From the NCBI RefSeq assembly GCF_003268655.1, contig NZ_CP029642.1, positions 4,092,001 through 4,156,000 of the forward strand: DNA of 64,000 bases, written 5' to 3'. A model generated the notes under the pieces. The model ran no database searches, was not told the DNA's origin, and worked only from the letters and a program-made list of their open reading frames with translations. Shown here in pieces: positions 1 to 64,000 of this stretch. The stretch is from Arthrobacter dokdonellae. GTDB taxonomy: Bacteria > Actinomycetota > Actinomycetes > Actinomycetales > Micrococcaceae. The position numbers were made by a program, and so were the translations under genes. Every line of letters begins with the position of its first letter. The stretch's first letter is position 1.

Positions 1-1250
1 GTGTCGCTCGCGCTGGTTTTCCCCTGGTACATGGTGAGCATGGCAGTACTGACATCGGAGGACAGGCCAGGCATTTTGGCTTCCGTCGCAAAGTCTTCAA
101 AACCTGTGTTGGTCATCTCCAGGAAGGACTTGGCGTGTGCCGGGTAGTTGCCTTCCAGGACCACTGAGTCGGCCCCCTTGACGGACGGGACGGCGTTGCC
201 GCCATCGGCCAAGCGGAGGGTCTGGCCCTTGGCGCAGAGGAACTCGCCAACAAAGGTCTTTGCCGCTGCGGGCGCCTTCGTCTTGGCGTTGATCACAAGG
301 TAGGACGCGGCGACGCCACTGCTGCCTGGCTTGCCGGAAACGGTGGGCCAGGGGGCGATGTCGTAGTCATCCTTGGTGCCTGACTGCTCGGCCGTGGCGA
401 TGCCGTAACGCCCCTGGACGTAGAAGCCCGCCTTATGGGAGACGAAGAGACTGTCCGCGCCGGAACCGTCCGGCAGGGTGTCGGCCACGGTGAAGGACTT
501 GTTGGTGAAGGCGTCGGCCAGCGAATGGAGCGCGGCGACACTCTTGGGGTCCTCCGGGAGCACAAACTTTCCAGCGGCGTTGAACACCTGGCCGCCGTTG
601 GCCGCGACCCAGCTCCAGTGCGTGGACCAGTAGTTCCAGAACATGGCCCCCGTCAGGCCCTTGGCGGCGAGCTTGGCGCACATGGCAAGGAATGTTTCGA
701 TGGTCCAGTTGCCGGCCGCGGCCAGCTCTGCGGGGTTCTCGGTGATGCCGGCCGCGGCAAGTGCTTTCTTGTCGAACCAGAAAACGTCCGGGTTGCAGTC
801 GTTGGGCAGTGCGAAGATGCCCGTGTCTGTCCTGCCCGCACCAAAGAGGGCCGGGTTGAAGTCGTCAAGCTTGACCTTGGCGTCCGCGCCTTCCACCACG
901 GGAGTCAGGTCCATGAGCACGCCGGCAGAGACGAACTTGCCGATGTAGTCGTCACCAACATAGAAAACGTCGGGCGCGGTGCCGGAGGTGAGCTGGGTCA
1001 GCAGCTTGGAGTGGTAGTCCGAGTAGGACGGGACCATCTGCAAGGTCGCCGCGATAGTGGGATTGTCCGCCTTGAAATGGGAGTTGAACTTCTTGAAGCG
1101 CTGCCCCTCTTCCGGGGTGCCCCAGGTGGACCAGGTGATTTTGGATGTGGCATTGCCGCCGGTTGATCCGCAGGCGGTGGTGGTCAGCAGCGCGCCGACG
1201 CCCAAGGCGCCTGTGAAGAAATTCCGACGGCTTAGGGTGAAACTGTTCAC
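1..1250 (-). CDS. Sugar ABC transporter solute-binding lipoprotein, C-terminus cut by window edge
   Basis: This is an extracytoplasmic carbohydrate-binding protein of a CUT1-type ABC importer; the reading frame is still open at base 1, so the C-terminus is missing. The GTG start at 1248-1250 is preceded by a GGAG ribosome site six bases away. The N-terminus carries a twin-arginine motif (SRRNFF) and then a hydrophobic stretch ending in a lipobox-like cysteine (TTACGS), so it is probably a Tat-exported lipoprotein. The body has typical family features (WSTWGTPEEGQ, APDVFYVG, a GRYGIA segment). It lies 86 bp downstream of gcvPB on the same strand, behind a strong hairpin, and may be co-transcribed with it. 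The ligand is unknown; the nearby GH42 enzyme suggests a galactoside-like sugar. Confidence 0.9.
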   Translation of the reverse strand, partial: MNSFTLSRRNFFTGALGVGALLTTTACGSTGGNATSKITWSTWGTPEEGQRFKKFNSHFKADNPTIAATLQMVPSYSDYHSKLLTQLTSGTAPDVFYVGDDYIGKFVSAGVLMDLTPVVEGADAKVKLDDFNPALFGAGRTDTGIFALPNDCNPDVFWFDKKALAAAGITENPAELAAAGNWTIETFLAMCAKLAAKGLTGAMFWNYWSTHWSWVAANGGQVFNAAGKFVLPEDPKSVAALHSLADAFTNKSFTVADTLPDGSGADSLFVSHKAGFYVQGRYGIATAEQSGTKDDYDIAPWPTVSGKPGSSGVAASYLVINAKTKAPAAAKTFVGEFLCAKGQTLRLADGGNAVPSVKGADSVVLEGNYPAHAKSFLEMTNTGFEDFATEAKMPGLSSDVSTAMLTMYQGKTSASD

Positions 1251-1290
1251 GAGGTACTCCTGGTTCGTTGGTGCGCGATGGGGTGGGACC

Positions 1291-1326
1291 GTCCGGCGGC
1301 CACACCTGTTGTGCATGCCGCCGGAC
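1291..1326 (-). other. Strong intercistronic hairpin between gcvPB and the binding-protein gene
   Basis: A perfect 10-bp inverted repeat (1291-1300 with 1317-1326) encloses a second small CACA/TGTG stem. It lies just after the gcvPB stop and before the next gene. No T-run follows on the minus strand, so RNA processing or partial attenuation is more likely than full termination. Confidence 0.6.
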
Positions 1327-1336
1327 GTTTAATGCG

Positions 1337-2899
1337 TTAGTTACTCAGGTGCTTTTTCTGGTACGCGCGCCAAGTAATGGCCCAGCGCGCCGGGTCGTCC
1401 AGGTCATCGTGGTGGATGTGGTGCACGGTTTGGTTGTGGGGCGCTGTGCGCACGATCTCCGGGTTTGTGCGGGCCTCCCCAGCGACGTGCGCCAGCACAG
1501 CCACGTACTCGTCGATCTCGGTCTTGGAGTAGGACTCCGTGGGCTCGAGCGTGAACGGCTGCGGCACAAGATACGGGTGGTGGCTGGTCCAGTAGTGCAT
1601 GCCAAAATCGGACATCCGGATTCCGATCTCCTCGCTGCTTACCCCCGTTTCTTCGAATAGCTCCTGCCAGGAGTAGCGAACCTGCTCAATGCGCCGCTTG
1701 CCCTCCGCGTACGGCGCGGAGGCGCCGGGGATTTCAAGTACCTTGGCCAGCAGGTAGTTGTTGTTGAGCACGGCGATCTCGGCAACCTGTCGTAATCCGT
1801 CGGCGCCGAGAGCCATGATCCAGGCATACGCACGCACCACGTTGGGTGCCACGCCGAAGAAGGGGGCGACGGTCCCGACCGACTGGGGGTGGTCACGGTT
1901 GACTGTAAATGTCTCCCCCACCTTGTCGATCGTTGGCCCGGGCAGGAAGGGGACCAATTTCTCCGACACGCAGCTGGCGCCGGCGCCGGGGCCGCCGCTG
2001 CCATGCGGCGTGCCGAACGTTTTGTGCAGGTTGAAGTGGCACAGGTCGAAGCCCGCGTCGGAAGCCCGGGTGATGCCCAGAATTCCGTTGGCGTTGGCCT
2101 GGTCGTAGGCAGCCAAGGCGCCTACGTCGTGGACGATGTCCACGAATTCGCGGATCTTGGCGTTGTAGATGCCGGTGTCCTCGGGGTTGGTGATCATCAA
2201 GGCGGCGGTGCGCGGCGAAACGGCGGCCCGCAGCGCATCGATGTCCGGGTAGCCGTCGGCGTCGGGCATCAATGTGATGACCTTGTAGCCTGCGGCCTTG
2301 GCACAGGCGGCATTGGAAGGGTGGGAGAAGATGGTCGTGATGACCTCGTCGCGCACCTCGCCTTCCCCGTGCGACTCGTGGTAGGCGCGGATCATGGCAA
2401 TGTTCGCCCAGATCGCGGCCGAGCCGCCTTGGGTCTGCATGCTGACCCGGGACATGCCGGAGATCTCGGCCAGCATCTGCTCCATGCGCCAATAGATTTC
2501 CAGCAGGCCCTGGATGCTGGCCTCGTCCTGCAGCGGGTGGATGTCCATCAGCTTCGGCGTGCGGATGATGGTCTCGTTTACTTTGGGGCTGTACTTCATC
2601 GTGCAGGTGCCCTGTCCGATGTCGATGTTGAAGTCAGCGCCAAGGTTTTCCTGGCTCACGCGCAGGTAATGGCGCACCACGCGCATCTGGGCGAGTTCGG
2701 GCAGTGCGGGGGCGGAGGCGCGGCGCAGCGGAGTCAGTCGGTCCTCGAGCAGGTCGAGTGCCTCAACGGCGGCCGATTCGGCTTGCTGGACCAGGATGCC
2801 GCGTTCGCCGGGGGTGCTCAGTTCGAATATGATCGGCTCGTCCCAGCGGGCCTGGTGGAAACGGCGCAGGACGGGCTTGGGTGCGACGGGAAGTGCCAT
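1337..2899 (-). CDS. gcvPB: Glycine dehydrogenase (decarboxylating) subunit 2-like protein, divergent
   Basis: At 520 aa this belongs to the PLP-dependent P-protein beta-subunit family (usually a little under 500 aa). Visible family blocks are the N-terminal FELSTPGERG, the TCTMKYSPKVNE block near residue 100 and the PLP-lysine block NLHKTFGTPHG with Lys293. The protein departs from canonical GcvPB at two active-site blocks. The usual AHGE block reads QTQGGSAAIW, and the usual SAHGTNPAS block reads FSHPSNAACA. It starts 2 bp after the gcvPA stop with a GGAG ribosome site, so the pair forms one operon. No gcvH or gcvT lies in the window. The family call is firm, but glycine as the substrate is not. 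Confidence 0.88.
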   Translation of the reverse strand: MALPVAPKPVLRRFHQARWDEPIIFELSTPGERGILVQQAESAAVEALDLLEDRLTPLRRASAPALPELAQMRVVRHYLRVSQENLGADFNIDIGQGTCTMKYSPKVNETIIRTPKLMDIHPLQDEASIQGLLEIYWRMEQMLAEISGMSRVSMQTQGGSAAIWANIAMIRAYHESHGEGEVRDEVITTIFSHPSNAACAKAAGYKVITLMPDADGYPDIDALRAAVSPRTAALMITNPEDTGIYNAKIREFVDIVHDVGALAAYDQANANGILGITRASDAGFDLCHFNLHKTFGTPHGSGGPGAGASCVSEKLVPFLPGPTIDKVGETFTVNRDHPQSVGTVAPFFGVAPNVVRAYAWIMALGADGLRQVAEIAVLNNNYLLAKVLEIPGASAPYAEGKRRIEQVRYSWQELFEETGVSSEEIGIRMSDFGMHYWTSHHPYLVPQPFTLEPTESYSKTEIDEYVAVLAHVAGEARTNPEIVRTAPHNQTVHHIHHDDLDDPARWAITWRAYQKKHLSN

Positions 2900-2901
2900 T
2901 C

Positions 2902-4272
2902 TTAGTTCTCCTTCAAAACGGCCGTGAGAGTGGCGGCGAGTGTGTCAATATCAGCGGCGGTAAGCTGCTCGGTCACGCAGACGAGCAGGCGGTTGCCGGT
3001 CAGCACGACGCCTGGCTCGATCCCGCGGGCTCGCAGAGCAGTGACGACCTCGGTGCTGGTAAGTGCGGCGTTGGAAAAGTCGACGACGATTTCCCGCAGG
3101 TGCAGTGCCGTGTCAGACAGCTCCAGCCCGTCCACGGAAGCGAGCTGCTGGGCGGCATAGGCGGTGCGGGCCAGCAAGGTCTCCCCCAGCTCAGCCATTC
3201 CCGTCGGGCCCATGGAGGCCAGATATACACCGGCTGCAATCCCCCAAAGGGCGGCAGCGGTGCCCACCCACTCCTTTCCTTCTTCACGCAGCGCGAAGGA
3301 GGTGCGGTCCCATGCGACGTCGCCGAAGCCGTACTCGCCCTCGACGTCCGTGGACTCCAGGCCGAAGAGCCGCGAAGGCATCTCCAGTACAAAGGTGGGG
3401 TCGTCGTGAACGGCAATGAAACCGCCGCGGCCGCCACCAAACCACTGGTGGACGCCCAAGGACTGGATGTCACCACAGACGATGTCTGCTCCCCAGTCCG
3501 CGGGAGGTGACAGGACACCGTAGGCAATCGGGTCGGTCCCGACGACGGCGATGGCCCCGGCATCGTGGGCCAGGCGGGCCAGCTGCGCGCCCTGCGCCTC
3601 GAGGGCACCGTGGAAGCTGGGGGTCTGGATCCAGACGGCCGCGGTGCCAGAGTCGATGGCCAGGGCCGCGGCCTCAAGGTCGGCCGTACCGTTATAGGAC
3701 GGGACGACGTGGAGGTCCATGAAAGAGCGCACGTAGTCGGACACCTTTGACAGCATGTCCGGGTTGGCATCGCTAACCAGGACGATGCCGCGGCGGCCCG
3801 TGATGCGCCCCGCCATCGCCAACGCGGTGGCGGTCGCCTGCATGCCGTCATACGTCGGGACGTTGACAACGTCCATGTTCAGCAGCTCGGCCATCATCGA
3901 CTGGTACTCGAAGAGGGCCTGAAACCGGCCGTGGTCCTCGTATGGCTCGCCAGCGTAGGCAGTCAAGAATTCGCTGCGGTTGATGACCTCGCCCACCACC
4001 GACGGCACGTAGTGATTGTACGTCCCCGCGCCTAGGAAGCTCAGGGTCTCCCGGGTGCTCTTGTTCTTGTTCAGCAGCGCGCTGACATGACGTTCCAGGT
4101 CGGCCTCAGCCAGAAAGGGGGCCGGCAGGTTCAGGCTGCCCTGCACGCGCAGGCTGGCCGGAATGTCGGCATAGAATTCGTCGATGTCGGCGGCGCCGAC
4201 AGCGGTCAGCATCGCGTCCCGGACGGCCGGGACCGAGTTTGGGATGTAGGGATGGGCTACAGGGTTGTTCAT
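2902..4272 (-). CDS. gcvPA: Glycine dehydrogenase (decarboxylating) subunit 1-like protein, divergent
   Basis: At 456 aa this matches the usual GcvPA length and would pair with the following gcvPB to form a heterotetrameric P-protein. The N-terminus (HPYIPNSVPAVRDAML, then ADIPASLR) and the SFLGAGTYNHYVPSVV and FEYQSMMAEL blocks are diagnostic. Some normally conserved residues differ, for example NVPTYDG where NASMYDG is usual, in line with the divergence of its partner. Many actinomycetes carry a single fused GcvP, so a split pair beside sugar-uptake genes is unusual. The ATG has an AGGTGA ribosome site. The upstream promoter contains the 15-bp palindrome also found ahead of the sugar transporter operon. 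Confidence 0.88.
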   Translation of the reverse strand: MNNPVAHPYIPNSVPAVRDAMLTAVGAADIDEFYADIPASLRVQGSLNLPAPFLAEADLERHVSALLNKNKSTRETLSFLGAGTYNHYVPSVVGEVINRSEFLTAYAGEPYEDHGRFQALFEYQSMMAELLNMDVVNVPTYDGMQATATALAMAGRITGRRGIVLVSDANPDMLSKVSDYVRSFMDLHVVPSYNGTADLEAAALAIDSGTAAVWIQTPSFHGALEAQGAQLARLAHDAGAIAVVGTDPIAYGVLSPPADWGADIVCGDIQSLGVHQWFGGGRGGFIAVHDDPTFVLEMPSRLFGLESTDVEGEYGFGDVAWDRTSFALREEGKEWVGTAAALWGIAAGVYLASMGPTGMAELGETLLARTAYAAQQLASVDGLELSDTALHLREIVVDFSNAALTSTEVVTALRARGIEPGVVLTGNRLLVCVTEQLTAADIDTLAATLTAVLKEN

Positions 4273-4335
4273 GGATTCACCTCAGGTGTTGTGGCGGGCG
4301 TGCCGCCGCATGGCGCGAGAGCAAGTTCTGCATTC

Positions 4336-4350
4336 TGTATACAGTACACA
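4336..4350. promoter_or_regulatory. 15-bp imperfect palindromic operator, copy 1
   Basis: TGTATACAGTACACA is a 15-bp imperfect palindrome (12 of 14 paired positions symmetric) and recurs identically at 9609-9623. It overlaps the -10 and start region of the predicted gcvPA promoter, a position expected for a repressor. The shape resembles operators of GntR-type regulators, but no matching regulator gene is present in the window. Confidence 0.7.
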
Positions 4351-4376
4351 TTATGTTGTGCGTAGGATGCAGTCAA
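4348..4376 (-). promoter_or_regulatory. Predicted sigma-70-type promoter of the gcvPA-gcvPB operon
   Basis: On the minus strand TTGACT (4376-4371) is followed after 17 bp by TAATGT (4353-4348). The palindromic operator begins inside the -10 element. The transcript would begin about 65 bp upstream of the gcvPA ATG. Confidence 0.6.
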
Positions 4377-4386
4377 GAAATATCGA

Positions 4387-4431
4387 GGAAAAATTTCAGC
4401 CCACCCCGTCGACACATCGCGGGGCGGGCTG
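4387..4431 (-). terminator. Rho-independent terminator of the GH42/ABC operon
   Basis: On the minus strand an 11-bp stem (4431-4421 with 4407-4397, one G-T pair) is followed directly by AAATTTTTCC. It lies about 30 bp beyond the stop of the GH42 gene and separates that operon from the gcvPA promoter. Confidence 0.8.
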
Positions 4432-4460
4432 AAGGCCCGGTGACGGGCGATATTTGACGG

Positions 4461-6527
4461 CTAGACGGTCTGAAGTTGTGCGCTTCGGGCGACCACGTGC
4501 ACGCTGTCGTCATAGCCATGCTGCACCACCAGGACGCCGCGGGCCTGCAGCTGGCATCGTCCCTCAGCGCCCTGCCCGGCGTCGCTCCCACCGACCAGGA
4601 CCGCCGCCCCGGTAGGCAGTGAAACGTCCAGCGACGTCGCGGAGCGATTGAGCACGAAGGTAAAGGAAGTGTCACCGTTGCGGCGCACCACCACCTCGAC
4701 GTCGCGCCCTGCCCCGTCGCGCGTGGTCACGTCGGCCGCAAGGAAGATCCGGTGCACCAGCTCCCTCAGCCCGGCGTCCTCAAGGCAGGTGCTCAAATAC
4801 CAGGCGGAACCGGCGCCGTGCTGCCGCACGGTCACGGCCGGGCGCCCATCCAGCTCGCCGCCGGAGTAGCTGGCCACGGAGCGCGCGTCGACAGCGTCAA
4901 GCCATTCCCCGGCGGTGTGCACGCCATGCAAGTCACCGTCCATACGCACTTGGCCGCTCTCGCCGGCGGGAAGCGGCCAGACTTCGTCAACCTCGACGCC
5001 GAGCAACGGGCGCAGCGGGCCGGGCGCACCGCCGTGATGGACGTGATCATTTTCGTCCACGACACCGGAGAACGCACCCACGACGACCGTCCCGCCTGCT
5101 GCCGCGTAGGCGTCCAGCTGAGCGGCCAGGGCCGGGGTGGCCAGATACAGATTGGGCACCAGCAGCACCTTGTAGGCCGACCAGTCGGCCCCGGCACGGA
5201 CCAGATCCACAGTGACGCCCAAGGTGAAAGACGCCCGGTGCCAGTCCCTGGCCTGGCCGATCCAGCTGAGCCGGTTCGTCGGAAGGGAATCCGGCGCGGC
5301 CAAAGCCCACTTGGAATCCCAGTTGCAGAGCATGGCGACGTCAGCCACCACCCTGCTGCCTTTGAGGGCTCCAAGCTGCTGGAGTTCGGCACCCAGCATG
5401 CTGCATTCCTGGAACGTCCGACTCGCCTCGCCGCGGTGGCCCAGGATGGCAGCGTGGAATTTCTCGGGGCCGAACCTTGCCGCCCTCCACTGAAAATACA
5501 TGACGCCCTCGGCGCCGTGGGCCAGGGCTTGGTAGCTGTCCAGCCGCATGACGCCGGGCGCCTTGGGCACATTGATGTCACGCCAGCTGACGGCGCTGGC
5601 CGACTGTTCCAGAAGCAGCCATGGGGCTCCTCCCTTGGCTCCGCGCATGAGGGCGTAGTTCAGCGATGCGTCAATGTGGGCTCCCGGATCGGCGGGATCC
5701 GGGTAAGCGTCGTCGGTGACAATGTCTTCGGCATCAGCGAAGGCGAAGTAGTCCAGCTCGTGCAGGATGGACATGAAGTTGGTGGTTACCGGCAGATCAG
5801 GTGTCACGTCACGGAGCACGTCAACCTCGGCCGTGAACAGTTCCAGCATGGCGTCGGAGGAAAAGCGCTCAAAGTCGAGCCTCTGGGTGGAGTTGATGGG
5901 GCCTGTGGATTCACGCGGCGGTTCGATCGCCTCGAAGTCGAGGTAGTGCTGGCCCCAGCAGCTGGTTCCCCAAGCGTCGTTCAGGGCTTCGATGCTCGTG
6001 TACTTCGCGCGCAGCCACGTGCGGAAATGGACCGCGGAGGTGTCGCACCAGCAGCGGGAGACGTGGTCGCCGTATTCGTTGGAAACGTGCCAGAGGCGCA
6101 CGGCAGGATGCTTCCCATAGCGTTCGGCCATGGCGCGGGTGAGTCGAAGCGCGTATTGACGGAAGATGGGCGAGCTGAAGCAGTAGGCCTGCCGGGAGCC
6201 GAATTCCAGTTGCGTTCCGTCGGCCGTGACGGGCAGGATCTGCGGGTATTTGCGGACGAGCCACGCTGGCGGGGTCGCCGTCGCGGTTGCGAGGTCGATC
6301 GCGATGCCGGCGCCGTGCAACAGTTCTACGACGTCGTCAAGCCAGCCGAAGTCGAAGCATCCTTCCTCCGGCTCCAGCAGGGGCCAGGAAAAAACGGAGA
6401 CAGTGATGAAGTTGACCCCCGCCTGACGCATTAGCCGGACGTCCTCCTCCCATACCTCCCTCGGCCACTGCTCGGGGTTGTAGTCGCCGCCAAAAGCGAT
6501 GCCATCGAGTTCCAGCGTCCGGGTCAT
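4461..6527 (-). CDS. GH42 beta-galactosidase
   Basis: A 688-residue glycoside hydrolase of family 42, which removes beta-linked galactose from galactosides. The N-terminus (GGDYNPEQWPREVWEEDVRLM) is the family signature. The acid/base Glu sits in HVSNEYGDH and is followed by a CWCD segment of the family's metal site; the nucleophile Glu lies in LLLEQSASAVSW. There is no signal peptide, so it acts in the cytoplasm on imported sugar. I chose the ATG at 6527 because it overlaps the permease stop as ATGA and starts right before the conserved core; longer in-frame upstream sequence runs through the permease gene and is not family-like. It is the last gene of a four-gene operon. Confidence 0.93.
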   Translation of the reverse strand: MTRTLELDGIAFGGDYNPEQWPREVWEEDVRLMRQAGVNFITVSVFSWPLLEPEEGCFDFGWLDDVVELLHGAGIAIDLATATATPPAWLVRKYPQILPVTADGTQLEFGSRQAYCFSSPIFRQYALRLTRAMAERYGKHPAVRLWHVSNEYGDHVSRCWCDTSAVHFRTWLRAKYTSIEALNDAWGTSCWGQHYLDFEAIEPPRESTGPINSTQRLDFERFSSDAMLELFTAEVDVLRDVTPDLPVTTNFMSILHELDYFAFADAEDIVTDDAYPDPADPGAHIDASLNYALMRGAKGGAPWLLLEQSASAVSWRDINVPKAPGVMRLDSYQALAHGAEGVMYFQWRAARFGPEKFHAAILGHRGEASRTFQECSMLGAELQQLGALKGSRVVADVAMLCNWDSKWALAAPDSLPTNRLSWIGQARDWHRASFTLGVTVDLVRAGADWSAYKVLLVPNLYLATPALAAQLDAYAAAGGTVVVGAFSGVVDENDHVHHGGAPGPLRPLLGVEVDEVWPLPAGESGQVRMDGDLHGVHTAGEWLDAVDARSVASYSGGELDGRPAVTVRQHGAGSAWYLSTCLEDAGLRELVHRIFLAADVTTRDGAGRDVEVVVRRNGDTSFTFVLNRSATSLDVSLPTGAAVLVGGSDAGQGAEGRCQLQARGVLVVQHGYDDSVHVVARSAQLQTV

Positions 6528-7345
6528 CCCTTGACCGCCCCTCCCATAAGTCCTGATACGAATTGTTTTTGGAAAATTATGAAGACCAGCAGCAGCGGTA
6601 GGGTGGCCAGCAGAGAACCGAGCATCAGACCGGAATAGTCCACCCGTGACAGCCCGATCATCGTGTTCAAAGCCACGGGCAGGGTGTATTTGTCCTCGGT
6701 GTTGAGCATCAGCAGCGGCCAGATGAAGGAGTTCCACTGACTAATGAACGTGTAGATCATGAGCGCAGCCAGCTGCGGCCGGGCAACCGGCATCACAATG
6801 CGATAGAACGTCTTGAGTTCCCCCGCGCCGTCGATTCGGGCCGACTCGATCAGGCTGTCGGGAAAGTCCAGAAATGCCTGGCGCATGAGGAAGATGCCGA
6901 AGGCGTTGGCCAGAAATGGCAGAATCAGCGCCTGGAAGGTATTGACCCAGCCCAGGCTCGCCATCATCTGGAACAGTGGTACCAGCAGCACCTGCATCGG
7001 GATCATCATGGTCAACAGCACCGCGCCGAGTACAAGGCCGCGACCGCGGAAGCGGAATTTGGCCAGGCCGTAGCCGCACATGGCGCTGACCACGGAGGAA
7101 AAGGCAGTGTAGATGATGGCCACCACCAGTGAGTTCAGCATGACCTGGGAAAAATTGGTCTCCTTTTGGAGTCGGGCCAGGTTGTTCCACAGTTCCCTAC
7201 CCGGCAGCAACGGCAGCGGTGTCGCGAACACGTCCGCCGTCGTATGCGTTGAAGCGATGACCATCCACAGGAACGGGATGATGCTCAGGACCGCACCGAC
7301 CAGCAGCACCAGATAGACCGGGAACTTTTTGAGCGTCTGCGTCAT
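6524..7345 (-). CDS. Carbohydrate ABC transporter permease, MalG/LacG type
   Basis: A 273-aa inner-membrane permease with about six hydrophobic segments and the EAA-loop signature ESARIDGAGELKTFYRIVMP, which contacts the ATPase. It ends in the short C-terminal tail typical of MalG-like subunits. The stop overlaps the GH42 start and its own start overlaps the stop of the MalF-type gene, so translation is coupled. No ATPase gene is present in the operon; such CUT1 importers in actinomycetes usually share a distant MsiK-type ATPase, which is an inference here. Confidence 0.93.
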   Translation of the reverse strand: MTQTLKKFPVYLVLLVGAVLSIIPFLWMVIASTHTTADVFATPLPLLPGRELWNNLARLQKETNFSQVMLNSLVVAIIYTAFSSVVSAMCGYGLAKFRFRGRGLVLGAVLLTMMIPMQVLLVPLFQMMASLGWVNTFQALILPFLANAFGIFLMRQAFLDFPDSLIESARIDGAGELKTFYRIVMPVARPQLAALMIYTFISQWNSFIWPLLMLNTEDKYTLPVALNTMIGLSRVDYSGLMLGSLLATLPLLLVFIIFQKQFVSGLMGGAVKG

Positions 7346-8271
7346 TTCTTCTCTTTCATGATCACGAACTGCACCACGGATACCACGGCGATGATCGCCA
7401 CGAGCAGCCAGGCAATGGCGGAGGCGTAGCCGAAGTCGAATTGCTGGAAACCCACCTTGTACAGGTACAGCACGGGAGTCAGCGTGGCGTTGTTGGGCCC
7501 GCCGCCTGTAAGTATGAAGTTTTCGTCAAACAGCTGCAGGGCACCAATTGTGGAGGTGATGGAGCTGAAGAGGATCACTGGACGAAGCTGCGGGATGACG
7601 ATCTTGGCAAAGATCGCCCAACGGCCGGCGCCGTCGATTCGGGCAGCCTCGTAGAGCTCCGCTGGGATTCCTTGAAGTCCGGCCAGGATGATGACCATGT
7701 TGTACCCGGTCCATCGCCAGGTGATCGAGGCGATGAGCGCAACGCGGGACCAAGCTTCGCTGTTGAGCCAGTCCACCGGGGACATGCCGAACATACCCAG
7801 CATCTGGTTGACCGCGCCGCCGTCGGTCGCGAGCATGACCCGGAACACAAGGGAATAGGCCACCAACGTGGTCACGGCTGGCAGGAAGTGGATGGCACGG
7901 AAACCGGTGCGGAACCGCAACCATGATTGGTTGAGCAGGTACGCAAGTCCCAGCGCTGTGCAAACCATGAGCGGAACCTGGATAACCAGGATCAGTCCAA
8001 CGTTGAACAGGCTTTTGCCGACCAGCGGGTCGTGGAACAGGCGCATGTATTGCGCCCCTCCCACCCAGGTGGATACCCCGCCGGTGGTCGAGAAGAAGCT
8101 CTGCCACAGCGAGGACAGCAGCGGGTAGAGAAAGAAGATGGCGAAGAGGGCGACCGCAGGCAGGACGAACCAATAGCCGGGCCGACGGCGTCGGGCCGAG
8201 GTGCGCGTCCCCGCCCGGCCATCCGCTTTTCCGGACAGCCGGCGGGTGGGCCGAAGAAGTGTGCCGGTCAT
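7342..8271 (-). CDS. Carbohydrate ABC transporter permease, MalF/LacF type
   Basis: A 309-aa permease with a basic, Arg-rich N-terminal cytoplasmic segment (about residues 1-30), a first membrane segment near residues 32-52 and the EAA-loop ELYEAARIDGAGRWAIFAKIVIP near residue 210. It is the partner of the MalG-type permease, with which it overlaps by 4 bp, and begins 2 bp after the stop of the binding-protein gene. Together with that protein it would form the import channel for the GH42 substrate. Confidence 0.93.
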   Translation of the reverse strand: MTGTLLRPTRRLSGKADGRAGTRTSARRRRPGYWFVLPAVALFAIFFLYPLLSSLWQSFFSTTGGVSTWVGGAQYMRLFHDPLVGKSLFNVGLILVIQVPLMVCTALGLAYLLNQSWLRFRTGFRAIHFLPAVTTLVAYSLVFRVMLATDGGAVNQMLGMFGMSPVDWLNSEAWSRVALIASITWRWTGYNMVIILAGLQGIPAELYEAARIDGAGRWAIFAKIVIPQLRPVILFSSITSTIGALQLFDENFILTGGGPNNATLTPVLYLYKVGFQQFDFGYASAIAWLLVAIIAVVSVVQFVIMKEKK

Positions 8272-8273
8272 GG

Positions 8274-9581
8274 CTACTGGGCAATCTTTCGCCCAGTGGC
8301 AGTTGCGATCTGATCCGCAGCGGATTTCAATGCCGCAGCCGGATCCTGATGGTTGAGCACCGAGGCAACGACGGCGTTGGACACCGTGTCCCCGGCCTTA
8401 GCGTTGTCACTTGTGTACGTGATCGACGGGATCTTGCGGGTTTGTGCGGCGAAGAGCTCATAGACCTTTTCGCCTCCGAAGTATGGCTGCGGTTCGTGGA
8501 ACAACGGTGCATCAAGGGCCGGAAGGTATGAGGGAAACAGGCCCTCATCCTTCATCATGGAGACCTGGTTGTCCTTGTTGGCCAGCATGAACTTCACGAA
8601 GGAGCCGGCCAACTGCGGGTTCTTGGCCTGCGTGGGGACCGCCAGGGTGGAGCCGCCGTCGTTGGAGGTCTGCGTGCCGCCTTGGGTGAAGGCTGGCAGC
8701 GGTACCACGGTGAACTTGTTGGCCAGCTCGGGCATTTCGCCGGTGAGCGTGCCTATCCACCAGACTGCCGAGGGCATAACGGCGGACTTGCCGTTCTTGG
8801 TGGCCGTCACGCGCCCGTCCCAGCCCTTGACGTTGTCCAGAAGCCCCTTGTCGTTCATGGTCTTGATCAGCGTCAGGGCCTTGACGGCCGCCGGGGAAGT
8901 CAGGTTGATCTCGCCGGCAGGGGTAAAGATGCCTTGGCCCTGCTGTTGAAGCAGCATCTGGAACAGGCTGCCGGTGGAGAGATCAGTGGAGATCAAGGCG
9001 TGGCCGGTCGCCGCCTTCACTTTCTCCCCAGCGGCCAGTAATTCATCCCAGGTGCCCATTCCCTTGGGATCGACGCCCGCAGCCTTGAAGTAGTCGGTCC
9101 GCACGTAGAGTGCGACGGTGCCGGAATCCCAGGGCATCGAGAGCAGCTGTCCGTCCTTATTGGAGGAAGCCGAGACCTTGGAAGGGTCGAATTCATCCTT
9201 CGCACCACCCACCAACGGGGTGAGGTCTGTGAAAGCCTTGGGGAACTGGTGTATGTACGCCGGCATGTGGTCCGTTTCGACGGTGACGACATCCGGGAGT
9301 CCACTATTGGCCTGCAACGCAACGGACATCTTGTCGTAAGCGTTGTCATAGCCGATGTCCACCACGTTGATGGTGGCGCCGGGGTGCTCCTTGGTGTACG
9401 ACGAAGCCAACCGCTTCAAGGCGGTTGCCGCCACGTCCCAACTCCAGACGGTGATTTGTCCGGACACTGCTGCGCCGGCGTCGAGTTTAGGGCCCGTGGC
9501 GCCCGGCACCCCGCCACTCGCACAGCCGGTGAGCAGTGTGAGCGCTACCAGCGGGGCTACAAACTTCAGTGATTTAGGCAT
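8274..9581 (-). CDS. Sugar ABC transporter solute-binding lipoprotein
   Basis: A 435-aa extracellular sugar-binding protein and first gene of the GH42 operon. The ATG at 9579-9581 has a GGAAG ribosome site and opens a lipoprotein signal peptide (MPKSLKFVAPLVALTLLTGC). The mature part shows family traits such as ITVWSWDVAA, GLPDVVTVETDHMP and SAVWWIGTL. The frame stays open far upstream, but that part is intergenic and shadows the divergent dehydrogenase gene, so I rejected the longer start. The promoter upstream carries the palindrome shared with gcvPA. Confidence 0.94.
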   Translation of the reverse strand: MPKSLKFVAPLVALTLLTGCASGGVPGATGPKLDAGAAVSGQITVWSWDVAATALKRLASSYTKEHPGATINVVDIGYDNAYDKMSVALQANSGLPDVVTVETDHMPAYIHQFPKAFTDLTPLVGGAKDEFDPSKVSASSNKDGQLLSMPWDSGTVALYVRTDYFKAAGVDPKGMGTWDELLAAGEKVKAATGHALISTDLSTGSLFQMLLQQQGQGIFTPAGEINLTSPAAVKALTLIKTMNDKGLLDNVKGWDGRVTATKNGKSAVMPSAVWWIGTLTGEMPELANKFTVVPLPAFTQGGTQTSNDGGSTLAVPTQAKNPQLAGSFVKFMLANKDNQVSMMKDEGLFPSYLPALDAPLFHEPQPYFGGEKVYELFAAQTRKIPSITYTSDNAKAGDTVSNAVVASVLNHQDPAAALKSAADQIATATGRKIAQ

Positions 9582-9608
9582 GTGACTTCCTTGATCGGCC
9601 CATAATTT

Positions 9609-9623
9609 TGTATACAGTACACA
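9609..9623. promoter_or_regulatory. 15-bp imperfect palindromic operator, copy 2
   Basis: TGTATACAGTACACA is identical to 4336-4350. It abuts a predicted minus-strand promoter: TTGATA at 9652-9647, an 18-bp spacer, then TACAGT at 9628-9623. It therefore sits at the same place relative to the -10 as the gcvPA copy. It also lies upstream of the divergent short-chain dehydrogenase and could act on both. Confidence 0.7.
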
Positions 9624-9768
9624 CTGTACGTGGGCGGGGATGTGATTATCAACACCCTGACGAATAAAAAAATGAAGTCCTTCGCTCCCGGCGCGAGGCC
9701 CTCTCCGGCTAAAACTACGAAACCCCCTGTACGACAGCCATTTACCCCCGGAGGAGAAGAGAATTCCC

Positions 9769-10508
9769 ATGTTGAAAACCAAGTCGCCCTTGTCACCGCT
9801 GCCGGAGCCGGCATCGGCCGCGCCATTGCCCTGCGACTGGCCGCCGACGGCGCCTTGATCGTCGTTTCGGACGTCAACGACGCGGCCGGCGCCGAAACCG
9901 TGTCGCTTATCAGGGCCGCCGGCGGACGCGCGGCCTACAAGCACGCCAATGTCGCCAACGCCGATGAGGTCACCGCATTGGCTCCCTTCGCCGTCGCGTC
10001 TTTTGGCCGATCCAACATGGGAGTGAACAATGCCGGCGTAGGAGCGATGCCCAAGCCGGTGCAGGAGATCACCTCCGCGGACTGGGACCGCACCATCAAC
10101 GTCACCCTGCGCGGCACCTTCCTCGCCATGCAGGCTCAGGTGGCACACTTCCTGGGGCAGGGGCGTGGCTCCATCGTGAACATCGCCTCGCTGGCAGGCA
10201 TCAGCGCCACCCCGCAGCTGACCCCCTACGGCGCGGCAAAGCACGGCGTGGTTTCCCTGACCCGCAGTGTCGCCAAGGAAACCGCCGAACAAGGCATCCG
10301 CATCAACGCCGTGGCCCCCGGCGCCATTGAAACCGCCGCGCTGGCCTCCCTGCCTACCGACGCCAAGGCCGCCTACGCCGTTGAAATCCCGATGAAGCAC
10401 CTGGGACAACCCGAAGACATTGCCAACGCAACCGCTTTCCTGCTTTCAGGCCAGGCCGCCTTCATTACCGGCGTCGTGCTGCGAGTAGACGGCGGAACCG
10501 AGGCCTAA
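9769..10508 (+). CDS. SDR-family oxidoreductase with an apparent one-base frameshift near its start
   Basis: An NAD(P)-dependent short-chain dehydrogenase of about 247 aa, probably soluble. It shows the cofactor loop (TAAGAGIG, where TGxxxGIG is usual), NNAG, the catalytic Ser in NIASLAG, and YGAAK. The GGAGGAG ribosome site at 9750-9756 and the ATG at 9769 are well placed, but that ATG reads MLKTKSPL and soon leaves the conserved frame. Adding one G after AAG would give MLKTKVALVTAAGAGIG, a normal SDR start. In the main frame the only upstream ATGs (9630, 9672) add an unrelated leader and lack good ribosome sites. Either a sequencing error or a real inactivating indel is possible. The gene is divergent from the sugar transporter operon. 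Confidence 0.8.
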
Positions 10509-11004
10509 ACCTGGAATCAGCGCAACGGAACGCGGCACTGAGCTGGGTCCTGAACAGGGCCCTTGCGCAGTGGACGACGCTCGGCTTCACCACCCCAGTC
10601 GCCGCGCGCGGGATTGGTGCTGAAAACGGGGTCCAGACGCTGCTCACCATCCTGAATAACGCTGGCACCCAGCGGCCCCCGGCGCCGAACGCGCAGATGG
10701 GCGCCGCATTTCTTCCACCTAGAAGGATACCCAATGGGCCTGCGGACTCATTCACCTTCCCTGCCCCGTCAACCGGTCCACAGCGGGGAGTGCCAGGCGC
10801 CGGCGGCAGTCCTGGACCATAACCCCTTGCCTGGACCGCGACCGCGGACTCCACCATGGAAAGAGTCGCCCGAGTGTTAGCGTTCCGGTTCAGCTTCAGT
10901 TCTTGTCCGCACGACACCCGCGCCGTACATTGGGGTTCACGGACGAGGATGTCCGCGGCCGCCACGTAGGTGGCGGGCCACAAGTCTCACGGAGGAACAC
11001 AGCC
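10509..11004. other. Intergenic region and probable cold-shock gene leader
   Basis: About 500 bp without a convincing gene. A short stretch near 10640-10665 reads LLTILNNAGT, like an SDR active-site segment, and might be a decayed fragment, but nothing continuous surrounds it. The last 100 bp are presumably the promoter and leader of the cold-shock gene. Confidence 0.4.
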
Positions 11005-11208
11005 ATGGCCACAGGCACCGTCAAATGGTTCAACGCAGAGAAGGGCTTCGGTTTCATCGCCCCCGATGACGGATCCCCCGACGTTTTCGCCCACTACACT
11101 GCCATCGCCAGCGGCGGCTACCGGTCCCTGGATGAGAACCAGAAGGTCCAGTTCGAGATTGTCCAGGGACCCAAAGGACCGCAAGCAGAAAACATCCGCC
11201 CACTCTAA
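11005..11208 (+). CDS. cspA: Cold-shock protein, CspA family
   Basis: A 67-aa single cold-shock-domain protein that binds RNA and single-stranded DNA. The two nucleic-acid-binding motifs are intact: KGFGFIAP near residues 13-20 and DVFAHYTAI near residues 28-36. The start [14 protein letters not shown] is the family consensus. The ATG is preceded by GGAGG at 10991-10995. It stands alone between the dehydrogenase gene and a convergent transporter gene. The exact Csp paralogue name is not certain. Confidence 0.95.
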
Positions 11209-11382
11209 CCCGGGTTTGGTCACCCGCGATCGCAGGCTTTGCGCCACCCAGTGTACTGATGGTCCCAAGGCCGGTTAAGCCGCCTGCACCGGCGAAGGGC
11301 GCGAGCAGTGCCCGCCTTGACTGGGGAGTGTATCCGGGCCGGTCTCCCAGTTCCACGGGAACTGAATTGGACAGGTTGGGAA

Positions 11383-12306
11383 TCAGCTTGGACGGGTTCG
11401 GGGGTGGCGGGTCGAGAGTTGGAAGACCCCGTAGACGGCCAGGGCGCCCGCGAGGACGAAGACGATGCCTGCCCAAAGTGGGGCGGAGGAGGCTTCGCCC
11501 AGCACGGCGATTCCGATGCTCACGCCGATGAGGGGATCGATGACTGTCAGTCCGGCGACGACGAGGTCTGGCGGACCGGAAGAATATGCGCTCTGGACGA
11601 TATAGGATCCCGACAGGGCGGCGGCGGCTAATCCGCCGACACATGCGAAAGTGAGCCCGTCTCCTGGTTCGTAGTGGAATCCGAACCTGGCCAACGTGTG
11701 GACCCGGTCAATGACGACTTTCGCCACGGTTGCCACAAACCCGAACAGGACCACGGCCGCGACGATGTAAAACAGTGTGGTGAACTTCCTGCGGAAAAAC
11801 CCGAAGGCCAATGCAAGGATGGCCAGCACGACCGCGAGAATGATCAGCACGATGATCAGCTGGGCATCATGGATGGGAACCGTCGTCGTGGTCACGGCCG
11901 CAACGCTGACGAACAAGCCAATGCCGCCCACACAGAAAGCCACAGCCCGGATGGTCGGCCAACCCAGCTTTGCCTTGGCGGCTCGTGCGTTCAGGACAGC
12001 AGTAATAACGAGAGCGAGGGCGCCCAGGGGCTGAACAACCGTCAGCGGTGCCAGATACAGGCTGAAAAGTTGCAAGAGGATGGCCACACCGAGCATCAGC
12101 GTCCCGGCCAACCATGCGGGCCGGCGCACCAGGGTCAGCAGATCCCTGACGTTCAGCCCTGTTTTGGTTGCTTCCGCCTCGGTTTCGCCCTCTGACACTC
12201 CGCGGTGCTGGAACTGTGCGCCCAGAGCCAGGAAGACGGAACCGACAAGGGCCACCGGGACACCAAGGGCCTGCATTGGCGTCAGCGAGATCAGTTCGAT
12301 GGCCAT
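11383..12306 (-). CDS. DMT-superfamily membrane transporter
   Basis: A 307-aa integral membrane protein with roughly nine or ten hydrophobic segments spread over the whole length. The N-terminus (VPVALVGSVFLALGAQFQHRGV) resembles actinobacterial EamA/DMT exporters annotated as multidrug or metabolite efflux. The ribosome site before the ATG is weak. Its gene is convergent with the cold-shock gene. The substrate cannot be told from sequence. Confidence 0.8.
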   Translation of the reverse strand: MAIELISLTPMQALGVPVALVGSVFLALGAQFQHRGVSEGETEAEATKTGLNVRDLLTLVRRPAWLAGTLMLGVAILLQLFSLYLAPLTVVQPLGALALVITAVLNARAAKAKLGWPTIRAVAFCVGGIGLFVSVAAVTTTTVPIHDAQLIIVLIILAVVLAILALAFGFFRRKFTTLFYIVAAVVLFGFVATVAKVVIDRVHTLARFGFHYEPGDGLTFACVGGLAAAALSGSYIVQSAYSSGPPDLVVAGLTVIDPLIGVSIGIAVLGEASSAPLWAGIVFVLAGALAVYGVFQLSTRHPRTRPS

Positions 12307-12456
12307 GGCGCCACATTACCGGTCGTGAGGGGCGCGGCGGTAGCGGTGGCCCGGGCAAGAGTCGGGCGATGATTTGATGGTGGGCAAGTCGAACACCGCA
12401 GCAGCTGGCCTCACCAATTGCTGGAAAGCTGGACGGCTTTCACGCAGGATGCCCCC

Positions 12457-12786
12457 TCACAGCCTGGGTTTGTTGCGGCGGACCCGGGCGCGCAGCTGGA
12501 TGATTCGAACCGTGCCGGCAATGGCGACGATGATGCCGCCGCCTACCGCTCCAATGAACAGGCCCACGCCAATCGACACGGTGCCGTTGAGTCCGAAGTA
12601 GTGCAGCGTGACGGATTCCTGGTTCTGCAGGATAAAGATGATCAGGAGCACCAAAACCAGCAGGCCGGCGGCCGTCGCCACCCACATCATGCTCGCACGC
12701 GTCACGACGCTGTTGGACTTGGATCGTGCCGGCCCGCCCGTGGGGTGCGGCGGGGTACTTTCCTCTGGGTTCGTTTCCTCAGTCAT
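12457..12786 (-). CDS. LapA-domain (DUF1049) small membrane protein
   Basis: A 109-aa protein with two hydrophobic segments (about residues 36-53 and 68-90) joined by the ILQNQESVTLHYFG segment typical of the LapA/DUF1049 domain, then a basic tail ending in RRNKPRL. It starts inside the stop codon of the upstream gene (ATGA overlap), so the two are co-translated. Its role in actinomycetes is not defined; the enterobacterial LapA function in lipopolysaccharide control cannot apply directly. Confidence 0.85.
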   Translation of the reverse strand: MTEETNPEESTPPHPTGGPARSKSNSVVTRASMMWVATAAGLLVLVLLIIFILQNQESVTLHYFGLNGTVSIGVGLFIGAVGGGIIVAIAGTVRIIQLRARVRRNKPRL

Positions 12787-13406
12787 GGGGACACTGTCCT
12801 CTCCGATGAACTCGCGGGTGATTTGGTCGGAAGATACGCACCGTCGGGCCCGTCGAATTTTTGGGCCGGCGGTATGGGCAACGGCATGTCACTGTCCGTT
12901 TCGGTGACGTTTGCATGGGTCACCGATAGGGACTGGTCGTTTGTGGGTTGGCCGGACTGATGGCGTTTGCCAGGCGCTTCCGCCAGGCCTCCACCCGGGA
13001 CACGATGGCCCTCTTCGACTTCGAACTGGTCGGTGCACCGCTGCCTGCGGCGCAAGGTGCGGACCATGATGATGGTTCCGGCCACTGTCGCGGCCCCCAG
13101 AAGCCCGGCGGCCACCCAGGCCGTTGTCGTCCTCGTGCGGAGAGGTGGGGGGCGGTGAAGCTCGCGGGCTGCATGTTTCAGGGCCTTTATGGCCCGTTTC
13201 CGTGCCCGGCGTTGGACCTTTTTATCCGTCGCCGTGTCCATGATCCCTGCCACCGCCTGGGGCGACCCGCACCCTGCCATGTCGGCACGCCTCCACATAA
13301 TGGCCGCGTCAACCACGGCGGTGGGGCTCTTCAGGATCTGCTCCACCCCGGCCCCAACAAGGCTCCGTGCCTGATGAATCATCTTCTTCATATTCATGCC
13401 GGACAT
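12783..13406 (-). CDS. Conserved single-pass membrane protein of unknown function
   Basis: A 207-aa protein with a basic N-terminal half (RRARKRAIKALKHAARELHR near residues 66-85), one membrane segment near residues 94-115 and a hydrophilic, proline/serine-rich C-terminus. The ATG at 13406 has a strong GGGAGG ribosome site. It forms a two-gene operon with the LapA-domain gene through a 4-bp overlap. I do not recognise the family. Confidence 0.7.
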   Translation of the reverse strand: MSGMNMKKMIHQARSLVGAGVEQILKSPTAVVDAAIMWRRADMAGCGSPQAVAGIMDTATDKKVQRRARKRAIKALKHAARELHRPPPLRTRTTTAWVAAGLLGAATVAGTIIMVRTLRRRQRCTDQFEVEEGHRVPGGGLAEAPGKRHQSGQPTNDQSLSVTHANVTETDSDMPLPIPPAQKFDGPDGAYLPTKSPASSSERTVSP

Positions 13407-13681
13407 GGGAAACCTCCCGATTGTTCGTCTTCGCCCCCAGCCTACGCCCGGACTTCAGAGCGGGAACAGTAGCGCGGGCAGGCGTCCAGACTGCAGGCGT
13501 CGGCTGGTTTGTGCCCTCACAGAGGGCGGTCCGGCCCCTGGCGACGGTCGCCGTGGAATGACCTTTCGGCAATTTCCCAGTTCTTCATTCAGGCCCCCGT
13601 CGACCCGGGTTTCCGGGGTTATGCTGAAGGAATCCTGCCGTCAAGGATCGGCAGGCCTAGCACAGGGGAAGGGGAAGCATC

Positions 13682-13858
13682 ATGGGTTTGGGTGACAAGA
13701 TCAAGCACGCGGCCGAGAAGGCCGGCGGCAAGGGCAAGGAAACCGCCGGCGAAGCGACCGACAATGACCGGTTGAAAGCTGAAGGCAAAGCAGACCAGGT
13801 CAAGGCCGAAATGAAGAAGGCCGGGGATAAAGTCAAGGATGCCTTCGAGAAGCACTGA
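13682..13858 (+). CDS. CsbD-family stress protein
   Basis: A 58-aa very hydrophilic protein rich in Lys, Ala, Glu and Asp: MGLGDKIKHAAEKAGGK, then KETAGEATDNDRLKAEGKAD and KVKDAFEKH. This is the CsbD pattern, a general-stress-induced small protein of unknown molecular role. AGGGGAAGGGG just upstream of the ATG serves as ribosome site. It is too short to stand out by length, but composition and motifs are clear. Confidence 0.88.
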   Translation: MGLGDKIKHAAEKAGGKGKETAGEATDNDRLKAEGKADQVKAEMKKAGDKVKDAFEKH

Positions 13859-13957
13859 CCCGCCGTCAGTGCCCACTCCCGGGCCCCCGCCTTCCCCCGC
13901 GGCACGGCCCGGTCCTCTAAGGGGAGCCTGGCGCCGACAATAACAGTCCCCTGACTG

Positions 13958-14005
13958 CTTGGGAGGCCGGGTAAAGTACATCTTGGGAGGCCGGGTAAAG
14001 TACAT
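13958..14005. repeat. Perfect 24-bp tandem duplication
   Basis: The 24-bp unit beginning CTTGGGAGGCCGGG and ending AAAGTACAT occurs twice back to back (13958-13981 and 13982-14005) in non-coding DNA. It looks like a recent slippage or duplication event. Confidence 0.9.
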
Positions 14006-14523
14006 CGCCATGAACGGTGCCGTAACGGGCGTGGCCATCGGCCAGATAAGAGTTCCGAGGGGCCTGAATCCGTCCTCATTGACGCCGATACAGCAGGAAC
14101 CGCCACCCCATCACCTTCGGCGCTCCCTTGCGGTCCATGAGCCGGGCCGAATGAGTCGTGGAGCAAACCATCACGACCATGAAGGACAGGCCCCCGACTG
14201 CGCCTGTCCAACCCCCGGTTCCCCGATCCTTTCATGCCACCCCCAGCCCGCCAGCGGTTCCAAGAAACCCCACTGAAAGCATAAGGGACCCTTTCCAGAG
14301 ATGTCAGGGAAGGTGCCCTACACAAAATACGGCGCGTCCCAACGACATCGGCATGCACCGCGTGGCCTTCTCCGTAGACTCGCCCTCGTCCACGTTCAAC
14401 GCGGGCAGTCCCGCACCCGTCCCAGGCTGCGCAGCTCCTGGGTGAAGATGAGCATGTCCTGGATGTGATCCCGGCTGCGGCGCGCATGGCTGGGGGCCGT
14501 TGAGGGGCCGGGGAGTCCTGGAC
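14006..14523. other. Intergenic stretch with no recognisable gene
   Basis: Several overlapping open frames exist on both strands, but none has a good ribosome site together with family-like sequence. I see no clear promoter or repeat beyond the tandem duplication next to it. Confidence 0.4.
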
Positions 14524-15163
14524 TTATGAAGCCGGCACGGCCGCGGGTCCGCGCAGGCTGGCGGCCAGGATGAGGGCGATGGCCTTCAACTGCTCCTTGC
14601 CGCGCCGAGGCAGACCGTCGAGATCGGAAAGCCGATCGTCGGTGGCAGAGGAAAATATGGCGCTGACCCAGGCCGTGGCACAGGTCTTGATCCGTTCAGC
14701 ATCCACGATATCGGGAAGGCATTTGCGCAACACCGCCGCAGTATCGCGTTCCAGGTTCGTTTGGAACTTGCGCAGTTGGGCCCGGACGTTAGGATGGGTT
14801 TCGGCCTCGCGCCAGAGGATCACGCGAAGCACGGTGGATTTGTGGTCGCCGAGATTCAACGCATCCAGCGTGCCGATCAGCCCCGCGGCGGGGTCCCCCC
14901 CGCATCGCCAGCCGGTCAGTGTCCAACGGCGTGAGAGGGAGCCGCTCGGCCATCAAGGCCGCCAGCAGGTCGGCTTTGGTGGGAAAATAGTAAAAGAGCA
15001 AACCCTTGGCAACACCGGCGGACTGGGCGATCGCGGCCGTGGAGGTGCCATTGAACCCGTGTTCGGCGATGAGTTCCTGGGCGGAATCCAAGATCAGCCT
15101 CCGGGCATCCCCGCGGATCTCGGTGCGATCCTGCGCCTGTCCCGCGTTCACTGTGACCTCCAT
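14524..15163 (-). pseudogene. TetR-family regulator disrupted by a frameshift in a G7 run
   Basis: The N-terminal frame (from ATG 15163) has a normal TetR helix-turn-helix: [20 protein letters not shown], then [20 protein letters not shown]. After residue about 87 it goes out of frame. The C-terminal ligand-binding part ([16 protein letters not shown] to GPAAVPAS, stop at 14524) continues in another frame. The switch is at a run of seven C on the plus strand (14895-14901). Removing one base would give a continuous 212-aa TetR protein. It could be a sequencing error, a switchable tract or a true pseudogene. Confidence 0.8.
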
Positions 15164-15276
15164 TGATGAGGGATCCGTTGAGGGGCCGGACTAATCCAGC
15201 CCCCTCCACTTACCAGCATCCTAGTTGGCAGGGCACCGGACCCGGAAGGGCGCCGGAGGCCCTGCCAACGTTGGTG

Positions 15277-15648
15277 TTATGCAGCCGACGGCCGATGATG
15301 ATGCTGCTGGCCTTCGTGTGCCTTCATCACCGAGGGCATCGCCCATGCGGTGACAACGATCGTGACGGCACCGCAAATCCAGGCTGTCATGGCGATTCCC
15401 GTCATGCCGGTGAAGGCAAGCACCCACGGGGAGATAAAGAGCAGAATGCCCAGAATCCCTTGCGCCCACTCCACTGATTCCATCCGCGGCATCGACAAGT
15501 TGACCAGCCCGGCAATGATTGTCAGAACTCCCAAGACGATCAGCGTTGTTGTTGTCTTTCCATCAGTCGTCGTCCAGATCGTCGCCAAGGCAGCATACAA
15601 ACCAGCGGCCACAGCCACCCAGTTCTGCCATTTGGTCCACGTCTTCAT
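15277..15648 (-). CDS. SPW-repeat membrane protein
   Basis: A 123-aa protein with four hydrophobic segments and the diagnostic motif LLFISPWVLAFTG near residue 80; a related segment occurs in the first half, as expected for the two-repeat SPW family. I chose the ATG at 15648 (MKTWTKWQNW) because AAGGAGG lies nine bases upstream; the in-frame GTG at 15657 abuts that site. The C-terminus is His-rich (HEGQQHHH). Function is unknown. It is adjacent to the broken TetR gene on the same strand. Confidence 0.88.
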   Translation of the reverse strand: MKTWTKWQNWVAVAAGLYAALATIWTTTDGKTTTTLIVLGVLTIIAGLVNLSMPRMESVEWAQGILGILLFISPWVLAFTGMTGIAMTAWICGAVTIVVTAWAMPSVMKAHEGQQHHHRPSAA

Positions 15649-15720
15649 CAACCTCACCCTCCTTCAAATACGTCACTTACAAATTCCGGTCTACGCCTGA
15701 TTGACCAACCGGTCAAGAGG

Positions 15721-15924
15721 TGTTTCCAAACCTCGCCGGGGAAGGTGTACAAAAATCAGACCTATCCCTTGGTCTTCACCGTCCCCACACTCATCGCCAC
15801 CATCTCCGAATTCGCCACGCTGGAGGCAGGTGACGTCATCCTCACCGGCTCACCATCCGGAGTTGGATACCGCCGAAACCCCCAACTGTTCCTTCCCTTT
15901 GAACCATTGACTATAGCGGTTTAG
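15721..15924 (+). pseudogene. C-terminal remnant of an FAH-family hydrolase gene
   Basis: One frame reads YPLVFTVPTLIATISEFATL, then EAGDVILTGSPSGVGYRRNP, ending in TAG at 15922-15924. This is the conserved C-terminal part of fumarylacetoacetate-hydrolase-fold enzymes (the vpeLIaylSr..tLepGDvIlTGTPsGVG block). There is no start codon, catalytic N-terminal part or ribosome site, so it is a truncated relic. Its last bases overlap the operator of the neighbouring GH18 promoter. Confidence 0.72.
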
Positions 15925-15935
15925 CCATGCACGAT
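15907..15935 (+). promoter_or_regulatory. Promoter and LacI-type operator ahead of the GH18 gene
   Basis: TTGACT at 15907-15912 is followed by a weaker -10 (CACGAT, about 15930-15935). Between them lies CTATAGCGGTTTAG (15911-15924), an imperfect palindrome with a central CG, typical of LacI-family operators. With its flank it matches 16 of 18 bases at 18182-18199, upstream of the mannoside transporter operon. This suggests control by the LacI protein encoded at 17110-18141. Confidence 0.6.
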
Positions 15936-16087
15936 TGCCAATGCCAGAAGTGCCCTGGTAGCGGGAGCGTCGCTGCGGCCGCCTTGTCGTTCTTCACCAT
16001 CGGCGTCACCTTGTCGGTCTTGATGAGGTCAGAAGTTCGCAAAGGGTGCCCGACGCAGACGAAGTCAATCAAGCAATGGAGGAAATG

Positions 16088-17086
16088 ATGAACTCAGCAG
16101 CAAGACCGGTCTCTTCGCCGGCTGCCCGAGCCAACTGGCCCCGTACCGTTGGCCTAGTGGCAGTAACGGCCATCGTCGCGGTATTGGCACTTGCTGGACC
16201 TCCCGCGGCGATAGGCGGTCCCGGCCATGGTCACGGCCAGTCACCCAAACAGAGCCACCGCACCGTGATGTACTACCAAACGCAATACAGCGACAACCAC
16301 TATGTGTCTCCGAAAGCCATGGTCGATCACCATACGGGACTGACTGATCTGATTGTGGGCGCTTTTCACGTCAATGAGACCCCTGGGGATATTCGACTCA
16401 ATGACGATTCGCCGTCGAGTCCGAAATTTGATGTGATGTGGAAAGACCTGACAACCATGCAGCGCAAAGGCGTTAAAGTACTCGGGTTTGTTGGCGGTGC
16501 TGCTGCGGGAAGCTTCCACCGTCTCGAACCAGAGACCTTCGACACCTACTATCCCGAACTCAAGGCCGTGATTTCCAGGTACAAGTTGGACGGCCTGGAT
16601 CTTGACGTTGAGGAATCGATGTCCCTCGCGGGCGTGGAGCACCTGATTGACCGTCTCAAAGCCGATTTTGGCAAGAAATTCCTGATCACATTGGCACCCG
16701 TGGCACCGGCGCTCAAGGGTGGTGGCAATCTCTCCGGCTTCGATTATGAACAGCTGTACAAGGAACGGGGCCAGTCCATCGCCTGGTTCAACACCCAGTT
16801 CTATTGTGGGTGGGGTACGTTAGCCTCCACAACAGGGTACAAGGCCATTATTGATCGTGGCGTTATTCCCGCCAGCAAGGTCGTTGCGGGGACGCTGACC
16901 AATCCTGCCAACTGTGGCAGTGGCTACGTGCCCATGTCTGAGCTGACTTCCACTATCGCATCCCTGAGCGATACGTATGAAACGTTTGGCGGCATTGCCG
17001 GCTGGGAATACTTCAATTCCATTCCCGGTGGGCCCGGCGCCCCCTGGCGGTGGGTCCGCGACGTCAGCGCGGCCATGCGGGACTGA
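16088..17086 (+). CDS. Secreted GH18 glycosidase, probable endo-beta-N-acetylglucosaminidase
   Basis: A 332-aa family-18 enzyme. The catalytic signature DGLDLDVE lies at residues 168-175, with Glu175 as proton donor; FNTQFYCGWG and the final GWEYFNS block complete the barrel. A basic stretch followed by a long hydrophobic segment (about residues 14-42) is a probable signal peptide. I chose the ATG at 16088 because GGAGG lies five bases upstream. GH18 contains chitinases and the endoglycosidases that cut the chitobiose core of N-glycans; the adjacent alpha- and beta-mannosidases and shared operator favour the second. It is convergent with lacI, with a 23-bp gap. Confidence 0.85.
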   Translation: MNSAARPVSSPAARANWPRTVGLVAVTAIVAVLALAGPPAAIGGPGHGHGQSPKQSHRTVMYYQTQYSDNHYVSPKAMVDHHTGLTDLIVGAFHVNETPGDIRLNDDSPSSPKFDVMWKDLTTMQRKGVKVLGFVGGAAAGSFHRLEPETFDTYYPELKAVISRYKLDGLDLDVEESMSLAGVEHLIDRLKADFGKKFLITLAPVAPALKGGGNLSGFDYEQLYKERGQSIAWFNTQFYCGWGTLASTTGYKAIIDRGVIPASKVVAGTLTNPANCGSGYVPMSELTSTIASLSDTYETFGGIAGWEYFNSIPGGPGAPWRWVRDVSAAMRD

Positions 17087-17109
17087 CCGGAAGCGGCCCC
17101 GGCACTGCC

Positions 17110-18141
17110 CTAGCGAAGTGGCGGGCACGTGGAGCCACGCGGACTCAAGGTCAGTGCCGGACCCTTCCGGGAGGGCAGCGGCGTGTCGGCGCCGATCTGG
17201 TCCAACAGGAGCCGCGCCGCCCGTTCCCCCAGTTCGACGGTATCGCGGGTGAGCGTCGTGAGCGAGGGACGCACCAGTCGGGCCATGGCGGAGTCGTCGA
17301 ACGAAGCGATCGAAAGTTGGGCTGGCACAGCGACCCCCATCTCGGCTGCAACTCCGAGGCCGGCGACAGCCAGGACGTCATTGTCGAAAACGATTGCCGT
17401 CGGACGCTCCTGTCGCGACAGCAGGGTGCGAGTGACATCGGCACCCTGCGCCGCCGAATAGTCCGTGACCAGGGATTCCACCGAGCTCAATCCTGTTGAG
17501 TCCGCGAATGATCGTAACGCCGCGATTCGCAGTCCGGTGTGCTCGAACTCCGCGGGGCCGGCGACGTGCGCAATTCTGGTGTGCCCGAGCGCATGCAAAT
17601 ATTTGAAAACCGTGAGCGCCGCCTCGGAATCGTCGATCCAGACGGAGGGAGCGCTGCCTTCGGACGATGGGCGGGATCCGACCACGATCGTCGGCATGCC
17701 GAGTTCGTCGAGGAGCTGCACGCGAGGGTCGTCCGTGCGCGGGTCGATGACGATGACGCCGTCGACTTGGTGTCCGTTCCACCACTCTTGGTAGGTGTCC
17801 AGTTCTTCCTGCAGGTCGCGGGCGACGAGGAGGTTCATTCCGACGTGAGAACCGCTCAAGCCCAGCTGGATGCCTGAAATGAGGTCGCCGAAGAAGGACT
17901 CGGTGCCCAGCGTTCGCGCCGGGCGGTTGAGGACGAAGCCGATCGTGCCGGCTCGGGCGCCCCCGAGGGCGCGAGCTGCGGAGTGTGGGCGCCAGTGCAT
18001 CTCTCGGGCGATCTCAAGGATGCGTGCCCGAGTCGAGGCCGAGACACCTGGCCGGTTGTTCAGCGCGAAGGAAACCGCGCCGGCCGAAACTCCTGCCCGC
18101 GCGGCGATATCTGCGATGGTGGCGCGTTTTATCGGTTTCAT
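17110..18141 (-). CDS. LacI-family transcriptional regulator of the mannoside locus
   Basis: A 343-aa repressor: helix-turn-helix at residues 8-29 (TIADIAARAGVSAGAVSFAL), hinge region near residue 50, then a periplasmic-binding-type sugar domain (DGVIVIDPRTDDP, IVFDNDVLAVAGLG, SIASFDDSAMARLVRPSLTT). The gene is divergent from the transporter operon and convergent with GH18. A CG-centred palindrome lies in both flanking promoters, so it likely represses the locus until a mannose-containing ligand arrives. The ligand is inferred from context only. Confidence 0.93.
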   Translation of the reverse strand: MKPIKRATIADIAARAGVSAGAVSFALNNRPGVSASTRARILEIAREMHWRPHSAARALGGARAGTIGFVLNRPARTLGTESFFGDLISGIQLGLSGSHVGMNLLVARDLQEELDTYQEWWNGHQVDGVIVIDPRTDDPRVQLLDELGMPTIVVGSRPSSEGSAPSVWIDDSEAALTVFKYLHALGHTRIAHVAGPAEFEHTGLRIAALRSFADSTGLSSVESLVTDYSAAQGADVTRTLLSRQERPTAIVFDNDVLAVAGLGVAAEMGVAVPAQLSIASFDDSAMARLVRPSLTTLTRDTVELGERAARLLLDQIGADTPLPSRKGPALTLSPRGSTCPPLR

Positions 18142-18181
18142 GACTCCCCCTTGCAGACGGTACGGACTTATTCCGGCACAC

Positions 18182-18210
18182 TTGACTATACCGCTTTAGT
18201 GAATAAGTAT
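18182..18210 (+). promoter_or_regulatory. Promoter and LacI-type operator of the mannoside transporter operon
   Basis: TTGACT at 18182-18187, a 16-17 bp spacer and TAAGTAT near 18204-18210 make a plausible promoter. CTATACCGCTTTAG (18186-18199) is an imperfect CG-centred palindrome lying in the spacer. The 18 bases 18182-18199 differ at only two positions from 15907-15924. The divergent lacI gene begins 40 bp away, so autoregulation is possible. Confidence 0.65.
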
Positions 18211-18292
18211 TGTCATTGCAATGAGGATAACGGTGATGCAGATCACTGTCCTCGGCCTCCAGTCACCGTCCTGCACAAAGGAGTTCCAAGCG

Positions 18293-19600
18293 ATGAAGCA
18301 ACGCACCCTAGACCGTCGAAGCCGCGCAATGAAGCGGGCGGGTCGAATAATGCTCGGAACGGGCGTTGCGGCCCTCATGCTTAGCGGATGCTCCGGCGGA
18401 TCCGGCGGTTCCGGTTCCTCCGGTGACGGGTCGATCAACGGCACCATCACCGTGCAAACCTGGGCGCTCACGCCGAAGTTCAGCGACTACCTCGACGGAG
18501 TGAAAAACGGCTTCGAGAAGGAGCACCCGGGGGTTACGGTCAAAATGGTCGATCAGCCAGGCGACGGCTACTCCGACAAGGTTCTCAGCCAGGCCTCGTC
18601 CAACTCCCTGCCTGATGTCATCAACCTTCCCCCTGACATTGCCCTGCCACTGGCCAAGCACGGCTACCTGCAGAATGTCGGCAAGAGCGACTCATCGCTG
18701 GCATCGACGTATGTTGCCGGGGCACTGGACGCCTACAAGTACAAGGGGCTCGACGGAACCTACGGTTACCCCTGGTATCTGAACACCGATGTCGATTACT
18801 GGAACAAGACCATGCTCTCCGACTGCGGACTGGACCCGTCTAAGGTGCCCACCACGACCGACCAACTCTTCGACCAGGCCGCGACGATGCACCAGCACTG
18901 CCCGGACAAGTACCTGATGAGCCGCAAGCCGGGTCTGGGGGACTTCACGCTCGCCGGTGTCAAGGTTCTCAACGATGACGGCACGAAGTTCACGTTCGCC
19001 GATTCGCCGGAGGCGGTGGACCTCATCGCCCGGTACGCGAAGGCGTACCAGCAGAAGTACATGCCGCCGTCCGTGCTCAACAGCGACTACCTGGGCAACT
19101 CGACGCTGTTCACCCAGGGCAAGGTCGCCTGGACCACCGGCGGTGCCACCAGCATCTCCGACTTCGAGAAGAACAACCCCTCGCTGAAGGGCAACGTGAT
19201 CGTTTCCCCCGCGCTTGACACTGCGCCGCTCTATGTACAAGGGCTGAGCGTCTCGGCCAAATCGAAGAACCTCGCCACCGCCGAGGCCTTCGCGAAGTAC
19301 ATGACGGACGCGAAGAACCAGGAGGCCTTCGCCCATCTGGTCAACATCTTCCCCTCCACGAAGTCCTCGCAGTCAGACCCCTTCTTCTCCAAAGATGACG
19401 GGACGCCCAACGGAAAGGCGCGGGTTCTCGCCAACGAGGCACTGAAAACGGCGAAGAACCTCACACCCGTCGAAGCCAACTCTGCAATGTCGACCTTCCT
19501 CGACCAGCAGATCTCACTGGCAATGAAGGGCGAGACCACACCGAAGGAAGCGCTGCAGACCGCGCAAACAAAGATGAACACTCTACTGGCCAACGGCTGA
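18293..19600 (+). CDS. Sugar ABC transporter solute-binding lipoprotein (mannoside locus)
   Basis: A 435-aa sugar-binding protein, first gene of the mannoside operon. The ATG at 18293 follows AAGGAG by nine bases; earlier in-frame starts lack a ribosome site. A basic N-terminal region leads into a lipobox (LMLSGCSGG) and a Gly/Ser linker. The mature domain has TITVQTWALTPKFSDYL, SLPDVINLPPDIALPLAK and GKVAWTTGGATSISDF. By context it captures mannose-rich oligosaccharides released by the GH18 enzyme; the ligand is not shown by the sequence itself. Confidence 0.93.
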   Translation: MKQRTLDRRSRAMKRAGRIMLGTGVAALMLSGCSGGSGGSGSSGDGSINGTITVQTWALTPKFSDYLDGVKNGFEKEHPGVTVKMVDQPGDGYSDKVLSQASSNSLPDVINLPPDIALPLAKHGYLQNVGKSDSSLASTYVAGALDAYKYKGLDGTYGYPWYLNTDVDYWNKTMLSDCGLDPSKVPTTTDQLFDQAATMHQHCPDKYLMSRKPGLGDFTLAGVKVLNDDGTKFTFADSPEAVDLIARYAKAYQQKYMPPSVLNSDYLGNSTLFTQGKVAWTTGGATSISDFEKNNPSLKGNVIVSPALDTAPLYVQGLSVSAKSKNLATAEAFAKYMTDAKNQEAFAHLVNIFPSTKSSQSDPFFSKDDGTPNGKARVLANEALKTAKNLTPVEANSAMSTFLDQQISLAMKGETTPKEALQTAQTKMNTLLANG

Positions 19601-19611
19601 CCGCTCCACAC

Positions 19612-19640
19612 GCCCGGCAGGGTCGCTGACTCTGCCGGGC
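19612..19640 (+). other. Intercistronic hairpin between binding-protein and permease genes
   Basis: A perfect 9-bp stem (19612-19620 with 19632-19640) with an 11-nt loop. It has no T-run. Placed after a binding-protein gene, it may protect the upstream message and lower permease expression, as known for many ABC importer operons. Confidence 0.6.
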
Positions 19641-19663
19641 ACCAACCCTGAAGGGAGACCCGC

Positions 19664-20542
19664 GTGCGCGCGAACCGATGGTTCACCCCGTGGATTTTTG
19701 TCATACCCGCCCTCGTCTGGTTACTCGCATTCAGTGTGTGGCCGTCGATCAACACGGTACGGCTTGCGTTCACCAATGCGAGCCCGCTCGGTGGCGTCAG
19801 CCGCTTCGTCGGACTGCAAAACTTCCAGACGATGTTCGCTGACCCGCAGGTCTGGGAGGCACTGCTCAACAGTGTCGTGTACATGGCGGTCTGCCTGCCA
19901 CTGCTGACGATCCTGCCACTCCTCATCGCGTTGCTCGTTGAGAAACGGCTACCTGGAATTGCGTTCTTCCGCACCGCCTTCTATTCGCCGGTTATCGCCT
20001 CTGCCGTGGTCGTCGGGCTCATCTGGACCTGGATCCTCGACGATCGCGGGGTCATCAACGAAATGGTGAAGGCGCTCGGCATCGTCCAAGGGCCCCTACC
20101 TTTCCTCACGGACCGTTGGTTGCTGCTGTTCAGCGCGATCAGCCTCACGGTCTGGAAGGGCCTGGGCTACTACATGATCATCTTCCTCGCAGCGCTGGGG
20201 AATGTCGGCAAGGACCTGCACGAAGCCGCAGCGCTCGACGGCGCTGGAGCCATCCGCCGGTTCTGGTCGGTGACCATGCCAGGCGTCCGCGGCACGATGA
20301 CGCTTGTTGGCATCCTGGTGTGCGTTTCCGCCCTCCGGGTCTTTAGCGAGCTCTACATCCTGACCAACGGTTCCGGAGGCCCCGGCGGCCAGGACCAGTC
20401 GGTCGTCATGCTCATCCAACAGTACGCGCGCGGGTTCACCGGCAACCTCGGCTACGCCTCGGCACTGAGCCTCCTGCTCTTCGCGGTCACGCTCGTTCCG
20501 ATGCTCGTACTCGCCCGACTCAACAGCAAGGCGCAGCAATGA
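19664..20542 (+). CDS. Carbohydrate ABC transporter permease, MalF type (mannoside locus)
   Basis: A 292-aa permease with a first membrane segment near residues 8-28, about six segments in all, and the ATPase-contact loop LHEAAALDGAGAIRRFWSVTMP near residue 185. The GTG start has a GGGAGA ribosome site. It overlaps the following permease by 4 bp. No ATPase gene is present in the operon, so a shared ATPase is needed. Confidence 0.93.
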   Translation: MRANRWFTPWIFVIPALVWLLAFSVWPSINTVRLAFTNASPLGGVSRFVGLQNFQTMFADPQVWEALLNSVVYMAVCLPLLTILPLLIALLVEKRLPGIAFFRTAFYSPVIASAVVVGLIWTWILDDRGVINEMVKALGIVQGPLPFLTDRWLLLFSAISLTVWKGLGYYMIIFLAALGNVGKDLHEAAALDGAGAIRRFWSVTMPGVRGTMTLVGILVCVSALRVFSELYILTNGSGGPGGQDQSVVMLIQQYARGFTGNLGYASALSLLLFAVTLVPMLVLARLNSKAQQ

Positions 20543-21489
20543 GCGACATCACCGATCCGGACTTCGCCGTCATCGGCCGGGCGGTATCGCCCGCGCCCGA
20601 CGTCACGGGCGGCAGGACTCCACCACCACCTACGGGGGCAAGGCGTCGACGCCGGGGCTGGGGCGTCATGTCCCGGCGCGAGCTGATCCTGCGCTACGTG
20701 CTGCTCGTGATCGTGCTCTTCATCGTCGTCGGCCCGTTCCTCTGGCAACTCTCCACATCGCTGAAGGGCTCCGGAGAGGACATCTACACTTCGACGCCGT
20801 CGTTCATCCCCAGCCAGCCGACACTGGAGAATTATGGGAAGGTCGCCGAAGCGATCCCCGTCTGGTTGTACATCGTCAATTCGCTGACAGTCGCAGCAAT
20901 CGACGTGGTCGGGAACCTCGTCTTCGCCACGTGCGCCGGGTTCGCGCTCGCCCGTCTCCGCTGGAAGGGGCAGCGGATCGTCCTCGGCCTGTTCCTTGCC
21001 ACGCTCATACTGCCAGGCGAGGCGACGATCATCGCGCAGTTCGTGACGATCAAGGACCTCGGTCTCTCCGATTCGCTGGTGGGTGTCGCCCTGCCGGGGA
21101 TGATCGCCGCAATCAACGTTCTACTGATGTACAACGCCTTCCGCCAGATTCCCGAAGAAATCGACCAGGCGGCCGTCGTCGACGGAGCGAACTCCTGGCA
21201 GAGGCTACGGTACATCGCCCTTCCCGCCGTGCAGGGCACTATTGCCGTCATCGCGATCTTTTCTTTCATCGGAGCCTGGGACGATTTCCTTTGGCCGCTC
21301 ATCGTGCTCCAGTCACCCGACAAACTCACCCTGACCGTGGGCCTCCAGTACCTCCAGGGGACGTTCTCGAATGATCAACGCTTGATCGCGGCGGGTACGA
21401 TGATCGCCTTCATTCCCATCGCCGTGATCTTCTCCATCCTGCAGCGGTACTTCTTCAAAGGCGTTGAAGAGGGCGGGGTCAAGGGCTGA
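20539..21489 (+). CDS. Carbohydrate ABC transporter permease, MalG type (mannoside locus)
   Basis: A 316-aa permease with an extended proline- and arginine-rich cytoplasmic N-terminus (about 45 residues, including PPPPTGARRRRRG) before the first membrane segment. The EAA loop reads EIDQAAVVDGANSWQRLRYIALP near residue 213. It pairs with the upstream MalF-type subunit. Its stop overlaps the start of the GH5 gene by one base (TGATG), which points to coupled translation of transport and hydrolysis genes. Confidence 0.93.
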   Translation: MSDITDPDFAVIGRAVSPAPDVTGGRTPPPPTGARRRRRGWGVMSRRELILRYVLLVIVLFIVVGPFLWQLSTSLKGSGEDIYTSTPSFIPSQPTLENYGKVAEAIPVWLYIVNSLTVAAIDVVGNLVFATCAGFALARLRWKGQRIVLGLFLATLILPGEATIIAQFVTIKDLGLSDSLVGVALPGMIAAINVLLMYNAFRQIPEEIDQAAVVDGANSWQRLRYIALPAVQGTIAVIAIFSFIGAWDDFLWPLIVLQSPDKLTLTVGLQYLQGTFSNDQRLIAAGTMIAFIPIAVIFSILQRYFFKGVEEGGVKG

Positions 21490-22802
21490 TGCGGTTCGGC
21501 GTCAATTACACCCCATCCGCAGGCTGGTTCCACTCCTGGCTGGACTTCTCGCCGTCTGCTGTCGCAGCAGACATGGAACGAATTGCCTCCCTGGGCGTCG
21601 ATCATGTGCGGATCTTTCCGCTCTGGCCGCTCGTTCAGCCCAACCGCACCCTTATCCGGCCGTCCGCGATTGCGGACATCGTCCAGGTCGTCGATATCGC
21701 GGCGTCCTTCGGGCTCGACGTCAACGTGGACGCACTGCAAGGCCACCTGTCAAGCTTCGACTTCATCCCGTCCTGGCTGGAATCGTGGCACCGGCGCAAC
21801 ATTTTCGTCGCGCCTGAAGTCATCACCTCCACCGCGACGTATGTCCGGGAGCTCACCAGCGCCGTGGCCAGCCGCCCCAACCTGCTCGGAGTGACGCTGG
21901 GGAACGAACTCAACCAATTTGCCCACGATCCCCATCCGACGCCGCACCGGGCAACGGAAAAGCAGGCCTCCGCGTGGCTGGCCTCCATGGTCGGTGCCGT
22001 CCGTGCGGAACTCGGCTCGACACCGGCGGCCAGGGCTCCCCTCGTGACGGTCGCCCAATACGATGCCGCCTGGTACGACGACGCCCAGCCCTTCGGCCCC
22101 GAGCACGCCGCCGACTACGGGGACCTGACAGTCACCCACTCCTGGGTATTCAACGGTGCCGCGCAACTCCATGGCCCGCTCGGCGAGGGCTCCGCCCGAC
22201 ATGCCGAGTACCTGATGCAGCTCGCTGCCGCCTGGAATCGCGACGCGAATCGCCTGAACTGGCTACAGGAGGTGGGGGCGCCGACCAACGTCGTCCCGGT
22301 CAAGGACGCCCCCGAGTTTCTCGAGAAAACGATCCGGCACGCCGCAGACGTGCAGAACAACTTCGGTGTCACCTGGTGGTGCTCGCACGACGTATCGCGG
22401 AAACTAGCGGACTTCCCGGAGCTGGAGTACGACCTCGGGCTCTTCACCAACGACGGGGTGCTGAAGCCGACCGGCGAGCGGTTCGCCGAGCTCGTGCACG
22501 AGTTCAGGAACGCGAAGGCGGGGGCCGGCACGCCGCCTCGCGATGCGCTCATCCTCGAGGACGTCGACGCCGCCGGCGTACCGGTCGCAGACGTGCGGAA
22601 ATCATGCGCACCAGGGGGCCGGTTTTCGCAGGCTTGGCTCCATCACGCGGCGTCGACTGGACGTGGTCCCCAGGTGGTGCTGCGGTCCAAAGTTGCCGAT
22701 GCGCTCCTCCTTGCCGCGCGCGGCATCACCGAAGTCCACGTCGTTCCGGCCGGCATCGACAGAATCGAACTGTCCATTGCCCATCCGGCCACCCATCACT
22801 GA
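21489..22802 (+). CDS. GH5-like glycosidase, probable beta-mannosidase acting on Man-beta-GlcNAc
   Basis: A 437-aa cytoplasmic TIM-barrel glycosidase with the clan GH-A pattern: the acid/base Glu140 in GVTLGNELNQFA and the nucleophile candidate Glu261 in NWLQEVGAP. The N-terminus MRFGVNYTPSAGWFHSW marks the barrel start. Size, lack of signal peptide and neighbours resemble GH5 subfamily 18 enzymes of bifidobacteria, which cut the core mannose-beta-1,4-GlcNAc of N-glycans. The subfamily call is from memory of that family and from context. An endomannanase or another GH5 specificity cannot be excluded. Confidence 0.75.
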   Translation: MRFGVNYTPSAGWFHSWLDFSPSAVAADMERIASLGVDHVRIFPLWPLVQPNRTLIRPSAIADIVQVVDIAASFGLDVNVDALQGHLSSFDFIPSWLESWHRRNIFVAPEVITSTATYVRELTSAVASRPNLLGVTLGNELNQFAHDPHPTPHRATEKQASAWLASMVGAVRAELGSTPAARAPLVTVAQYDAAWYDDAQPFGPEHAADYGDLTVTHSWVFNGAAQLHGPLGEGSARHAEYLMQLAAAWNRDANRLNWLQEVGAPTNVVPVKDAPEFLEKTIRHAADVQNNFGVTWWCSHDVSRKLADFPELEYDLGLFTNDGVLKPTGERFAELVHEFRNAKAGAGTPPRDALILEDVDAAGVPVADVRKSCAPGGRFSQAWLHHAASTGRGPQVVLRSKVADALLLAARGITEVHVVPAGIDRIELSIAHPATHH

Positions 22803-22862
22803 TCTCGAACACCCTATCCGTCTGCCAGACACAATGGCGGCAGACCACTTTGAAAGGCCCTG

Positions 22863-25800
22863 ATGCACGACGATATCCCCCTGACCATCGGCCGGGCGCG
22901 CCGCGTCCTTGACGAACGGATTGTGCCCGCCGTATACGGCACCACCATCCCATTGGAGGTGTCCTGGCACGAACTGCCCGGGGAACCCATTTCCCCGACA
23001 GAGGGTCTGGCCCTGCATTTCGAGCCGTACGAGGTGGGCACACCATGGGGTGCCGCGTGGGGGACGACGTGGTTCCGGCTACGCGCCACGGTCCCGCCCG
23101 AGTGGGCGGGCCGCAGGATCGATGCCCTCGTGGATCTCGGCTTTGACAAGAACATGCCGGGGTTCCAGTGCGAAGGGCTCGTTTACCGGCCGGACGGTTC
23201 CCCAGTGAAGTCGATCAATCCCCGGAACCAATGGATCCTGGTCCAGGAAGAGGCGGCAGGAGGCGAAAGTATCGAACTATTCCTCGAGGCTGCCGCGAAT
23301 CCGGTGCTGCTGGACTACCATCCCTTCCTGCCCACGCAGGAGGGCGACATCCTCACCTCCTCCAAGCGTCCGCTCTACGCCACCCGAAGGATGGAGTTGG
23401 CGGTATTTGAGCGAGAGGTGCACGAACTCGCCCTCGACATTGAGGTGCTGCTCGAACTGCAGGAGGAACTCCCGCAGGGCCCGCGCCGGATGCGGATCCT
23501 GCAAGCCCTCGATGACGCGCTGGACGAGCTGGACCTGCAGCAGATCCCGGCGACGGCGACGGCTGCGCGCGCCGTGCTGGCCCCGATCCTCGCTTCCCCG
23601 GCGGAGTCGTCGGCGCACCGGATCTCCGCCGTCGGACACGCACACATCGACTCCGCCTGGCTATGGCCGGTCCGGGAGACCATCCGCAAGGTGGCGCGCA
23701 CGGCATCCTCCATGACGGAGCTGATCGAGCAGGACGATGACTTCCTTTTCGGAATGTCCAGCGCCCAGCAGTACGCATGGGTCAAGGAGCATCGTCCCGA
23801 GGTCTGGGAGCGCATCGTCGCCGCTGTCGCCGCCGGACGGTTCCTGCCCCTCGGTGGCATGTGGGTGGAGTCGGACACGGTCATGCCCACCGGCGAATCG
23901 ATCGTACGGCAGTTCGCGTATGGCCAGCGATTCTTCCGCGAGGAGTTCGGCATCGAACCGAAGGGGGTCTGGCTCCCGGACAGCTTCGGGTATTCGCCCG
24001 CGCTACCGCAGCTGATGAAACGTGCCGGATTCCAATGGTTCTTCACGCAGAAGATCTCCTGGAATCAAGTCAACAAGTTTCCCCACCACACCTTCCTCTG
24101 GGAGGGGATCGACGGCTCCCGGGTGTTCTCGCATTTTCCCTCGATGGACACCTACAACTCGCAGCTCTCCGGCGCTGAGGTGGCCAAAGCCGCCAAACAG
24201 TTCCGCGAAAACCGTCTGGCTTCCGGTTCCATCGCTCCCGTCGGTTGGGGCGACGGCGGAGGCGGAACGACCCGCGAAATGACAGGCAAGGCTTCGCGAC
24301 TGAGGGACTTGGAGGGCAGTGCACGCGTGCACTGGGAACATCCGGACGAATTCTTCACGCGAGCCCGCACCGAGCTGGCCAATCCGCCAGTATGGGTCGG
24401 CGAACTGTACCTCGAACTGCACCGAGCCACCCTGACCTCGCAGCACCGCACCAAACAAGGCAACCGCCGCACCGAGCACCTGCTGATCGAGGCGGAACTC
24501 TGGAGTGCCACGGCCGCGGTGAGCGTCGGGTTTGCGTATCCATATGACGAACTGGACGAATGCTGGCGTCAGGTCCTGCTACAGCAGTTCCACGACATTC
24601 TGCCCGGGACTTCGATCGCATGGGTGCACCGTGAAACGGTTCAGGAATACGCCCGTGTCACCAAGCGGTTGGAGGCCATCATCGCGGACGCGCTGGCTGC
24701 ACTCACTGGATCGGGGGAATCGGCGATTGTCGTCAACCCGGCACCCTTCGCCCGTTCCGGCGTGCGCGCCCTCAGCGCGACGCCGGCAACGGAGCTCAAC
24801 CCGACCGAACCTGTTCGGCTCGAAGAGGTATCCGACGGGTACGTGCTCACCAATGAACTGGTTCGTGTCAGCATCAGCCGGGCCGGACTCGTCACGTCTG
24901 CCCTGGATCTCTCCACCGGTCGCGATGCGATCCCTGCGGGTCAAGCAGGCAACCTATTGCAGCTGCACCAGGACTTTCCCAACATGTGGGATGCATGGGA
25001 CGTCGACCGCTACTACCGCAACAGAGTCGAGGATATTCGTTGCGTCGAAGCGCTCGATGCGGAGGTTGGCAGCGGTGGCGTCGCCCGGGTCAGGGTGCAG
25101 CGCACCTTCTCCGACTCTGCCATCGATCAGACGCTCTCGCTGGCACCGGGCTCCCGCACACTGGAAATCACCCAAACTGTGGACTGGCATGAGACCGAGA
25201 AATTCCTCAAGCTGGCGTTCCCCCTCGACGTGCACGCCGAGCACACCATCGCCGAGACACAGTTCGGTGCGAACAAACGGGTCACCCATACCAACACGTC
25301 CTGGGAGGCCGCCAAGTTCGAGACATCAATGCACCGGTACGTTCTCGTGGAAGAACCGGGCTTCGGCGTCGCCTTGGTGAACGACTCCACCTACGGTTAC
25401 GACATGACCCGGGATTCGGTCGATGGCCACGTCACCACGACCCTGCGCCTCTCGCTGCTGCGGGCCCCGCGCTTTCCGGACCCGGAGACCGACCAGGGCA
25501 GGCAGACCCATCGGTTCGGCCTCGTCATTGGAACGTCAGTGGCCGGGGCCACGGAGGAGGGTGTGTTGCTGAACCTGGACGGCCGTTCCCTGCGCGGCGA
25601 TCACGGATTCTCCCCCCTGGTCTCCATCGACGGTGGCATCGTCGTGTCAAGCGTCAAGTTGGCGGACGATCGCTCGGGTGACCTGGTCGTGCGCGTTTAC
25701 GAGCCGATCGGGCGCCGCACGACGGGAGCGCTGAGCGTGCACGCGCCGGTCGCCCAAGCGACGACCGTGTCCCTTCTCGAAGGACCGCTCGGGGCCCAGG

Positions 25801-25889
25801 AGAATCCGGAATCGCCAATGGACGACGGCGTGGTAACGCTCGCCCTGGCACCGTTCGAAGTGCGCACGATGCGCTTCCGGCTCGCATGA
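22863..25889 (+). CDS. GH38 alpha-mannosidase
   Basis: A 1008-aa enzyme with the usual GH38 length of about 1000 aa. The metal-site block GHAHIDSAWLWPVRETIRK lies near residues 258-276. The nucleophile Asp is in GGMWVESDTVMPTGESIVRQ near residue 337, followed by WLPDSFGYSPALPQ. A GWGDGGGGTTREM segment and a long beta-rich C-terminal domain complete it. No signal peptide, so it trims imported mannosides in the cytoplasm. It begins 60 bp after the GH5 gene with a weak AAAGG ribosome site and overlaps GH92 by 4 bp. Confidence 0.95.
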   Translation: MHDDIPLTIGRARRVLDERIVPAVYGTTIPLEVSWHELPGEPISPTEGLALHFEPYEVGTPWGAAWGTTWFRLRATVPPEWAGRRIDALVDLGFDKNMPGFQCEGLVYRPDGSPVKSINPRNQWILVQEEAAGGESIELFLEAAANPVLLDYHPFLPTQEGDILTSSKRPLYATRRMELAVFEREVHELALDIEVLLELQEELPQGPRRMRILQALDDALDELDLQQIPATATAARAVLAPILASPAESSAHRISAVGHAHIDSAWLWPVRETIRKVARTASSMTELIEQDDDFLFGMSSAQQYAWVKEHRPEVWERIVAAVAAGRFLPLGGMWVESDTVMPTGESIVRQFAYGQRFFREEFGIEPKGVWLPDSFGYSPALPQLMKRAGFQWFFTQKISWNQVNKFPHHTFLWEGIDGSRVFSHFPSMDTYNSQLSGAEVAKAAKQFRENRLASGSIAPVGWGDGGGGTTREMTGKASRLRDLEGSARVHWEHPDEFFTRARTELANPPVWVGELYLELHRATLTSQHRTKQGNRRTEHLLIEAELWSATAAVSVGFAYPYDELDECWRQVLLQQFHDILPGTSIAWVHRETVQEYARVTKRLEAIIADALAALTGSGESAIVVNPAPFARSGVRALSATPATELNPTEPVRLEEVSDGYVLTNELVRVSISRAGLVTSALDLSTGRDAIPAGQAGNLLQLHQDFPNMWDAWDVDRYYRNRVEDIRCVEALDAEVGSGGVARVRVQRTFSDSAIDQTLSLAPGSRTLEITQTVDWHETEKFLKLAFPLDVHAEHTIAETQFGANKRVTHTNTSWEAAKFETSMHRYVLVEEPGFGVALVNDSTYGYDMTRDSVDGHVTTTLRLSLLRAPRFPDPETDQGRQTHRFGLVIGTSVAGATEEGVLLNLDGRSLRGDHGFSPLVSIDGGIVVSSVKLADDRSGDLVVRVYEPIGRRTTGALSVHAPVAQATTVSLLEGPLGAQENPESPMDDGVVTLALAPFEVRTMRFRLA

Positions 25890-28800
25890 CGGCGGCAGTG
25901 GAGCAAGACGCCGCCGCGGGAACGCCCGGAGGCAGCGGCCCGACGACGGCGGTTGCCGCGCGGAACGGAGTCGGACTGACCTCGGTGAACGCAACGCTCC
26001 TTGAGGGCAGGGTGGGAACGGTGACCGTGCTGGAAGTGCCCGGTCTGGCTGGACGTACGATCAAGGCCGATGAACGGCTCATGTGGGCCTGGTTCCCCGA
26101 ACGCTCGCTTCCCGCCGGCCGAATCGAGCCCGACGACTCGGACCTGGACCACTTCTGGGACGCCACGGCGTTCGCCGTCGACCTCGTGTTCGACGACGGC
26201 ACCCGGCTCTCCGAACACGCCGTGATGGATCAGTACGGCACCCTGCCTTCCGCCGACGCGCAGTTCACGGCCCGTACCGCCTGGGTGGATCAGTGGAATC
26301 GCCGAACGGTGCAACTTGACGCCGTGCTCGGTCGAACCGTCGCACGCGCCGAAGCGGTGCTCGGCGTGGCGACCAACGGAGCGGGCGCGTCGCCCCTGGC
26401 GATCCGCGGCTGGATTGACGAGGTGCTGATCGGGCCCAACCCGCCCCGCCCATCCAGACCCCTGGACCTGGTACGGACGACCCGCGGCACGCACTCGTCG
26501 GGACGGTTTTCACGGGGCAACACCGCCCCCCTGGTAGCCGTTCCGCACGGGGGCGTGTTCGGGCTGCCGATGACCCGGGCAGACGAATCGCGGTGGCCAT
26601 ACTCGTACCATGAACACAATCGCGTCAGCGACAACCGTCCGACGATTGAAGCGTTCGCGACGTCTCATCTGCCCTCGCCGTGGATGGGGGACCGGGGAGT
26701 GTTCCAGCTCATGCCGAGCCCACTCGCCCAGCCCCCAACGGGGCGGACGGAGCGGGCCCTCGCGTTCGACCACGACAGTGAACAAGATGGCCCGCATCGG
26801 TATTCCGTGCGCTTGGATGCAGGTGAGGCCGGCATCGTCGAGGCAACGATGACCGCCGGTGACTTCGCCCTCGGCCTACGGTTCATCTTCCCAGGCGCAA
26901 CCGATCAGGCGTCGATCATCGTGGACCACCATGGGGCCGTGCGGGATGTGCACGTGCACACCGAGGGCGCCGACACCGTCATTGAGGTGCTCCTGGACGA
27001 CCGCGCGGAATCGCCGCAACACTACGTGCACCTGCGCGTGCCCAACGTCCTGGCGGACCGGACCAGTGTGGTGTCGGGACTCCTGCGCGGTTCACTGCTG
27101 GTGGCGGTGGACGGCCCGGTGGACGTCCTGTTGGGCATTTCGACGGTTTCGTTTCCGGACGCAGCGGCGAACCTGGCTGCTGCGGGCGGATTCGATGCCA
27201 TGCTCGGCGCAGCCGAGCAGCAATGGGCGGAAAAGCTCGGCACACTCGAGGTGGAGGGCGCTGGCGACGATCGGCTTGTGTCCCTTTACTCCGGACTGTA
27301 CCGGTTGTTCCTGTACCCGAACCGGGCTGGCGAAACCGCCCTCACCGGCGCCCCCCACTACCGCTCGCCGTACGGAGAGACCCTGGAACGTTCGATCCGC
27401 GCTGTACCCGGACGGGAGGTGGTGGAGGCCCCCTTCACGACGACGAACGGATTCTGGGACACGTACCGTACCGCCTGGCCGCTGCTTGGCCTGCTGACCC
27501 CGCGCAGCGCCGGCACCCTGGCGCAGGGCTTCCTGCAACATTTCGTGGACTCCGGCTGGATGCCGAGGTGGAGCGCACCGGGCGCCGAGGACGTCATGAC
27601 AGGAACCACCAGCGATACGGTGTTGGCCGACTTGTTGGCCAAGCATGTTCCCGGCATTGATCCGGAACTCGCTTATCGCGCGGCCGTGAAGAATGCCACC
27701 GTGCCGGCTCCAGACGCCCGGGTGGGGCGCAAGGGGATTCTGCCCGGCGCCTTTCGCGGCTACGTGGACACCGCCACGGACGAGGGCATGTCCTGGACGC
27801 TGGACGCGGCCATCAACGACTGGTCGATCTCTGTGTTGGCGCGCCTGCTGGCCGACCGAGCCGAGCCTGGTTCCAGTACGGCGGAAAGGCTGGCTGCCGA
27901 GGCCGAGTGGTTCACTCGGAGGTCCTTGCAGTATCGGAACGTGTTCCATCCGGACCTGGGATTCTTCCTCGGCCGCACGATGAACGGCGCTTGGCGGGTA
28001 GCGGGGCGAGACTTCGACCCGGATGAGTGGGGCCATGACTACACCGAGACCAATGCGTGGGGAACCATGTTCACGGCTCCGCACGACGGTGCAGGGGTCG
28101 CGGCGTTGCACGGCGGTGAAAACGGACTGATGAGCGCGCTGGATCGTTTCTATCGTCGCCGCGAGACCGGATCATCGGAGCACTGCGGATCCTATGGCTT
28201 CGCCATCCACGAGATGACCGAGGCGCGCGACATCCGGATGGGGATGCTCGGCCTGTCGAATCAGCCGGCACACCATATCCCGTTCTTTCCAATGTTCGCC
28301 GGCAGGCACGACGATGCGCATCGAGTATTGCTCGAATGCGTGGATCGGCTGTTCGTCGGCTCCGATAACGGCCAGGGATACCCTGGGGACGAGGATAACG
28401 GGGAGATGAGTGCCTGGTATGTGTTCGTCACCATCGGGATCTATCCCTTGGTTCCGGCAACCGGGACATACGTGTTGATTCCACCGTCCGTCCACCGCAC
28501 CGAGCTTCGATTGGACGGCGGCGCAACCACCGTGCTGGAAGTCGTTCCCGGCACGGAGGGAGGCCGGTTCATCCGCTCCGTCAAGGTAAACGGTGAGCCG
28601 TGGTCGTCCATTTCCATTGATCACGATGTGATCGCGTCCGGTGCCCACGTCGAGTTTGAGCTCGCCTCCGAGCCGTGCGGCTGGGCGGCCGATTCACGAC
28701 CACCCAGCGCCTCCTCCCTCCACGGCTTTTCGGACGGCCCGATTGATGTGCTGCCTCGGGGCGCCCATCCCCTCACGGACGACGAGGGCCGCACGGCAGT

Positions 28801-29149
28801 ACGTCTCACAGTGGGCGAGTCCGTCGATTTTCCGGTGTCGCTCGGAGCGGCTTCGCTTTACACGCTCACCGCGGCAGAACCGGGCGCCTACGCCTGGTCC
28901 GTCTCGTGGGTCACGGCTGATGGTGTGGCCACAGCCGCAGATGAGAGAGACGCTGAGATTTTCGAATGGTCCGGGCAAACCCGGGTCTTCCGTATCCACG
29001 GCGGAGTGCGCGACGGGTTCATGCGCCTCACGGCCTCGACCTCGTGCCTGTTCACGCAAGCGGAGCTCATCCCTGTCAGCGGGCCGGCTCAGGCAGCGGG
29101 CGGGTCCGGTGCCGACGACGGCTCCCAGGTTGCCAGGGGGGGCGCATGA
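25886..29149 (+). CDS. GH92 alpha-mannosidase
   Basis: A 1087-aa exo-alpha-mannosidase of family 92, a calcium-dependent family mostly acting on alpha-1,2-linked mannose of N-glycans. Diagnostic blocks are TNGFWDTYRTAWPLL, GWMPRWSAPG, GTTSDTVLADL and GYPGDEDNGEMSAWYVF near residues 830-846. Many GH92 enzymes are exported; this one has no signal peptide and an Ala/Gly-rich N-terminus, so it is probably intracellular. A C-terminal extension beyond about residue 930 looks like an added beta-domain. The start overlaps GH38 (ATGA) and its stop overlaps the kinase gene, giving tight coupling. Confidence 0.94.
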   Translation: MTAAVEQDAAAGTPGGSGPTTAVAARNGVGLTSVNATLLEGRVGTVTVLEVPGLAGRTIKADERLMWAWFPERSLPAGRIEPDDSDLDHFWDATAFAVDLVFDDGTRLSEHAVMDQYGTLPSADAQFTARTAWVDQWNRRTVQLDAVLGRTVARAEAVLGVATNGAGASPLAIRGWIDEVLIGPNPPRPSRPLDLVRTTRGTHSSGRFSRGNTAPLVAVPHGGVFGLPMTRADESRWPYSYHEHNRVSDNRPTIEAFATSHLPSPWMGDRGVFQLMPSPLAQPPTGRTERALAFDHDSEQDGPHRYSVRLDAGEAGIVEATMTAGDFALGLRFIFPGATDQASIIVDHHGAVRDVHVHTEGADTVIEVLLDDRAESPQHYVHLRVPNVLADRTSVVSGLLRGSLLVAVDGPVDVLLGISTVSFPDAAANLAAAGGFDAMLGAAEQQWAEKLGTLEVEGAGDDRLVSLYSGLYRLFLYPNRAGETALTGAPHYRSPYGETLERSIRAVPGREVVEAPFTTTNGFWDTYRTAWPLLGLLTPRSAGTLAQGFLQHFVDSGWMPRWSAPGAEDVMTGTTSDTVLADLLAKHVPGIDPELAYRAAVKNATVPAPDARVGRKGILPGAFRGYVDTATDEGMSWTLDAAINDWSISVLARLLADRAEPGSSTAERLAAEAEWFTRRSLQYRNVFHPDLGFFLGRTMNGAWRVAGRDFDPDEWGHDYTETNAWGTMFTAPHDGAGVAALHGGENGLMSALDRFYRRRETGSSEHCGSYGFAIHEMTEARDIRMGMLGLSNQPAHHIPFFPMFAGRHDDAHRVLLECVDRLFVGSDNGQGYPGDEDNGEMSAWYVFVTIGIYPLVPATGTYVLIPPSVHRTELRLDGGATTVLEVVPGTEGGRFIRSVKVNGEPWSSISIDHDVIASGAHVEFELASEPCGWAADSRPPSASSLHGFSDGPIDVLPRGAHPLTDDEGRTAVRLTVGESVDFPVSLGAASLYTLTAAEPGAYAWSVSWVTADGVATAADERDAEIFEWSGQTRVFRIHGGVRDGFMRLTASTSCLFTQAELIPVSGPAQAAGGSGADDGSQVARGGA

Positions 29150-30120
29150 AAGCCCTTCCTCGCCTCCTTGCCATTGATGCGGGACAGACCGGAATCAAGC
29201 TCCGCCACCGAGAAGGGCCCAGAGTGGAGGAATGGTCGCTGCCTGGCATCCGCACGGATCGACCCCTCCCCGCGCAACTGCGGACCGTCCTCACCTCGGT
29301 TGCCGGCCGGGGGCTGAGGGCTGACTCGATCGGCATCGGCGCCTCCGGGCTGATCGAGGGCGAAGCGGACCCTGACATCCTCCTGGAAGCCGCCGGACCG
29401 CTGGACGCCACGTCGTTGGTGCTCGCACATGACTCGATCACGGCGTACCTCGGAGCCCTGGGAGACGAACGGGGCGTTGTTGTAGCTGCGGGAACCGGCG
29501 TCGTCACCCTCGCCGTGGGAATCTATGACGTCGCTCGTGTCGACGGCTGGGGCAACATCATCGGCGACGCAGGCAGCGGATACTGGATCGGTCGAGCGGC
29601 CCTCGATGCCGTGATGCGCGCCCACGACGGCAGGGGCCCCCAAACCGCGCTGACCGCGGCAGTGCGGAAAGACTTCCCGGACCTTGAATCTGCCTATATT
29701 GAACTGCAGGGCGATGTCGAGAGGGTACGGCGCGTCGCCGCCTATTCGAGAACGGTCGGGGAGCTTGCCGGTGAAGATCCCGTCGCCGCGACAATCATTG
29801 CTGCGGCAGGCAGTGAACTCGCGCTGGCTGCGGCATGCGGACTGCGGCGCGTCGGAGAGGCCACTGCACCCTGTCCGAAGGTCTGCGCCATAGGGGGAGC
29901 ATTCACGTCACCGCACCTGGCAGCAGCATTCGATGGCGCGGTGAGGACGCAAATTCCGGAAGCGGATATCGCCGTCGGCCTTTCCAACCCCCTCGACGGG
30001 GCGGAAAAGCTGACGACGCTCGCCCCCGAGAGCGCTTTGACACCCAATGTCCTCCACAGCCGGCCCAGAGAGGGAAACCATGCCGGGGCAGCGACGCGAT
30101 CAATGTCAGAAGGGATCTGA
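29146..30120 (+). CDS. BadF/BadG-type ATPase, probable N-acetylglucosamine kinase
   Basis: A 324-aa sugar-kinase-fold protein of the BadF/BadG/BcrA/BcrD group, which includes N-acetylglucosamine kinases. Visible motifs are the phosphate-1 loop LAIDAGQTGIKLRH, the ASGLIEGEADPD region, GVVVAAGTGVVTLAVG near residue 113 and GWGNIIGDAGSGYWIG near residue 140. I chose the ATG at 29146 because it overlaps the GH92 stop as ATGA and precedes the phosphate loop. In this locus it would phosphorylate GlcNAc, or mannose, released by the upstream glycosidases. The manA gene follows immediately. Confidence 0.85.
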   Translation: MKALPRLLAIDAGQTGIKLRHREGPRVEEWSLPGIRTDRPLPAQLRTVLTSVAGRGLRADSIGIGASGLIEGEADPDILLEAAGPLDATSLVLAHDSITAYLGALGDERGVVVAAGTGVVTLAVGIYDVARVDGWGNIIGDAGSGYWIGRAALDAVMRAHDGRGPQTALTAAVRKDFPDLESAYIELQGDVERVRRVAAYSRTVGELAGEDPVAATIIAAAGSELALAAACGLRRVGEATAPCPKVCAIGGAFTSPHLAAAFDGAVRTQIPEADIAVGLSNPLDGAEKLTTLAPESALTPNVLHSRPREGNHAGAATRSMSEGI

Positions 30121-31347
30121 ATGTTCGTCTCCATCGCCAACGATCCCAAGCAGTATGCTTGGGGATCCCACTCGGCCGTCGCGTCCATCCTCGGGCGGGA
30201 GGAGTCGGGAAAACCCGAAGCAGAGCTGTGGTTGGGAGCACACCCGGCTTCCCCGGCACGCATCGTCGACCCTGCAAGAATGGACGGTCACACGACGCTG
30301 GCGGAGTGGATCGCGGCCGACCCACTCCAGGCACTCGGTCCCCAGCTGGCACCGGGAACGCGCCTACCGTTCCTGCTGAAGGTGCTCGCGGCATCCTTGC
30401 CACTCTCGCTTCAGGCGCACCCTACAGAAGTCCAGGCAGCCGCCGGATTCGAACGTGAGAACGCAGCCGGCATCCCCTTGGATGCACCCTTTCGGAACTA
30501 TCGGGATCCGCACCACAAGCCCGAACTTCTCGTCGTCCTGAGCGAAACGTTCGAAGCACTCTGCGGGTTCAGATCTCTCGACGAGGTGCAATCCGTAGTC
30601 CGGAAGCTGTGTCGACGTGCTCTCGGGGATCCAGCCGCCCGGTCCGACCTGGAGCAGTTCTCCGCGAGAATCGGTGCCGCAACGGGGCTCAGCCCGGTCG
30701 TGGAATGGCTCCTTGAGGGGTCGCCCGAAGTTTCCAGGCTGGTGGACGCTCTCGTCCACTTGGCAACCCATCCCGCCGGCGTCGAGGAGAAGCCAACCCC
30801 TCTGAGCACCATCCGGCAACTTGCCAATAGCTATCCAGGAGACCCTGGCATCGTTGTGTCACTGCTCGTGAACCACGTGACGCTCTCCCGCGGAGATGCA
30901 CTCTACCTACCGGCGGGTAACATCCATGCCTATTTGCACGGCGTCGGCATCGAACTCATGGCGGCATCCGACAATGTCCTTCGCGGCGGCTTGACCACGA
31001 AACATGTCGACGTGAAGGAACTTCTTCAAGTCCTCGACTTCAGCCCCAGCCCCGTTCCTCTTCTGCTTCCAGATCAGCTGGCACGGGGTGTCAAGGTCTT
31101 TCGTCCCGAGGTGGCAGATTTCCAGCTGATTCAAGCCGATCTGGAAGACTCTATGGTGTCCCTCGACCTGGAGGGGCCGACGATAATTTTCGTTTCAGAA
31201 GGACAGGCCCATCTGGAGGGGAGCCGATCGTCCCGAACGGCGGCCAAGGGTGAGGCGCTTTACATCACGCCTGATGAAGGATTTCTCACGCTCGCCGGCT
31301 CGGGCCAGGTCTTTCTGGCCACCACCGGGTCCCCGCCCGCCAACTGA
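30121..31347 (+). CDS. manA: Mannose-6-phosphate isomerase, class I
   Basis: A 408-aa zinc enzyme that converts mannose 6-phosphate to fructose 6-phosphate. Zinc-site blocks are LSLQAHPTEV near residue 97 and YRDPHHKPELLV near residue 124; GDALYLPAGNIHAYLHG and the signature RGGLTTKHVD near residue 288 complete the active site. The ATG directly follows the TGA of the kinase gene, with AAGGGAT as ribosome site inside it. It ends the operon and links mannose released by GH38, GH92 and GH5 to glycolysis. Confidence 0.95.
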   Translation: MFVSIANDPKQYAWGSHSAVASILGREESGKPEAELWLGAHPASPARIVDPARMDGHTTLAEWIAADPLQALGPQLAPGTRLPFLLKVLAASLPLSLQAHPTEVQAAAGFERENAAGIPLDAPFRNYRDPHHKPELLVVLSETFEALCGFRSLDEVQSVVRKLCRRALGDPAARSDLEQFSARIGAATGLSPVVEWLLEGSPEVSRLVDALVHLATHPAGVEEKPTPLSTIRQLANSYPGDPGIVVSLLVNHVTLSRGDALYLPAGNIHAYLHGVGIELMAASDNVLRGGLTTKHVDVKELLQVLDFSPSPVPLLLPDQLARGVKVFRPEVADFQLIQADLEDSMVSLDLEGPTIIFVSEGQAHLEGSRSSRTAAKGEALYITPDEGFLTLAGSGQVFLATTGSPPAN

Positions 31348-31729
31348 CCCCGCACACCCAAACCGAAAGCGCGGACGGCTGCGGTGGCGGCGCTGGCGGA
31401 TGGATTCCAGGCCGTCCGGCTCAGCCAAGGGACGCGACGTAAAATAGGAAGTACGTGACGACTACGATTTGAAGACGAGCTATTCGGAGTCGGCCGTGGC
31501 AACAACGCATCGTGCGCACCTATGGTGTACCTAGTCCGGGTGATCGGTAGTAGCGTGGCTATTTATTTGAGCAGATGTAAATACCTCGATGCCCTTGGTC
31601 AGCATTGACAGGTCAGTATTGACCGCGTATCGACTTCACAGTCTCCCCCACGTATCACCGCGCCGAGGCTACGAGAGCAAAAATGATAGGCACGGGCGGT
31701 AGTCTGCACTGCCCCGAGGAGGATCACCG
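31348..31729. other. Intergenic region downstream of manA
   Basis: About 380 bp that are more AT-rich than the flanks. No convincing gene, terminator hairpin or copy of the LacI-type operator was seen. Confidence 0.4.
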
Positions 31730-31933
31730 ATGAACCTGCTTTCGAAGCTTGTCAACTGGCGGGCCGGAAGTCCGCGGGAATCAGCGGTTTTCCCGGTCCT
31801 GCTCGATTTGAGGCTGTGGCTGACAAAATTGGGCCTCCGATATCCGTACTGGCGGCGCCATGCGTACCAGGACATCACCCGTAAGACAACAATCAGATGC
31901 CGCGCTGCAGCTTCGATCTTCCAGCTCATGTAA
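31730..31933 (+). CDS. Possible small protein of unknown function
   Basis: A 67-aa reading frame with a well-placed ribosome site (GAGGAGG, then ATG after seven bases). The sequence is basic and Trp/Tyr-containing (NLLSKLVNWRAG, LGLRYPYWRRHAYQ) with no recognised domain. It stands alone in a 700-bp gap between the mannoside operon and a convergent small membrane gene, so it may be chance. Confidence 0.3.
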   Translation: MNLLSKLVNWRAGSPRESAVFPVLLDLRLWLTKLGLRYPYWRRHAYQDITRKTTIRCRAAASIFQLM

Positions 31934-32068
31934 TCGGGCAATATTCCCTTGAGCCTGCGGACCAATAGAGGGCTGCGGCAGGTCCGGGCCAGCCCGTCTT
32001 TCCCTGCATTCCGGGTCGCAAGGCGTTGGTCATCGGCCATACTTACGACCGTTCGACCGGGCGTCCGG

Positions 32069-32350
32069 TCACATCAGGAAACTACGGTGCCCGACATCAC
32101 CAGTCGAGAGGGCTCCGACGGTTGGGGTGTCCCGACGCCCCGACAGCCCAGGGTTTCCCTTGACTGCAACGGACCGCGCGCCGAACGCCAGCGCGCCGGC
32201 AATCAAAGCGCCAAAAAGGACTTGCGTTGCGTCGGCACCAGATAGCGCTTGGAATAGTCCGATGACAACAAAAGCAGCTGCCGTAGCGGCCACGCAAAGA
32301 GAAAGTATGGTCGCCCACCGAGGCATGTTCCGAAGTTCTTTCACAGTCAT
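32069..32350 (-). CDS. Small two-helix membrane protein of unknown function
   Basis: A 93-aa protein with two hydrophobic segments near residues 14-33 and 42-60 and a polar C-terminus. The ATG at 32350 is preceded by GAGGAG at proper spacing. Size and layout resemble the many small uncharacterised membrane proteins of actinomycetes. No family is recognised. Confidence 0.55.
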   Translation of the reverse strand: MTVKELRNMPRWATILSLCVAATAAAFVVIGLFQALSGADATQVLFGALIAGALAFGARSVAVKGNPGLSGRRDTPTVGALSTGDVGHRSFLM

Positions 32351-32564
32351 CGACTCCTCGAGATCCGCGCAAATGGGACATTGATCGACACCCTACACTC
32401 GTCGGCTCTCGTCGAGCCAGGTTCCATCAAATGCCTCAAGACACGTAGGGAGACAAAGGAATCCGTCAGCCGTATGTCGAACCCGGCATCTGCTGACGAT
32501 GATGGAAGGTCTCCTCCCAGACTGGATTTAACCCAAGGATGGATAAGTAGTCCGAAAACTCCCG

Positions 32565-33503
32565 CTAGTGCCTGGTTGCCGAGGGCACCGGCAGCTCCCC
32601 CAGGCTGGATAGTGCTGATGCGCATGCGCCCACGGCCACGGCCTGGTGGCCCAACGCGGACCTTCGAACGGCAATGACGTGCCCGTTCACGGGAGGCTCA
32701 TTGGCCAAAACCTCCTCCATTGCAGGCGACAGCAGGTCCCAGGCGTGGGCGACACCCCCGCCAATCACTGCTGCTGAGATGTCGGCCAGGCCGGCCGCCA
32801 TCAGGATGCCGCGGGCCACGCCCTGGCCGGCATCGCTGAAAACCTGCCCGGCGTCCGCGTCCCCCAAACGGGCGGCTCCAGCAATGTCGCGTGCAGTCCT
32901 AGAACGGCCGGAGCGTTGGAAGTAGCGCCGGGAAATCGACCGGCCCGAGGCGAGCGTCTCCAGATGTCCACGCTGTCCGCACGTGCAGGGGTCATTGCCG
33001 AAGCCCGGGATATGGCCAATCTCGCCGGCCGCGCCATGCGCGCCATGAATAATGTGGCCGTCGAAAGCGACGGCGCCGCCCACCCCCGTGCCCAAGGTAA
33101 TTCCCAGGACGTGCTGCCGGTTCCGGGCTGCGCCGGCGGCCATCTCGCCGGCCAGGAACGCATTGACGTCATTTTCAAGGACGACGGGAATGCCCAGCCC
33201 GCTGGCAAGCAGGGGCCCCAGCGGCGTTCCGGCCCAACCCACAAAAGAGTCACTGGCCGTGACGACAGTTCCGCTTTCACGGTCGATCACGCCCGCTGCG
33301 CCGACCCCCAGCGCGGAGAGCACACAGTCGTTACGCTCAAGCAGTGCGCGTGCCAAAGCTAGGGCGCACGCCGCCATCGCGCCGTTTCCTTCCCTTGCCG
33401 GGGTGGCCGCGGAGATCTGGTCCACGATGTTCAGTTCCCTGTCACAGAGCACCGCCAACATGGTTGTGCCGCCAATATCGAGACCCATGACTTGTTCCTT
33501 CAC
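32565..33503 (-). CDS. ROK-family sugar kinase
   Basis: A 312-aa ROK kinase: phosphate loop GLDIGGTTMLAVL, sugar-binding ENDVNAFLAGE, LGITLGTGVGGAV, and EIGH as the catalytic and zinc-binding His block. The zinc motif reads CTCGQRGHLE, with His where the third Cys of CxCGxxGCxE is usual; His could still bind zinc. The GTG at 33503 overlaps the stop of the ATPase gene (GTGA); an internal ATG is at 33488. It is the last gene of the oligopeptide-type importer operon, so it probably phosphorylates a sugar released from the imported compound, but it could also serve the mannoside locus. Confidence 0.88.
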   Translation of the reverse strand: MKEQVMGLDIGGTTMLAVLCDRELNIVDQISAATPAREGNGAMAACALALARALLERNDCVLSALGVGAAGVIDRESGTVVTASDSFVGWAGTPLGPLLASGLGIPVVLENDVNAFLAGEMAAGAARNRQHVLGITLGTGVGGAVAFDGHIIHGAHGAAGEIGHIPGFGNDPCTCGQRGHLETLASGRSISRRYFQRSGRSRTARDIAGAARLGDADAGQVFSDAGQGVARGILMAAGLADISAAVIGGGVAHAWDLLSPAMEEVLANEPPVNGHVIAVRRSALGHQAVAVGACASALSSLGELPVPSATRH

Positions 33504-35218
33504 GGCGTGGCGACCTGGCTCCTGACTTGGCTGGAGCTGCTTAATCGGGCCAGGCGCCGCTGGCGCTGGAGCACCGGATCGGGAACCGGGACGGCCGCCA
33601 GCAGATCGCGGGTGTAGTCATTCCGGGGCGCAATGAGGGTGGTGGCCGTGGGTCCGGCCTCCATGATCTGGCCGGCACGGAGCACAACCACCTGTTGGGC
33701 CATGTCCTGCACCACCGCCAGGTCATGGCTGATGAACAGGCAGGCAAAGCCGAACTGTTCCTGCAGGTTCTTGAGGACGTCCAGGACGCTTGCCTGGACC
33801 GAGACATCAAGGGCGCTGGTGGCCTCATCGGCGATCAGCAGCTGCGGCTGGAGGATTAGTGCCCGGGCGATGCTGACGCGCTGGCGCTGGCCGCCGGAAA
33901 GCTCGTGCGGATAGCGGCCATGGACCGCGCCCGGCAGTTGTACGGCTTCCAGGGCGTCCCGGACCATCGTCCGGCGCGTGGCCGCGGAGGTGCGGCGATG
34001 GACCAGCAGGGGCTCGGCAATGCACTCGGCCACGCTCATCCGTGGATCCAGGGATGCCACGGGATCCTGCAGCACGATGCCAATCCGGGACTGCAGGGCC
34101 TTGCGTGTCTTGTGTCGCAGGGTGCGCAGGTCCTCGCCGAAAAGCCGCACGCTGCCGGTGGAGGGCTTGATCAAGCCCAGCGCGGCCCGGCCGGCAGTGG
34201 ACTTGCCGGAACCTGATTCGCCGACCAGGCCGAGGGTCTGTCCTTTCACCAGGCTGAAACTGACGCCGTCGAGTGCGTTGAACGCGCGGCTTCCGCGGCC
34301 ATACCGAACGCCCACCTGGTCCAGTTCCAGGACGGCGGGCTCGGCAGCCTTCCCTTCGGGGGCGTCCGCCAGCGGACGGTCCCTGGCCTCGACCGCCAGC
34401 CGGGGGACTGCTGCCAGGAGCCGCTTGGTGTATTCGTGGCGGGGACGCAACAGCACGTCCTCGACGGCGCCGACCTCCACCAGTTCACCGTGGTACATGA
34501 CGGCCACCTGCTCGGCAAAGTCGGCCACGACACCCATGTTGTGGGTGACCAGCAAAATCGCCATGTTCATCTCCGCAGCCAGTGTGCGCAGCAGCTCCAA
34601 AATATTTGCCTGCACCGTTACATCGAGGGCTGTGGTGGGTTCATCGGCGATGAGGAGCTGTGGCTTGTTGGCAATGGCAATGGCGATCACCACGCGTTGG
34701 CGCTGGCCGCCGGAAAGCTGATTCGGATAGTACCCTGCCCGTATTGCCGGATCAGGGATGCCCACCGTGCCCAGCAGTTCAATCGCCCGCAGTGCGGCCT
34801 GCTTGAGGGAGATTTTTTGGTGGTTGGTGATGACCTCGGCAATTTGGCCGCCAATGGTCAACAGCGGGTTCAGGGCCGTGGACGGTTCCTGGAACACCAT
34901 GCTGAGGATCCGGCCGCGGGCGTCGCACAACGCGGCCTCGTCGGTCGTGTCGATGGCATTGCCCGCTATCCGCACGTCACCGGTGACCGCGGCGTTTCCG
35001 GGCAACAGGCCCATCACGCCCAGGGCCACCGTGCTCTTTCCGGACCCGGACTCACCCACCAGCGCGAGGACCTCGCCGGGCTGAATGGACAAGGAGACCC
35101 CGCGGACGGCGTCCACGCGGCCGGACTCGGTGGAAAACTGCACTTTCAGGTCCTGCACACGCAGGGCCGCGGCGGATGCGGGGCCGCCGTCGACGGCAGC
35201 CACTGTGTTGGGGTTCAT
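33500..35218 (-). CDS. Oligopeptide-type ABC transporter ATPase, two ATPase domains fused (DppD-DppF)
   Basis: A 572-aa protein carrying two complete ATPase domains. Walker A GESGSGKST occurs twice (near residues 55 and 317) and LSGGQRQR signatures are present in both halves, each with a Walker B (LLIADEPTTALD; LLIADEATSALD). The two units are usually separate DppD and DppF proteins, but fusions are common in actinomycetes. It overlaps the flanking genes by 4 bp on both sides. It powers the importer formed by the next two permeases and the binding protein. Confidence 0.95.
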   Translation of the reverse strand: MNPNTVAAVDGGPASAAALRVQDLKVQFSTESGRVDAVRGVSLSIQPGEVLALVGESGSGKSTVALGVMGLLPGNAAVTGDVRIAGNAIDTTDEAALCDARGRILSMVFQEPSTALNPLLTIGGQIAEVITNHQKISLKQAALRAIELLGTVGIPDPAIRAGYYPNQLSGGQRQRVVIAIAIANKPQLLIADEPTTALDVTVQANILELLRTLAAEMNMAILLVTHNMGVVADFAEQVAVMYHGELVEVGAVEDVLLRPRHEYTKRLLAAVPRLAVEARDRPLADAPEGKAAEPAVLELDQVGVRYGRGSRAFNALDGVSFSLVKGQTLGLVGESGSGKSTAGRAALGLIKPSTGSVRLFGEDLRTLRHKTRKALQSRIGIVLQDPVASLDPRMSVAECIAEPLLVHRRTSAATRRTMVRDALEAVQLPGAVHGRYPHELSGGQRQRVSIARALILQPQLLIADEATSALDVSVQASVLDVLKNLQEQFGFACLFISHDLAVVQDMAQQVVVLRAGQIMEAGPTATTLIAPRNDYTRDLLAAVPVPDPVLQRQRRLARLSSSSQVRSQVATP

Positions 35219-36114
35219 CGCTGGCCTTTCACATCAAACATGTCGCGCAGCCCGTCGCCGATGGCGTTGAAGGCGCAGACCACCAAAATAATCGCAATGC
35301 CGGGCGGCAGAATCAGCCACCAGTAGCCGCTGTAGGCGGCCGCCAGACCGGCACTGAGCATGCCGCCCCAATCCGTGGCAGGCGCCTGCACGCCCATGCC
35401 GAGGTAGCTGACGTAGGCGACCAGCAAGATCGCGTCGGCAACTTGGAATGTTGCGTTGACCACCAGCGTGCTCACGGTGTTTGGCACGATGTGGCGGCTG
35501 ATGACGCGCCAATGCGATCCGCCGATGCCCCTGAGCGTGAGCACGTAGTCGCGGCTCTTCAGTGAGAGCGTCTCAGCCCTTACCAGGCGCGACGGCACCA
35601 GCCAGGACAGGCAGGCAATGACGACGATCATGGTGACGCTGTTCGGCGCCGTAATGGCCGAAATGACCAGGAGGATGAACAGTGCTGGAATGGCGATGCC
35701 GCTGTCCACGATGCGCATCATGACGGCGTCGACCCAGCCGCCGGCGTAGCCGGCAATCGAACCCCAGATGGAGCCGATCAGCGTGGCCAGTATGCCGGCA
35801 GCCAGCCCGATGACCAAGGACACCTGGCCGCCAACCATCATCCGGCCCAGCTGGTCGAAGCCAACCGCGTCGGTCCCCATCGGGTGGGAGCCGCCCGGGG
35901 CGAGATTCGCGGCACTGAGGTCCACGTGCATTTGGTCGGTGCCGTAAAAAAGCGGTCCGAGGAAGGCAAGGAGAAAGGCCAGGGCCACCACCACGACGCC
36001 GGCCACCGCCAGTTTGTTGCGCAGGAAGCGGCGCAGCATCAAGATGCGGTTGCTGGGCGCGGGGGCGGCGCGGACAGTTCCTGGCGCCGCGGATTCAAGG
36101 ACCGGGTTGCTCAT
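35215..36114 (-). CDS. Oligopeptide-type ABC transporter permease, DppC/OppC type
   Basis: A 299-aa permease. The N-terminal OppC-type segment (RILMLRRFLRNKLAVAGVVVVALAFLLAFLGPL) is followed by HPMGTDAVGFDQLGRMMVGG, the conserved periplasmic loop. The ATPase-contact loop lies near LSLKSRDYVLTLRGIGGSHWRVI, and about six membrane segments are present. It is coupled to DppB and the ATPase gene by ATGA overlaps. Confidence 0.94.
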   Translation of the reverse strand: MSNPVLESAAPGTVRAAPAPSNRILMLRRFLRNKLAVAGVVVVALAFLLAFLGPLFYGTDQMHVDLSAANLAPGGSHPMGTDAVGFDQLGRMMVGGQVSLVIGLAAGILATLIGSIWGSIAGYAGGWVDAVMMRIVDSGIAIPALFILLVISAITAPNSVTMIVVIACLSWLVPSRLVRAETLSLKSRDYVLTLRGIGGSHWRVISRHIVPNTVSTLVVNATFQVADAILLVAYVSYLGMGVQAPATDWGGMLSAGLAAAYSGYWWLILPPGIAIILVVCAFNAIGDGLRDMFDVKGQR

Positions 36115-37067
36115 CGGGACTCCCTTACACGTGGGTCAAGCAGGACTTGGGCGAGGTCGGCCAGCAGCGAACCGATCACGGTGGCGATGGAGATCACCAA
36201 CACGCAGCCCAACAGGACCGGGAAATCAGGTGTTTGCGCTGCATTCCAAAACAGCAGGCCCATCCCCGGATAGTTGAAGAGCTGTTCGACGACCAGCGCC
36301 CCACCGAACAGGACGGGGATGTAGTAGCCCAGCATGGCGATGACGGCCGTCAGTGAGTTGCGGAAGACGTGCCGGCGCAGCACCACTTTGCGTGACGTTC
36401 CCTTGGCCAGGGCAGTGCGGACATAGTCCTCCGACAGGTTGTCCAGGGTGGAGGAGCGCATGTACCGGCTAAAGACCGCGATCATGCCCAGCGCGCCCGT
36501 AACCACGGGAAGGACCAATCCCATGGGGTCCGCAAAGACGCCCCACCACGAATCCGCCTGCGGCGCCTGGGACGGGAAAAGGGGAATCTGCTGGCTGAAG
36601 ACAACAATGAGAATCAGGCCGAGAAAAAACACCGGCGTGGCATAGGCGACGAACGACAGTGCCGTCAGCACATAGTCCGCGGGCCTGTTCCGACGCGCTG
36701 CCTGCCACAATCCCAGGGGAATTGCGACAAGCAGCGCCACCACGGCTGAGAGCACCGACAGCGCCAAGGTCTTGGGCAGCCGCTGGCTCAACAGATCAGA
36801 AACCGAGGAATTCAGCACATAGGATTGCCCCAGATCGCCGTGCAGCAGCTGCCCCAAATAGTTCAGGTACTGCCAAGGGAGGGACCTGTTGAGTCCCTGT
36901 TCCGCATTGAACCGGGCAATCTGCTCCGGGGTGGCCTGGATTCCCAGGACCCCGCGGGCCGGGCCTCCGGGCAGGGCGTGCAGCAGGAGGAACACCACCA
37001 CCGTCACGAAGAAAACGACGACCAGTGCCTGCCCCACCCGCTTGAGCATGAACCGAAATATATCCAC
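36111..37067 (-). CDS. Oligopeptide-type ABC transporter permease, DppB/OppB type
   Basis: About 318 aa with the OppB-type start FMLKRVGQALVVVFFVTVVVFLLLHALPGG, the periplasmic GLNRSLPWQYLNYLGQLLHGDLGQS block and the ATPase loop SEDYVRTALAKGTSRKVVLRRHVFRNSL. The start is uncertain: GTG at 37067 and ATG at 37049 both suit the family, and neither has a strong ribosome site. A longer in-frame extension into the binding-protein gene is unlikely. It follows the binding-protein gene by about 43 bp. Confidence 0.9.
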   Translation of the reverse strand: MDIFRFMLKRVGQALVVVFFVTVVVFLLLHALPGGPARGVLGIQATPEQIARFNAEQGLNRSLPWQYLNYLGQLLHGDLGQSYVLNSSVSDLLSQRLPKTLALSVLSAVVALLVAIPLGLWQAARRNRPADYVLTALSFVAYATPVFFLGLILIVVFSQQIPLFPSQAPQADSWWGVFADPMGLVLPVVTGALGMIAVFSRYMRSSTLDNLSEDYVRTALAKGTSRKVVLRRHVFRNSLTAVIAMLGYYIPVLFGGALVVEQLFNYPGMGLLFWNAAQTPDFPVLLGCVLVISIATVIGSLLADLAQVLLDPRVRESR

Positions 37068-37110
37068 TATGTGCCAATCAATCAGTGCCCCGGCGGGGGC
37101 AAATGGGAAT

Positions 37111-38919
37111 CTACCAGGTCCACCGTTGCGGGTAGATTTGGTCAACGTCTTGCTGCGTGCCCTTGAGGGCGCTGGAGGTCACGGCAACCTGGTAGACGGG
37201 GTTGGGCATCCAGACCACGGGCAGGTCTTCCGCGAGCAGCTGGCTGTACTGCTTCATGGCGGTCGTGTCATTGGACATGATGGCGGCCTCGGTCAACTGG
37301 TCGGCCTTGGCGTTGGAGTAGCTGCCAAAGTTTGACTTCCCGCCGGTGCCGAAGATCTTTTCGCCGGTCGGGTACGCCGGGAAGTACCAGCTGCCCGATG
37401 TGCCGAAGAAGGACAGCTGCCACTTACAGGCCGGGTCCGCGCCCTTGCAGGCCTGTGCCTGCGCCAGGACCGAGTTCACGGGCGCAGCCTGGACCTTGAA
37501 GGAGATTCCGGTCTTGGACAGGGATGAACGGATCGCGTTCATCATGTTGTCGGTCTCCGTTGAACCGCTTTGCGAGAGCACCGTCATCTCAAACCTGGTG
37601 CCCTTGGCGATGCCTTCGCCGCAGTCCGTGGCCGAGGTTCCGGGGCTGGTGCAGGAGGCGATTCCGTCCGAACCGATGGTCCAGCCATGGGCTGTCAGCA
37701 GCTTTTGCGCGTCGGTGGTGCTGAACGGATAGGGGTTGTTCTTTTGCACATCGGAAAGGTAGTTCGACGCATTTCCCTGCGGCACGGGCCCGTAGTCGGG
37801 CTGGGCGGTGTCATTCCAAATGACCTTCGAGATGTTGGTTTGGTCAATGGACTTTTGAATGGCCTGGCGTGCGTACAGCTGCGAGAACACCTTGCCCATG
37901 GCGGGGTTGTTGAAGTTGTACGGCATGTAGGTCACGGACCATCCAGGCTTCGGTGTGACGGCGTAGCCCTTGCCTTCAAACTGCGACTTCTGCGGCATGG
38001 AGGCGGCGGAGATGTAGCCGTAGTCCAGCGACTTGCTGCGCAGGGCGTTCTCCTCTGCGCCGGCGCTGGTAAAGGGCAGCAGGTTGATCGTCTTGATGTG
38101 TCCGGCGTCGTCGCCGACGTACTTGTCGTTCTTGGTCAGGACAACTTTCCCGGACGAGTCAAAGGACGTCAGGGAATAGGGGCCGTCGGTGGTCTTCCAC
38201 AGCTTGTTGGTGGAATAGCCGCCCATGTCCCCGGCGGCCTTCGCCAGGTAGCTGAACACCTGCTTGGCGCCCTCGGCGCTGCGGTCCAGGTTTCCCACGG
38301 CGCCGTCGTCGCCGGACTTGTCCCACGCGTGCTGGGGCATGGGACGGATCAGTGCGAGCTGCGTGGAGGTGAGCCATTCCTGGTTGTAGGCCTTGTCAAA
38401 GGTCATGGAGAAGGTATGGTCGTCCACCGCTGTGAACTTCTTGATGGAATCGGGCATCTTGCCGGAGACGTAGTTGGCCCACTGATCCTTGTTGTTCTTG
38501 ACCAGGTTGTACCAAAATTCAACGTCGCGGGTGGTGACGGGCTTTCCGTCCGTCCAGTTGGCGTCCTTGAGCGTAACGGTGGCCGTCAACCCGTCCTTGG
38601 AGTAGGAGATGTCCTTGGCCAGGCTGGCCTTCTTGTCCAGGCCCATGGAACCGCCCGAGGTGTTGTAGGCGAACAAGGGCGTCCACATGCTGTCGATCAG
38701 CGAGGTGTTGATGGTTGAGGTGTGGCCGCTGGTGCCCAACGGCATGATCCAGTTGGGCGTCTGCGAGACCGGCCACGCGTAGCTGACCGAGTCCTTGGCT
38801 GAATCGGCGGCACCATTGCCCGTTGATCCGGAACATCCGCTAAGGACGGTAACTGCTGCCAAGGCGCCCGCGGCCAAGGCCACGGTGGCCCGGGAACGGT
38901 TGTTGAACGTTGAAAACAT
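37111..38919 (-). CDS. Oligopeptide-type ABC transporter solute-binding lipoprotein, DppA/OppA family
   Basis: A 602-aa family-5 binding protein with a lipoprotein signal ending in VLSGCSGS near residue 29. Family-typical segments include WTDGKPVTTRDVEFWYNLV, WSVTYMPYNFNNPAMG and RQAIQKSIDQ. The ATG at 38919 has GAGAGG as ribosome site. It heads a five-gene operon ending with a ROK sugar kinase, so the ligand may be a glycopeptide, muropeptide or oligosaccharide and not a plain peptide. Divergent from the ROK repressor. Confidence 0.94.
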   Translation of the reverse strand: MFSTFNNRSRATVALAAGALAAVTVLSGCSGSTGNGAADSAKDSVSYAWPVSQTPNWIMPLGTSGHTSTINTSLIDSMWTPLFAYNTSGGSMGLDKKASLAKDISYSKDGLTATVTLKDANWTDGKPVTTRDVEFWYNLVKNNKDQWANYVSGKMPDSIKKFTAVDDHTFSMTFDKAYNQEWLTSTQLALIRPMPQHAWDKSGDDGAVGNLDRSAEGAKQVFSYLAKAAGDMGGYSTNKLWKTTDGPYSLTSFDSSGKVVLTKNDKYVGDDAGHIKTINLLPFTSAGAEENALRSKSLDYGYISAASMPQKSQFEGKGYAVTPKPGWSVTYMPYNFNNPAMGKVFSQLYARQAIQKSIDQTNISKVIWNDTAQPDYGPVPQGNASNYLSDVQKNNPYPFSTTDAQKLLTAHGWTIGSDGIASCTSPGTSATDCGEGIAKGTRFEMTVLSQSGSTETDNMMNAIRSSLSKTGISFKVQAAPVNSVLAQAQACKGADPACKWQLSFFGTSGSWYFPAYPTGEKIFGTGGKSNFGSYSNAKADQLTEAAIMSNDTTAMKQYSQLLAEDLPVVWMPNPVYQVAVTSSALKGTQQDVDQIYPQRWTW

Positions 38920-39009
38920 GAACTGCCTCTCGAACTATTGAGGGCCGACGCAGTGTGCGACGTCCCGGCAAAGGAGGTGTGTGACCCTCGAGAGGGGCAC
39001 GTTTGATCA

Positions 39010-39038
39010 AGTAAATACAGGTAATCGAAATAAGTCAA
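39010..39038 (-). promoter_or_regulatory. Predicted promoter of the oligopeptide-type importer operon
   Basis: On the minus strand TTGACT (39038-39033) is followed after 17 bp by TTTACT (39015-39010). A small palindrome, TTGATCAA, lies just downstream at 39003-39010 and could be the site of the divergent ROK repressor, but this is a guess. Confidence 0.5.
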
Positions 39039-39077
39039 CGCTCTTTTGTCGAAACGGGACTTCGGCCTAAATTCACG

Positions 39078-39105
39078 AAACCCTCCCTTTGTTTAGGGGG
39101 TTTTT
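39078..39105 (+). terminator. Terminator-like hairpin in the divergent intergenic region
   Basis: AAACCC/GGGTTT arms with two more C-G pairs across a one-base bulge, a loop of about nine bases and a T-run at 39101-39105. It lies between divergent promoters, which is an odd place for a terminator; it may limit unwanted transcription or be a chance structure. Confidence 0.35.
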
Positions 39106-39205
39106 GACGCCAATCCTCTGGCAATGCGCAGTGCGTCCGATGGATGGGCTAAGCTTTTGGCAGCTAATTGCAACTGTTTGAAATAGAAGTTGGTAGACTT
39201 AATTC

Positions 39206-40438
39206 ATGAATGCAAAAAGTGAAAAGTTGACGACACCGCCCAAGCGGCCCGTCGCCGCCCGCAAGAAAAACATGGGCGCCGAGGTCCTGGGCCTGATTGC
39301 CTCCGGCAAGGCCCGTTCGCGCGGCGAGCTCGCCGAGGCACTCGGCATGGCGCCGTCGTCGATTTCCATCTACGTCCAGTCCCTGATGGATGCGGGCTGG
39401 CTGACTGAATCGGGCAGCGCCGACTCCACCGGCGGACGCAAGCCGAAGATCCTTCAACTGGGCCAAAAATCCAGCTACGTCCTCTGCGCGGACATTGGCG
39501 GCAGCCATGCCACGGTGGCCGTGATGACCGCGGACGGCACGCTTGGGCACATCGATGCCGTGGAGTTTGACGTGACCACGGGGCCGGTGGACGGCCTGGC
39601 GCGGCTGAAGGCGGCCTTTGATGAAATGATCGCCGCGCAGTCCGGCCGGCTGCTGTCCATCGGCATTTCCCTCCCCGGCCCCGTGGATGTGGCGAACGGG
39701 CACGTGGACTCGCCATCCCGGATGCCAGGTTGGCACAGGTACCCGGTACGGGCGGAGCTGTCCGGGCACTACGCGGTCCCGGTCACCGTCGAAAACGACG
39801 CCAACGCCATGGCCCTGGGCGAATACGCCGTACGGACGCCCCGGCCCGACCAGATGATAGTCATCAAGGCCGGCACGGCCATTGGCTCGGGATTCATCAT
39901 CAACGGATCCGTCTACCACGGCGCCACGGGCGTGGCCGGCGACATCACGCATGTGCGGACTGCGGCCGCTGGAGACACCTTGTGTTCGTGTGGCAACCGC
40001 GGCTGTTTGGAGACCATCGCCTCGGGTGCGGCCGTGGTCCGGCTCCTGCAGGAGGCGGGCGCGGAGGTCCACTCCACGGCGGACATGGTCCGGCTCGTCG
40101 GCGATGCCGACCCCATGGCCACGGGCCTGGTCCGCGGCGCCGGAAGGCACCTGGGCGAGGTCGTCTCCGCGATCGTGAATTTCTTCAACCCCTCCGCCGT
40201 CTATCTCAACGGCGTGCTGTCGACGCTCGAACCCTTCGTCGCGGCGTTCCGCAGCCAGCTTTACGAGGGGTGCCACCCGCTCGTCACCAAGGAACTCATC
40301 ATTGCCGCCTCGGTGCTGGGTGAGAATGCCGGGCTGGTCGGCATCGGCCGGCTGGCCCTGGAACAAGCCTTTGAACGTCCGCATGAACCCACCCCGACCG
40401 CCACTCCCTGGAGGACCCATGTCAACGCAGCCAACTAG
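39206..40438 (+). CDS. ROK-family transcriptional regulator
   Basis: A 410-aa NagC/Xyl-repressor-type protein. An N-terminal winged helix-turn-helix (SRGELAEALGMAPSSISIYVQSLMDAG, residues about 38-64) precedes a ROK domain with ADIGGSHATVAV, VENDANAMALGE, GDITH and an intact zinc motif CSCGNRGCLE near residues 258-267. No good ribosome site precedes the ATG at 39206, and a TAGACT-like -10 lies seven bases upstream, so the message may be leaderless. It is divergent from the importer operon and overlaps the M81 gene by 20 bp. It probably senses a sugar or sugar phosphate and controls both operons. Confidence 0.92.
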   Translation: MNAKSEKLTTPPKRPVAARKKNMGAEVLGLIASGKARSRGELAEALGMAPSSISIYVQSLMDAGWLTESGSADSTGGRKPKILQLGQKSSYVLCADIGGSHATVAVMTADGTLGHIDAVEFDVTTGPVDGLARLKAAFDEMIAAQSGRLLSIGISLPGPVDVANGHVDSPSRMPGWHRYPVRAELSGHYAVPVTVENDANAMALGEYAVRTPRPDQMIVIKAGTAIGSGFIINGSVYHGATGVAGDITHVRTAAAGDTLCSCGNRGCLETIASGAAVVRLLQEAGAEVHSTADMVRLVGDADPMATGLVRGAGRHLGEVVSAIVNFFNPSAVYLNGVLSTLEPFVAAFRSQLYEGCHPLVTKELIIAASVLGENAGLVGIGRLALEQAFERPHEPTPTATPWRTHVNAAN

Positions 40439-41942
40439 CAATCCCGACCTCCCACGCATTGCCATGGCCGGTTTGAGCCTTGAGGCAAGCACCTATTCCC
40501 CGGCCGTCACCACGGCCGCGGACCTGCACCCGAGGCGCGGCACGGCCGTCCTCGATCGCTATGACTTCCTGACACCCGGGCAGCCGCTGCGCGAGGCCGC
40601 CGAATGGATCCCGCTGCTCCAGGGACGCGGAATCCCCGGAGGCCCGGTGCCGCTGGCCGACTACCAGATGCTCAAGGCCGAGATCCTGGCAGGATTGGAG
40701 CAGTCCGGGCCCTTGGACGGCATGATCCTGGACCTGCACGGGGCCATGAGCGTCATTGGCATGGACGACGCCGAAGGCGACCTGGCCACCGCCGTGCGCA
40801 ACGTCGTCGGGCCAGAAGTCCTGATCAGCACGGGAATGGACCTGCACGGCAACGTGTCCTGGCGGCTGGCCCATGCCCTGGACCTGCTGACCTGTTACCG
40901 GATGGCCCCGCACGAGGACGCCCTCGACACCAAGGAGCGGGCAGTGCGCAATCTGCTGGCCCGCCTGGCCCTGCCGGGACGCCCGCGTCCCTTCAAAGCC
41001 TGGATTCCCATCCCGGTCCTGCTGCCGGGAGAGAAAACCAGCACCCGGATCGAGCCGGCCAAGAGCCTCTACGCCATGGTTCCCGAGGTGGAGAAGCTCG
41101 ACGGCGTTCTCGACGCCGGGATTTGGATCGGCTACGCCTGGGCCGACGAACCCCGCAACCGCGCTGTCGTCATGGTCACCGGCGACGACGCAGACGGCAT
41201 AGCTGCAGCGGCCGAAAGAATCGCCGCAGCATTTTGGGAGAACCGCGACGGCTTCGCGTTCGTTGCACCCACGGGAACCCTGGCGGAATGCCTGGACACG
41301 GCGCTGGCCAGCCCGGCCCGTCCGTACTTCATCAGCGATTCGGGGGACAACCCGACGGCGGGCGGCGCGGGCGACGTTTCCTGGACACTGGGCGAGCTGC
41401 TGGCCCGGCCCGAGCTTGCCGACGGCTCCGTCACCGCCGTCTACGCATCCATTCCCGACCCTGCCGCGGTCACGGCCTGCCAGGCGGCCGGAGTCGGGTC
41501 GGAAGTCGACGTGATGGTCGGCGCCACCGTCGACGCCGGCCCGTCGGGACCGGTACGCCTGCGCGGCGTCGTCGAGCACATCCTTGAAGGAGACGCGGAT
41601 GCGCTGGTTGAGGTGGTGGTCCGTGCCGGCGGCCTGTCGGTACTCCTGACCCAGGTCCGCAAGCCCTACCACCACGAACATGACTTCACCCGCAATGGCA
41701 TAGACGCCCGCGGCACGGACATCGTCATCGTCAAGATCGGTTACCTTGAGCCGGAGCTGTTCAACATGTCGGCGGACTGGATGCTGGCGCTGACCCCCGG
41801 CGGTGTCGACCAGGACCTGCTCCGGCTGGGCCACCACCGCATCAGCCGTCCCATGTTTCCCTTTGACACCGATTTCAACGCCCCGGACCTGCGCGCACGC
41901 CTGGTGCCGGCCGCCGCCGACGCGCCAGGGAGAGAACAGTGA
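40419..41942 (+). CDS. M81-family metallopeptidase (MlrC-like)
   Basis: A 507-aa protein of the M81 family, founded by the microcystin-degrading MlrC. Family motifs visible are LEASTYSP near the N-terminus, LDLHGAMSVIGMDDAEGD near residue 105, MDLHGNVSWRLA, RMAPHEDALDT and SDSGDNPTAGGAGD in the C-terminal half. The ATG at 40419 has a GGAGG ribosome site inside the 3' end of the ROK gene; longer upstream frame is only the shadow of that gene. The natural substrate of most family members is unknown. Here it sits between a ROK regulator and cutC, suggesting hydrolysis of an imported amide or peptide conjugate. Confidence 0.88.
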   Translation: MSTQPTSNPDLPRIAMAGLSLEASTYSPAVTTAADLHPRRGTAVLDRYDFLTPGQPLREAAEWIPLLQGRGIPGGPVPLADYQMLKAEILAGLEQSGPLDGMILDLHGAMSVIGMDDAEGDLATAVRNVVGPEVLISTGMDLHGNVSWRLAHALDLLTCYRMAPHEDALDTKERAVRNLLARLALPGRPRPFKAWIPIPVLLPGEKTSTRIEPAKSLYAMVPEVEKLDGVLDAGIWIGYAWADEPRNRAVVMVTGDDADGIAAAAERIAAAFWENRDGFAFVAPTGTLAECLDTALASPARPYFISDSGDNPTAGGAGDVSWTLGELLARPELADGSVTAVYASIPDPAAVTACQAAGVGSEVDVMVGATVDAGPSGPVRLRGVVEHILEGDADALVEVVVRAGGLSVLLTQVRKPYHHEHDFTRNGIDARGTDIVIVKIGYLEPELFNMSADWMLALTPGGVDQDLLRLGHHRISRPMFPFDTDFNAPDLRARLVPAAADAPGREQ

Positions 41943-42736
41943 CTGTGCCGGGCAACGCCGGCTGGCCGCAGCTGGAGATCGCTGTCACGGGAGCCGCGGG
42001 GGCGCGGATTGCCCAAAACGCCGGAGCCGATCGGGTCGAATTGTGCAGCGCCCTGGAGCTGGGCGGGGTCACCCCGTCACAAGGCACGGTCGAGCGCGTC
42101 CTGGCGGCCACTGGCGGCGGGTTTGGCATCCATGTGCTGGTCCGGCCCCGTCCCGGAAACTTTGTGTACGACGCCGACGACGTCGCCACAGCGGAGGCGG
42201 AGGCGGCGGCGCTGGCCCTCCAAGGGGTTCACGGGATTGTCCTGGGCGCCCTGGATGAGGCGCGCGGCATTGACATTCCCACCACACAACGACTGATCAA
42301 CGCTGCGAGGTCAATCAACCCGCAGATGGGCATCACCTTCCACCGAGCCCTTGACCACACCCTTGACCCACTCGGGGCAATTGAGGTGCTTGCCGCCCTG
42401 GAGATTGACCGGGTCTTGACCTCGGGGCAGGCGGCGGCGGCCGGAGACGGCGTGGAAATGCTCTCGGCCATGGTGGCCACGGCCCGGGGCAGGCTGGAGG
42501 TCATGGCCGGCGGCGGCGTCACGATCGCGGGCCTGAAGGCATTGCTGTGCACCACCGGCGTTGCCGCGGCACACCTCTCCGCCAAGGTGCCGGGACGGCG
42601 GGCTGCTTCGGCGTCCGTGTCGCTTGGCTCGGCGGCCACATTGGATCCGGATGCCTACTGTGTCACTGACGAGGGAATCGTCCGTGAGGCGGTCAACGTG
42701 GTGCGCACCCAGCGGACACTGGGCACCAGACGATAA
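41939..42736 (+). CDS. cutC: CutC-family protein
   Basis: A 265-aa TIM-barrel protein of the CutC family. Conserved blocks: ADRVELCSALELGGVTPSQG, HVLVRPRPGNFVYDADD, GITFHRALDHTLDPL and IDRVLTSGQAAAAGDG. The family was named for copper tolerance in E. coli, but that role is disputed and the reaction is not known. The GTG overlaps the M81 stop (GTGA), so the two are co-translated and likely work in the same pathway, which argues for a metabolic role here. Confidence 0.9.
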   Translation: MTVPGNAGWPQLEIAVTGAAGARIAQNAGADRVELCSALELGGVTPSQGTVERVLAATGGGFGIHVLVRPRPGNFVYDADDVATAEAEAAALALQGVHGIVLGALDEARGIDIPTTQRLINAARSINPQMGITFHRALDHTLDPLGAIEVLAALEIDRVLTSGQAAAAGDGVEMLSAMVATARGRLEVMAGGGVTIAGLKALLCTTGVAAAHLSAKVPGRRAASASVSLGSAATLDPDAYCVTDEGIVREAVNVVRTQRTLGTRR

Positions 42737-42759
42737 ACAGGGCTTCTGGGCCGCCCTGT
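42737..42759 (+). terminator. Hairpin directly after cutC
   Basis: A 7-bp stem (42737-42743 with 42753-42759) with a 9-nt loop starts one base after the cutC stop. It lacks a strong T-run, so it is only a possible terminator. Confidence 0.4.
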
Positions 42760-42989
42760 CAATCCCACGGCGCCAACCATGCCTTTGGGTGTTTGACGCA
42801 TCACAACCCGCCGGAAGGTTGGCGCTACATGACCCGACCTCTGTGCCCGGTCCGGTTATGTGGCCCGAGCCGCGGGTGAGGCAGATTTTGCGCAAGTTTC
42901 TGGCTTTGGGCCGGTGTTCCATGGCACACAACGGTTGGCTGGGGCGATGTTGGCTACTTCATTTTCTTTAACTGAGAAAGGAAGCCGCC

Positions 42990-43180
42990 ATGTTGGAGGA
43001 GTATTTCATTCAGCCGTCCACCGTCGATCGGTACCGCCGCTCTTGGATCAGCGCGGAGATCGAGGCCTATGTTGTTTGGCTGGCCGGGCACCCTTATTCG
43101 GACCGGTGTATCTGGAGGCGGGTCCTGCTCGTCTTCGAGTTTGGTGAGTTTGCCAGTGCCCACGGTGCCACCAGTATTGG
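42990..43180 (+). pseudogene. N-terminal fragment of a tyrosine recombinase (integrase)
   Basis: The ATG at 42990 with an AAAGGAAG ribosome site opens MLEEYFIQPSTVDRYRRSW, then AEIEAYVVWLAGHPYSDRCI and LLVFEFGEFASAHGATS. This matches the N-terminal core-binding part of transposon-type tyrosine recombinases. After about 62 residues the similarity stops, and an IS1182 transposase tail follows in the same general direction. The catalytic domain is absent, so this is a truncated relic. Confidence 0.7.
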
Positions 43181-43198
43181 GCCTCCCAGTCCGGGCGC

Positions 43199-43450
43199 AC
43201 GATCAGCATCGGCCCGTATGAAGCCGAACTGGCCAGGGCCCGCCAGGCACAACAGGATCCGGCGTGGCGGGCCGCGTACCGGGCCACCCGCCCGAAGGTC
43301 GAACGCAGACTCGGGCACCTGATGCGCCGCAAGCACGGCGGACGGCGGGCCAGGGTCCGGGGCTTGGCCAAGGTGAAGGCCGATTTCTCCCTGCTGGCCG
43401 CCGCGGCGAACATCGCCCGGCTCGGCGTGCTGAAAATCAGCAAGATCACC
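43199..43450 (+). pseudogene. C-terminal fragment of an IS1182-family transposase
   Basis: One frame from about 43199 reads TISIGPYEAELARARQAQ, then AYRATRPKVERRLGHLMRRK, HGGRRARVRGLAKVKADFSL and LAAAANIARLGVL. These blocks (RATRPKVERklaHLmrR.HGGRrARvRG) are characteristic of the C-terminus of IS1182-type DDE transposases. The start, the first catalytic Asp residues and the left end are missing. It is joined directly to the integrase fragment, so a deletion must have joined the two. Confidence 0.75.
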
Positions 43451-43835
43451 CCTCCTCACCGGCGATGGTCCCGGCATGAGGGCCGGGAAGGGTCCGTCCG
43501 GGCCCCGGCGGCCCCGTTCACCGCGCCGCCGGCGGCGGGGAGCCCCCTGCGGGCCCGAAAATGGCCGTCGGCAGCAAAATCCGGAAGGACCGCGGCGGCG
43601 CGGAACTCCCTCACAGCGCCGAAAAATTTGCCCTCAACGGCAGCGGCGCCACACAAACAGCCGTTCGACACCACCCACCTAGCTGTCGCGTTAATGGAAC
43701 CATTATCAAGACGGGAGGGCCGAACCTTCTCGATCTGGTCGATACCCGGAATTCTCGAAGCCTTCCGAGCACCCGTCCCATCCTGTCAATTTGTTACACA
43801 TGCGCCATTCTCAACAAAAGAGAACCTGGGCTTTG
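43451..43835. other. Non-coding stretch inside the mobile-DNA scar
   Basis: About 385 bp between the transposase and resolvase relics. The transposase frame stays open, but the sequence loses family similarity. No terminal inverted repeat was found by eye. Confidence 0.4.
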
Positions 43836-44426
43836 ATGAGCGCACGGAGTATCGGCATTGGGAGTATCGGTTACGACCAGGGTCAGCACCGTGGACCAGA
43901 ACACGGATCTGCAGCATTCAGCGTTGCAAGCCGCGGGCTGCTACCGAATCTCCACCGACCACAGCGCGAGCGGAACGAGGGACAGCCGACCTGAACTGGA
44001 TGGATGCTCGAGCACCTGCGGGACGGTGACGAAGTCATGGTCTGGAAGTTGGACCGACTGCGGCGCACTCGGAACCTGCTGGCGCTCGTTGCTGACCTGG
44101 AACGCAGAGGCGTGCACTTTCGCAGCGTCGCGGACGGCATCAACACAACGGGGCCGATGGGCCGGGCTACGCTCACCACCATGTCTGCGTTCGCCCAGCT
44201 CGAGCGCGACCAGGTGGCCGAACGGACCAGTGCCAGCACGGCCGCGGCCGCTGAACACAGGAGGAAGGCCAGGCGGCGCGAAGTCACCGCCGCTCATGCG
44301 AAGGTCAGGCGCGCCGTCGCTCTAAAGGCCCAAAGTCTCACGCCGGCCGATATTTGGAAAGATCATCGGGCCAGCCGCGCCACCGACTACCGGTACCTCA
44401 GCCTGGCAAGCGACGAACTGGTTTGA
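43836..44426 (+). pseudogene. Serine recombinase (resolvase) with two frameshifts
   Basis: The pieces of a Hin/Tn3-type resolvase are present: GIGSIGY, then RVSTVDQNTDLQHSALQAAG with the catalytic Ser, then MLEHLRDGDEVMVWKLDRLRR and MGRATLTTMSAFAQLERDQV, and a C-terminal helix-turn-helix-like end LTPADIWKDHRASRATDYRY. They lie in frames 0, +1 and 0: one shift near 43875 in the nucleotide stretch before RVST, and one near 44003 before MLEHL. The gene is therefore broken unless both indels are sequencing errors. Confidence 0.78.
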
Positions 44427-44773
44427 TGAGGACCGTATTCGACGCCACGGAGCGCTGGGATGTGGCACGCAACGTTTCTGCGGCGCACTCTTGCCGGACC
44501 TGCGATGGCCATGGCCGCACCTATGGAAGAGTCAAGCACTGAGCTGGACCCGCCCGATACCGCTGCGATTCACACCTTTGTTGTTCCATTCCGGAGCGAG
44601 ACGAGGACAGTAGCTTCCCTCCACGAAGTTGCCATCGGAAATCTCCATGGAATTCTAGACTTGCCGCGTTTTGGCGCGGCCCGGTTCGCCGGCATTGGCG
44701 GCTCGGACTCTAACCAGGGCAGATTGATGAGCAAAGATGCCCAATCTGCGGAACCCCGTGCAACAATTTCCCC
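44427..44773. other. Gap between resolvase relic and SRPBCC gene
   Basis: About 350 bp. A 105-aa frame (44460-44777) overlaps the next start as ATGA, but it has no good ribosome site and no family-like sequence. I see nothing else that can be supported. Confidence 0.35.
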
Positions 44774-45283
44774 ATGACAGCGCGCCTGTATGACCTCTCA
44801 TCTTCATGGATGTTCCCGAACAGCCAACAGGAGGTCTGGGATGTCATCGCCGATCCGGACATGGCCTGGCCGGATTGGTGGCCGGGGTGCACCTACGCCA
44901 AGCCGCTGGAGCGATCGCCACATGCCGGGACGTCAAATGCCGAACTGCTTCTGGCAACGACCGCCACCCTGAAATTCAAGGCCTCGCTGGGCTACACGCT
45001 GACTGTTTCCTACCACCCGACCCGCGTTGAAAGCCCTCGCGAAGTCGTCTTTGACGCCGGCGGCGACCTTACAGGCGAAGGCCGCGTGGTCCTCTCAACC
45101 ATCGACAACGGCCACACCCGGATGGACATCGAATGGCGAGTACGTCCCACCAGCCGCTGGATGACAATCCTCAGCCCCGTCGCTGCGCCCGCATTCACCT
45201 ACGCCCACGCGGCCCTGATGCGCCGCGGCGAGGCGGGCCTCAAAGCCTATTTGGCCCGGCGGAACGCAAACAACAACCAGTAG
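44774..45283 (+). CDS. SRPBCC (START-like) domain protein
   Basis: A 169-aa protein with the polyketide-cyclase/START-like layout: LYDLSSSWMFPNSQQEVWDVIADPDMAWPDWW at the N-terminus, central beta-strands (GYTLTVSYHP, EVVFDAGGDLTGEGRVVLS, HTRMDIEWRV) and a long C-terminal helix (ALMRRGEAGLKAYLARR). These domains bind hydrophobic ligands. No catalytic residue can be assigned and the ligand is unknown. Confidence 0.82.
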   Translation: MTARLYDLSSSWMFPNSQQEVWDVIADPDMAWPDWWPGCTYAKPLERSPHAGTSNAELLLATTATLKFKASLGYTLTVSYHPTRVESPREVVFDAGGDLTGEGRVVLSTIDNGHTRMDIEWRVRPTSRWMTILSPVAAPAFTYAHAALMRRGEAGLKAYLARRNANNNQ

Positions 45284-45548
45284 AGTTGCCCAAAAACTCT
45301 GGCCAGCCGCATCGAGCAGACTTAGCATGAATTACACAGCGATGCTCGATAACCGCTGACGGCAAGTCGATGGGTCTCACGCATGAATCTCTGCCAGCAC
45401 CACCCAGTGAAGTCCGTCGCCAAAACAAGCACTCCGGCGGCCGCCAAGCACAACTCATCGGCGTATGGCCCATTCCCGGCGCCCCACGGGCCAAGCGCTC
45501 TTATGGGCAAGATGGCGGCCGTGCGCAGCGTCGAACCAAGGCCCTGCA

Positions 45549-46025
45549 GTGAGTAGCTGGAAGATCCGCCACGAGGCCCGGAAAGCCATTCGCCAGCTGG
45601 ACCTTGGACCCAACCCAAGCCTGCACGCCATCCAGTCCTGGATCGAAGCCAAATGTGGCCACCCCATCATTGTCATGGAACTCGCCACCCTGCGCGGAGA
45701 CGACCTCTGCGGATGGTGGGTTCTCTACGAAGGAATCAACGTCGTCGTCCATGCCCCTGTCCGCTCAACATGGCACCTGCAGCAAATCGTCCTCCACGAA
45801 TTCGCCCACCTGATTCTGGGCCACCAGTTCACCGCGACATCGCTTGAACTTATGCACCTGCCCGGCTTCCCGGAACCGCCGCTCATGACGCTGGGCCGCA
45901 GCAGCTTTGTCGACGACGCCGAAGCCACCGCGGAATACCTGGCAGACCTCCTGACAGCCCGCATCGCACACCACACGCCGGATGCCACCGGCGACCCCGC
46001 CGGCTTCGACCAGGTCTTTGGCTAA
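45549..46025 (+). CDS. ImmA/IrrE-like zinc metallopeptidase
   Basis: A 158-aa protein with the zinc-binding HExxH block HEFAHLILGH near residues 83-92, and downstream acidic residues (DDAEATAEYLADLL) that can supply the third ligand. This layout is that of ImmA/IrrE-like peptidases, which in mobile elements and stress pathways often cleave repressors. The GTG at 45549 is chosen because the domain starts there; longer upstream frame lacks similarity. Its stop overlaps the start of the next gene by one base (TAATG). No XRE-type repressor partner is visible next to it. Confidence 0.75.
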   Translation: MSSWKIRHEARKAIRQLDLGPNPSLHAIQSWIEAKCGHPIIVMELATLRGDDLCGWWVLYEGINVVVHAPVRSTWHLQQIVLHEFAHLILGHQFTATSLELMHLPGFPEPPLMTLGRSSFVDDAEATAEYLADLLTARIAHHTPDATGDPAGFDQVFG

Positions 46026-46993
46026 TGGAGTACGTGCCGGCCGCGATGCTGTGGCTGCTCACCCTCGTCCGGATCCCCACCGCCCGGGACAAGGAACGCG
46101 CCTCCGTCCTGCGCGCCACGTTCTTCGCCGCGCTCGCCTGCACACTGTTCATCCCCGCCGTCTACAACGCGGCAGATCCGCTCCTCGGCGGCCGCAACCA
46201 CATCGGTCTGGTCCTGGTCATCGCCATCATGACCAGCTTCTGGCAATTCCACACCGCCACCGTGCTGGCCGCCATCACCGACAACGTACGACGGCGGCGC
46301 CACCTCGTGCGCGGACGCGTGGCCATCGCCGTGGCCGGCACGTGCGTCGTCGCCGGCTTCTCCGCCAGCCACGTGGACGTAACTAACCAGAACCTGCCGC
46401 TGGCCTACGGCAACCAACCAGGGATGCAATTGTTCCTCTGGATGGGTTCGGCATTCATCATCTGGGTCTGCGCCGACGCGGCGCTGACGTGCCTGCGCTT
46501 CCTCCCCCGGATGAAGAGCGGAACGTTCAAGTCGGGATTCGGCTGCTTCGGCGCCGGCTGCGCCTTCATGGCCCTGGCGCTGGGAAACCGGCTGACACTC
46601 GGCATGCTCGAGGAATCCCCGGGACATAGTGGCGCCTTACTCGGTGTGCTGAACTGGTCCTTCACCATCTTTGAAACCCTGGCCGTGCTCCTGGTCAGCA
46701 TCGGACTGATGCTGCCGCGTTTCCGCGAATCGCCGGAACTCCTGCGGCGCAATATCCGCTCGCGCTGGCTCTTGGTTCTGCTGACCCCGGTGTGGCGCCA
46801 CAGCAGCACGGAGCGAAAATACCTGCTCCGCAACCGTTGGACACCCCTTCTCGACCCGGTCACAGGGCACACAACGGCGCACCTGCACCGCCGCGTCATC
46901 GAGATCCGCGACTGCCAGCTGCGCGGCATGACGCTACTCCCCCGAGACCGCGTCCTCGTCAACCAAGCCGAGCAGCTCCTCCAAGGGCACTGA
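46025..46993 (+). CDS. MAB_1171c-like multi-pass membrane protein
   Basis: A 322-aa protein with about seven membrane segments in residues 1-235 and a soluble C-terminal part (residues about 240-322) containing HLHRRVIEIRDCQLRG. This architecture matches the actinobacterial MAB_1171c family, often annotated as putative transporter. In other actinomycetes such genes commonly follow an ImmA/IrrE-like peptidase gene, as here, suggesting a membrane-bound partner of the peptidase. The biochemical role is unknown. Confidence 0.78.
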   Translation: MEYVPAAMLWLLTLVRIPTARDKERASVLRATFFAALACTLFIPAVYNAADPLLGGRNHIGLVLVIAIMTSFWQFHTATVLAAITDNVRRRRHLVRGRVAIAVAGTCVVAGFSASHVDVTNQNLPLAYGNQPGMQLFLWMGSAFIIWVCADAALTCLRFLPRMKSGTFKSGFGCFGAGCAFMALALGNRLTLGMLEESPGHSGALLGVLNWSFTIFETLAVLLVSIGLMLPRFRESPELLRRNIRSRWLLVLLTPVWRHSSTERKYLLRNRWTPLLDPVTGHTTAHLHRRVIEIRDCQLRGMTLLPRDRVLVNQAEQLLQGH

Positions 46994-47092
46994 AGCGACA
47001 CTCGCCAGGACACGGTCATGTAGTTAGCACGCCTCCCCACCATGAACATGTGTTGCCGGTATCAGCCAGCCGCACCGCCATGTGGAGGCATC

Positions 47093-48151
47093 ATGGAAAA
47101 GCTCAGCATCAAAACCCCTGACGACTTCATCGCCCTCATGGGCCATAGCCTGGGCTTTTGGCCGCAGGAAAGCCTCGTCTGCGTCATCTTGGACCGGCGC
47201 CGCATCGGCTCCACCCTCAGGGTCGACCTCCCGTCGCCAGGCGCTGACACTGCCCATTTCGTCGAGCAGATCCTGCGCTACGTCGCCACTGACAGGGAGG
47301 CAACTGCAGTCGTGTTCGGCATCTTTACCCACGCACCCTTGGAGCCTGGGGAAATTCGTCCGCACGAAGACGTCATGGAAGAGCTGACGGGCAGGCTCAG
47401 CCAACAAGGCGTCATCGTCCGTGACGGTTGGCTGGTTGGGGAAACGACGTTCACCAACTACTTGCGCATGGGCGACGACTCCGCGCCCAGCCATCCGTTG
47501 GAGCGGATCCTGTCCAGTGAACTCAACGCCGAACTCGTCTTCCGAGGATCCAGCATTGAAACGTCCCCCGGATTCCACATCCCTGTCATGGCGCGCCCGG
47601 CCCTCAGCACCGAAGTGATGCGGCACTGCTTCCGAATCGAGGCGATGACCCCGCGGACTGCCACTGAACGGGCTAGGACACTCTGGAACAAAATGCTCGA
47701 CGGCGGTGGCGAGCCTACCGACGACGAGGCGGCGGAGCTCATCGCCAACCTCAAGTTCATTAGCGTGAGGGACCGGCTCCTCGCCGACATCCCCGGCATC
47801 GAGGACAGCATGCGCGACCTACTCCTGGGCCAAACCAAACAAAGCCCTCACTGGAAGCGCGTCGAGCGCGCCTCCGAAGTGTTATTCCAGCTCTACATGC
47901 GCACAGACGGTACCGATGCTGCACCCGTGCTGACGAGCCTCGGCGTCATCCAATGGTGGGAAGGCCACGGCAGCAAAGCCCACCAATGCTTCCAACGCGC
48001 CCTCGAAGCCGACCCCGGATACCGCCTCGCCCAACTCACCGACCACCTCGTCCGCGACGGCATCCTCTCAGACTGGGCCACCGACAAACAAACCGCCTAC
48101 CAGCCGCCACACACCCGCGGACCAGAAATCGGTGGCATGGGGATGGCGTAG
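47093..48151 (+). CDS. DUF4192 protein of unknown function
   Basis: A 352-aa soluble protein. The N-terminal block IKTPDDFIALMGHSLGFWPQESLV, then TAVVFGIFTHAP and a C-terminal tetratricopeptide-like segment (GSKAHQCFQRALEADPGYRLAQL), are typical of the actinobacterial DUF4192 family. The ATG at 47093 follows TGGAGG by a few bases. It stands alone after the peptidase/membrane gene pair. Function is unknown. Confidence 0.85.
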   Translation: MEKLSIKTPDDFIALMGHSLGFWPQESLVCVILDRRRIGSTLRVDLPSPGADTAHFVEQILRYVATDREATAVVFGIFTHAPLEPGEIRPHEDVMEELTGRLSQQGVIVRDGWLVGETTFTNYLRMGDDSAPSHPLERILSSELNAELVFRGSSIETSPGFHIPVMARPALSTEVMRHCFRIEAMTPRTATERARTLWNKMLDGGGEPTDDEAAELIANLKFISVRDRLLADIPGIEDSMRDLLLGQTKQSPHWKRVERASEVLFQLYMRTDGTDAAPVLTSLGVIQWWEGHGSKAHQCFQRALEADPGYRLAQLTDHLVRDGILSDWATDKQTAYQPPHTRGPEIGGMGMA

Positions 48152-48396
48152 AACTGATGCCGTTGGACAAGAATCCGTCAACTACTTAGGACCCGTATCC
48201 CAAGATGGCGCGAACGCTCACCCACCCCTTCTGCGATTAGTGGGTGCCGAGGTTGTTGGCCACTACCCAACAGCAGTGTGCGGCGGGTCCCCTGGTCATG
48301 CGTTTTGTAAACGATGTGAAACTGATACTTGATACAGCCTGCCCCCATGTTTCAAATATTAGGTTCGCAACCAGCTGAGGTCGCCCGGGAGACGAG

Positions 48397-49362
48397 CTAC
48401 CGTGTGACCGGCTCTTTCGTGCCCAATAGGTCCAGTTCGTTCCGACGAGGGGCGCTTTCCCAGTCGCCGGGGACCAGACAGGCAAAGGCTCCGGTTTTCG
48501 CGGCCGTCGTCAACCGTACCTCTGGTATCTGGCCCGTGACGAACTCTGCCAGGTATCCAGCCACAAAAGCGTCACCGGCACCGACGGTATCCAGGGCATC
48601 GACGCGGATGGCCGGTTGGTTATATTCGACCCCGTCGATGATGGCGAGGGCTCCGTCGGCGCCGAGTTTGATGATGGCTTGGGCCGGTCCCATCGCAGCC
48701 AGCTTCTTAGCTAAATCGACTGGCCCGTCGGAGTCACCCACCGCAATGATGGCCTCGTCGTCCCCCGCAAAGACGATATCCACCTGGGGGATCAATTGTC
48801 GATATGCTGCTGCAGCGTCGTCCATGGACCACAACGCACGGCGGTAGTTCAGGTCCAGCGAAATTGGTACGCCGGTCACCCGGGCGGTGTCGATGGCATA
48901 TTGCACTGTCGCCGCGGCCTGAACTGAAAGAGCTGGGGTGATGCCGCTAATGTGCAGGAGCGCAGCACCGGCAATAAGGTCGGTCTGAATGTCGTCGGCC
49001 TGGATCCGTGATCCGGCGCTTCCACTTCGGTAGTAGATCACGTTTTGCAGGGACGAGGTGCGGCGTTCCTTGATCATCAAGCCGGTGGCAGCCGCAGCGT
49101 CGACTGTGGCGTGAACATTGACGCCTTCGGCACGGATTTCGCGGACCACCAACTGGCCCAGCGCATCGTCGCCGACCCTTCCACACCAGTGGGCGTCGAC
49201 CCCCAGGCGCTGCAGGCCGATGGCGACGTTGGACTCGGAACCGCCGATACTCGGGCTGAAACTGGTGGCGTGGGCCAACGGACCTGGCTGGTCGGACTTG
49301 ATGAGGGCCATTGTCTCCCCAAACGTCAGAACATACGGGGCAGCTGAGATGGGGCACCTCAT
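48397..49362 (-). CDS. kdgK: PfkB-family sugar kinase, probable 2-keto-3-deoxygluconate kinase
   Basis: A 321-aa ribokinase-fold enzyme. The N-terminal VLTFGETMALIK and GGSESNVAIGLQRLG blocks and the C-terminal catalytic DTVGAGDAF near residues 257-265 are clear. The start overlaps the stop of the aldolase gene (ATGA). The pairing with Eda indicates phosphorylation of 2-keto-3-deoxygluconate, followed by aldol cleavage to pyruvate and glyceraldehyde 3-phosphate. A kinase for a related keto-deoxy acid (for example the galactonate epimer) is possible. Confidence 0.88.
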   Translation of the reverse strand: MRCPISAAPYVLTFGETMALIKSDQPGPLAHATSFSPSIGGSESNVAIGLQRLGVDAHWCGRVGDDALGQLVVREIRAEGVNVHATVDAAAATGLMIKERRTSSLQNVIYYRSGSAGSRIQADDIQTDLIAGAALLHISGITPALSVQAAATVQYAIDTARVTGVPISLDLNYRRALWSMDDAAAAYRQLIPQVDIVFAGDDEAIIAVGDSDGPVDLAKKLAAMGPAQAIIKLGADGALAIIDGVEYNQPAIRVDALDTVGAGDAFVAGYLAEFVTGQIPEVRLTTAAKTGAFACLVPGDWESAPRRNELDLLGTKEPVTR

Positions 49363-50033
49363 TTCGCAGAACCCGTCTCATCGACTAGCCGGCGAACGAG
49401 CCTTGCCCGTTCGGTCAACCGGGCGAGGGATCCTCCCTTGAATGCGTCGCCAATCAAAGGACCGCCAAGGCTCACAGCCAGTGCGCCGGCCCGGATCCAC
49501 GCCGGGGCGTCGTCGATGGCAATGCCTCCTGACGGAACTACCGCAATATCCGGGAAGGGCCCGCGGAGCTGCGCAATGTATGCCGGTCCAACTGTGGAGG
49601 CTGGGAACAGCTTCACGGCCGTGCCGCCCAGGGTCCACCCTTTGTGCAATTCGGTCGGTGTCAGCCCGCCCGGAAAGATGGGTATGCCGCGCTTGACGGC
49701 TGCCTTGACGATTTCGGGATCGGTAATGGGCGTTACGAGGTAATCGGCACCGGCCTCCATGGCTGCGTGGGCTTGATCAACTGTCGTCACCGTCCCCACG
49801 CCGATTTCCACTACCGGTCCAAACTCCGCACGTAATCGGGGAAGCTCGTTGATGACGCCGTCGGTGCTGAGGGTGAGTTCAATGCTCAGCACTCCGCCGT
49901 CGACCAGGGCCTGAATGACGGGGTTGTACTCGCGCGCATGTTGGGCACGAAGAACGGCAACGACGCGGGTCTGAAGCAGGATGTTCGACGGCGCGGGCCG
50001 GGGAAAGTGGGTCTCAACTGAGTTGGGGGACAT
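49359..50033 (-). CDS. eda: KDPG/KHG aldolase
   Basis: A 224-aa class I aldolase that splits 2-keto-3-deoxy-6-phosphogluconate. The Schiff-base lysine is in AVKLFPAS near residue 139; VVAVLRAQ, SIELTLST, VGVGTVT-like (IGVGTVTT) and PSGGI blocks match the family. I chose the ATG at 50033 because AAAGG lies eight bases upstream; the TTG two codons earlier is too close to that site. It is coupled to kdgK. Confidence 0.92.
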   Translation of the reverse strand: MSPNSVETHFPRPAPSNILLQTRVVAVLRAQHAREYNPVIQALVDGGVLSIELTLSTDGVINELPRLRAEFGPVVEIGVGTVTTVDQAHAAMEAGADYLVTPITDPEIVKAAVKRGIPIFPGGLTPTELHKGWTLGGTAVKLFPASTVGPAYIAQLRGPFPDIAVVPSGGIAIDDAPAWIRAGALAVSLGGPLIGDAFKGGSLARLTERARLVRRLVDETGSAK

Positions 50034-50465
50034 GAGCAATACCTTTCAGTAACTATTGGATTGGTGTAAAGAACCTCGTGATTCTCCAATTCACTAACCG
50101 GTATGTCGAGGGCATCGACGATATCCGGCAAAGGAAACATGTTTGGCGGAGATGGCCGTCGAGCGCCAGCGCTGTGGTGAACGATCTGCCGAAGCCGCGC
50201 CTTCTACAAAAGTGGGACCATTTTTACCAAATCTGGATCGAACGCCCTGGAATGCTTGTTCACACCTGTTTTGAAACCACGACACCTCCAACCGGCAGAT
50301 CGATCCACTCCAAAAGGACTGTTGTCCGGCGAGAGCGCTACAGACAAAACGATCCCAGTGTGAGATCACTGCCTGATCGACCCGGCAAACCCCTCCCCCT
50401 GATCAGACTCGCACTTCCTGTTGCCCTCGCGCGGTTGTCAAGGTGGGTCTGTTGTTGTCCCCCCT
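50034..50465. other. Intergenic region upstream of eda
   Basis: About 430 bp that must hold the eda-kdgK promoter and the end of the SDR operon. No copy of the TCMTATAKGA operator found elsewhere in this cluster was seen, and no gene is supportable. Confidence 0.4.
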
Positions 50466-51224
50466 CTACTGCTCTGCTGGCCGCAGGCGGAGTGCCTGCA
50501 TGCCGCCGTCGACGGCGATGGAGGTTCCGGTGGTGGACCCGGACAGCGGGCTGGCCAGGTAGGCAACGGCACCTGCGACCTCGTCTGCTCTAACCAGGCG
50601 TCCGTGCGGCTGTCTGGCGTTCAGGGCGGCGCGCTCGGCAACGGGGTCCGAGGCAGCGTCCATGAGCCTTCCAATCCAGGGGGTGTCCGCGGTGCCAGGG
50701 TTCACGCAGTTGACCCGCACGCCTTCGCGCAGGTGGTCCGCGGCCATGGCCCGTGTTAAGGACAGCACTGCACCCTTCGTGGCAGAGTACAGTGCGCGCT
50801 GCGGCAGCCCGGCGGTGGCCCCGATGGAGCAGGTGTTCACGATCGCGGCGGCGGCGGACTTGCGCAGGTGCGGCAGGGCAGCGCGAGATACGCGGACCAT
50901 GCCGACGACGTTGATGTCCCACACGTGGTGCCATTCGTCGTCGTTATTGGCCTCGATGGTGCCCTGTGCACCGATTCCGGCGTTGTTGATCACAATGTCG
51001 ACGCCGCCAAACGCTGCAACGACTCCCTCAATGGCCGTTTTGACCGAGGTGTCGTCTGAGACGTCGCAGGCGAAGCCGATTTGGCCTTCGGGCAGGTCGG
51101 CCGGGTTGAGGTCAAGGACCGCAATCTGTGCGCCCATGGACTGCAACTTCGCGGCGATCGCAGCGCCGATGCCGGAGGCCCCGCCGGTAACGACGGCGCT
51201 AAGGTCTGTCAGTTCCTGGTCCAT
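50466..51224 (-). CDS. SDR-family dehydrogenase, probable sugar-acid dehydrogenase
   Basis: A 252-aa classical SDR: TGGASGIG cofactor loop, DIVINNAG, catalytic Ser in NTCSIGATAG, and YSATKGAV with the Tyr and Lys. It begins directly after the stop of the FAH-family gene (TGAATG) with GGGAGAA as ribosome site. In the non-phosphorylative L-fucose route an SDR oxidises 2-keto-3-deoxy-L-fuconate just before an FAH-family hydrolase acts; pairing with such a hydrolase and an L-fuconate-dehydratase-like gene suits that role, but an L-fucose dehydrogenase role is also possible. Confidence 0.9.
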   Translation of the reverse strand: MDQELTDLSAVVTGGASGIGAAIAAKLQSMGAQIAVLDLNPADLPEGQIGFACDVSDDTSVKTAIEGVVAAFGGVDIVINNAGIGAQGTIEANNDDEWHHVWDINVVGMVRVSRAALPHLRKSAAAAIVNTCSIGATAGLPQRALYSATKGAVLSLTRAMAADHLREGVRVNCVNPGTADTPWIGRLMDAASDPVAERAALNARQPHGRLVRADEVAGAVAYLASPLSGSTTGTSIAVDGGMQALRLRPAEQ

Positions 51225-52136
51225 TCATTCTCCCTTGGTGGCAGCCGTAATCGAATCGGTTGTGTTTGCAGGTCCGGCCCGAAAGAATTCCTGGCGCTGG
51301 AGACCCAGTCCGGCAATTTCCATTTCCACGACGTCACCATCCTGGAGGTAGGGGAAGCGGCCCGAGAGCGCGACGCCCTCAGGAGTACCGGTGAGGATGA
51401 CGTCGCCTGGTTCGAGCACCATGTATTGGCTCAGGTGGTGGATGATCGTGGGAATATCGAAGATCAGATCGGCTGTGTTGGAGTCCTGGCGGGGTTCGCC
51501 GTTCACCCAGCTCTTGAGCTGGAGGCTATTGGCATCGACGTCGGAGGCGGGCACCAGCCACGGGCCTAACGGCGTGGACTTCGGCAGGGACTTGCCCTTG
51601 GTCCACTGCCCGGCAGCGCCCGGGATCTGGTATTCACGCTCGGAGAGGTCGTTGGCCACCAAGTAGCCGGCCACTGCATCCCCGGCTTCCTCGACGCTGG
51701 CCAGGTAGCTTGCTTCGCGCCCAATGACCACGCCCAGCTCCACCTCCCAGTCATATTTGGCGGACAGCGGAGGGATCGGGGCGGCATCAAAAGGCCCAGT
51801 GACAGTGTTGTTCGGCTTCAGGAACACGACGGGGATCGTAGGTGGTTCGGCGCCGGATTCGACAGCGTGCGCGGCATAATTCATGCCGATGCAGATGACG
51901 TTGTTCGGCCGTGCAATTGGCGGCCCGATACGCAGGGAATCGGCAGCGGCCAGGACAGAGAGTTCGCCTCGTACGACAGCGCCCCGCAGTTTCGCTATCC
52001 CGCCGCCCGCCAGGAACTCGCCATCAATGTCGTTCGTTACGGGACGGGCGTCATAGCAGCGCTCCACGCCGTCGGCCCCAGGGGCGATGACTACGGGAAT
52101 TTCCTGGCCTGGGGCGCCAAGACGTGAAATCTTCAA
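51225..52136 (-). CDS. FAH-family hydrolase, candidate 2,4-diketo-3-deoxy-L-fuconate hydrolase
   Basis: A 303-aa fumarylacetoacetate-hydrolase-fold enzyme. Metal ligands lie in GMNYAAHAVESG, and in EVELGVVIG and VANDLSEREYQ; the C-terminal YMVLEPGDVILTGTPEGVAL block is typical. The start is probably TTG at 52136 (LKISRLGAPG), with GGAGAAG just upstream; longer in-frame upstream sequence is not family-like. The specific substrate is inferred from the adjoining SDR and the L-fuconate-dehydratase-like gene; other acylpyruvates are possible. Confidence 0.88.
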   Translation of the reverse strand: MKISRLGAPGQEIPVVIAPGADGVERCYDARPVTNDIDGEFLAGGGIAKLRGAVVRGELSVLAAADSLRIGPPIARPNNVICIGMNYAAHAVESGAEPPTIPVVFLKPNNTVTGPFDAAPIPPLSAKYDWEVELGVVIGREASYLASVEEAGDAVAGYLVANDLSEREYQIPGAAGQWTKGKSLPKSTPLGPWLVPASDVDANSLQLKSWVNGEPRQDSNTADLIFDIPTIIHHLSQYMVLEPGDVILTGTPEGVALSGRFPYLQDGDVVEMEIAGLGLQRQEFFRAGPANTTDSITAATKGE

Positions 52137-52394
52137 AATCTCTTCTCCATATCTTGTAAAAAAATTGGTAGCCAAGCGACGAGCGAACCCATTGCGGCTT
52201 TGGATGCGGAGGCCGTGGTAGCACCAACGCCGCTCTGCGGTGGGGTCAGACAGGGAATGCTGACCGGATACGTACTCAAACTGCACCTGAAGTAGACAGA
52301 GGCATCCCCCTGTGACACCGGCGAACTCCGGTAAAACGTCCCCACCAGCAGGTGTTCTTTGCGCTCGTACCCCGTTCGATCCCAAAAATTGATT

Positions 52395-53162
52395 TCAGCG
52401 ACCCAGCCATCCGCCGTCAACTGGAAGGACGACGCCGTTGACGTAGTCCGATGCGCGCGATGCGAGGAAAACAGCTGAGCCGGCAAGGTCTTCGGCCTGC
52501 CCCCACCGCGCAGCCGGAATACGATCCAGAATGCTCTTCTCACGGACCGCGTCATCTTGGAGTGCCTGCGTGTTATCAGTGGCAATGTAACCGGGTGCAA
52601 TTGCGTTTACGTTGACTCCGAGGGGTGCCCACTCATTGGCGAGAGCCTTGGTCAACCCGGCAATGCCGGATTTCGACGCAGTGTAACCAGGCACGTTGAT
52701 ACCGCCCTGAAAGCTAAGCAGGGACGCCGTGAAAATGATCTTGCCGCTGCCCCGCTCAATCATGGCCCTGCCGATTTCCCTGCTCAGCACGAACTGGCTG
52801 GAAAGGTTCACTTCAATGACCTGGTCCCACATGTCGTCAGGATGCTCCGCCGCGGGTGTTCGGGCAATCGTGCCACCATTATTGACAAGGATGTCGATGG
52901 GACCTGAATCGGTTAGCTCACCGGCTAGCTTGCGGACAGCCGCACGATCCGCAAAATCGGCCCGGATCCCCGTGAACCGGCGGCCAAGCTCATTAACTCG
53001 CTTCTCGACAACACTGCCTTCGGGTTCGAGGTTGGCAGAGACACCAATAATGTCGGCTCCCGCATCGGCCAGGGCGACGGCCATGGCAAGGCCAATGCCC
53101 CGGCGTGCACCGGTAACAACAGCTGTTTGACCCGTGAGGTCAAAGAGGCCCCCGGCGCTCAT
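52395..53162 (-). CDS. kduD: KduD-like SDR (2-deoxy-D-gluconate 3-dehydrogenase family)
   Basis: A 255-aa SDR with TGARRGIG, VNNGGT (Gly in place of the usual Ala of NNAG), Ser in FTASLLSFQGG, and YTASKSGIAGLTKALANEWA. The C-terminal blocks APGYIATDNTQAL, RIPAARWG and DYVNGVVLPVDGGWL closely follow KduD/2-deoxygluconate dehydrogenases, which interconvert keto-deoxy sugar acids. Its start overlaps the stop of the zinc dehydrogenase gene (ATGA). Confidence 0.85.
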   Translation of the reverse strand: MSAGGLFDLTGQTAVVTGARRGIGLAMAVALADAGADIIGVSANLEPEGSVVEKRVNELGRRFTGIRADFADRAAVRKLAGELTDSGPIDILVNNGGTIARTPAAEHPDDMWDQVIEVNLSSQFVLSREIGRAMIERGSGKIIFTASLLSFQGGINVPGYTASKSGIAGLTKALANEWAPLGVNVNAIAPGYIATDNTQALQDDAVREKSILDRIPAARWGQAEDLAGSAVFLASRASDYVNGVVLPVDGGWLGR

Positions 53163-54193
53163 GCGGATACCTCCGCATGGGCGCGGCAGTCGACGAGGAC
53201 CTTCATGTTGCCGCCCGACTCCAAAGCCAGGAAGCCCTCCTGCACGTTGTCCAGCTGAACGACCCTCGAGATCAGACGACGAGCCGGGATGGATCCATCG
53301 GCGACCAGGCGAACGGCCTCTTCAAAGTCCTCCCGCTGGTAGAGGCGGGCCCCGAACATCTCCAGTTCACGCCAAAAGAACCGGTGCAGGTCAATCTCCT
53401 TAGGTTTCGGATGAATCGCAACCATCACCAGCCGTCCCCTGGTGGTCAGCACTTCCACCGCGGAATTGACGCCCGCGGCGGATCCGGAGACCTCGAATGC
53501 GACGTCGGCTCCCGCGCCGTCAGTCTCCTCCACGACAAGGTCCACCAGGTCCTGCTCACGCGGGTCAATGGCATTGATGCCCCATTCCTGGGCGATGGCC
53601 CGCCGCGCAGGATCGAGCTCGACGAGCACTACGCGGGCCCCCCGCTGGAGGGCTACCGATGCGATAAGTTGCCCCACCGGTCCTCCCCCAATGACCACAA
53701 CAAATTCGCCCGCGGCCAGCCTTGAGCGGCGGACGTCGTGGACGGCCACGGCGGTAGGCTCAATGAGCGCCGCTTCGTCTAAGGCGAGGTCCCCGGGAAG
53801 GGCAACGACAATTTTCGCGGGCACATTCCAGTAGTTCTGCAGGGAGCCTGCCGAGTCGATGCCAACAAAATCCAGCTTGTGGCAAATGTGCGAGTGCCCT
53901 CGCCGGCATGCTGCGCATTCGCCGCATGACAGCGTTGGCATGACGGTAACCGGCTGGCCAACCGCCCACTTGGTCACGCCCTCACCCACCGCAGCGATGA
54001 CACCAGACATCTCGTGTCCAATGATCGCGGGCATGTTGACGCGTGCGTCCATATCTCCGTGAAAGATGTGCAGATCCGTTCCGCACAATCCGGTGTAGGA
54101 CACGGCAATCTGTACTTCGCCGGCCCGTGGCGGCACCGACACGGGCTCAACTGTTCCGAATGTTCGTGATCCGTTGTAGGTGGCAGCGGTCAT
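53159..54193 (-). CDS. Zinc-dependent medium-chain dehydrogenase
   Basis: A 344-aa alcohol/polyol/threonine-dehydrogenase-type enzyme. Catalytic zinc residues are in YTGLCGTDLHIFHG and GHEMSG; the structural zinc lobe is CGECAACRRGHSHIC. The nucleotide loop is VIGGGPVGQLIA. It is the first of two coupled dehydrogenase genes downstream of the ABC ATPase gene (gap about 50 bp). It likely oxidises a hydroxyl group on the imported sugar or sugar acid; the substrate is not determinable. Confidence 0.9.
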   Translation of the reverse strand: MTAATYNGSRTFGTVEPVSVPPRAGEVQIAVSYTGLCGTDLHIFHGDMDARVNMPAIIGHEMSGVIAAVGEGVTKWAVGQPVTVMPTLSCGECAACRRGHSHICHKLDFVGIDSAGSLQNYWNVPAKIVVALPGDLALDEAALIEPTAVAVHDVRRSRLAAGEFVVVIGGGPVGQLIASVALQRGARVVLVELDPARRAIAQEWGINAIDPREQDLVDLVVEETDGAGADVAFEVSGSAAGVNSAVEVLTTRGRLVMVAIHPKPKEIDLHRFFWRELEMFGARLYQREDFEEAVRLVADGSIPARRLISRVVQLDNVQEGFLALESGGNMKVLVDCRAHAEVSA

Positions 54194-54242
54194 GGGAAAG
54201 AAGCTCCTTGCATTGGTCTGGAAGATGTGTGTGGTGCCGGCC

Positions 54243-54965
54243 CTAAAGGACTTTGCTAAGGAATCCCTGCGTTCTGGCGTTTTGGGGGGCCGAAAAAATC
54301 TGCTCCGGCGTTCCTTCCTCGACGATCAATCCCTCGTCCATGAAAAGCACCCTGTCGGCAACTTCCCTGGCAAACCCCATTTCGTGGGTGACAACGACCA
54401 TGGTCATGCCCTCATTGGCCAGGTCCTTCATGACAGCCAGCACTTCGCCAACAATTTCCGGGTCGAGTGCAGATGTTGGCTCGTCAAAGAGCATGATCTT
54501 GGGGTTCATGGCCAGAGCCCGGGCAATGGCAACCCGCTGCATTTGGCCACCCGAAAGGTTCCCGGGGAAGGCGTTCATCTTCTTTTCAAGACCCACCTTT
54601 GCCAACAGCGTCTCCGCTTTGGCGCGTGCCTCGGCCTTGCTTGTCTTGGCTACTTTGAGCGGGGCCAACATGACGTTGTCGATGACGCTGAGGTGGGGGA
54701 AGAGGTTGAAATGCTGAAAGACCATTCCGGCCTCCTGCCGGATCAGGTTAATGTCAGACTTTGAATCATCAAGCCGGTGCTTGTTGATGACGATGCTGCC
54801 GGAGGTAATCGTTTCCAGCCCGTTCATGCACCTAAGAAAGGTGCTCTTTCCCGAGCCTGAGGGGCCAATGACGCAGACCACCTCCCGTTCGCTAATATGG
54901 CAATCAATTCCCTTGAGCACATGGATAGGCCCATACTTTTTGTTTAGGTTCTCAACAAAAATCAC
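54243..54965 (-). CDS. Polar-amino-acid-type ABC transporter ATPase
   Basis: A 240-aa ATPase of the GlnQ/HisP group: Walker [10 protein letters not shown] near residue 39, signature NLSGGQMQR, Walker [15 protein letters not shown] and the switch His in [12 protein letters not shown]. The start is GTG at 54965, since the domain ([12 protein letters not shown]) starts there and the gap to the permease stop is 14 bp. It energises the importer encoded by the next three genes. Confidence 0.94.
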
Positions 54966-54979
54966 TGATTCATTCCGTT

Positions 54980-55669
54980 CTAAACGCCTGCGGTCTCTGG
55001 AAGTTTGAGTGGTTCCACGTGAATACCGGTCCGTTTTTCGTAAAGGCGCCCCAACAAGGAGATTCCGTAGCAAATAACGAAGTACATTACAGCAACCACA
55101 AGGAAGGTCTTGATCGGGTCACCTGTCAGGTTGGTGACGATATTTCCGGCATGAGTGAGTTCAATCAGCCCGGTAACGGTCACCAGGGAAGAATCCTTGA
55201 CAAGCCCGATGATGAAGCCGACGCCGGGTGGGACCATGATTTTCGTGGCTTGAGGGAGAATCACGTACCTCAGCTTCAGCCAGTAATTGAGGCCCAGCGC
55301 TTCTGCTGCCTCACTCTGCCCTTTGGGGACGGATTCGATGCTGCCGCGCACAATTTCAGCCACGTAGGCTGCCGCAAAGCAGGTCAGCGCTATAACGGCG
55401 GAGACAAACTTGTCCAACTCCAGGCCGGGAAACAGCAGGGGAACTCCGAAGAAGATGAAGAATATAATGACCAGGATGGGAATGCCGCGAACACAGGTGA
55501 CGTAAATGGTGCTGATCCAGCGTGCGATCTTGCTTGGCGAGGTCCTGGCCACGCCAAGGATTACTCCGAAAATGATTCCCAGCACTCCGGAGACGGCGCA
55601 CAGCTGAATGGTCAGCCAGGCCCCCTTGAGCAGGGGAATGACGTCTTGCCAGTCAAAGGCCCTAAACAT
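54980..55669 (-). CDS. Polar-amino-acid-type ABC transporter permease 1
   Basis: A 229-aa HisM/GlnP-type permease. The N-terminus ([27 protein letters not shown]), [12 protein letters not shown] and the ATPase-contact loop [24 protein letters not shown] identify the family. It overlaps permease 2 by 8 bp. Confidence 0.94.
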
Positions 55670-56333
55670 GGGTGCCCACCGCCCATCGGAAGAGCGTTGT
55701 TTCAGCGCGCTTGGAGGCGACGGACATCAGGGCGGATACGCCGAGGTAAAGTAGGCCGCCCACAGTGAGCACCTCAATGGTCCGGTAGGTTGTGTTGCTG
55801 ACAGTCATGATCGCGTTCGTCAATTCAGGGAGCGAGATGATGGATCCAATCGATGAAGCCAGGAACAGCAGAATCAACTGGTTGGTCAATGCGGGAAACA
55901 CGTTCCGCGTGGCCGGGGTCAAAATGATGTAGCGGACGATCTGTACGGGTTTCATGCCAAGAGCCTTTCCAGCTTCACGCAGTCCCTTGGGAACCGATTC
56001 GAAGCCGGCACGGTAAATCTCGGCCGTATATGCCGCGTTGTTTAGCGTCAAGCCGATGAGGGCCGCCCAGATGGGGTTGAGGTTAATGCCCATCGAAGGC
56101 AGCGCGAAGTAAATCAGGTAAAGCTGTACCAGCAGGGGCGTGTTGCGGATCGCCTCGATGTAGCAGGTGCAGAGTATGCTGACGAGTTTTACCGGGCCGG
56201 ATTTCCCAAGGTACAGCAATACGCCCAGTGCACTCCCGGCAGCCATGGCAATGAGCGTGATGTACAGAGCGGTCCAGAGCCCTTGGAGAAGTAGTGAACT
56301 GTACGGGAGAAGGTCTCCATAATATAGAGCCAT
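55662..56333 (-). CDS. Polar-amino-acid-type ABC transporter permease 2
   Basis: A 223-aa HisQ/GlnP-type permease with LLQGLWTALYITLIAMAAGSALG, IEAIRNTPLLVQLYLIYFALP and the contact loop YRAGFESVPKGLREAGKALGM. The ATG at 56333 has AGGA upstream; a TTG two codons earlier is less likely. A strong hairpin separates it from the binding-protein gene. Confidence 0.94.
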   Translation of the reverse strand: MALYYGDLLPYSSLLLQGLWTALYITLIAMAAGSALGVLLYLGKSGPVKLVSILCTCYIEAIRNTPLLVQLYLIYFALPSMGINLNPIWAALIGLTLNNAAYTAEIYRAGFESVPKGLREAGKALGMKPVQIVRYIILTPATRNVFPALTNQLILLFLASSIGSIISLPELTNAIMTVSNTTYRTIEVLTVGGLLYLGVSALMSVASKRAETTLFRWAVGTHV

Positions 56334-56362
56334 GCGCAAAGGGTCCTATCCTGTGAATGGCA

Positions 56363-56397
56363 GCAGGGGTGAAGCCCCTCAGGGCGTTCACCCCTGC
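56363..56397 (-). other. Strong hairpin between binding-protein and permease genes
   Basis: A perfect 11-bp stem (56363-56373 with 56387-56397) around a 13-nt loop. No T-run follows on the minus strand. It probably stabilises the upstream binding-protein message and reduces read-through into the permease genes. Confidence 0.65.
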
Positions 56398-56420
56398 CGC
56401 CATGCACTTGCCGAAAGTTG

Positions 56421-57260
56421 TTAGTAGGCCAGGAAGGCGGGAAGCTTCAGCCCAAACCATTTCTGCAGGGAAGCCTCGTTCTGTCCGGACACTGTGTAGT
56501 TCCGGATGAAGTTGTTGAGGTAGTTGAGCCACGTCTGGTCGCCCTGCTTGACGCCAATCGAGAAGAGTGCAGGCTTGATCGGGGCGCCCTCGAGAACCTT
56601 AAACAAGGTGGGATCATCCTTGACGAGACCGCCAACGATGGCGTTGTTTTCAATGAGGGCGTCAACCTTGCCGCTCTTGAGCGCCTGGATGGAATCAGCC
56701 GTGGTGTTGAAACCCGTTATTTGCGCCTTGGGAAAGCTAGCCTTCAGGATCTGCTCGCCGACGCTGCCCCTAGAGGTTGCCACCGACTTGCCGTCGAGGT
56801 CCGCGTAGCTGTGGATTGGACTGTTGGCCGGCACCATGAAGACCGTGGAACTTGCCGCATAGGGCTCAGACATGTCCACGACTTGAGCGCGCACATCCGA
56901 TGCAGTGAATGTAGCAATCACGGCGTCCGCCTTGTCAGTCTGAAGCAAGGGAATGCGGCTCTCATTCGTGGCGGCAACAAACTCAACCTTCGCACCGAGG
57001 GAGGCACCGAGGGCATTGGCGACGTCAATGTCGAAGCCTTCATGGTCCCCGGACGCATTCATCACTCCATAACCTGGCGAGTCGGAGCTGACGGCAATCT
57101 TGATCGTCTTGGACTTGAGAATCTTCGTCAGGTGGCTGTCAGCGACCGACGAGGCAGCGGAACCGGTGCCATTCGACGCACCGCTGGATGTGCAGCCGGA
57201 CAAAGCGAGGGCCAACGCAACGGCCGGAACAAGTAACAACTTCGGTGTTGCTCTGAACAT
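56421..57260 (-). CDS. Family-3 solute-binding lipoprotein of the polar-amino-acid-type importer
   Basis: A 279-aa binding protein with lipobox LALSGCTSSG near residue 20. Ligand-domain blocks: TIKIAVSSDSPGYGVMNASGDHEGFDIDVANALG, ADAVIATFTASDVRAQVVDMS and GKSVATSRGSVGEQIL. The ATG at 57260 has a GGAGAT ribosome site. Family-3 proteins usually bind amino acids, but some bind small organic acids; the sugar-acid neighbours make a sugar acid or amino sugar acid possible. It heads the importer operon, behind a double-operator promoter. Confidence 0.93.
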   Translation of the reverse strand: MFRATPKLLLVPAVALALALSGCTSSGASNGTGSAASSVADSHLTKILKSKTIKIAVSSDSPGYGVMNASGDHEGFDIDVANALGASLGAKVEFVAATNESRIPLLQTDKADAVIATFTASDVRAQVVDMSEPYAASSTVFMVPANSPIHSYADLDGKSVATSRGSVGEQILKASFPKAQITGFNTTADSIQALKSGKVDALIENNAIVGGLVKDDPTLFKVLEGAPIKPALFSIGVKQGDQTWLNYLNNFIRNYTVSGQNEASLQKWFGLKLPAFLAY

Positions 57261-57355
57261 GGGTAATCTCCTGATTATCAATTGCTGCAATAAAGAAAAT
57301 GAGTTGGGATCCAATCCCAACGATCCCCATCCGCTCACGTCACAAGGGCTAAGAA

Positions 57356-57402
57356 TCATATAGGAACTACTAGCATCATATAGGACCTGTGATCTGCGTC
57401 AA
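57356..57402 (-). promoter_or_regulatory. Promoter with two TCMTATAKGA operators upstream of the importer operon
   Basis: On the minus strand TTGACG (57402-57397), a 16-bp spacer and TATGAT (57380-57375) form a promoter. TCATATAGGA occurs at 57376-57385, covering the -10, and again at 57356-57365, exactly 20 bp (two helical turns) downstream. Each 10-mer is itself 8/10 palindromic. The same promoter architecture occurs at 63005-63051, pointing to common control by the GntR-type regulator of the cluster. Confidence 0.72.
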
Positions 57403-57407
57403 GTTTC

Positions 57408-57417
57408 ACTCTAAATG
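57408..57417. repeat. Target-site duplication of the IS4-family element, left copy
   Basis: ACTCTAAATG directly precedes the left end of the element and is repeated exactly at 58824-58833, after the right end. A 10-bp duplication is usual for IS4-family elements and shows the insertion is intact and fairly recent. Confidence 0.9.
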
Positions 57418-58823
57418 CAATGCCGTTTACTTAGCTTTCGGCACTTTTTTGACAGGCCATTTGGACATTTTGCGTTTGACTGCGCGTGGGACGGTGCGGT
57501 CCCGCCGGGGCGGCAGGAATTCGTGGAGAATTTCCCGGCAGAAAACGACGAAGGCTTCAGCGAGTTTGTGAGGGGGAAAAGGCCGGACGCCCGGCGAGGG
57601 ATCGCCGTGCTGCCCGGATCGTGCGTGTGAAGGAGAACTTCAGAGGGTCTTCGTCAAATTCTGCGGCGACTTCGCCGATGAGGGACCGGATGGCGTAGTG
57701 CGTGCAGAGGTGGCCGTAGATTTCCTGCAGCACCCCGTCGGGTGTCTTGGACCGCAGCACCACACCGGGGCCGCGTTGGTGGGTTTTGAGCTCGCCGAAA
57801 CTGGACTCGATTTCCCAGCGTTTGGCGTACAAGTCCGCCAGGTCCCCAGCGGGGGCGGTGGCCGGGTCCAGGATGGAGGTGATCAGCTGGAATCCGCTGA
57901 CCTCCTCCGTGCCGTCCTCCTTCGCGGTGGTGACCTCGTACTCGATGACCCGGACCGGGATCCCGTTCGTGTCCTTGCCCCGGTCCTTGGCTGAGGGATA
58001 CACGGCCGAACGATAGGAGCCGTCCCGGTAGTCTTCGTACTCCGGCAACACGCAGTTGGCCTTCATGCGCCACAACAGTGCCGCACCCGTGTCGAGGCTG
58101 TCCTTCCACGCCGTATAGGAGAAGAAGCCCCGGTCGGAGGTCAGCAGCATGTCCTTGGCCACATCCGCGATCAGTGCCGGGTACATGTCGTGTTCGGATG
58201 TGTTGTAGCTGGCGACCACCGCGGAGAAGGAGGCGTGGGTGCCGCACTCCACCAGGCCCAGCACCCTTGCCTGCGGGAAGGCGGACTTGAAGTCCGTCTT
58301 CGTCCCGGGCCGCCCATAGGCTTTCTCGTTCGCGGGGGTGTCGGCCAGGTCCAGGGTGGTCCCGTCCACGGACACCAGCCGCCAGCCCTTGTAGAACCCG
58401 GCCCCTCCCGGGGCCGCGAACGGCTGGGCGACCTCGGCGAACAGCTCCACCATCACCGCGGACCCGAGCCGGGTGCGGGCCTTGTAGATCGCCGCCTTCG
58501 TTGGCATCGTCCATTCACGGAACCGGCCGCTCAGCCATTCCATCCCGGCCAGCAGCGACCGCATGACCTCCTCATAGGGGCTGTCGGCGAACAGGGCCAG
58601 GGACATGACGTAATAGACCATCAGCCGTGAGGGCAGCAACCGGGTCCGCCGCTCCAAGGCCCCCGTGTGCTCGATCACGGCATCCACGACGTCAGCCGGG
58701 AAGACCCGCGTCAGCACGCCAATAGAAACGTGGTCAGTCAACCGTTCGGGACCCTCCGGGGTCACCCATCCACTACGCGCCATGCCGAAAGATTAACACA
58801 CACGTGCTAAGTAAACGGCATTG
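57418..58823. mobile_element. Complete IS4-family insertion sequence, 1406 bp
   Basis: The element is bounded by perfect 18-bp terminal inverted repeats (57418-57435 and 58806-58823, beginning CAATGCCGTTTACTTAGC) and flanked by a 10-bp target duplication. It carries one transposase gene with an intact DDE set. The left end lies 15 bp upstream of the -35 of the importer-operon promoter, so it has separated this promoter from its native upstream DNA. Confidence 0.94.
57557..58783 (-). CDS. IS4-family transposase
   Basis: A 408-aa DDE transposase spanning most of the element. The N-terminal part (ERLTDHVSIGVLTRVFPADVVDAVIEH) matches the IS4 N-terminal domain. Catalytic residues appear as Asp in SVDGTTLDLADT, Asp in LLTSDRGFFSYT and Glu in the Y(2)R(3)E(6)K signature YAKRWEIESSFGELK, which defines the IS4 family. 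It reads toward the importer operon and appears fully intact. Confidence 0.95.
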   Translation of the reverse strand: MARSGWVTPEGPERLTDHVSIGVLTRVFPADVVDAVIEHTGALERRTRLLPSRLMVYYVMSLALFADSPYEEVMRSLLAGMEWLSGRFREWTMPTKAAIYKARTRLGSAVMVELFAEVAQPFAAPGGAGFYKGWRLVSVDGTTLDLADTPANEKAYGRPGTKTDFKSAFPQARVLGLVECGTHASFSAVVASYNTSEHDMYPALIADVAKDMLLTSDRGFFSYTAWKDSLDTGAALLWRMKANCVLPEYEDYRDGSYRSAVYPSAKDRGKDTNGIPVRVIEYEVTTAKEDGTEEVSGFQLITSILDPATAPAGDLADLYAKRWEIESSFGELKTHQRGPGVVLRSKTPDGVLQEIYGHLCTHYAIRSLIGEVAAEFDEDPLKFSFTRTIRAARRSLAGRPAFSPSQTR

Positions 58824-58833
58824 ACTCTAAATG
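58824..58833. repeat. Target-site duplication of the IS4-family element, right copy
   Basis: ACTCTAAATG, identical to 57408-57417, follows the right terminal repeat directly. Confidence 0.9.
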
Positions 58834-58862
58834 TCACTTGCCGGGTTATTGTCGCAAGACTG

Positions 58863-58898
58863 AAGGATGACGGCGGTTCGCCGTCCACCGTCATCCTT
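58863..58898 (-). terminator. Hairpin downstream of the sugar-acid dehydratase operon
   Basis: Perfect 11-bp arms (58863-58873 with 58888-58898) form a stem about 40 bp beyond the stop of the FAH-type dehydratase gene. There is no T-run, so termination efficiency is uncertain, but its position fits the end of the fuconate-dehydratase operon. Confidence 0.55.
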
Positions 58899-58937
58899 GT
58901 CGATCCCAGTTGGCGCTGACCGCGCCGCTCCGGGGGG

Positions 58938-60140
58938 CTACGGCTGGCTGGGTGCGACTCCGTGAACGCGGTCATGGTCCTGCAAATAGCGGAAAAGTTG
59001 TCGCAGTCCATACGACCATGCTGGCAGCTCTTCGGCTGCACCCACGCGATTAACTAGCGTACCAAGGTGGCAGCTGCGGATGGTTACAACGTCGCCAATG
59101 TGGTGTGTGAACCCCTGTCCTGGTTCGTCCCGGTCCTGCGTCGGGGCGAAAAGGGTTCCGGTGAACAGCGCGAATCCGTCCGGGTACTGGTGATGCAAAC
59201 CGTACGTTGCCTCAACGAGTTCTTCAAACGGCCGGCTGATCCTTGACACTGAACTGTGCCCCTCAAGCAGATAGCCGTCCGGGCCCTCCACTCGCAAAAG
59301 AATTTCCTCCTGACGCAAAGTTTCCAGGGTGAAGTAGTCATCGAACAAGCGGATGAACGGACCTAGGGCGCTAGACGCATTGTTGTCCTTCGCCTTTCCG
59401 AGCAGGAGGGCGCTCCGCCCCTCCACATCTCGCAGGTTGACATCATTTCCCAGCGTTGCACCCACCACGGCGCCCCCGGAGGTGGCCACGAGCACCAGCT
59501 CGGGTTCCGAATTGTTCCACACCGAAAACGAGGGGATGCCGATCCCTGAACCGACGCCGACTGAGGAAAGAACCGGGGCCTTGGTGAACACCTCCGGGTC
59601 TGGACCGATGCCCACTTCCAGGTACTGCGACCAGAGCCCTTCGGCGATCAGCACTTTCTTGGCCTCTGCAGCCTCGGGAGAGCCTGGCCGTATGGCAGAG
59701 ATACTGCTGCCGAGAGCCTGTCCCACCAACTCGCGAATCTCCATGGCCCGGCTTGCGTCTCCGCCACAGCGCTCTTCGATGACGCGCTCGATCATGCTGT
59801 CGACAAACGTAACACCACATGCTTTGATGACTTGCAGGTCTACCGGCGCCAGAAAATGGGAACGGGCCATGTCCTGGGCCAATGATGCCTCCACGATCTC
59901 AGACGTTTTCCACCGCGGCGCGTCCATGCCGGAACGCACGTAGGCAGTCAGATCCGGATGATCCAGCAGCTCAGACACTGTGACAGCCAGGTGTTGAAGG
60001 TCAAAGACTCCTTCTTCCTGTACGGCAACCACCCGCGGACCGGCAGTTTCCACGTCCCAGACACGTCCGATGAGTAATGCCTGGGCTGCATCATCGGGCA
60101 GCACTGACCCTCCTTCGGCATTCATTTGCGCGATCATCAC
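58938..60140 (-). CDS. FAH-superfamily protein, probable 2-keto-3-deoxy-pentonate dehydratase
   Basis: A 400-aa protein of the large FAH-fold group related to 2-keto-3-deoxy-D-arabinonate dehydratase. Blocks seen: ACGVTFVDSMIERVIEERCGGD, GVGSGIGIPSFSVWNNSEPELVL and LGNDVNLRDVEGRSALLLGKAKDNNASS. Such enzymes turn a keto-deoxy pentonate into alpha-ketoglutarate semialdehyde. The next gene upstream encodes the dehydrogenase for exactly that aldehyde, and the two genes overlap by 4 bp (GTGA), which supports the call. An ATG one codon later could also be the start. Confidence 0.85.
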   Translation of the reverse strand: MMIAQMNAEGGSVLPDDAAQALLIGRVWDVETAGPRVVAVQEEGVFDLQHLAVTVSELLDHPDLTAYVRSGMDAPRWKTSEIVEASLAQDMARSHFLAPVDLQVIKACGVTFVDSMIERVIEERCGGDASRAMEIRELVGQALGSSISAIRPGSPEAAEAKKVLIAEGLWSQYLEVGIGPDPEVFTKAPVLSSVGVGSGIGIPSFSVWNNSEPELVLVATSGGAVVGATLGNDVNLRDVEGRSALLLGKAKDNNASSALGPFIRLFDDYFTLETLRQEEILLRVEGPDGYLLEGHSSVSRISRPFEELVEATYGLHHQYPDGFALFTGTLFAPTQDRDEPGQGFTHHIGDVVTIRSCHLGTLVNRVGAAEELPAWSYGLRQLFRYLQDHDRVHGVAPSQP

Positions 60141-61621
60141 AGGCCCCCACCCGTTGCGGCTCGAACACTAACCTTTGGCATTCGCCATACCCCGTCCACC
60201 CGTTGCGGAACGTTCCATGGATTGGAGTCTTGTAGCGGTTCGGGCAGCCGCTCCGCCGGAAAGGACTGGTATGCCACTGGTCGGAGGAAACGGCCGATTG
60301 CAGCCGTTCCCACGGACGTGGTGGCCGACGTCGTCGCGGGGTACGGGCCGCCATGGTGCTGGGCATAACTGACGGTGACTCCCGTTGGCCATCCGTTCCA
60401 AAGCACCCGGCCGCTGATGTCCGTCAGCCTGGCGGACAGCTCGGCGACGTCGTCGCCCGGCTCAGCCTGGAGGGTGGTGGTCAGCTGCCCCTCAAGAAGC
60501 TGCGCCATTTCCGGCAGCTCCGATTCGTCGTTGTACTCCACCACCATGCTGGCGGGGCCGAACATTTCCTGGCGCAGGATGGAGGGGTCGTTGCGCACGG
60601 CCCCGGCAGTTGTTTGGAGCACCGTCGGCATCGGTGCCTCGGCAAAGTCGCCTGCGACCAGGACCTCCACCCCTCCCGTGTTGCCCAAATCCGACACAGA
60701 CTCCCGGTAGCCGTCATGGAGCCGCGGGCTTAGCATCGGAGCAGGTGCAAAGTCTGCGAGCGCATTCCTGAGCACCTCTCGGACAGTATCCAACTGGCCC
60801 CCCGGAATAAATAGAAGTCCGGGTTTGGTGCAGAACTGGCCCATGCCCATGGTGAACGACGACGCGTATCCTAGGAGGATTTCGTCCCGCCGGGCATTCC
60901 AAGCCTGCGGGGTGACGAAAACAGCATTGATGCCGCCCAGTTCACCAAAGAAGGGAATGGGCTCGGCCCTAGCGGCGGCTCGGTTGAATAGTGTCCGACC
61001 GCCTGCCGTCGAGCCTGTAAATCCGATGGCCCTGACCAGAGAGTGGTCCACCAGGGCCTCCGCTGCCGGCCGGCCCGTGACGAGTGAGAACAGGCCCGAC
61101 GGCGCCCCGGCGTGGTCCAGTGCGGCAGTAACAATCCCAGCCACACGCACAGCGAGATTCGGGTGTCCGTCATGGGCCTTGTGCACCACGGCGCAGCCGG
61201 CCGCAAGGGCCGAGGCGCTGTCACCACCCATGACGCTGAACGCGAATGGAAAGTTGGAGGCCCCAAAGACCGCGACGACGCCAATCGGTATGTTCAGCCG
61301 GCGCAGGTCCGGCCGGGCGCCCATGCCCCAGTCTGGTTCCTCGTGGTCAATGGTGGCGTCGAAGTGCCCGCCTCCGGTGACCTCCGCAGCCATGAGCCGC
61401 AGCTGGAAGACGGTGCGCTTCAACTCGCCGCGAAGCCGCGGCTCACCAAGGTGGGTCTCTTGATCGGCGATTTCCACCAATGCATCAGCATTGCCTTCTA
61501 GCCCAACAGCCACAGCTTCCAGCCATGACGCCCTGGTTTCGGGCTGTGCATTACGGCCCTTTTCGAAGGCTGCGTGGGCCGCCTCGACAACCGTGTTGAG
61601 CTTGTCAATTGTGGTTGTCAT
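60137..61621 (-). CDS. Aldehyde dehydrogenase, probable alpha-ketoglutarate semialdehyde dehydrogenase
   Basis: A 494-aa NAD(P)-dependent aldehyde dehydrogenase. The catalytic Cys is in GMGQFCTKPG near residue 262 and the general-base Glu in FFGELGGINAVF near residue 224; the cofactor region reads VFGASNFPFAFS and IGFTGSTAGGRTLF. The overall pattern (short N-terminus, QFCTKPG) fits 2,5-dioxovalerate dehydrogenases, which make alpha-ketoglutarate in pentonate pathways. The ATG at 61621 overlaps the dehydratase stop (ATGA); longer upstream frame is rejected. Confidence 0.9.
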   Translation of the reverse strand: MTTTIDKLNTVVEAAHAAFEKGRNAQPETRASWLEAVAVGLEGNADALVEIADQETHLGEPRLRGELKRTVFQLRLMAAEVTGGGHFDATIDHEEPDWGMGARPDLRRLNIPIGVVAVFGASNFPFAFSVMGGDSASALAAGCAVVHKAHDGHPNLAVRVAGIVTAALDHAGAPSGLFSLVTGRPAAEALVDHSLVRAIGFTGSTAGGRTLFNRAAARAEPIPFFGELGGINAVFVTPQAWNARRDEILLGYASSFTMGMGQFCTKPGLLFIPGGQLDTVREVLRNALADFAPAPMLSPRLHDGYRESVSDLGNTGGVEVLVAGDFAEAPMPTVLQTTAGAVRNDPSILRQEMFGPASMVVEYNDESELPEMAQLLEGQLTTTLQAEPGDDVAELSARLTDISGRVLWNGWPTGVTVSYAQHHGGPYPATTSATTSVGTAAIGRFLRPVAYQSFPAERLPEPLQDSNPWNVPQRVDGVWRMPKVSVRAATGGGL

Positions 61622-62964
61622 TGGTGCGCTCCGGCGGCGGCCACGTTTGCGCCCGTCACCGCGGCCCGGCTGCCGACTTCGAGCCACCCTGCCCCGGCTG
61701 GAAACTCCCACTTCGAGCGTGAAGCAGCGATCATTTCGGCGCCCGTGCCTGGCAGCTTCGGTGCGGCGTAGCGGCCCTTGACGATTAGTGCCGGTTCAGC
61801 GAAGTGCTCGTGGAGGTGGTCCACATACTCGATCATTCGGCCGTCTTGGGTCCCCGTGATGGCAGCGTAATCGAAGAACGAATAATGCTGGACCAGTTCA
61901 CACAGGCCCACGCCACCGGCATGCGGGCATACGGGGACATCGAAGCGTGCGGCGAGAAGGAGGTTGGCGATGTTCTCGTTCACGCCGCCCACCCGGGTGG
62001 AATCCAGCTGGAGTACGTCGATGGAACCCGCCTGCAACAACTGCTTGAACACGATCCGGCTCGCAACGGCCTCCCCTGTGGCCACCCGCACGGGTGCAAC
62101 GCCCCTGCGGATATCTGCGTGACCCAAAATGTCGTCGGTGCTGGTGGGCTCCTCAATCCAGTAGGGGTTAAACTCGGCGAGCTGGTTCACCCATTCAATG
62201 GCCTCCGCAACTTCCCACCGCTGATTGGCGTCAATGGCGATCGGCAGATCGCCCACAGCCTGGCGGGCCAGAGCCATCCGGCGGCGGTCATCATTGATGT
62301 CACCGCCCACCTTCAACTTAATCATGGAGAAGCCATCAGCAGCAGCTTGCTTGCTCAAGCGGACCAGCTTTTCGTCGCTGTAGCCAAGCCACCCGGGCGA
62401 TGTGGTGTAGGCGGGGTACCCGTGGGCTTTGAGCGAGGCAATGCGCGCGGCCTTTCCATCGTCTCCGGCCCGCAGGATGTCCAGTGCCTGCTCCGGCGTG
62501 AGTGCGTTGCGAATGTGGGTGAAGTCGACGACATCGACAATCTCCTCTGCGGGCATCTCGCTGAGCAGTAGCCACAGCGGCTTGTTTTCACGACGGGCGC
62601 GGATGTCCCAAAGAGCACTGACCAGCGCTCCGCAGGCCATCTGGGTAACGCCCTTTTCTGGACCGAGCCATCGCAGCTGCGAATCGTGGATCAGCCGTCT
62701 GGAGGCGCCCCCGAGGTCGTAAATGAGTTCTTCAATGTCGCGCCCGACCAGCAACTTCGCGTAGCTGTCAATGGCGTTAAGAAGGATTTCATTCCCTCGC
62801 CCGCAGCTGAACACAAAGCCGTGGCCTTCGTCGCCTGCATCGGTGCGAATGACGACGTACGCAGCGGAATAGTCGGGGTCAACGTTGACCGCATCTGAGC
62901 CATCGAGGTCCAGGGATGTGGGGAAGCGTATGTCCTGTGTGTGGATATTGGTGATGGTTGCCAC
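61618..62964 (-). CDS. Enolase-superfamily sugar-acid dehydratase, L-fuconate dehydratase type
   Basis: A 448-aa enzyme closely following the L-fuconate dehydratase family: DIRFPTSLDLDGSDAVNVDPDYSAAYVV, QLRWLGPEKGVTQMA, GYPAYTTSPGWLGYSD. Catalytic groups are the lysines of MIKLKVGGD, metal ligands in IAIDANQRW, YWIEEPTSTDDILGHA and ATGEAV, and the His in PVCPHAGGVGLCELVQH. It dehydrates L-fuconate and may also take D-arabinonate, which shares its stereochemistry. The GTG at 62964 is chosen because family similarity begins there. First gene of its operon, behind the double-operator promoter. Confidence 0.93.
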   Translation of the reverse strand: MATITNIHTQDIRFPTSLDLDGSDAVNVDPDYSAAYVVIRTDAGDEGHGFVFSCGRGNEILLNAIDSYAKLLVGRDIEELIYDLGGASRRLIHDSQLRWLGPEKGVTQMACGALVSALWDIRARRENKPLWLLLSEMPAEEIVDVVDFTHIRNALTPEQALDILRAGDDGKAARIASLKAHGYPAYTTSPGWLGYSDEKLVRLSKQAAADGFSMIKLKVGGDINDDRRRMALARQAVGDLPIAIDANQRWEVAEAIEWVNQLAEFNPYWIEEPTSTDDILGHADIRRGVAPVRVATGEAVASRIVFKQLLQAGSIDVLQLDSTRVGGVNENIANLLLAARFDVPVCPHAGGVGLCELVQHYSFFDYAAITGTQDGRMIEYVDHLHEHFAEPALIVKGRYAAPKLPGTGAEMIAASRSKWEFPAGAGWLEVGSRAAVTGANVAAAGAHQ

Positions 62965-63004
62965 GGTTGTCTTCTCTCTGAGCGTTGCGATGCGGAATCG
63001 CAAT

Positions 63005-63051
63005 TCCTATATGAATCTTCATAATCATATAGGAGATGTGACTCGGATCAA
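63005..63051 (-). promoter_or_regulatory. Promoter with two operators upstream of the fuconate-dehydratase operon
   Basis: On the minus strand TTGATC (63051-63046), a 16-bp spacer and TATGAT (63029-63024) form the promoter. The operator TCATATAGGA lies at 63025-63034 over the -10, and its inverse TCCTATATGA at 63005-63014 is exactly 20 bp downstream. Spacing and placement equal those at 57356-57402. The GntR-type gene ends 47 bp upstream. Confidence 0.72.
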
Positions 63052-63097
63052 GTATTCAGGAGAATCGTGGTGCCCCGCCATCCGGCAGCGCCTCGCG

Positions 63098-63826
63098 CTA
63101 AGGGACGATGTGCTTCCCCGGATGCTTGCCGCCTTCCAGTGGCAAGGCGGGTCTATTGCCTTCGAAGGCCTGGGCAAATCGCATGAAGGAGTTCCTGATG
63201 TGCTCAGCCATTGCCTCCTCGGCCTTGTCAGGCTCGCAGGCGCCAATCGCTTCCACCACCTTCAGGTGCTCGGACACGGTGGTGGAACCGGCAATGTCTG
63301 CCGGGTAGAGGCGAAAGGTATGCAGGTGGGAATGAGTTTGCGCGAGAGCTTGCCGCACCACGAGGTTCCCAGCCGCCTCGAGGATGACATCGTGGAAACG
63401 GGTGTCATGGGCAACCAGGTCCTGCCGAACGTCGTCGCTGACCTCCATGGTGCGCTGGAAAGCCGCCAGATCCTCTTTCAGCGCTGCGGCCGGGTTCGCA
63501 AGGCGTTCAACGGCCGCGGACCGTGCCGCCCAAGGCTCCACCAGAAGCCGGAATTCAAAGAGGGAGCGCAATCCAGCTAGGTCCAGGAGGGGCGTAGTGC
63601 TGTACCCACGTCCAGAAGTGTAGACCACCAGATTGTCACCTTCCAGCCTCTGGAGGACTTCCCTGACCGGTGTCTGGGAGACGCCCAAGTTGCGCGCAAC
63701 CGCATCGATGTTGATTCGCGTGCCGGGTTCAATTTCACCTCTAATGATCGTGGCGCGCATGGCAGCGTAGACATCGCTCACAGCTGCCTTGCCTTTGGAA
63801 GTATCGGACGATTGATGTAGGGGCAC
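63098..63826 (-). CDS. GntR-family regulator with FCD domain
   Basis: A 242-aa regulator. The winged helix-turn-helix spans about residues 16-80 (DVYAAMRATIIRGEIEPGTRINIDAVARNLGVSQTPVREVLQRLEGDNLV). The C-terminal FCD sensor domain shows LFEFRLLVEPWAARSAA, the metal-type residues in LVAHDTRFHDVILEAAG, and EHLKVVEAI. FCD members respond to organic or sugar acids. The GTG at 63826 has an AGAGGT ribosome site. It probably binds the TCMTATAKGA sites in the two cluster promoters; this is inferred from position, palindromic shape and family. Confidence 0.93.
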   Translation of the reverse strand: MPLHQSSDTSKGKAAVSDVYAAMRATIIRGEIEPGTRINIDAVARNLGVSQTPVREVLQRLEGDNLVVYTSGRGYSTTPLLDLAGLRSLFEFRLLVEPWAARSAAVERLANPAAALKEDLAAFQRTMEVSDDVRQDLVAHDTRFHDVILEAAGNLVVRQALAQTHSHLHTFRLYPADIAGSTTVSEHLKVVEAIGACEPDKAEEAMAEHIRNSFMRFAQAFEGNRPALPLEGGKHPGKHIVP

Positions 63827-64000
63827 GCGTTTACCTCTTTGAATCGGGCGGTCTAGATTGATGTGGGAATCATAGGCTACCTGCGTCGAGGTGGCAGGAT
63901 GGGGATACGATCACAAACTCTTTGGTGTACCTGCTGGCATTTTTGTCATCGGGCCGTCCTAAAGTCCAAAACGCGAAGGCTACTTAGCGGAAGTAGCAAG
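63827..64000. other. Upstream region of the GntR gene at window edge
   Basis: About 170 bp. A partial resemblance to the cluster operator (AATCATAGGC near 63870) is present but is not convincing. No gene is visible. Confidence 0.35.

Follow-up and report, generated by a model that had tools for sequence, protein, structure and literature searches.

The window, a 64,000-nt stretch of the Arthrobacter dokdonellae genome, carries a locus that is best explained, with a probability of roughly 0.86, as a LacI-controlled regulon for N-glycan utilisation in which the secreted endo-beta-N-acetylglucosaminidase (ENGase) is exchangeable. An N-glycan pathway of this type is already in print for C. acnes, in the sections of PMC6160142 consulted. 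The present analysis adds a regulatory and evolutionary part, a common operator and the apparent exchange of ENGases, neither of which was noted in the preliminary description of this DNA.

Open reading frame calls and family profile matches place ten genes at 16046–31347, eight of which (SBP to ManA) share one direction. They agree with the gene inventory given previously (GH18, LacI, SBP, two permeases, GH5-like, GH38, GH92, BadF and ManA). The features are as follows.

15909..15924, no strand: operator-like palindrome GACTATAGCGGTTTAG, 5' of the GH18 gene, overlapping a TTGACT hexamer
16046..17086, + strand: GH18 ENGase of Endo T type, secreted (both predicted); PF00704; likely start ATG 16076
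17110..18141, − strand: LacI-family repressor, predicted to act on both promoters; PF00356 and PF13377
18184..18199, no strand: operator-like palindrome GACTATACCGCTTTAG, in the interval separating lacI from the transport operon
18221..19600, + strand: ABC sugar-binding lipoprotein (SBP); lipobox LMLSGC; start possibly 18293
19664..20542, + strand: ABC permease 1 (P1), UgpA type, by family profile matches
20539..21489, + strand: ABC permease 2 (P2), UgpE/MalG type, by family profile matches
21489..22802, + strand: beta-mannosidase of family GH5_18, with Man-beta-1,4-GlcNAc as its predicted substrate, by similarity to GH5_18 structures
22863..25889, + strand: GH38 alpha-mannosidase, predicted cytoplasmic; profile match and similarity to 7ufr
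25886..29149, + strand: GH92 alpha-mannosidase without an N-terminal hydrophobic segment; PF07971 and similarity to 7nsn
29146..30120 (from ATG 29146), + strand: BadF/NagK-type sugar kinase, by family profile matches
30121..31347, + strand: class I mannose-6-phosphate isomerase (ManA), by family profile matches

The earlier statement that most junctions of the eight-gene run overlap holds for four of the seven: 4 bp at P1/P2, GH38/GH92 and GH92/BadF, and 1 bp at P2/GH5. BadF and ManA abut, and gaps of 63 bp and 60 bp separate SBP from P1 and GH5 from GH38. The locus start proposed earlier, 15907, falls at the first palindrome (15909–15924). The neighbouring ROK, Dpp-type ABC, M81 and CutC genes (32565–42736) were considered as part of the locus and set aside, as they belong to different families and show no operator matches at ≤3 mismatches.

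The GH18 protein is predicted to be a high-mannose-type ENGase like fungal Endo T. Its closest characterised relative is Endo T of Trichoderma, assigned to fungal GH18 subgroup B-V in the portion of PMC3408457 seen, and 133 of 270 aligned residues (49%) are identical to Endo T (4ac1). Six of the seven active-site residues discussed for that enzyme are kept (Y12, D129, E131, A159, Y195 and W259), and C43 aligns with a glycine. The catalytic pair D129 and E131 corresponds to D187 and E189, and the aromatic pocket formed by Y12, Y195 and W259, residues named in the same portion of PMC3408457, to Y76, Y253 and W320. The N-terminus is hydrophobic (Kyte-Doolittle 15-residue maximum 2.87). An alternative is that this protein is a chitinase, or an enzyme for chito-oligosaccharides of fungal walls, lying by chance beside a mannoside operon that imports other beta-mannosyl or mannosyl-GlcNAc sugars. 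Many named relatives among the matches listed (at least 120) are labelled chitinase, as is the top structure match, 2y8v ('class III chitinase, putative', the depositors' label). Grouping with chitinases had been named in the preliminary description as the outcome that would speak against an N-glycan role; run by sequence, this comparison gave 297 bits for 2y8v, 265 bits for Endo T and ≤57 bits for the other GH18 structures listed. In addition, Actinoplanes GH5 enzymes of the BlGH5_18/BlMan5B clade act on the sporangium matrix, according to the part of PMC12691653 available, so that this clade does not serve N-glycans alone. Against these points stand the likeness to Endo T and the retained residues, the operator shared with the transport operon, the placing of other ENGase kinds at the same position or operator in relatives, and the fact that this is the sole PF00704 match in the genome. 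A chitinase identity is not favoured by either sequence or gene context, and we regard this alternative as unlikely.

The remaining enzymes fit the N-glycan reading. The 'GH5-like' protein, which has no matches in Pfam or NCBIfam, belongs by sequence to GH5_18, the Man-beta-1,4-GlcNAc mannosidase family. Nine structure chains match it at 325–449 bits, in alignments that begin at residue 1 or 2 and reach residue 401 or beyond; they include ScGH5_18 (7lr7, 449 bits), BlGH5_18 (7lr1, 387), BlMan5B (6mp2, 349) and 6gvb (325); one of the nine, 9y4v, is labelled merely as a glycosyl hydrolase. The GH38 protein matches 7ufr over residues 9–1005 (813 bits). The GH92 protein, the sole PF07971 match in the genome, matches 7nsn ('GH92 alpha-1,2-mannosidase') with 664 bits. 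N-terminal hydropathy maxima are low for GH38 (1.1), GH92 (0.9), BadF (0.9) and ManA (0.6), while that of GH5 peaks at 1.65, not before residue 60; judged by hydropathy, the trimming enzymes are predicted to lack signal peptides, as had been proposed. Adjacent GH38 and GH5_18 genes for predicted cytoplasmic enzymes, accompanied by an SBP and permeases, the arrangement by which an actinobacterial N-glycan locus is recognised, are present here. Homologues of the BadF protein are named 'N-acetylglucosamine kinase' or 'glucosamine kinase', names that do not settle the substrate, which may be GlcNAc and/or mannose. Two ManA-type class I isomerases occur in the genome, the second at G000:C1:1507730.

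The view of the locus as a high-mannose N-glycan system with cytoplasmic trimming is therefore well supported by sequence, context and regulation, but its description as self-contained, a full route to fructose 6-phosphate and GlcNAc 6-phosphate, has to be given up. The run contains neither an ABC ATPase nor a NagB-type gene for the amino-sugar steps: the single OB_MalK match lies at 1.13 Mb, and the two PF01182 (NagB-type) matches are both away from the locus.

The LacI-type palindrome ACTAWANCGNTWTAGT occurs twice, once 5' of the GH18 gene and once 5' of the transport operon. Only two genome sites, 15909 and 18184, match the searched core GACTATASCGSTTTAG without mismatch; there is no third site in the genome within one mismatch, and the sole other within two has two. 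A scan of the window at ≤3 mismatches gave four matches (the two sites on both strands) against 0.25 expected in shuffles. The LacI gene accompanies the same operator in relatives, and in the loci examined a site with ≤2 mismatches to ACTAWANCGNTWTAGT lies upstream of 69 of 86 SBP genes. In 20 genomes chosen for having the pathway, 34 exact CTATANCGNTTTAG sites were found in 17 and none in the other three, and a reversed-pattern control gave no sites in the 20. All 34 lie ≤250 bp from the start of a LacI, SBP, GH5, GH38, GH92 or ENGase gene. Against the main reading count the three genomes that have no exact site and one 10.9-Mb genome (L038), whose two exact sites both fall at the SBP promoter. 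Because CTATANCGNTTTAG was derived from loci already seen, the independent evidence is confined to the seven exact sites outside the core stretches, and all seven precede ENGase genes: Endo H-type genes beside GH92 in three genomes (G068, G041 and G110), GH85 genes in the same three, and an EndoS-type gene in G016. The LacI protein (17110–18141) is accordingly a predicted repressor of both the GH18 and the transport promoters, and the operator sequence common to the two would place the ENGase in the same regulon. That the palindrome is instead a common promoter element, or the site of a global regulator, is suggested by the TTGACT hexamer that it overlaps, in many relatives as well as at the two window sites. 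The 34 of 34 exact sites at the genes of one pathway are, however, too few and too specific for such an element, and the CG-centred dyad has the form of a LacI operator, which makes this explanation very unlikely.

Comparison with relatives points to repeated exchange of the front enzyme. Among 80 named loci, a set dominated by Curtobacterium and not made up of independent samples, the six-gene core is present in 69, and the ENGase near GH5_18 is of Endo H type in 39, GH85 in 10, EndoS type in nine and Endo T type in one; in the other 21, which include the Actinoplanes group, the fetched stretch holds none of the four kinds, which counts against the main reading. In Leifsonia, loci L006 and L044 have an Endo H-type gene where the window has its GH18 gene and in matching orientation, together with a site that differs from the palindrome by one mismatch. 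In loci outside the operator-fetched set, 15 of 74 ENGase genes (window counted) have their own operator site, compared with 9 of 3383 control tiles taken away from core promoters; none of the 15 is a GH85 gene. A further 52 of the 74 lie directly behind a core gene. The exceptions, seven entries with neither arrangement, comprise four EndoS-type genes 1.6–1.7 kb behind P2, an Endo T-type gene in L095, and a GH85 gene that enters the count twice, L075 and L150 being the same place. In 16 Curtobacterium Endo H-type genes, the domain begins 121–289 bp after the GH38 stop. An EndoS-type member has as its best PDB match 6kpl (233 bits), labelled chitinase. In the trees, of which that of GH38 is a quick tree and that of Endo T, with fungal and bacterial enzymes, has long branches that meet, the window core is of Microbacteriaceae type and the ENGase of Micrococcaceae type. 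The pattern suggests that the regulator remains linked to the transporter/GH5_18/GH38 core while any of four ENGase kinds (Endo T-, Endo H- and EndoS-type GH18; GH85) can take the place of another. It is fairly likely that an N-glycan regulon set by one LacI and its operator ACTAWANCGNTWTAGT extends over several Actinomycetota families; that the secreted ENGase serves it as an interchangeable front end, the four kinds, which belong to two GH families, having apparently been acquired independently, either into the operon or under this operator; that the operator alone finds ENGases, including remote or mislabelled ones; and that the regulon in the window combines, as a mosaic, a Microbacteriaceae core with a Micrococcaceae ENGase.

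A mannan or mannoprotein locus, with O-mannan or yeast mannan as substrate and GH92 and GH38 acting on imported outer-chain mannose, is most improbable: both families act on yeast mannan too, and one relative (L039) has a GH76 protein beside its core, but the run itself has no GH76, the ENGase is predicted to be co-regulated, and a beta-mannosidase of the Man-beta-1,4-GlcNAc family would be useless for pure alpha-mannan. For fungal glycoproteins the N-glycan and mannan readings overlap.

From the computed gene content, homology, common operator, exchange pattern and trees, we infer the activities, repressor binding, inducer and large-glycan import of an N-glycan pathway as follows. On fungal or plant glycoproteins in soil, the secreted Endo T-type GH18 would cleave mannose-rich glycans at their chitobiose core, so that one GlcNAc remains attached to the protein. 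The SBP lipoprotein, the two permeases and a MalK-type ATPase encoded elsewhere would import the glycan ending in a single GlcNAc, so that nearly whole glycans probably enter the cell. In the cytoplasm, GH92 would remove alpha-1,2-mannoses and GH38 alpha-1,3/1,6-mannoses, and GH5_18 would split the remaining Man-beta-1,4-GlcNAc. The BadF kinase may phosphorylate GlcNAc and/or mannose, and ManA would convert Man-6-P to Fru-6-P. LacI bound to ACTAWANCGNTWTAGT would shut both promoters until released by an uptake intermediate. In other Actinomycetota, the ENGase would be swapped either within the operon or at a separate copy of the operator.

Several known systems resemble this one. The N-glycan pathway of Streptococcus pneumoniae likewise comprises an ENGase, ABC import and alpha-mannosidase trimming, but uses GH85 Endo D and GH125, and profile searches of the whole source genome found neither GH85 nor GH125. 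Bifidobacterium longum has a high-mannose pathway with a different host and ENGase; it provides the closest solved GH38 (7ufr) and shares the GH5_18 family (BlGH5_18, BlMan5B). Higgins and colleagues are reported to have described, in 2021, how GH5_18 loci from Bifidobacterium and from Streptomyces have core genes in common. For GH5_18 loci of gut and soil actinobacteria, the available part of PMC12691653 cites Higgins et al. 2021 (ACS Chem Biol 16:701). The passages of PMC9599254 at hand assign an N-glycan cluster of B. infantis to NglR, a paralogue of NagR, as opposed to the LacI of the window. The C. acnes locus, as far as the sections of PMC6160142 consulted describe it, combines GH38, GH5_18 and GH20 with a GH18 (AEE72704) that is 41.7% identical to Endo T; it shares cytoplasmic GH38 and GH5_18, an ABC transporter and a regulator with the window but differs in having GH20, an ATP-binding gene and a GH18 without signal peptide. 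The text of PMC6160142 does not contain the term 'GH92', and those sections do not mention BadF, ManA or an operator. Endo T itself differs from the window GH18 in being fungal, in lacking an uptake pathway and in its believed action on the fungus's own secreted glycoproteins, by the portion of PMC3408457 seen.

If correct, this reading would mean that the regulator fixes the role of such loci more firmly than enzyme labels do, with some 'chitinase' genes becoming ENGases by regulon, and that a short DNA pattern can guide the search for further ENGases in a genome, which would help in finding tools for glycoprotein work. It would also provide a clear case of a pathway that retains its importer, cytoplasmic enzymes and regulator but exchanges its surface enzyme, and would suggest that soil bacteria adapt to different glycoproteins by swapping the first enzyme alone.

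All genes named in the preliminary description were found in place in an ORF check. They make up a ten-gene locus, which lies with its putative control sites and neighbours as follows.

1337–4272 (-), glycine dehydrogenase divided between two neighbouring proteins, each with PF02347 and one also with PF21478
4461–9626 (-), GH42 beta-galactosidase operon, separate from the N-glycan locus, that also encodes a sugar-binding protein and a pair of ABC permeases
15909, operator copy before the GH18 gene
16046–31347, predicted N-glycan locus: GH18, lacI (17110–18141), sugar-binding lipoprotein (SBP), permeases P1 and P2, GH5_18, GH38, GH92, BadF, ManA
18184, operator copy between lacI and the SBP gene
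32565–42736, apparent uptake locus: a ROK protein and a Dpp-type ABC transporter on the minus strand; a ROK-type repressor, an M81/MlrC metallopeptidase and CutC next to them on the plus strand

Pfam and NCBIfam profiles assign the GH18 protein, LacI, SBP, the two permeases, GH38, GH92, the BadF kinase and a class I ManA. The protein described as GH5-like matches no profile in either collection; PDB sequence matches assign it to subfamily GH5_18 (ScGH5_18, 449 bits; BlGH5_18, 387; BlMan5B, 349; 6gvb, 325). Over almost its full length the GH38 protein matches alpha-mannosidase 7ufr (813 bits), an enzyme of Bifidobacterium longum, and the GH92 protein matches 7nsn (664 bits). The kinase is closest to the Sulfolobus hexokinase 2e2n (66 bits), followed by a MurNAc/GlcNAc kinase (50 bits). 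The genome carries a second ManA (1.51 Mb), one OB_MalK match (1.13 Mb), two PF01182 matches, both away from the locus, and single copies of GH92, GH5_18 and PF00704 matches; neither GH85 nor GH125 was detected in a search of the whole genome.

Among sequences of solved structures, the best match of the window GH18 protein is 2y8v (297 bits; 137/274 aligned residues identical), labelled by its depositors as a putative class III chitinase, and the next is the endo-beta-N-acetylglucosaminidase (ENGase) Endo T (4ac1, 265 bits; 133/270 identical); the third-ranked structure is a chitinase at 57 bits. A chitinase label is carried by many named relatives among the 120 matches listed. Six of the seven Endo T residues treated in section 10 of PMC3408457 are conserved (Y12, D129, E131, A159, Y195, W259), and C43 is replaced by glycine. 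PMC6160142 reports a closely similar locus in C. acnes, with a GH18 protein 41.7% identical to Endo T.

In the pathway proposed here, the ENGase would cut outside the cell and ABC import would follow; GH92 would trim first and GH38 second, after which GH5_18 would split Man-beta-1,4-GlcNAc, BadF would phosphorylate, and ManA would form Fru-6-P. Both promoters would be repressed by LacI until an intermediate appears. The whole pathway is probable, each activity being read from family membership. Our guess is that a mannose or dual-specificity role for BadF is likelier than GlcNAc alone, because a glycan yields a single GlcNAc but several mannose units, and Man-6-P is what ManA requires.

The palindrome GACTATASCGSTTTAG occurs with 0 mismatches at 15909 and 18184; beyond these, the sole site within two mismatches in the 4.5-Mb genome has two. 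The motif recurs at the lacI/SBP promoter of related loci. An exact search for CTATANCGNTTTAG in 20 genomes, picked for carrying the core (LacI, SBP, P1, P2, GH5 and GH38), returned 34 sites in 17 genomes, while the reversed pattern, used as a control, gave none in the same 20. All 34 are at most 250 bp from the start of a LacI, SBP, GH5, GH38, GH92 or ENGase gene, a result that is partly circular for sites within loci already seen, because the pattern was derived from them; one site (genome G110, 3378829) is position 5830 of its fetched stretch L159. An ENGase lies downstream of 12 (EndoS-type 5, Endo H-type 3, GH85 3, Endo T-type 1, that of the window). Comparison of 86 distinct site contexts shows the dyad continuing outward, with A at position -1 in 88% and T at position +14 in 88%, and 69 of 86 SBP genes have an upstream site within two mismatches of ACTAWANCGNTWTAGT. 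An N-glycan cluster of B. infantis is attributed in PMC9599254 to NglR, a NagR paralogue. Control of N-glycan genes by a LacI protein, or an operator for them, was reported in none of the titles and abstracts found, related Arthrobacter work included, in a search that covered few full texts and few subscription journals.

The GH5_18 protein was scanned against genome contigs, and the best 80 of 121 places, Curtobacterium foremost, were used. GH5 and GH38 are present together in 78 of these 80 loci, the six-gene core in 69 and GH92 in 10; BadF or ManA was found in none of the 80 stretches. With kinds assigned from PDB matches of single members, the stretches hold Endo H-type GH18 (39), GH85 (10), EndoS-type GH18 (9) and Endo T-type (1), and in 21 of the 80 an ENGase of these four kinds was not found. 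The Endo H-type member matches Endo H (1edt) at 339 bits. The EndoS-type member matches 6kpl (labelled chitinase, 233 bits), 7puj (160), CP40 (148), EndoS-labelled chains (at most 138) and the Pfam EndoS barrel (284), and GH85 members match GH85 ENGases at 396 and 111 bits. In two Leifsonia loci (L006, L044) an Endo H-type gene lies upstream of lacI, in the same place and on the same strand as the Endo T-type gene of the window, with a site one mismatch from the palindrome. An Endo T-type gene comes after P2 in L092 and L093, and after P2 in L130, L137, L142, L143 and L144 a GH85-like gene weakly matching Streptomyces GH85 (95–125 bits). Judged from sequence, the ENGase accompanying the core is exchanged among relatives.

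Other arrangements were also seen. A Microbacteriaceae MAG (L039, 1–16332) encodes an Endo T-type GH18, GH5_18, GH38 and GH76, with oligopeptide-type ABC transporter genes in place of the missing usual SBP and permeases, and operator-like sites ahead of several genes. In two genomes of the window's genus (L094, L095), divergently paired Endo T-type GH18 and GH92 genes, with a variant dyad between them (ACTTAAGCGCATTAGT in L094), lie about 15–18 kb from a GH5_18/GH38 pair that lacks this operator.

In five (L126, L127, L128, L134, L159) of the 15 same-family loci that include SBP, the fetched stretch lacks an ENGase. When the operator's prediction was tested there, exact sites outside the stretch preceded ENGases in four of the five genomes; the fifth, G168 (L128), has 0 exact sites. 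G068, G041 and G110 each have two such ENGases: an Endo H-type gene that is divergently paired with GH92 and lies some 9.6 kb away from the SBP promoter (L172, L186, L187), and a GH85 gene at a distance of about 0.9 Mb or more (L194, L195, L174). In G016 an EndoS-type gene preceded by an exact site is on a separate contig (L190). Exact sites outside core stretches number seven, with an ENGase downstream of 7/7, which are not seven independent events because one genus accounts for three of the genomes, which are closely related.

The tally over all loci comprised 81 ENGase genes, of which 7 in operator-fetched loci were set aside; the remaining 74 entries represent 73 places, as L075 (Arthrobacter terrae) and L150 (G132) coincide. 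A site of their own (at most 3 mismatches, within 500 bp) is found at 15 of the 74 (Endo H-type 5, EndoS-type 7, Endo T-type 3 including the window, GH85 0), compared with 9 of 3383 control tiles away from these genes. Directly behind a core gene are 52: 16 Curtobacterium genes, with the ENGase domain 121–289 bp past the GH38 stop, three Streptomyces GH85 genes 226–275 bp after GH5, and 33 others. Seven entries are neither sited nor directly behind a core gene: four EndoS-type genes 1.6–1.7 kb behind P2, L095, and the two entries for the single place L075/L150.

Just ahead of the GH18 operator, at about 15745–15894 (+), an FAA-hydrolase gene survives as a C-terminal remnant that covers only positions 146–193 of the PF01557 profile and is likely a recombination scar. 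GH5_18 occurs in 41 of the 395 Micrococcaceae genomes and in 21 of the 23 from the genus, and the window copy is 48–53% identical to other genus copies, compared with 72% for Leifsonia. In a tree of 41 rows selected from 108, it falls into a six-row group (100/98) whose other members are from Curtobacterium and Leifsonia, and in a quick GH38 tree (38 rows selected from 102) the eight-row group that holds the window (98) is otherwise made up of Microbacteriaceae alone. Endo T-type GH18 occurs in 5 of the 395 family genomes and in 3 of the 23 from the genus; in its 32-row tree an eight-row group (99/99) unites the window with the four other family genomes, two unnamed proteins and Pseudarthrobacter sp. 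P1. These identities, distributions and trees suggest lateral acquisition of the core and a local origin of the ENGase.
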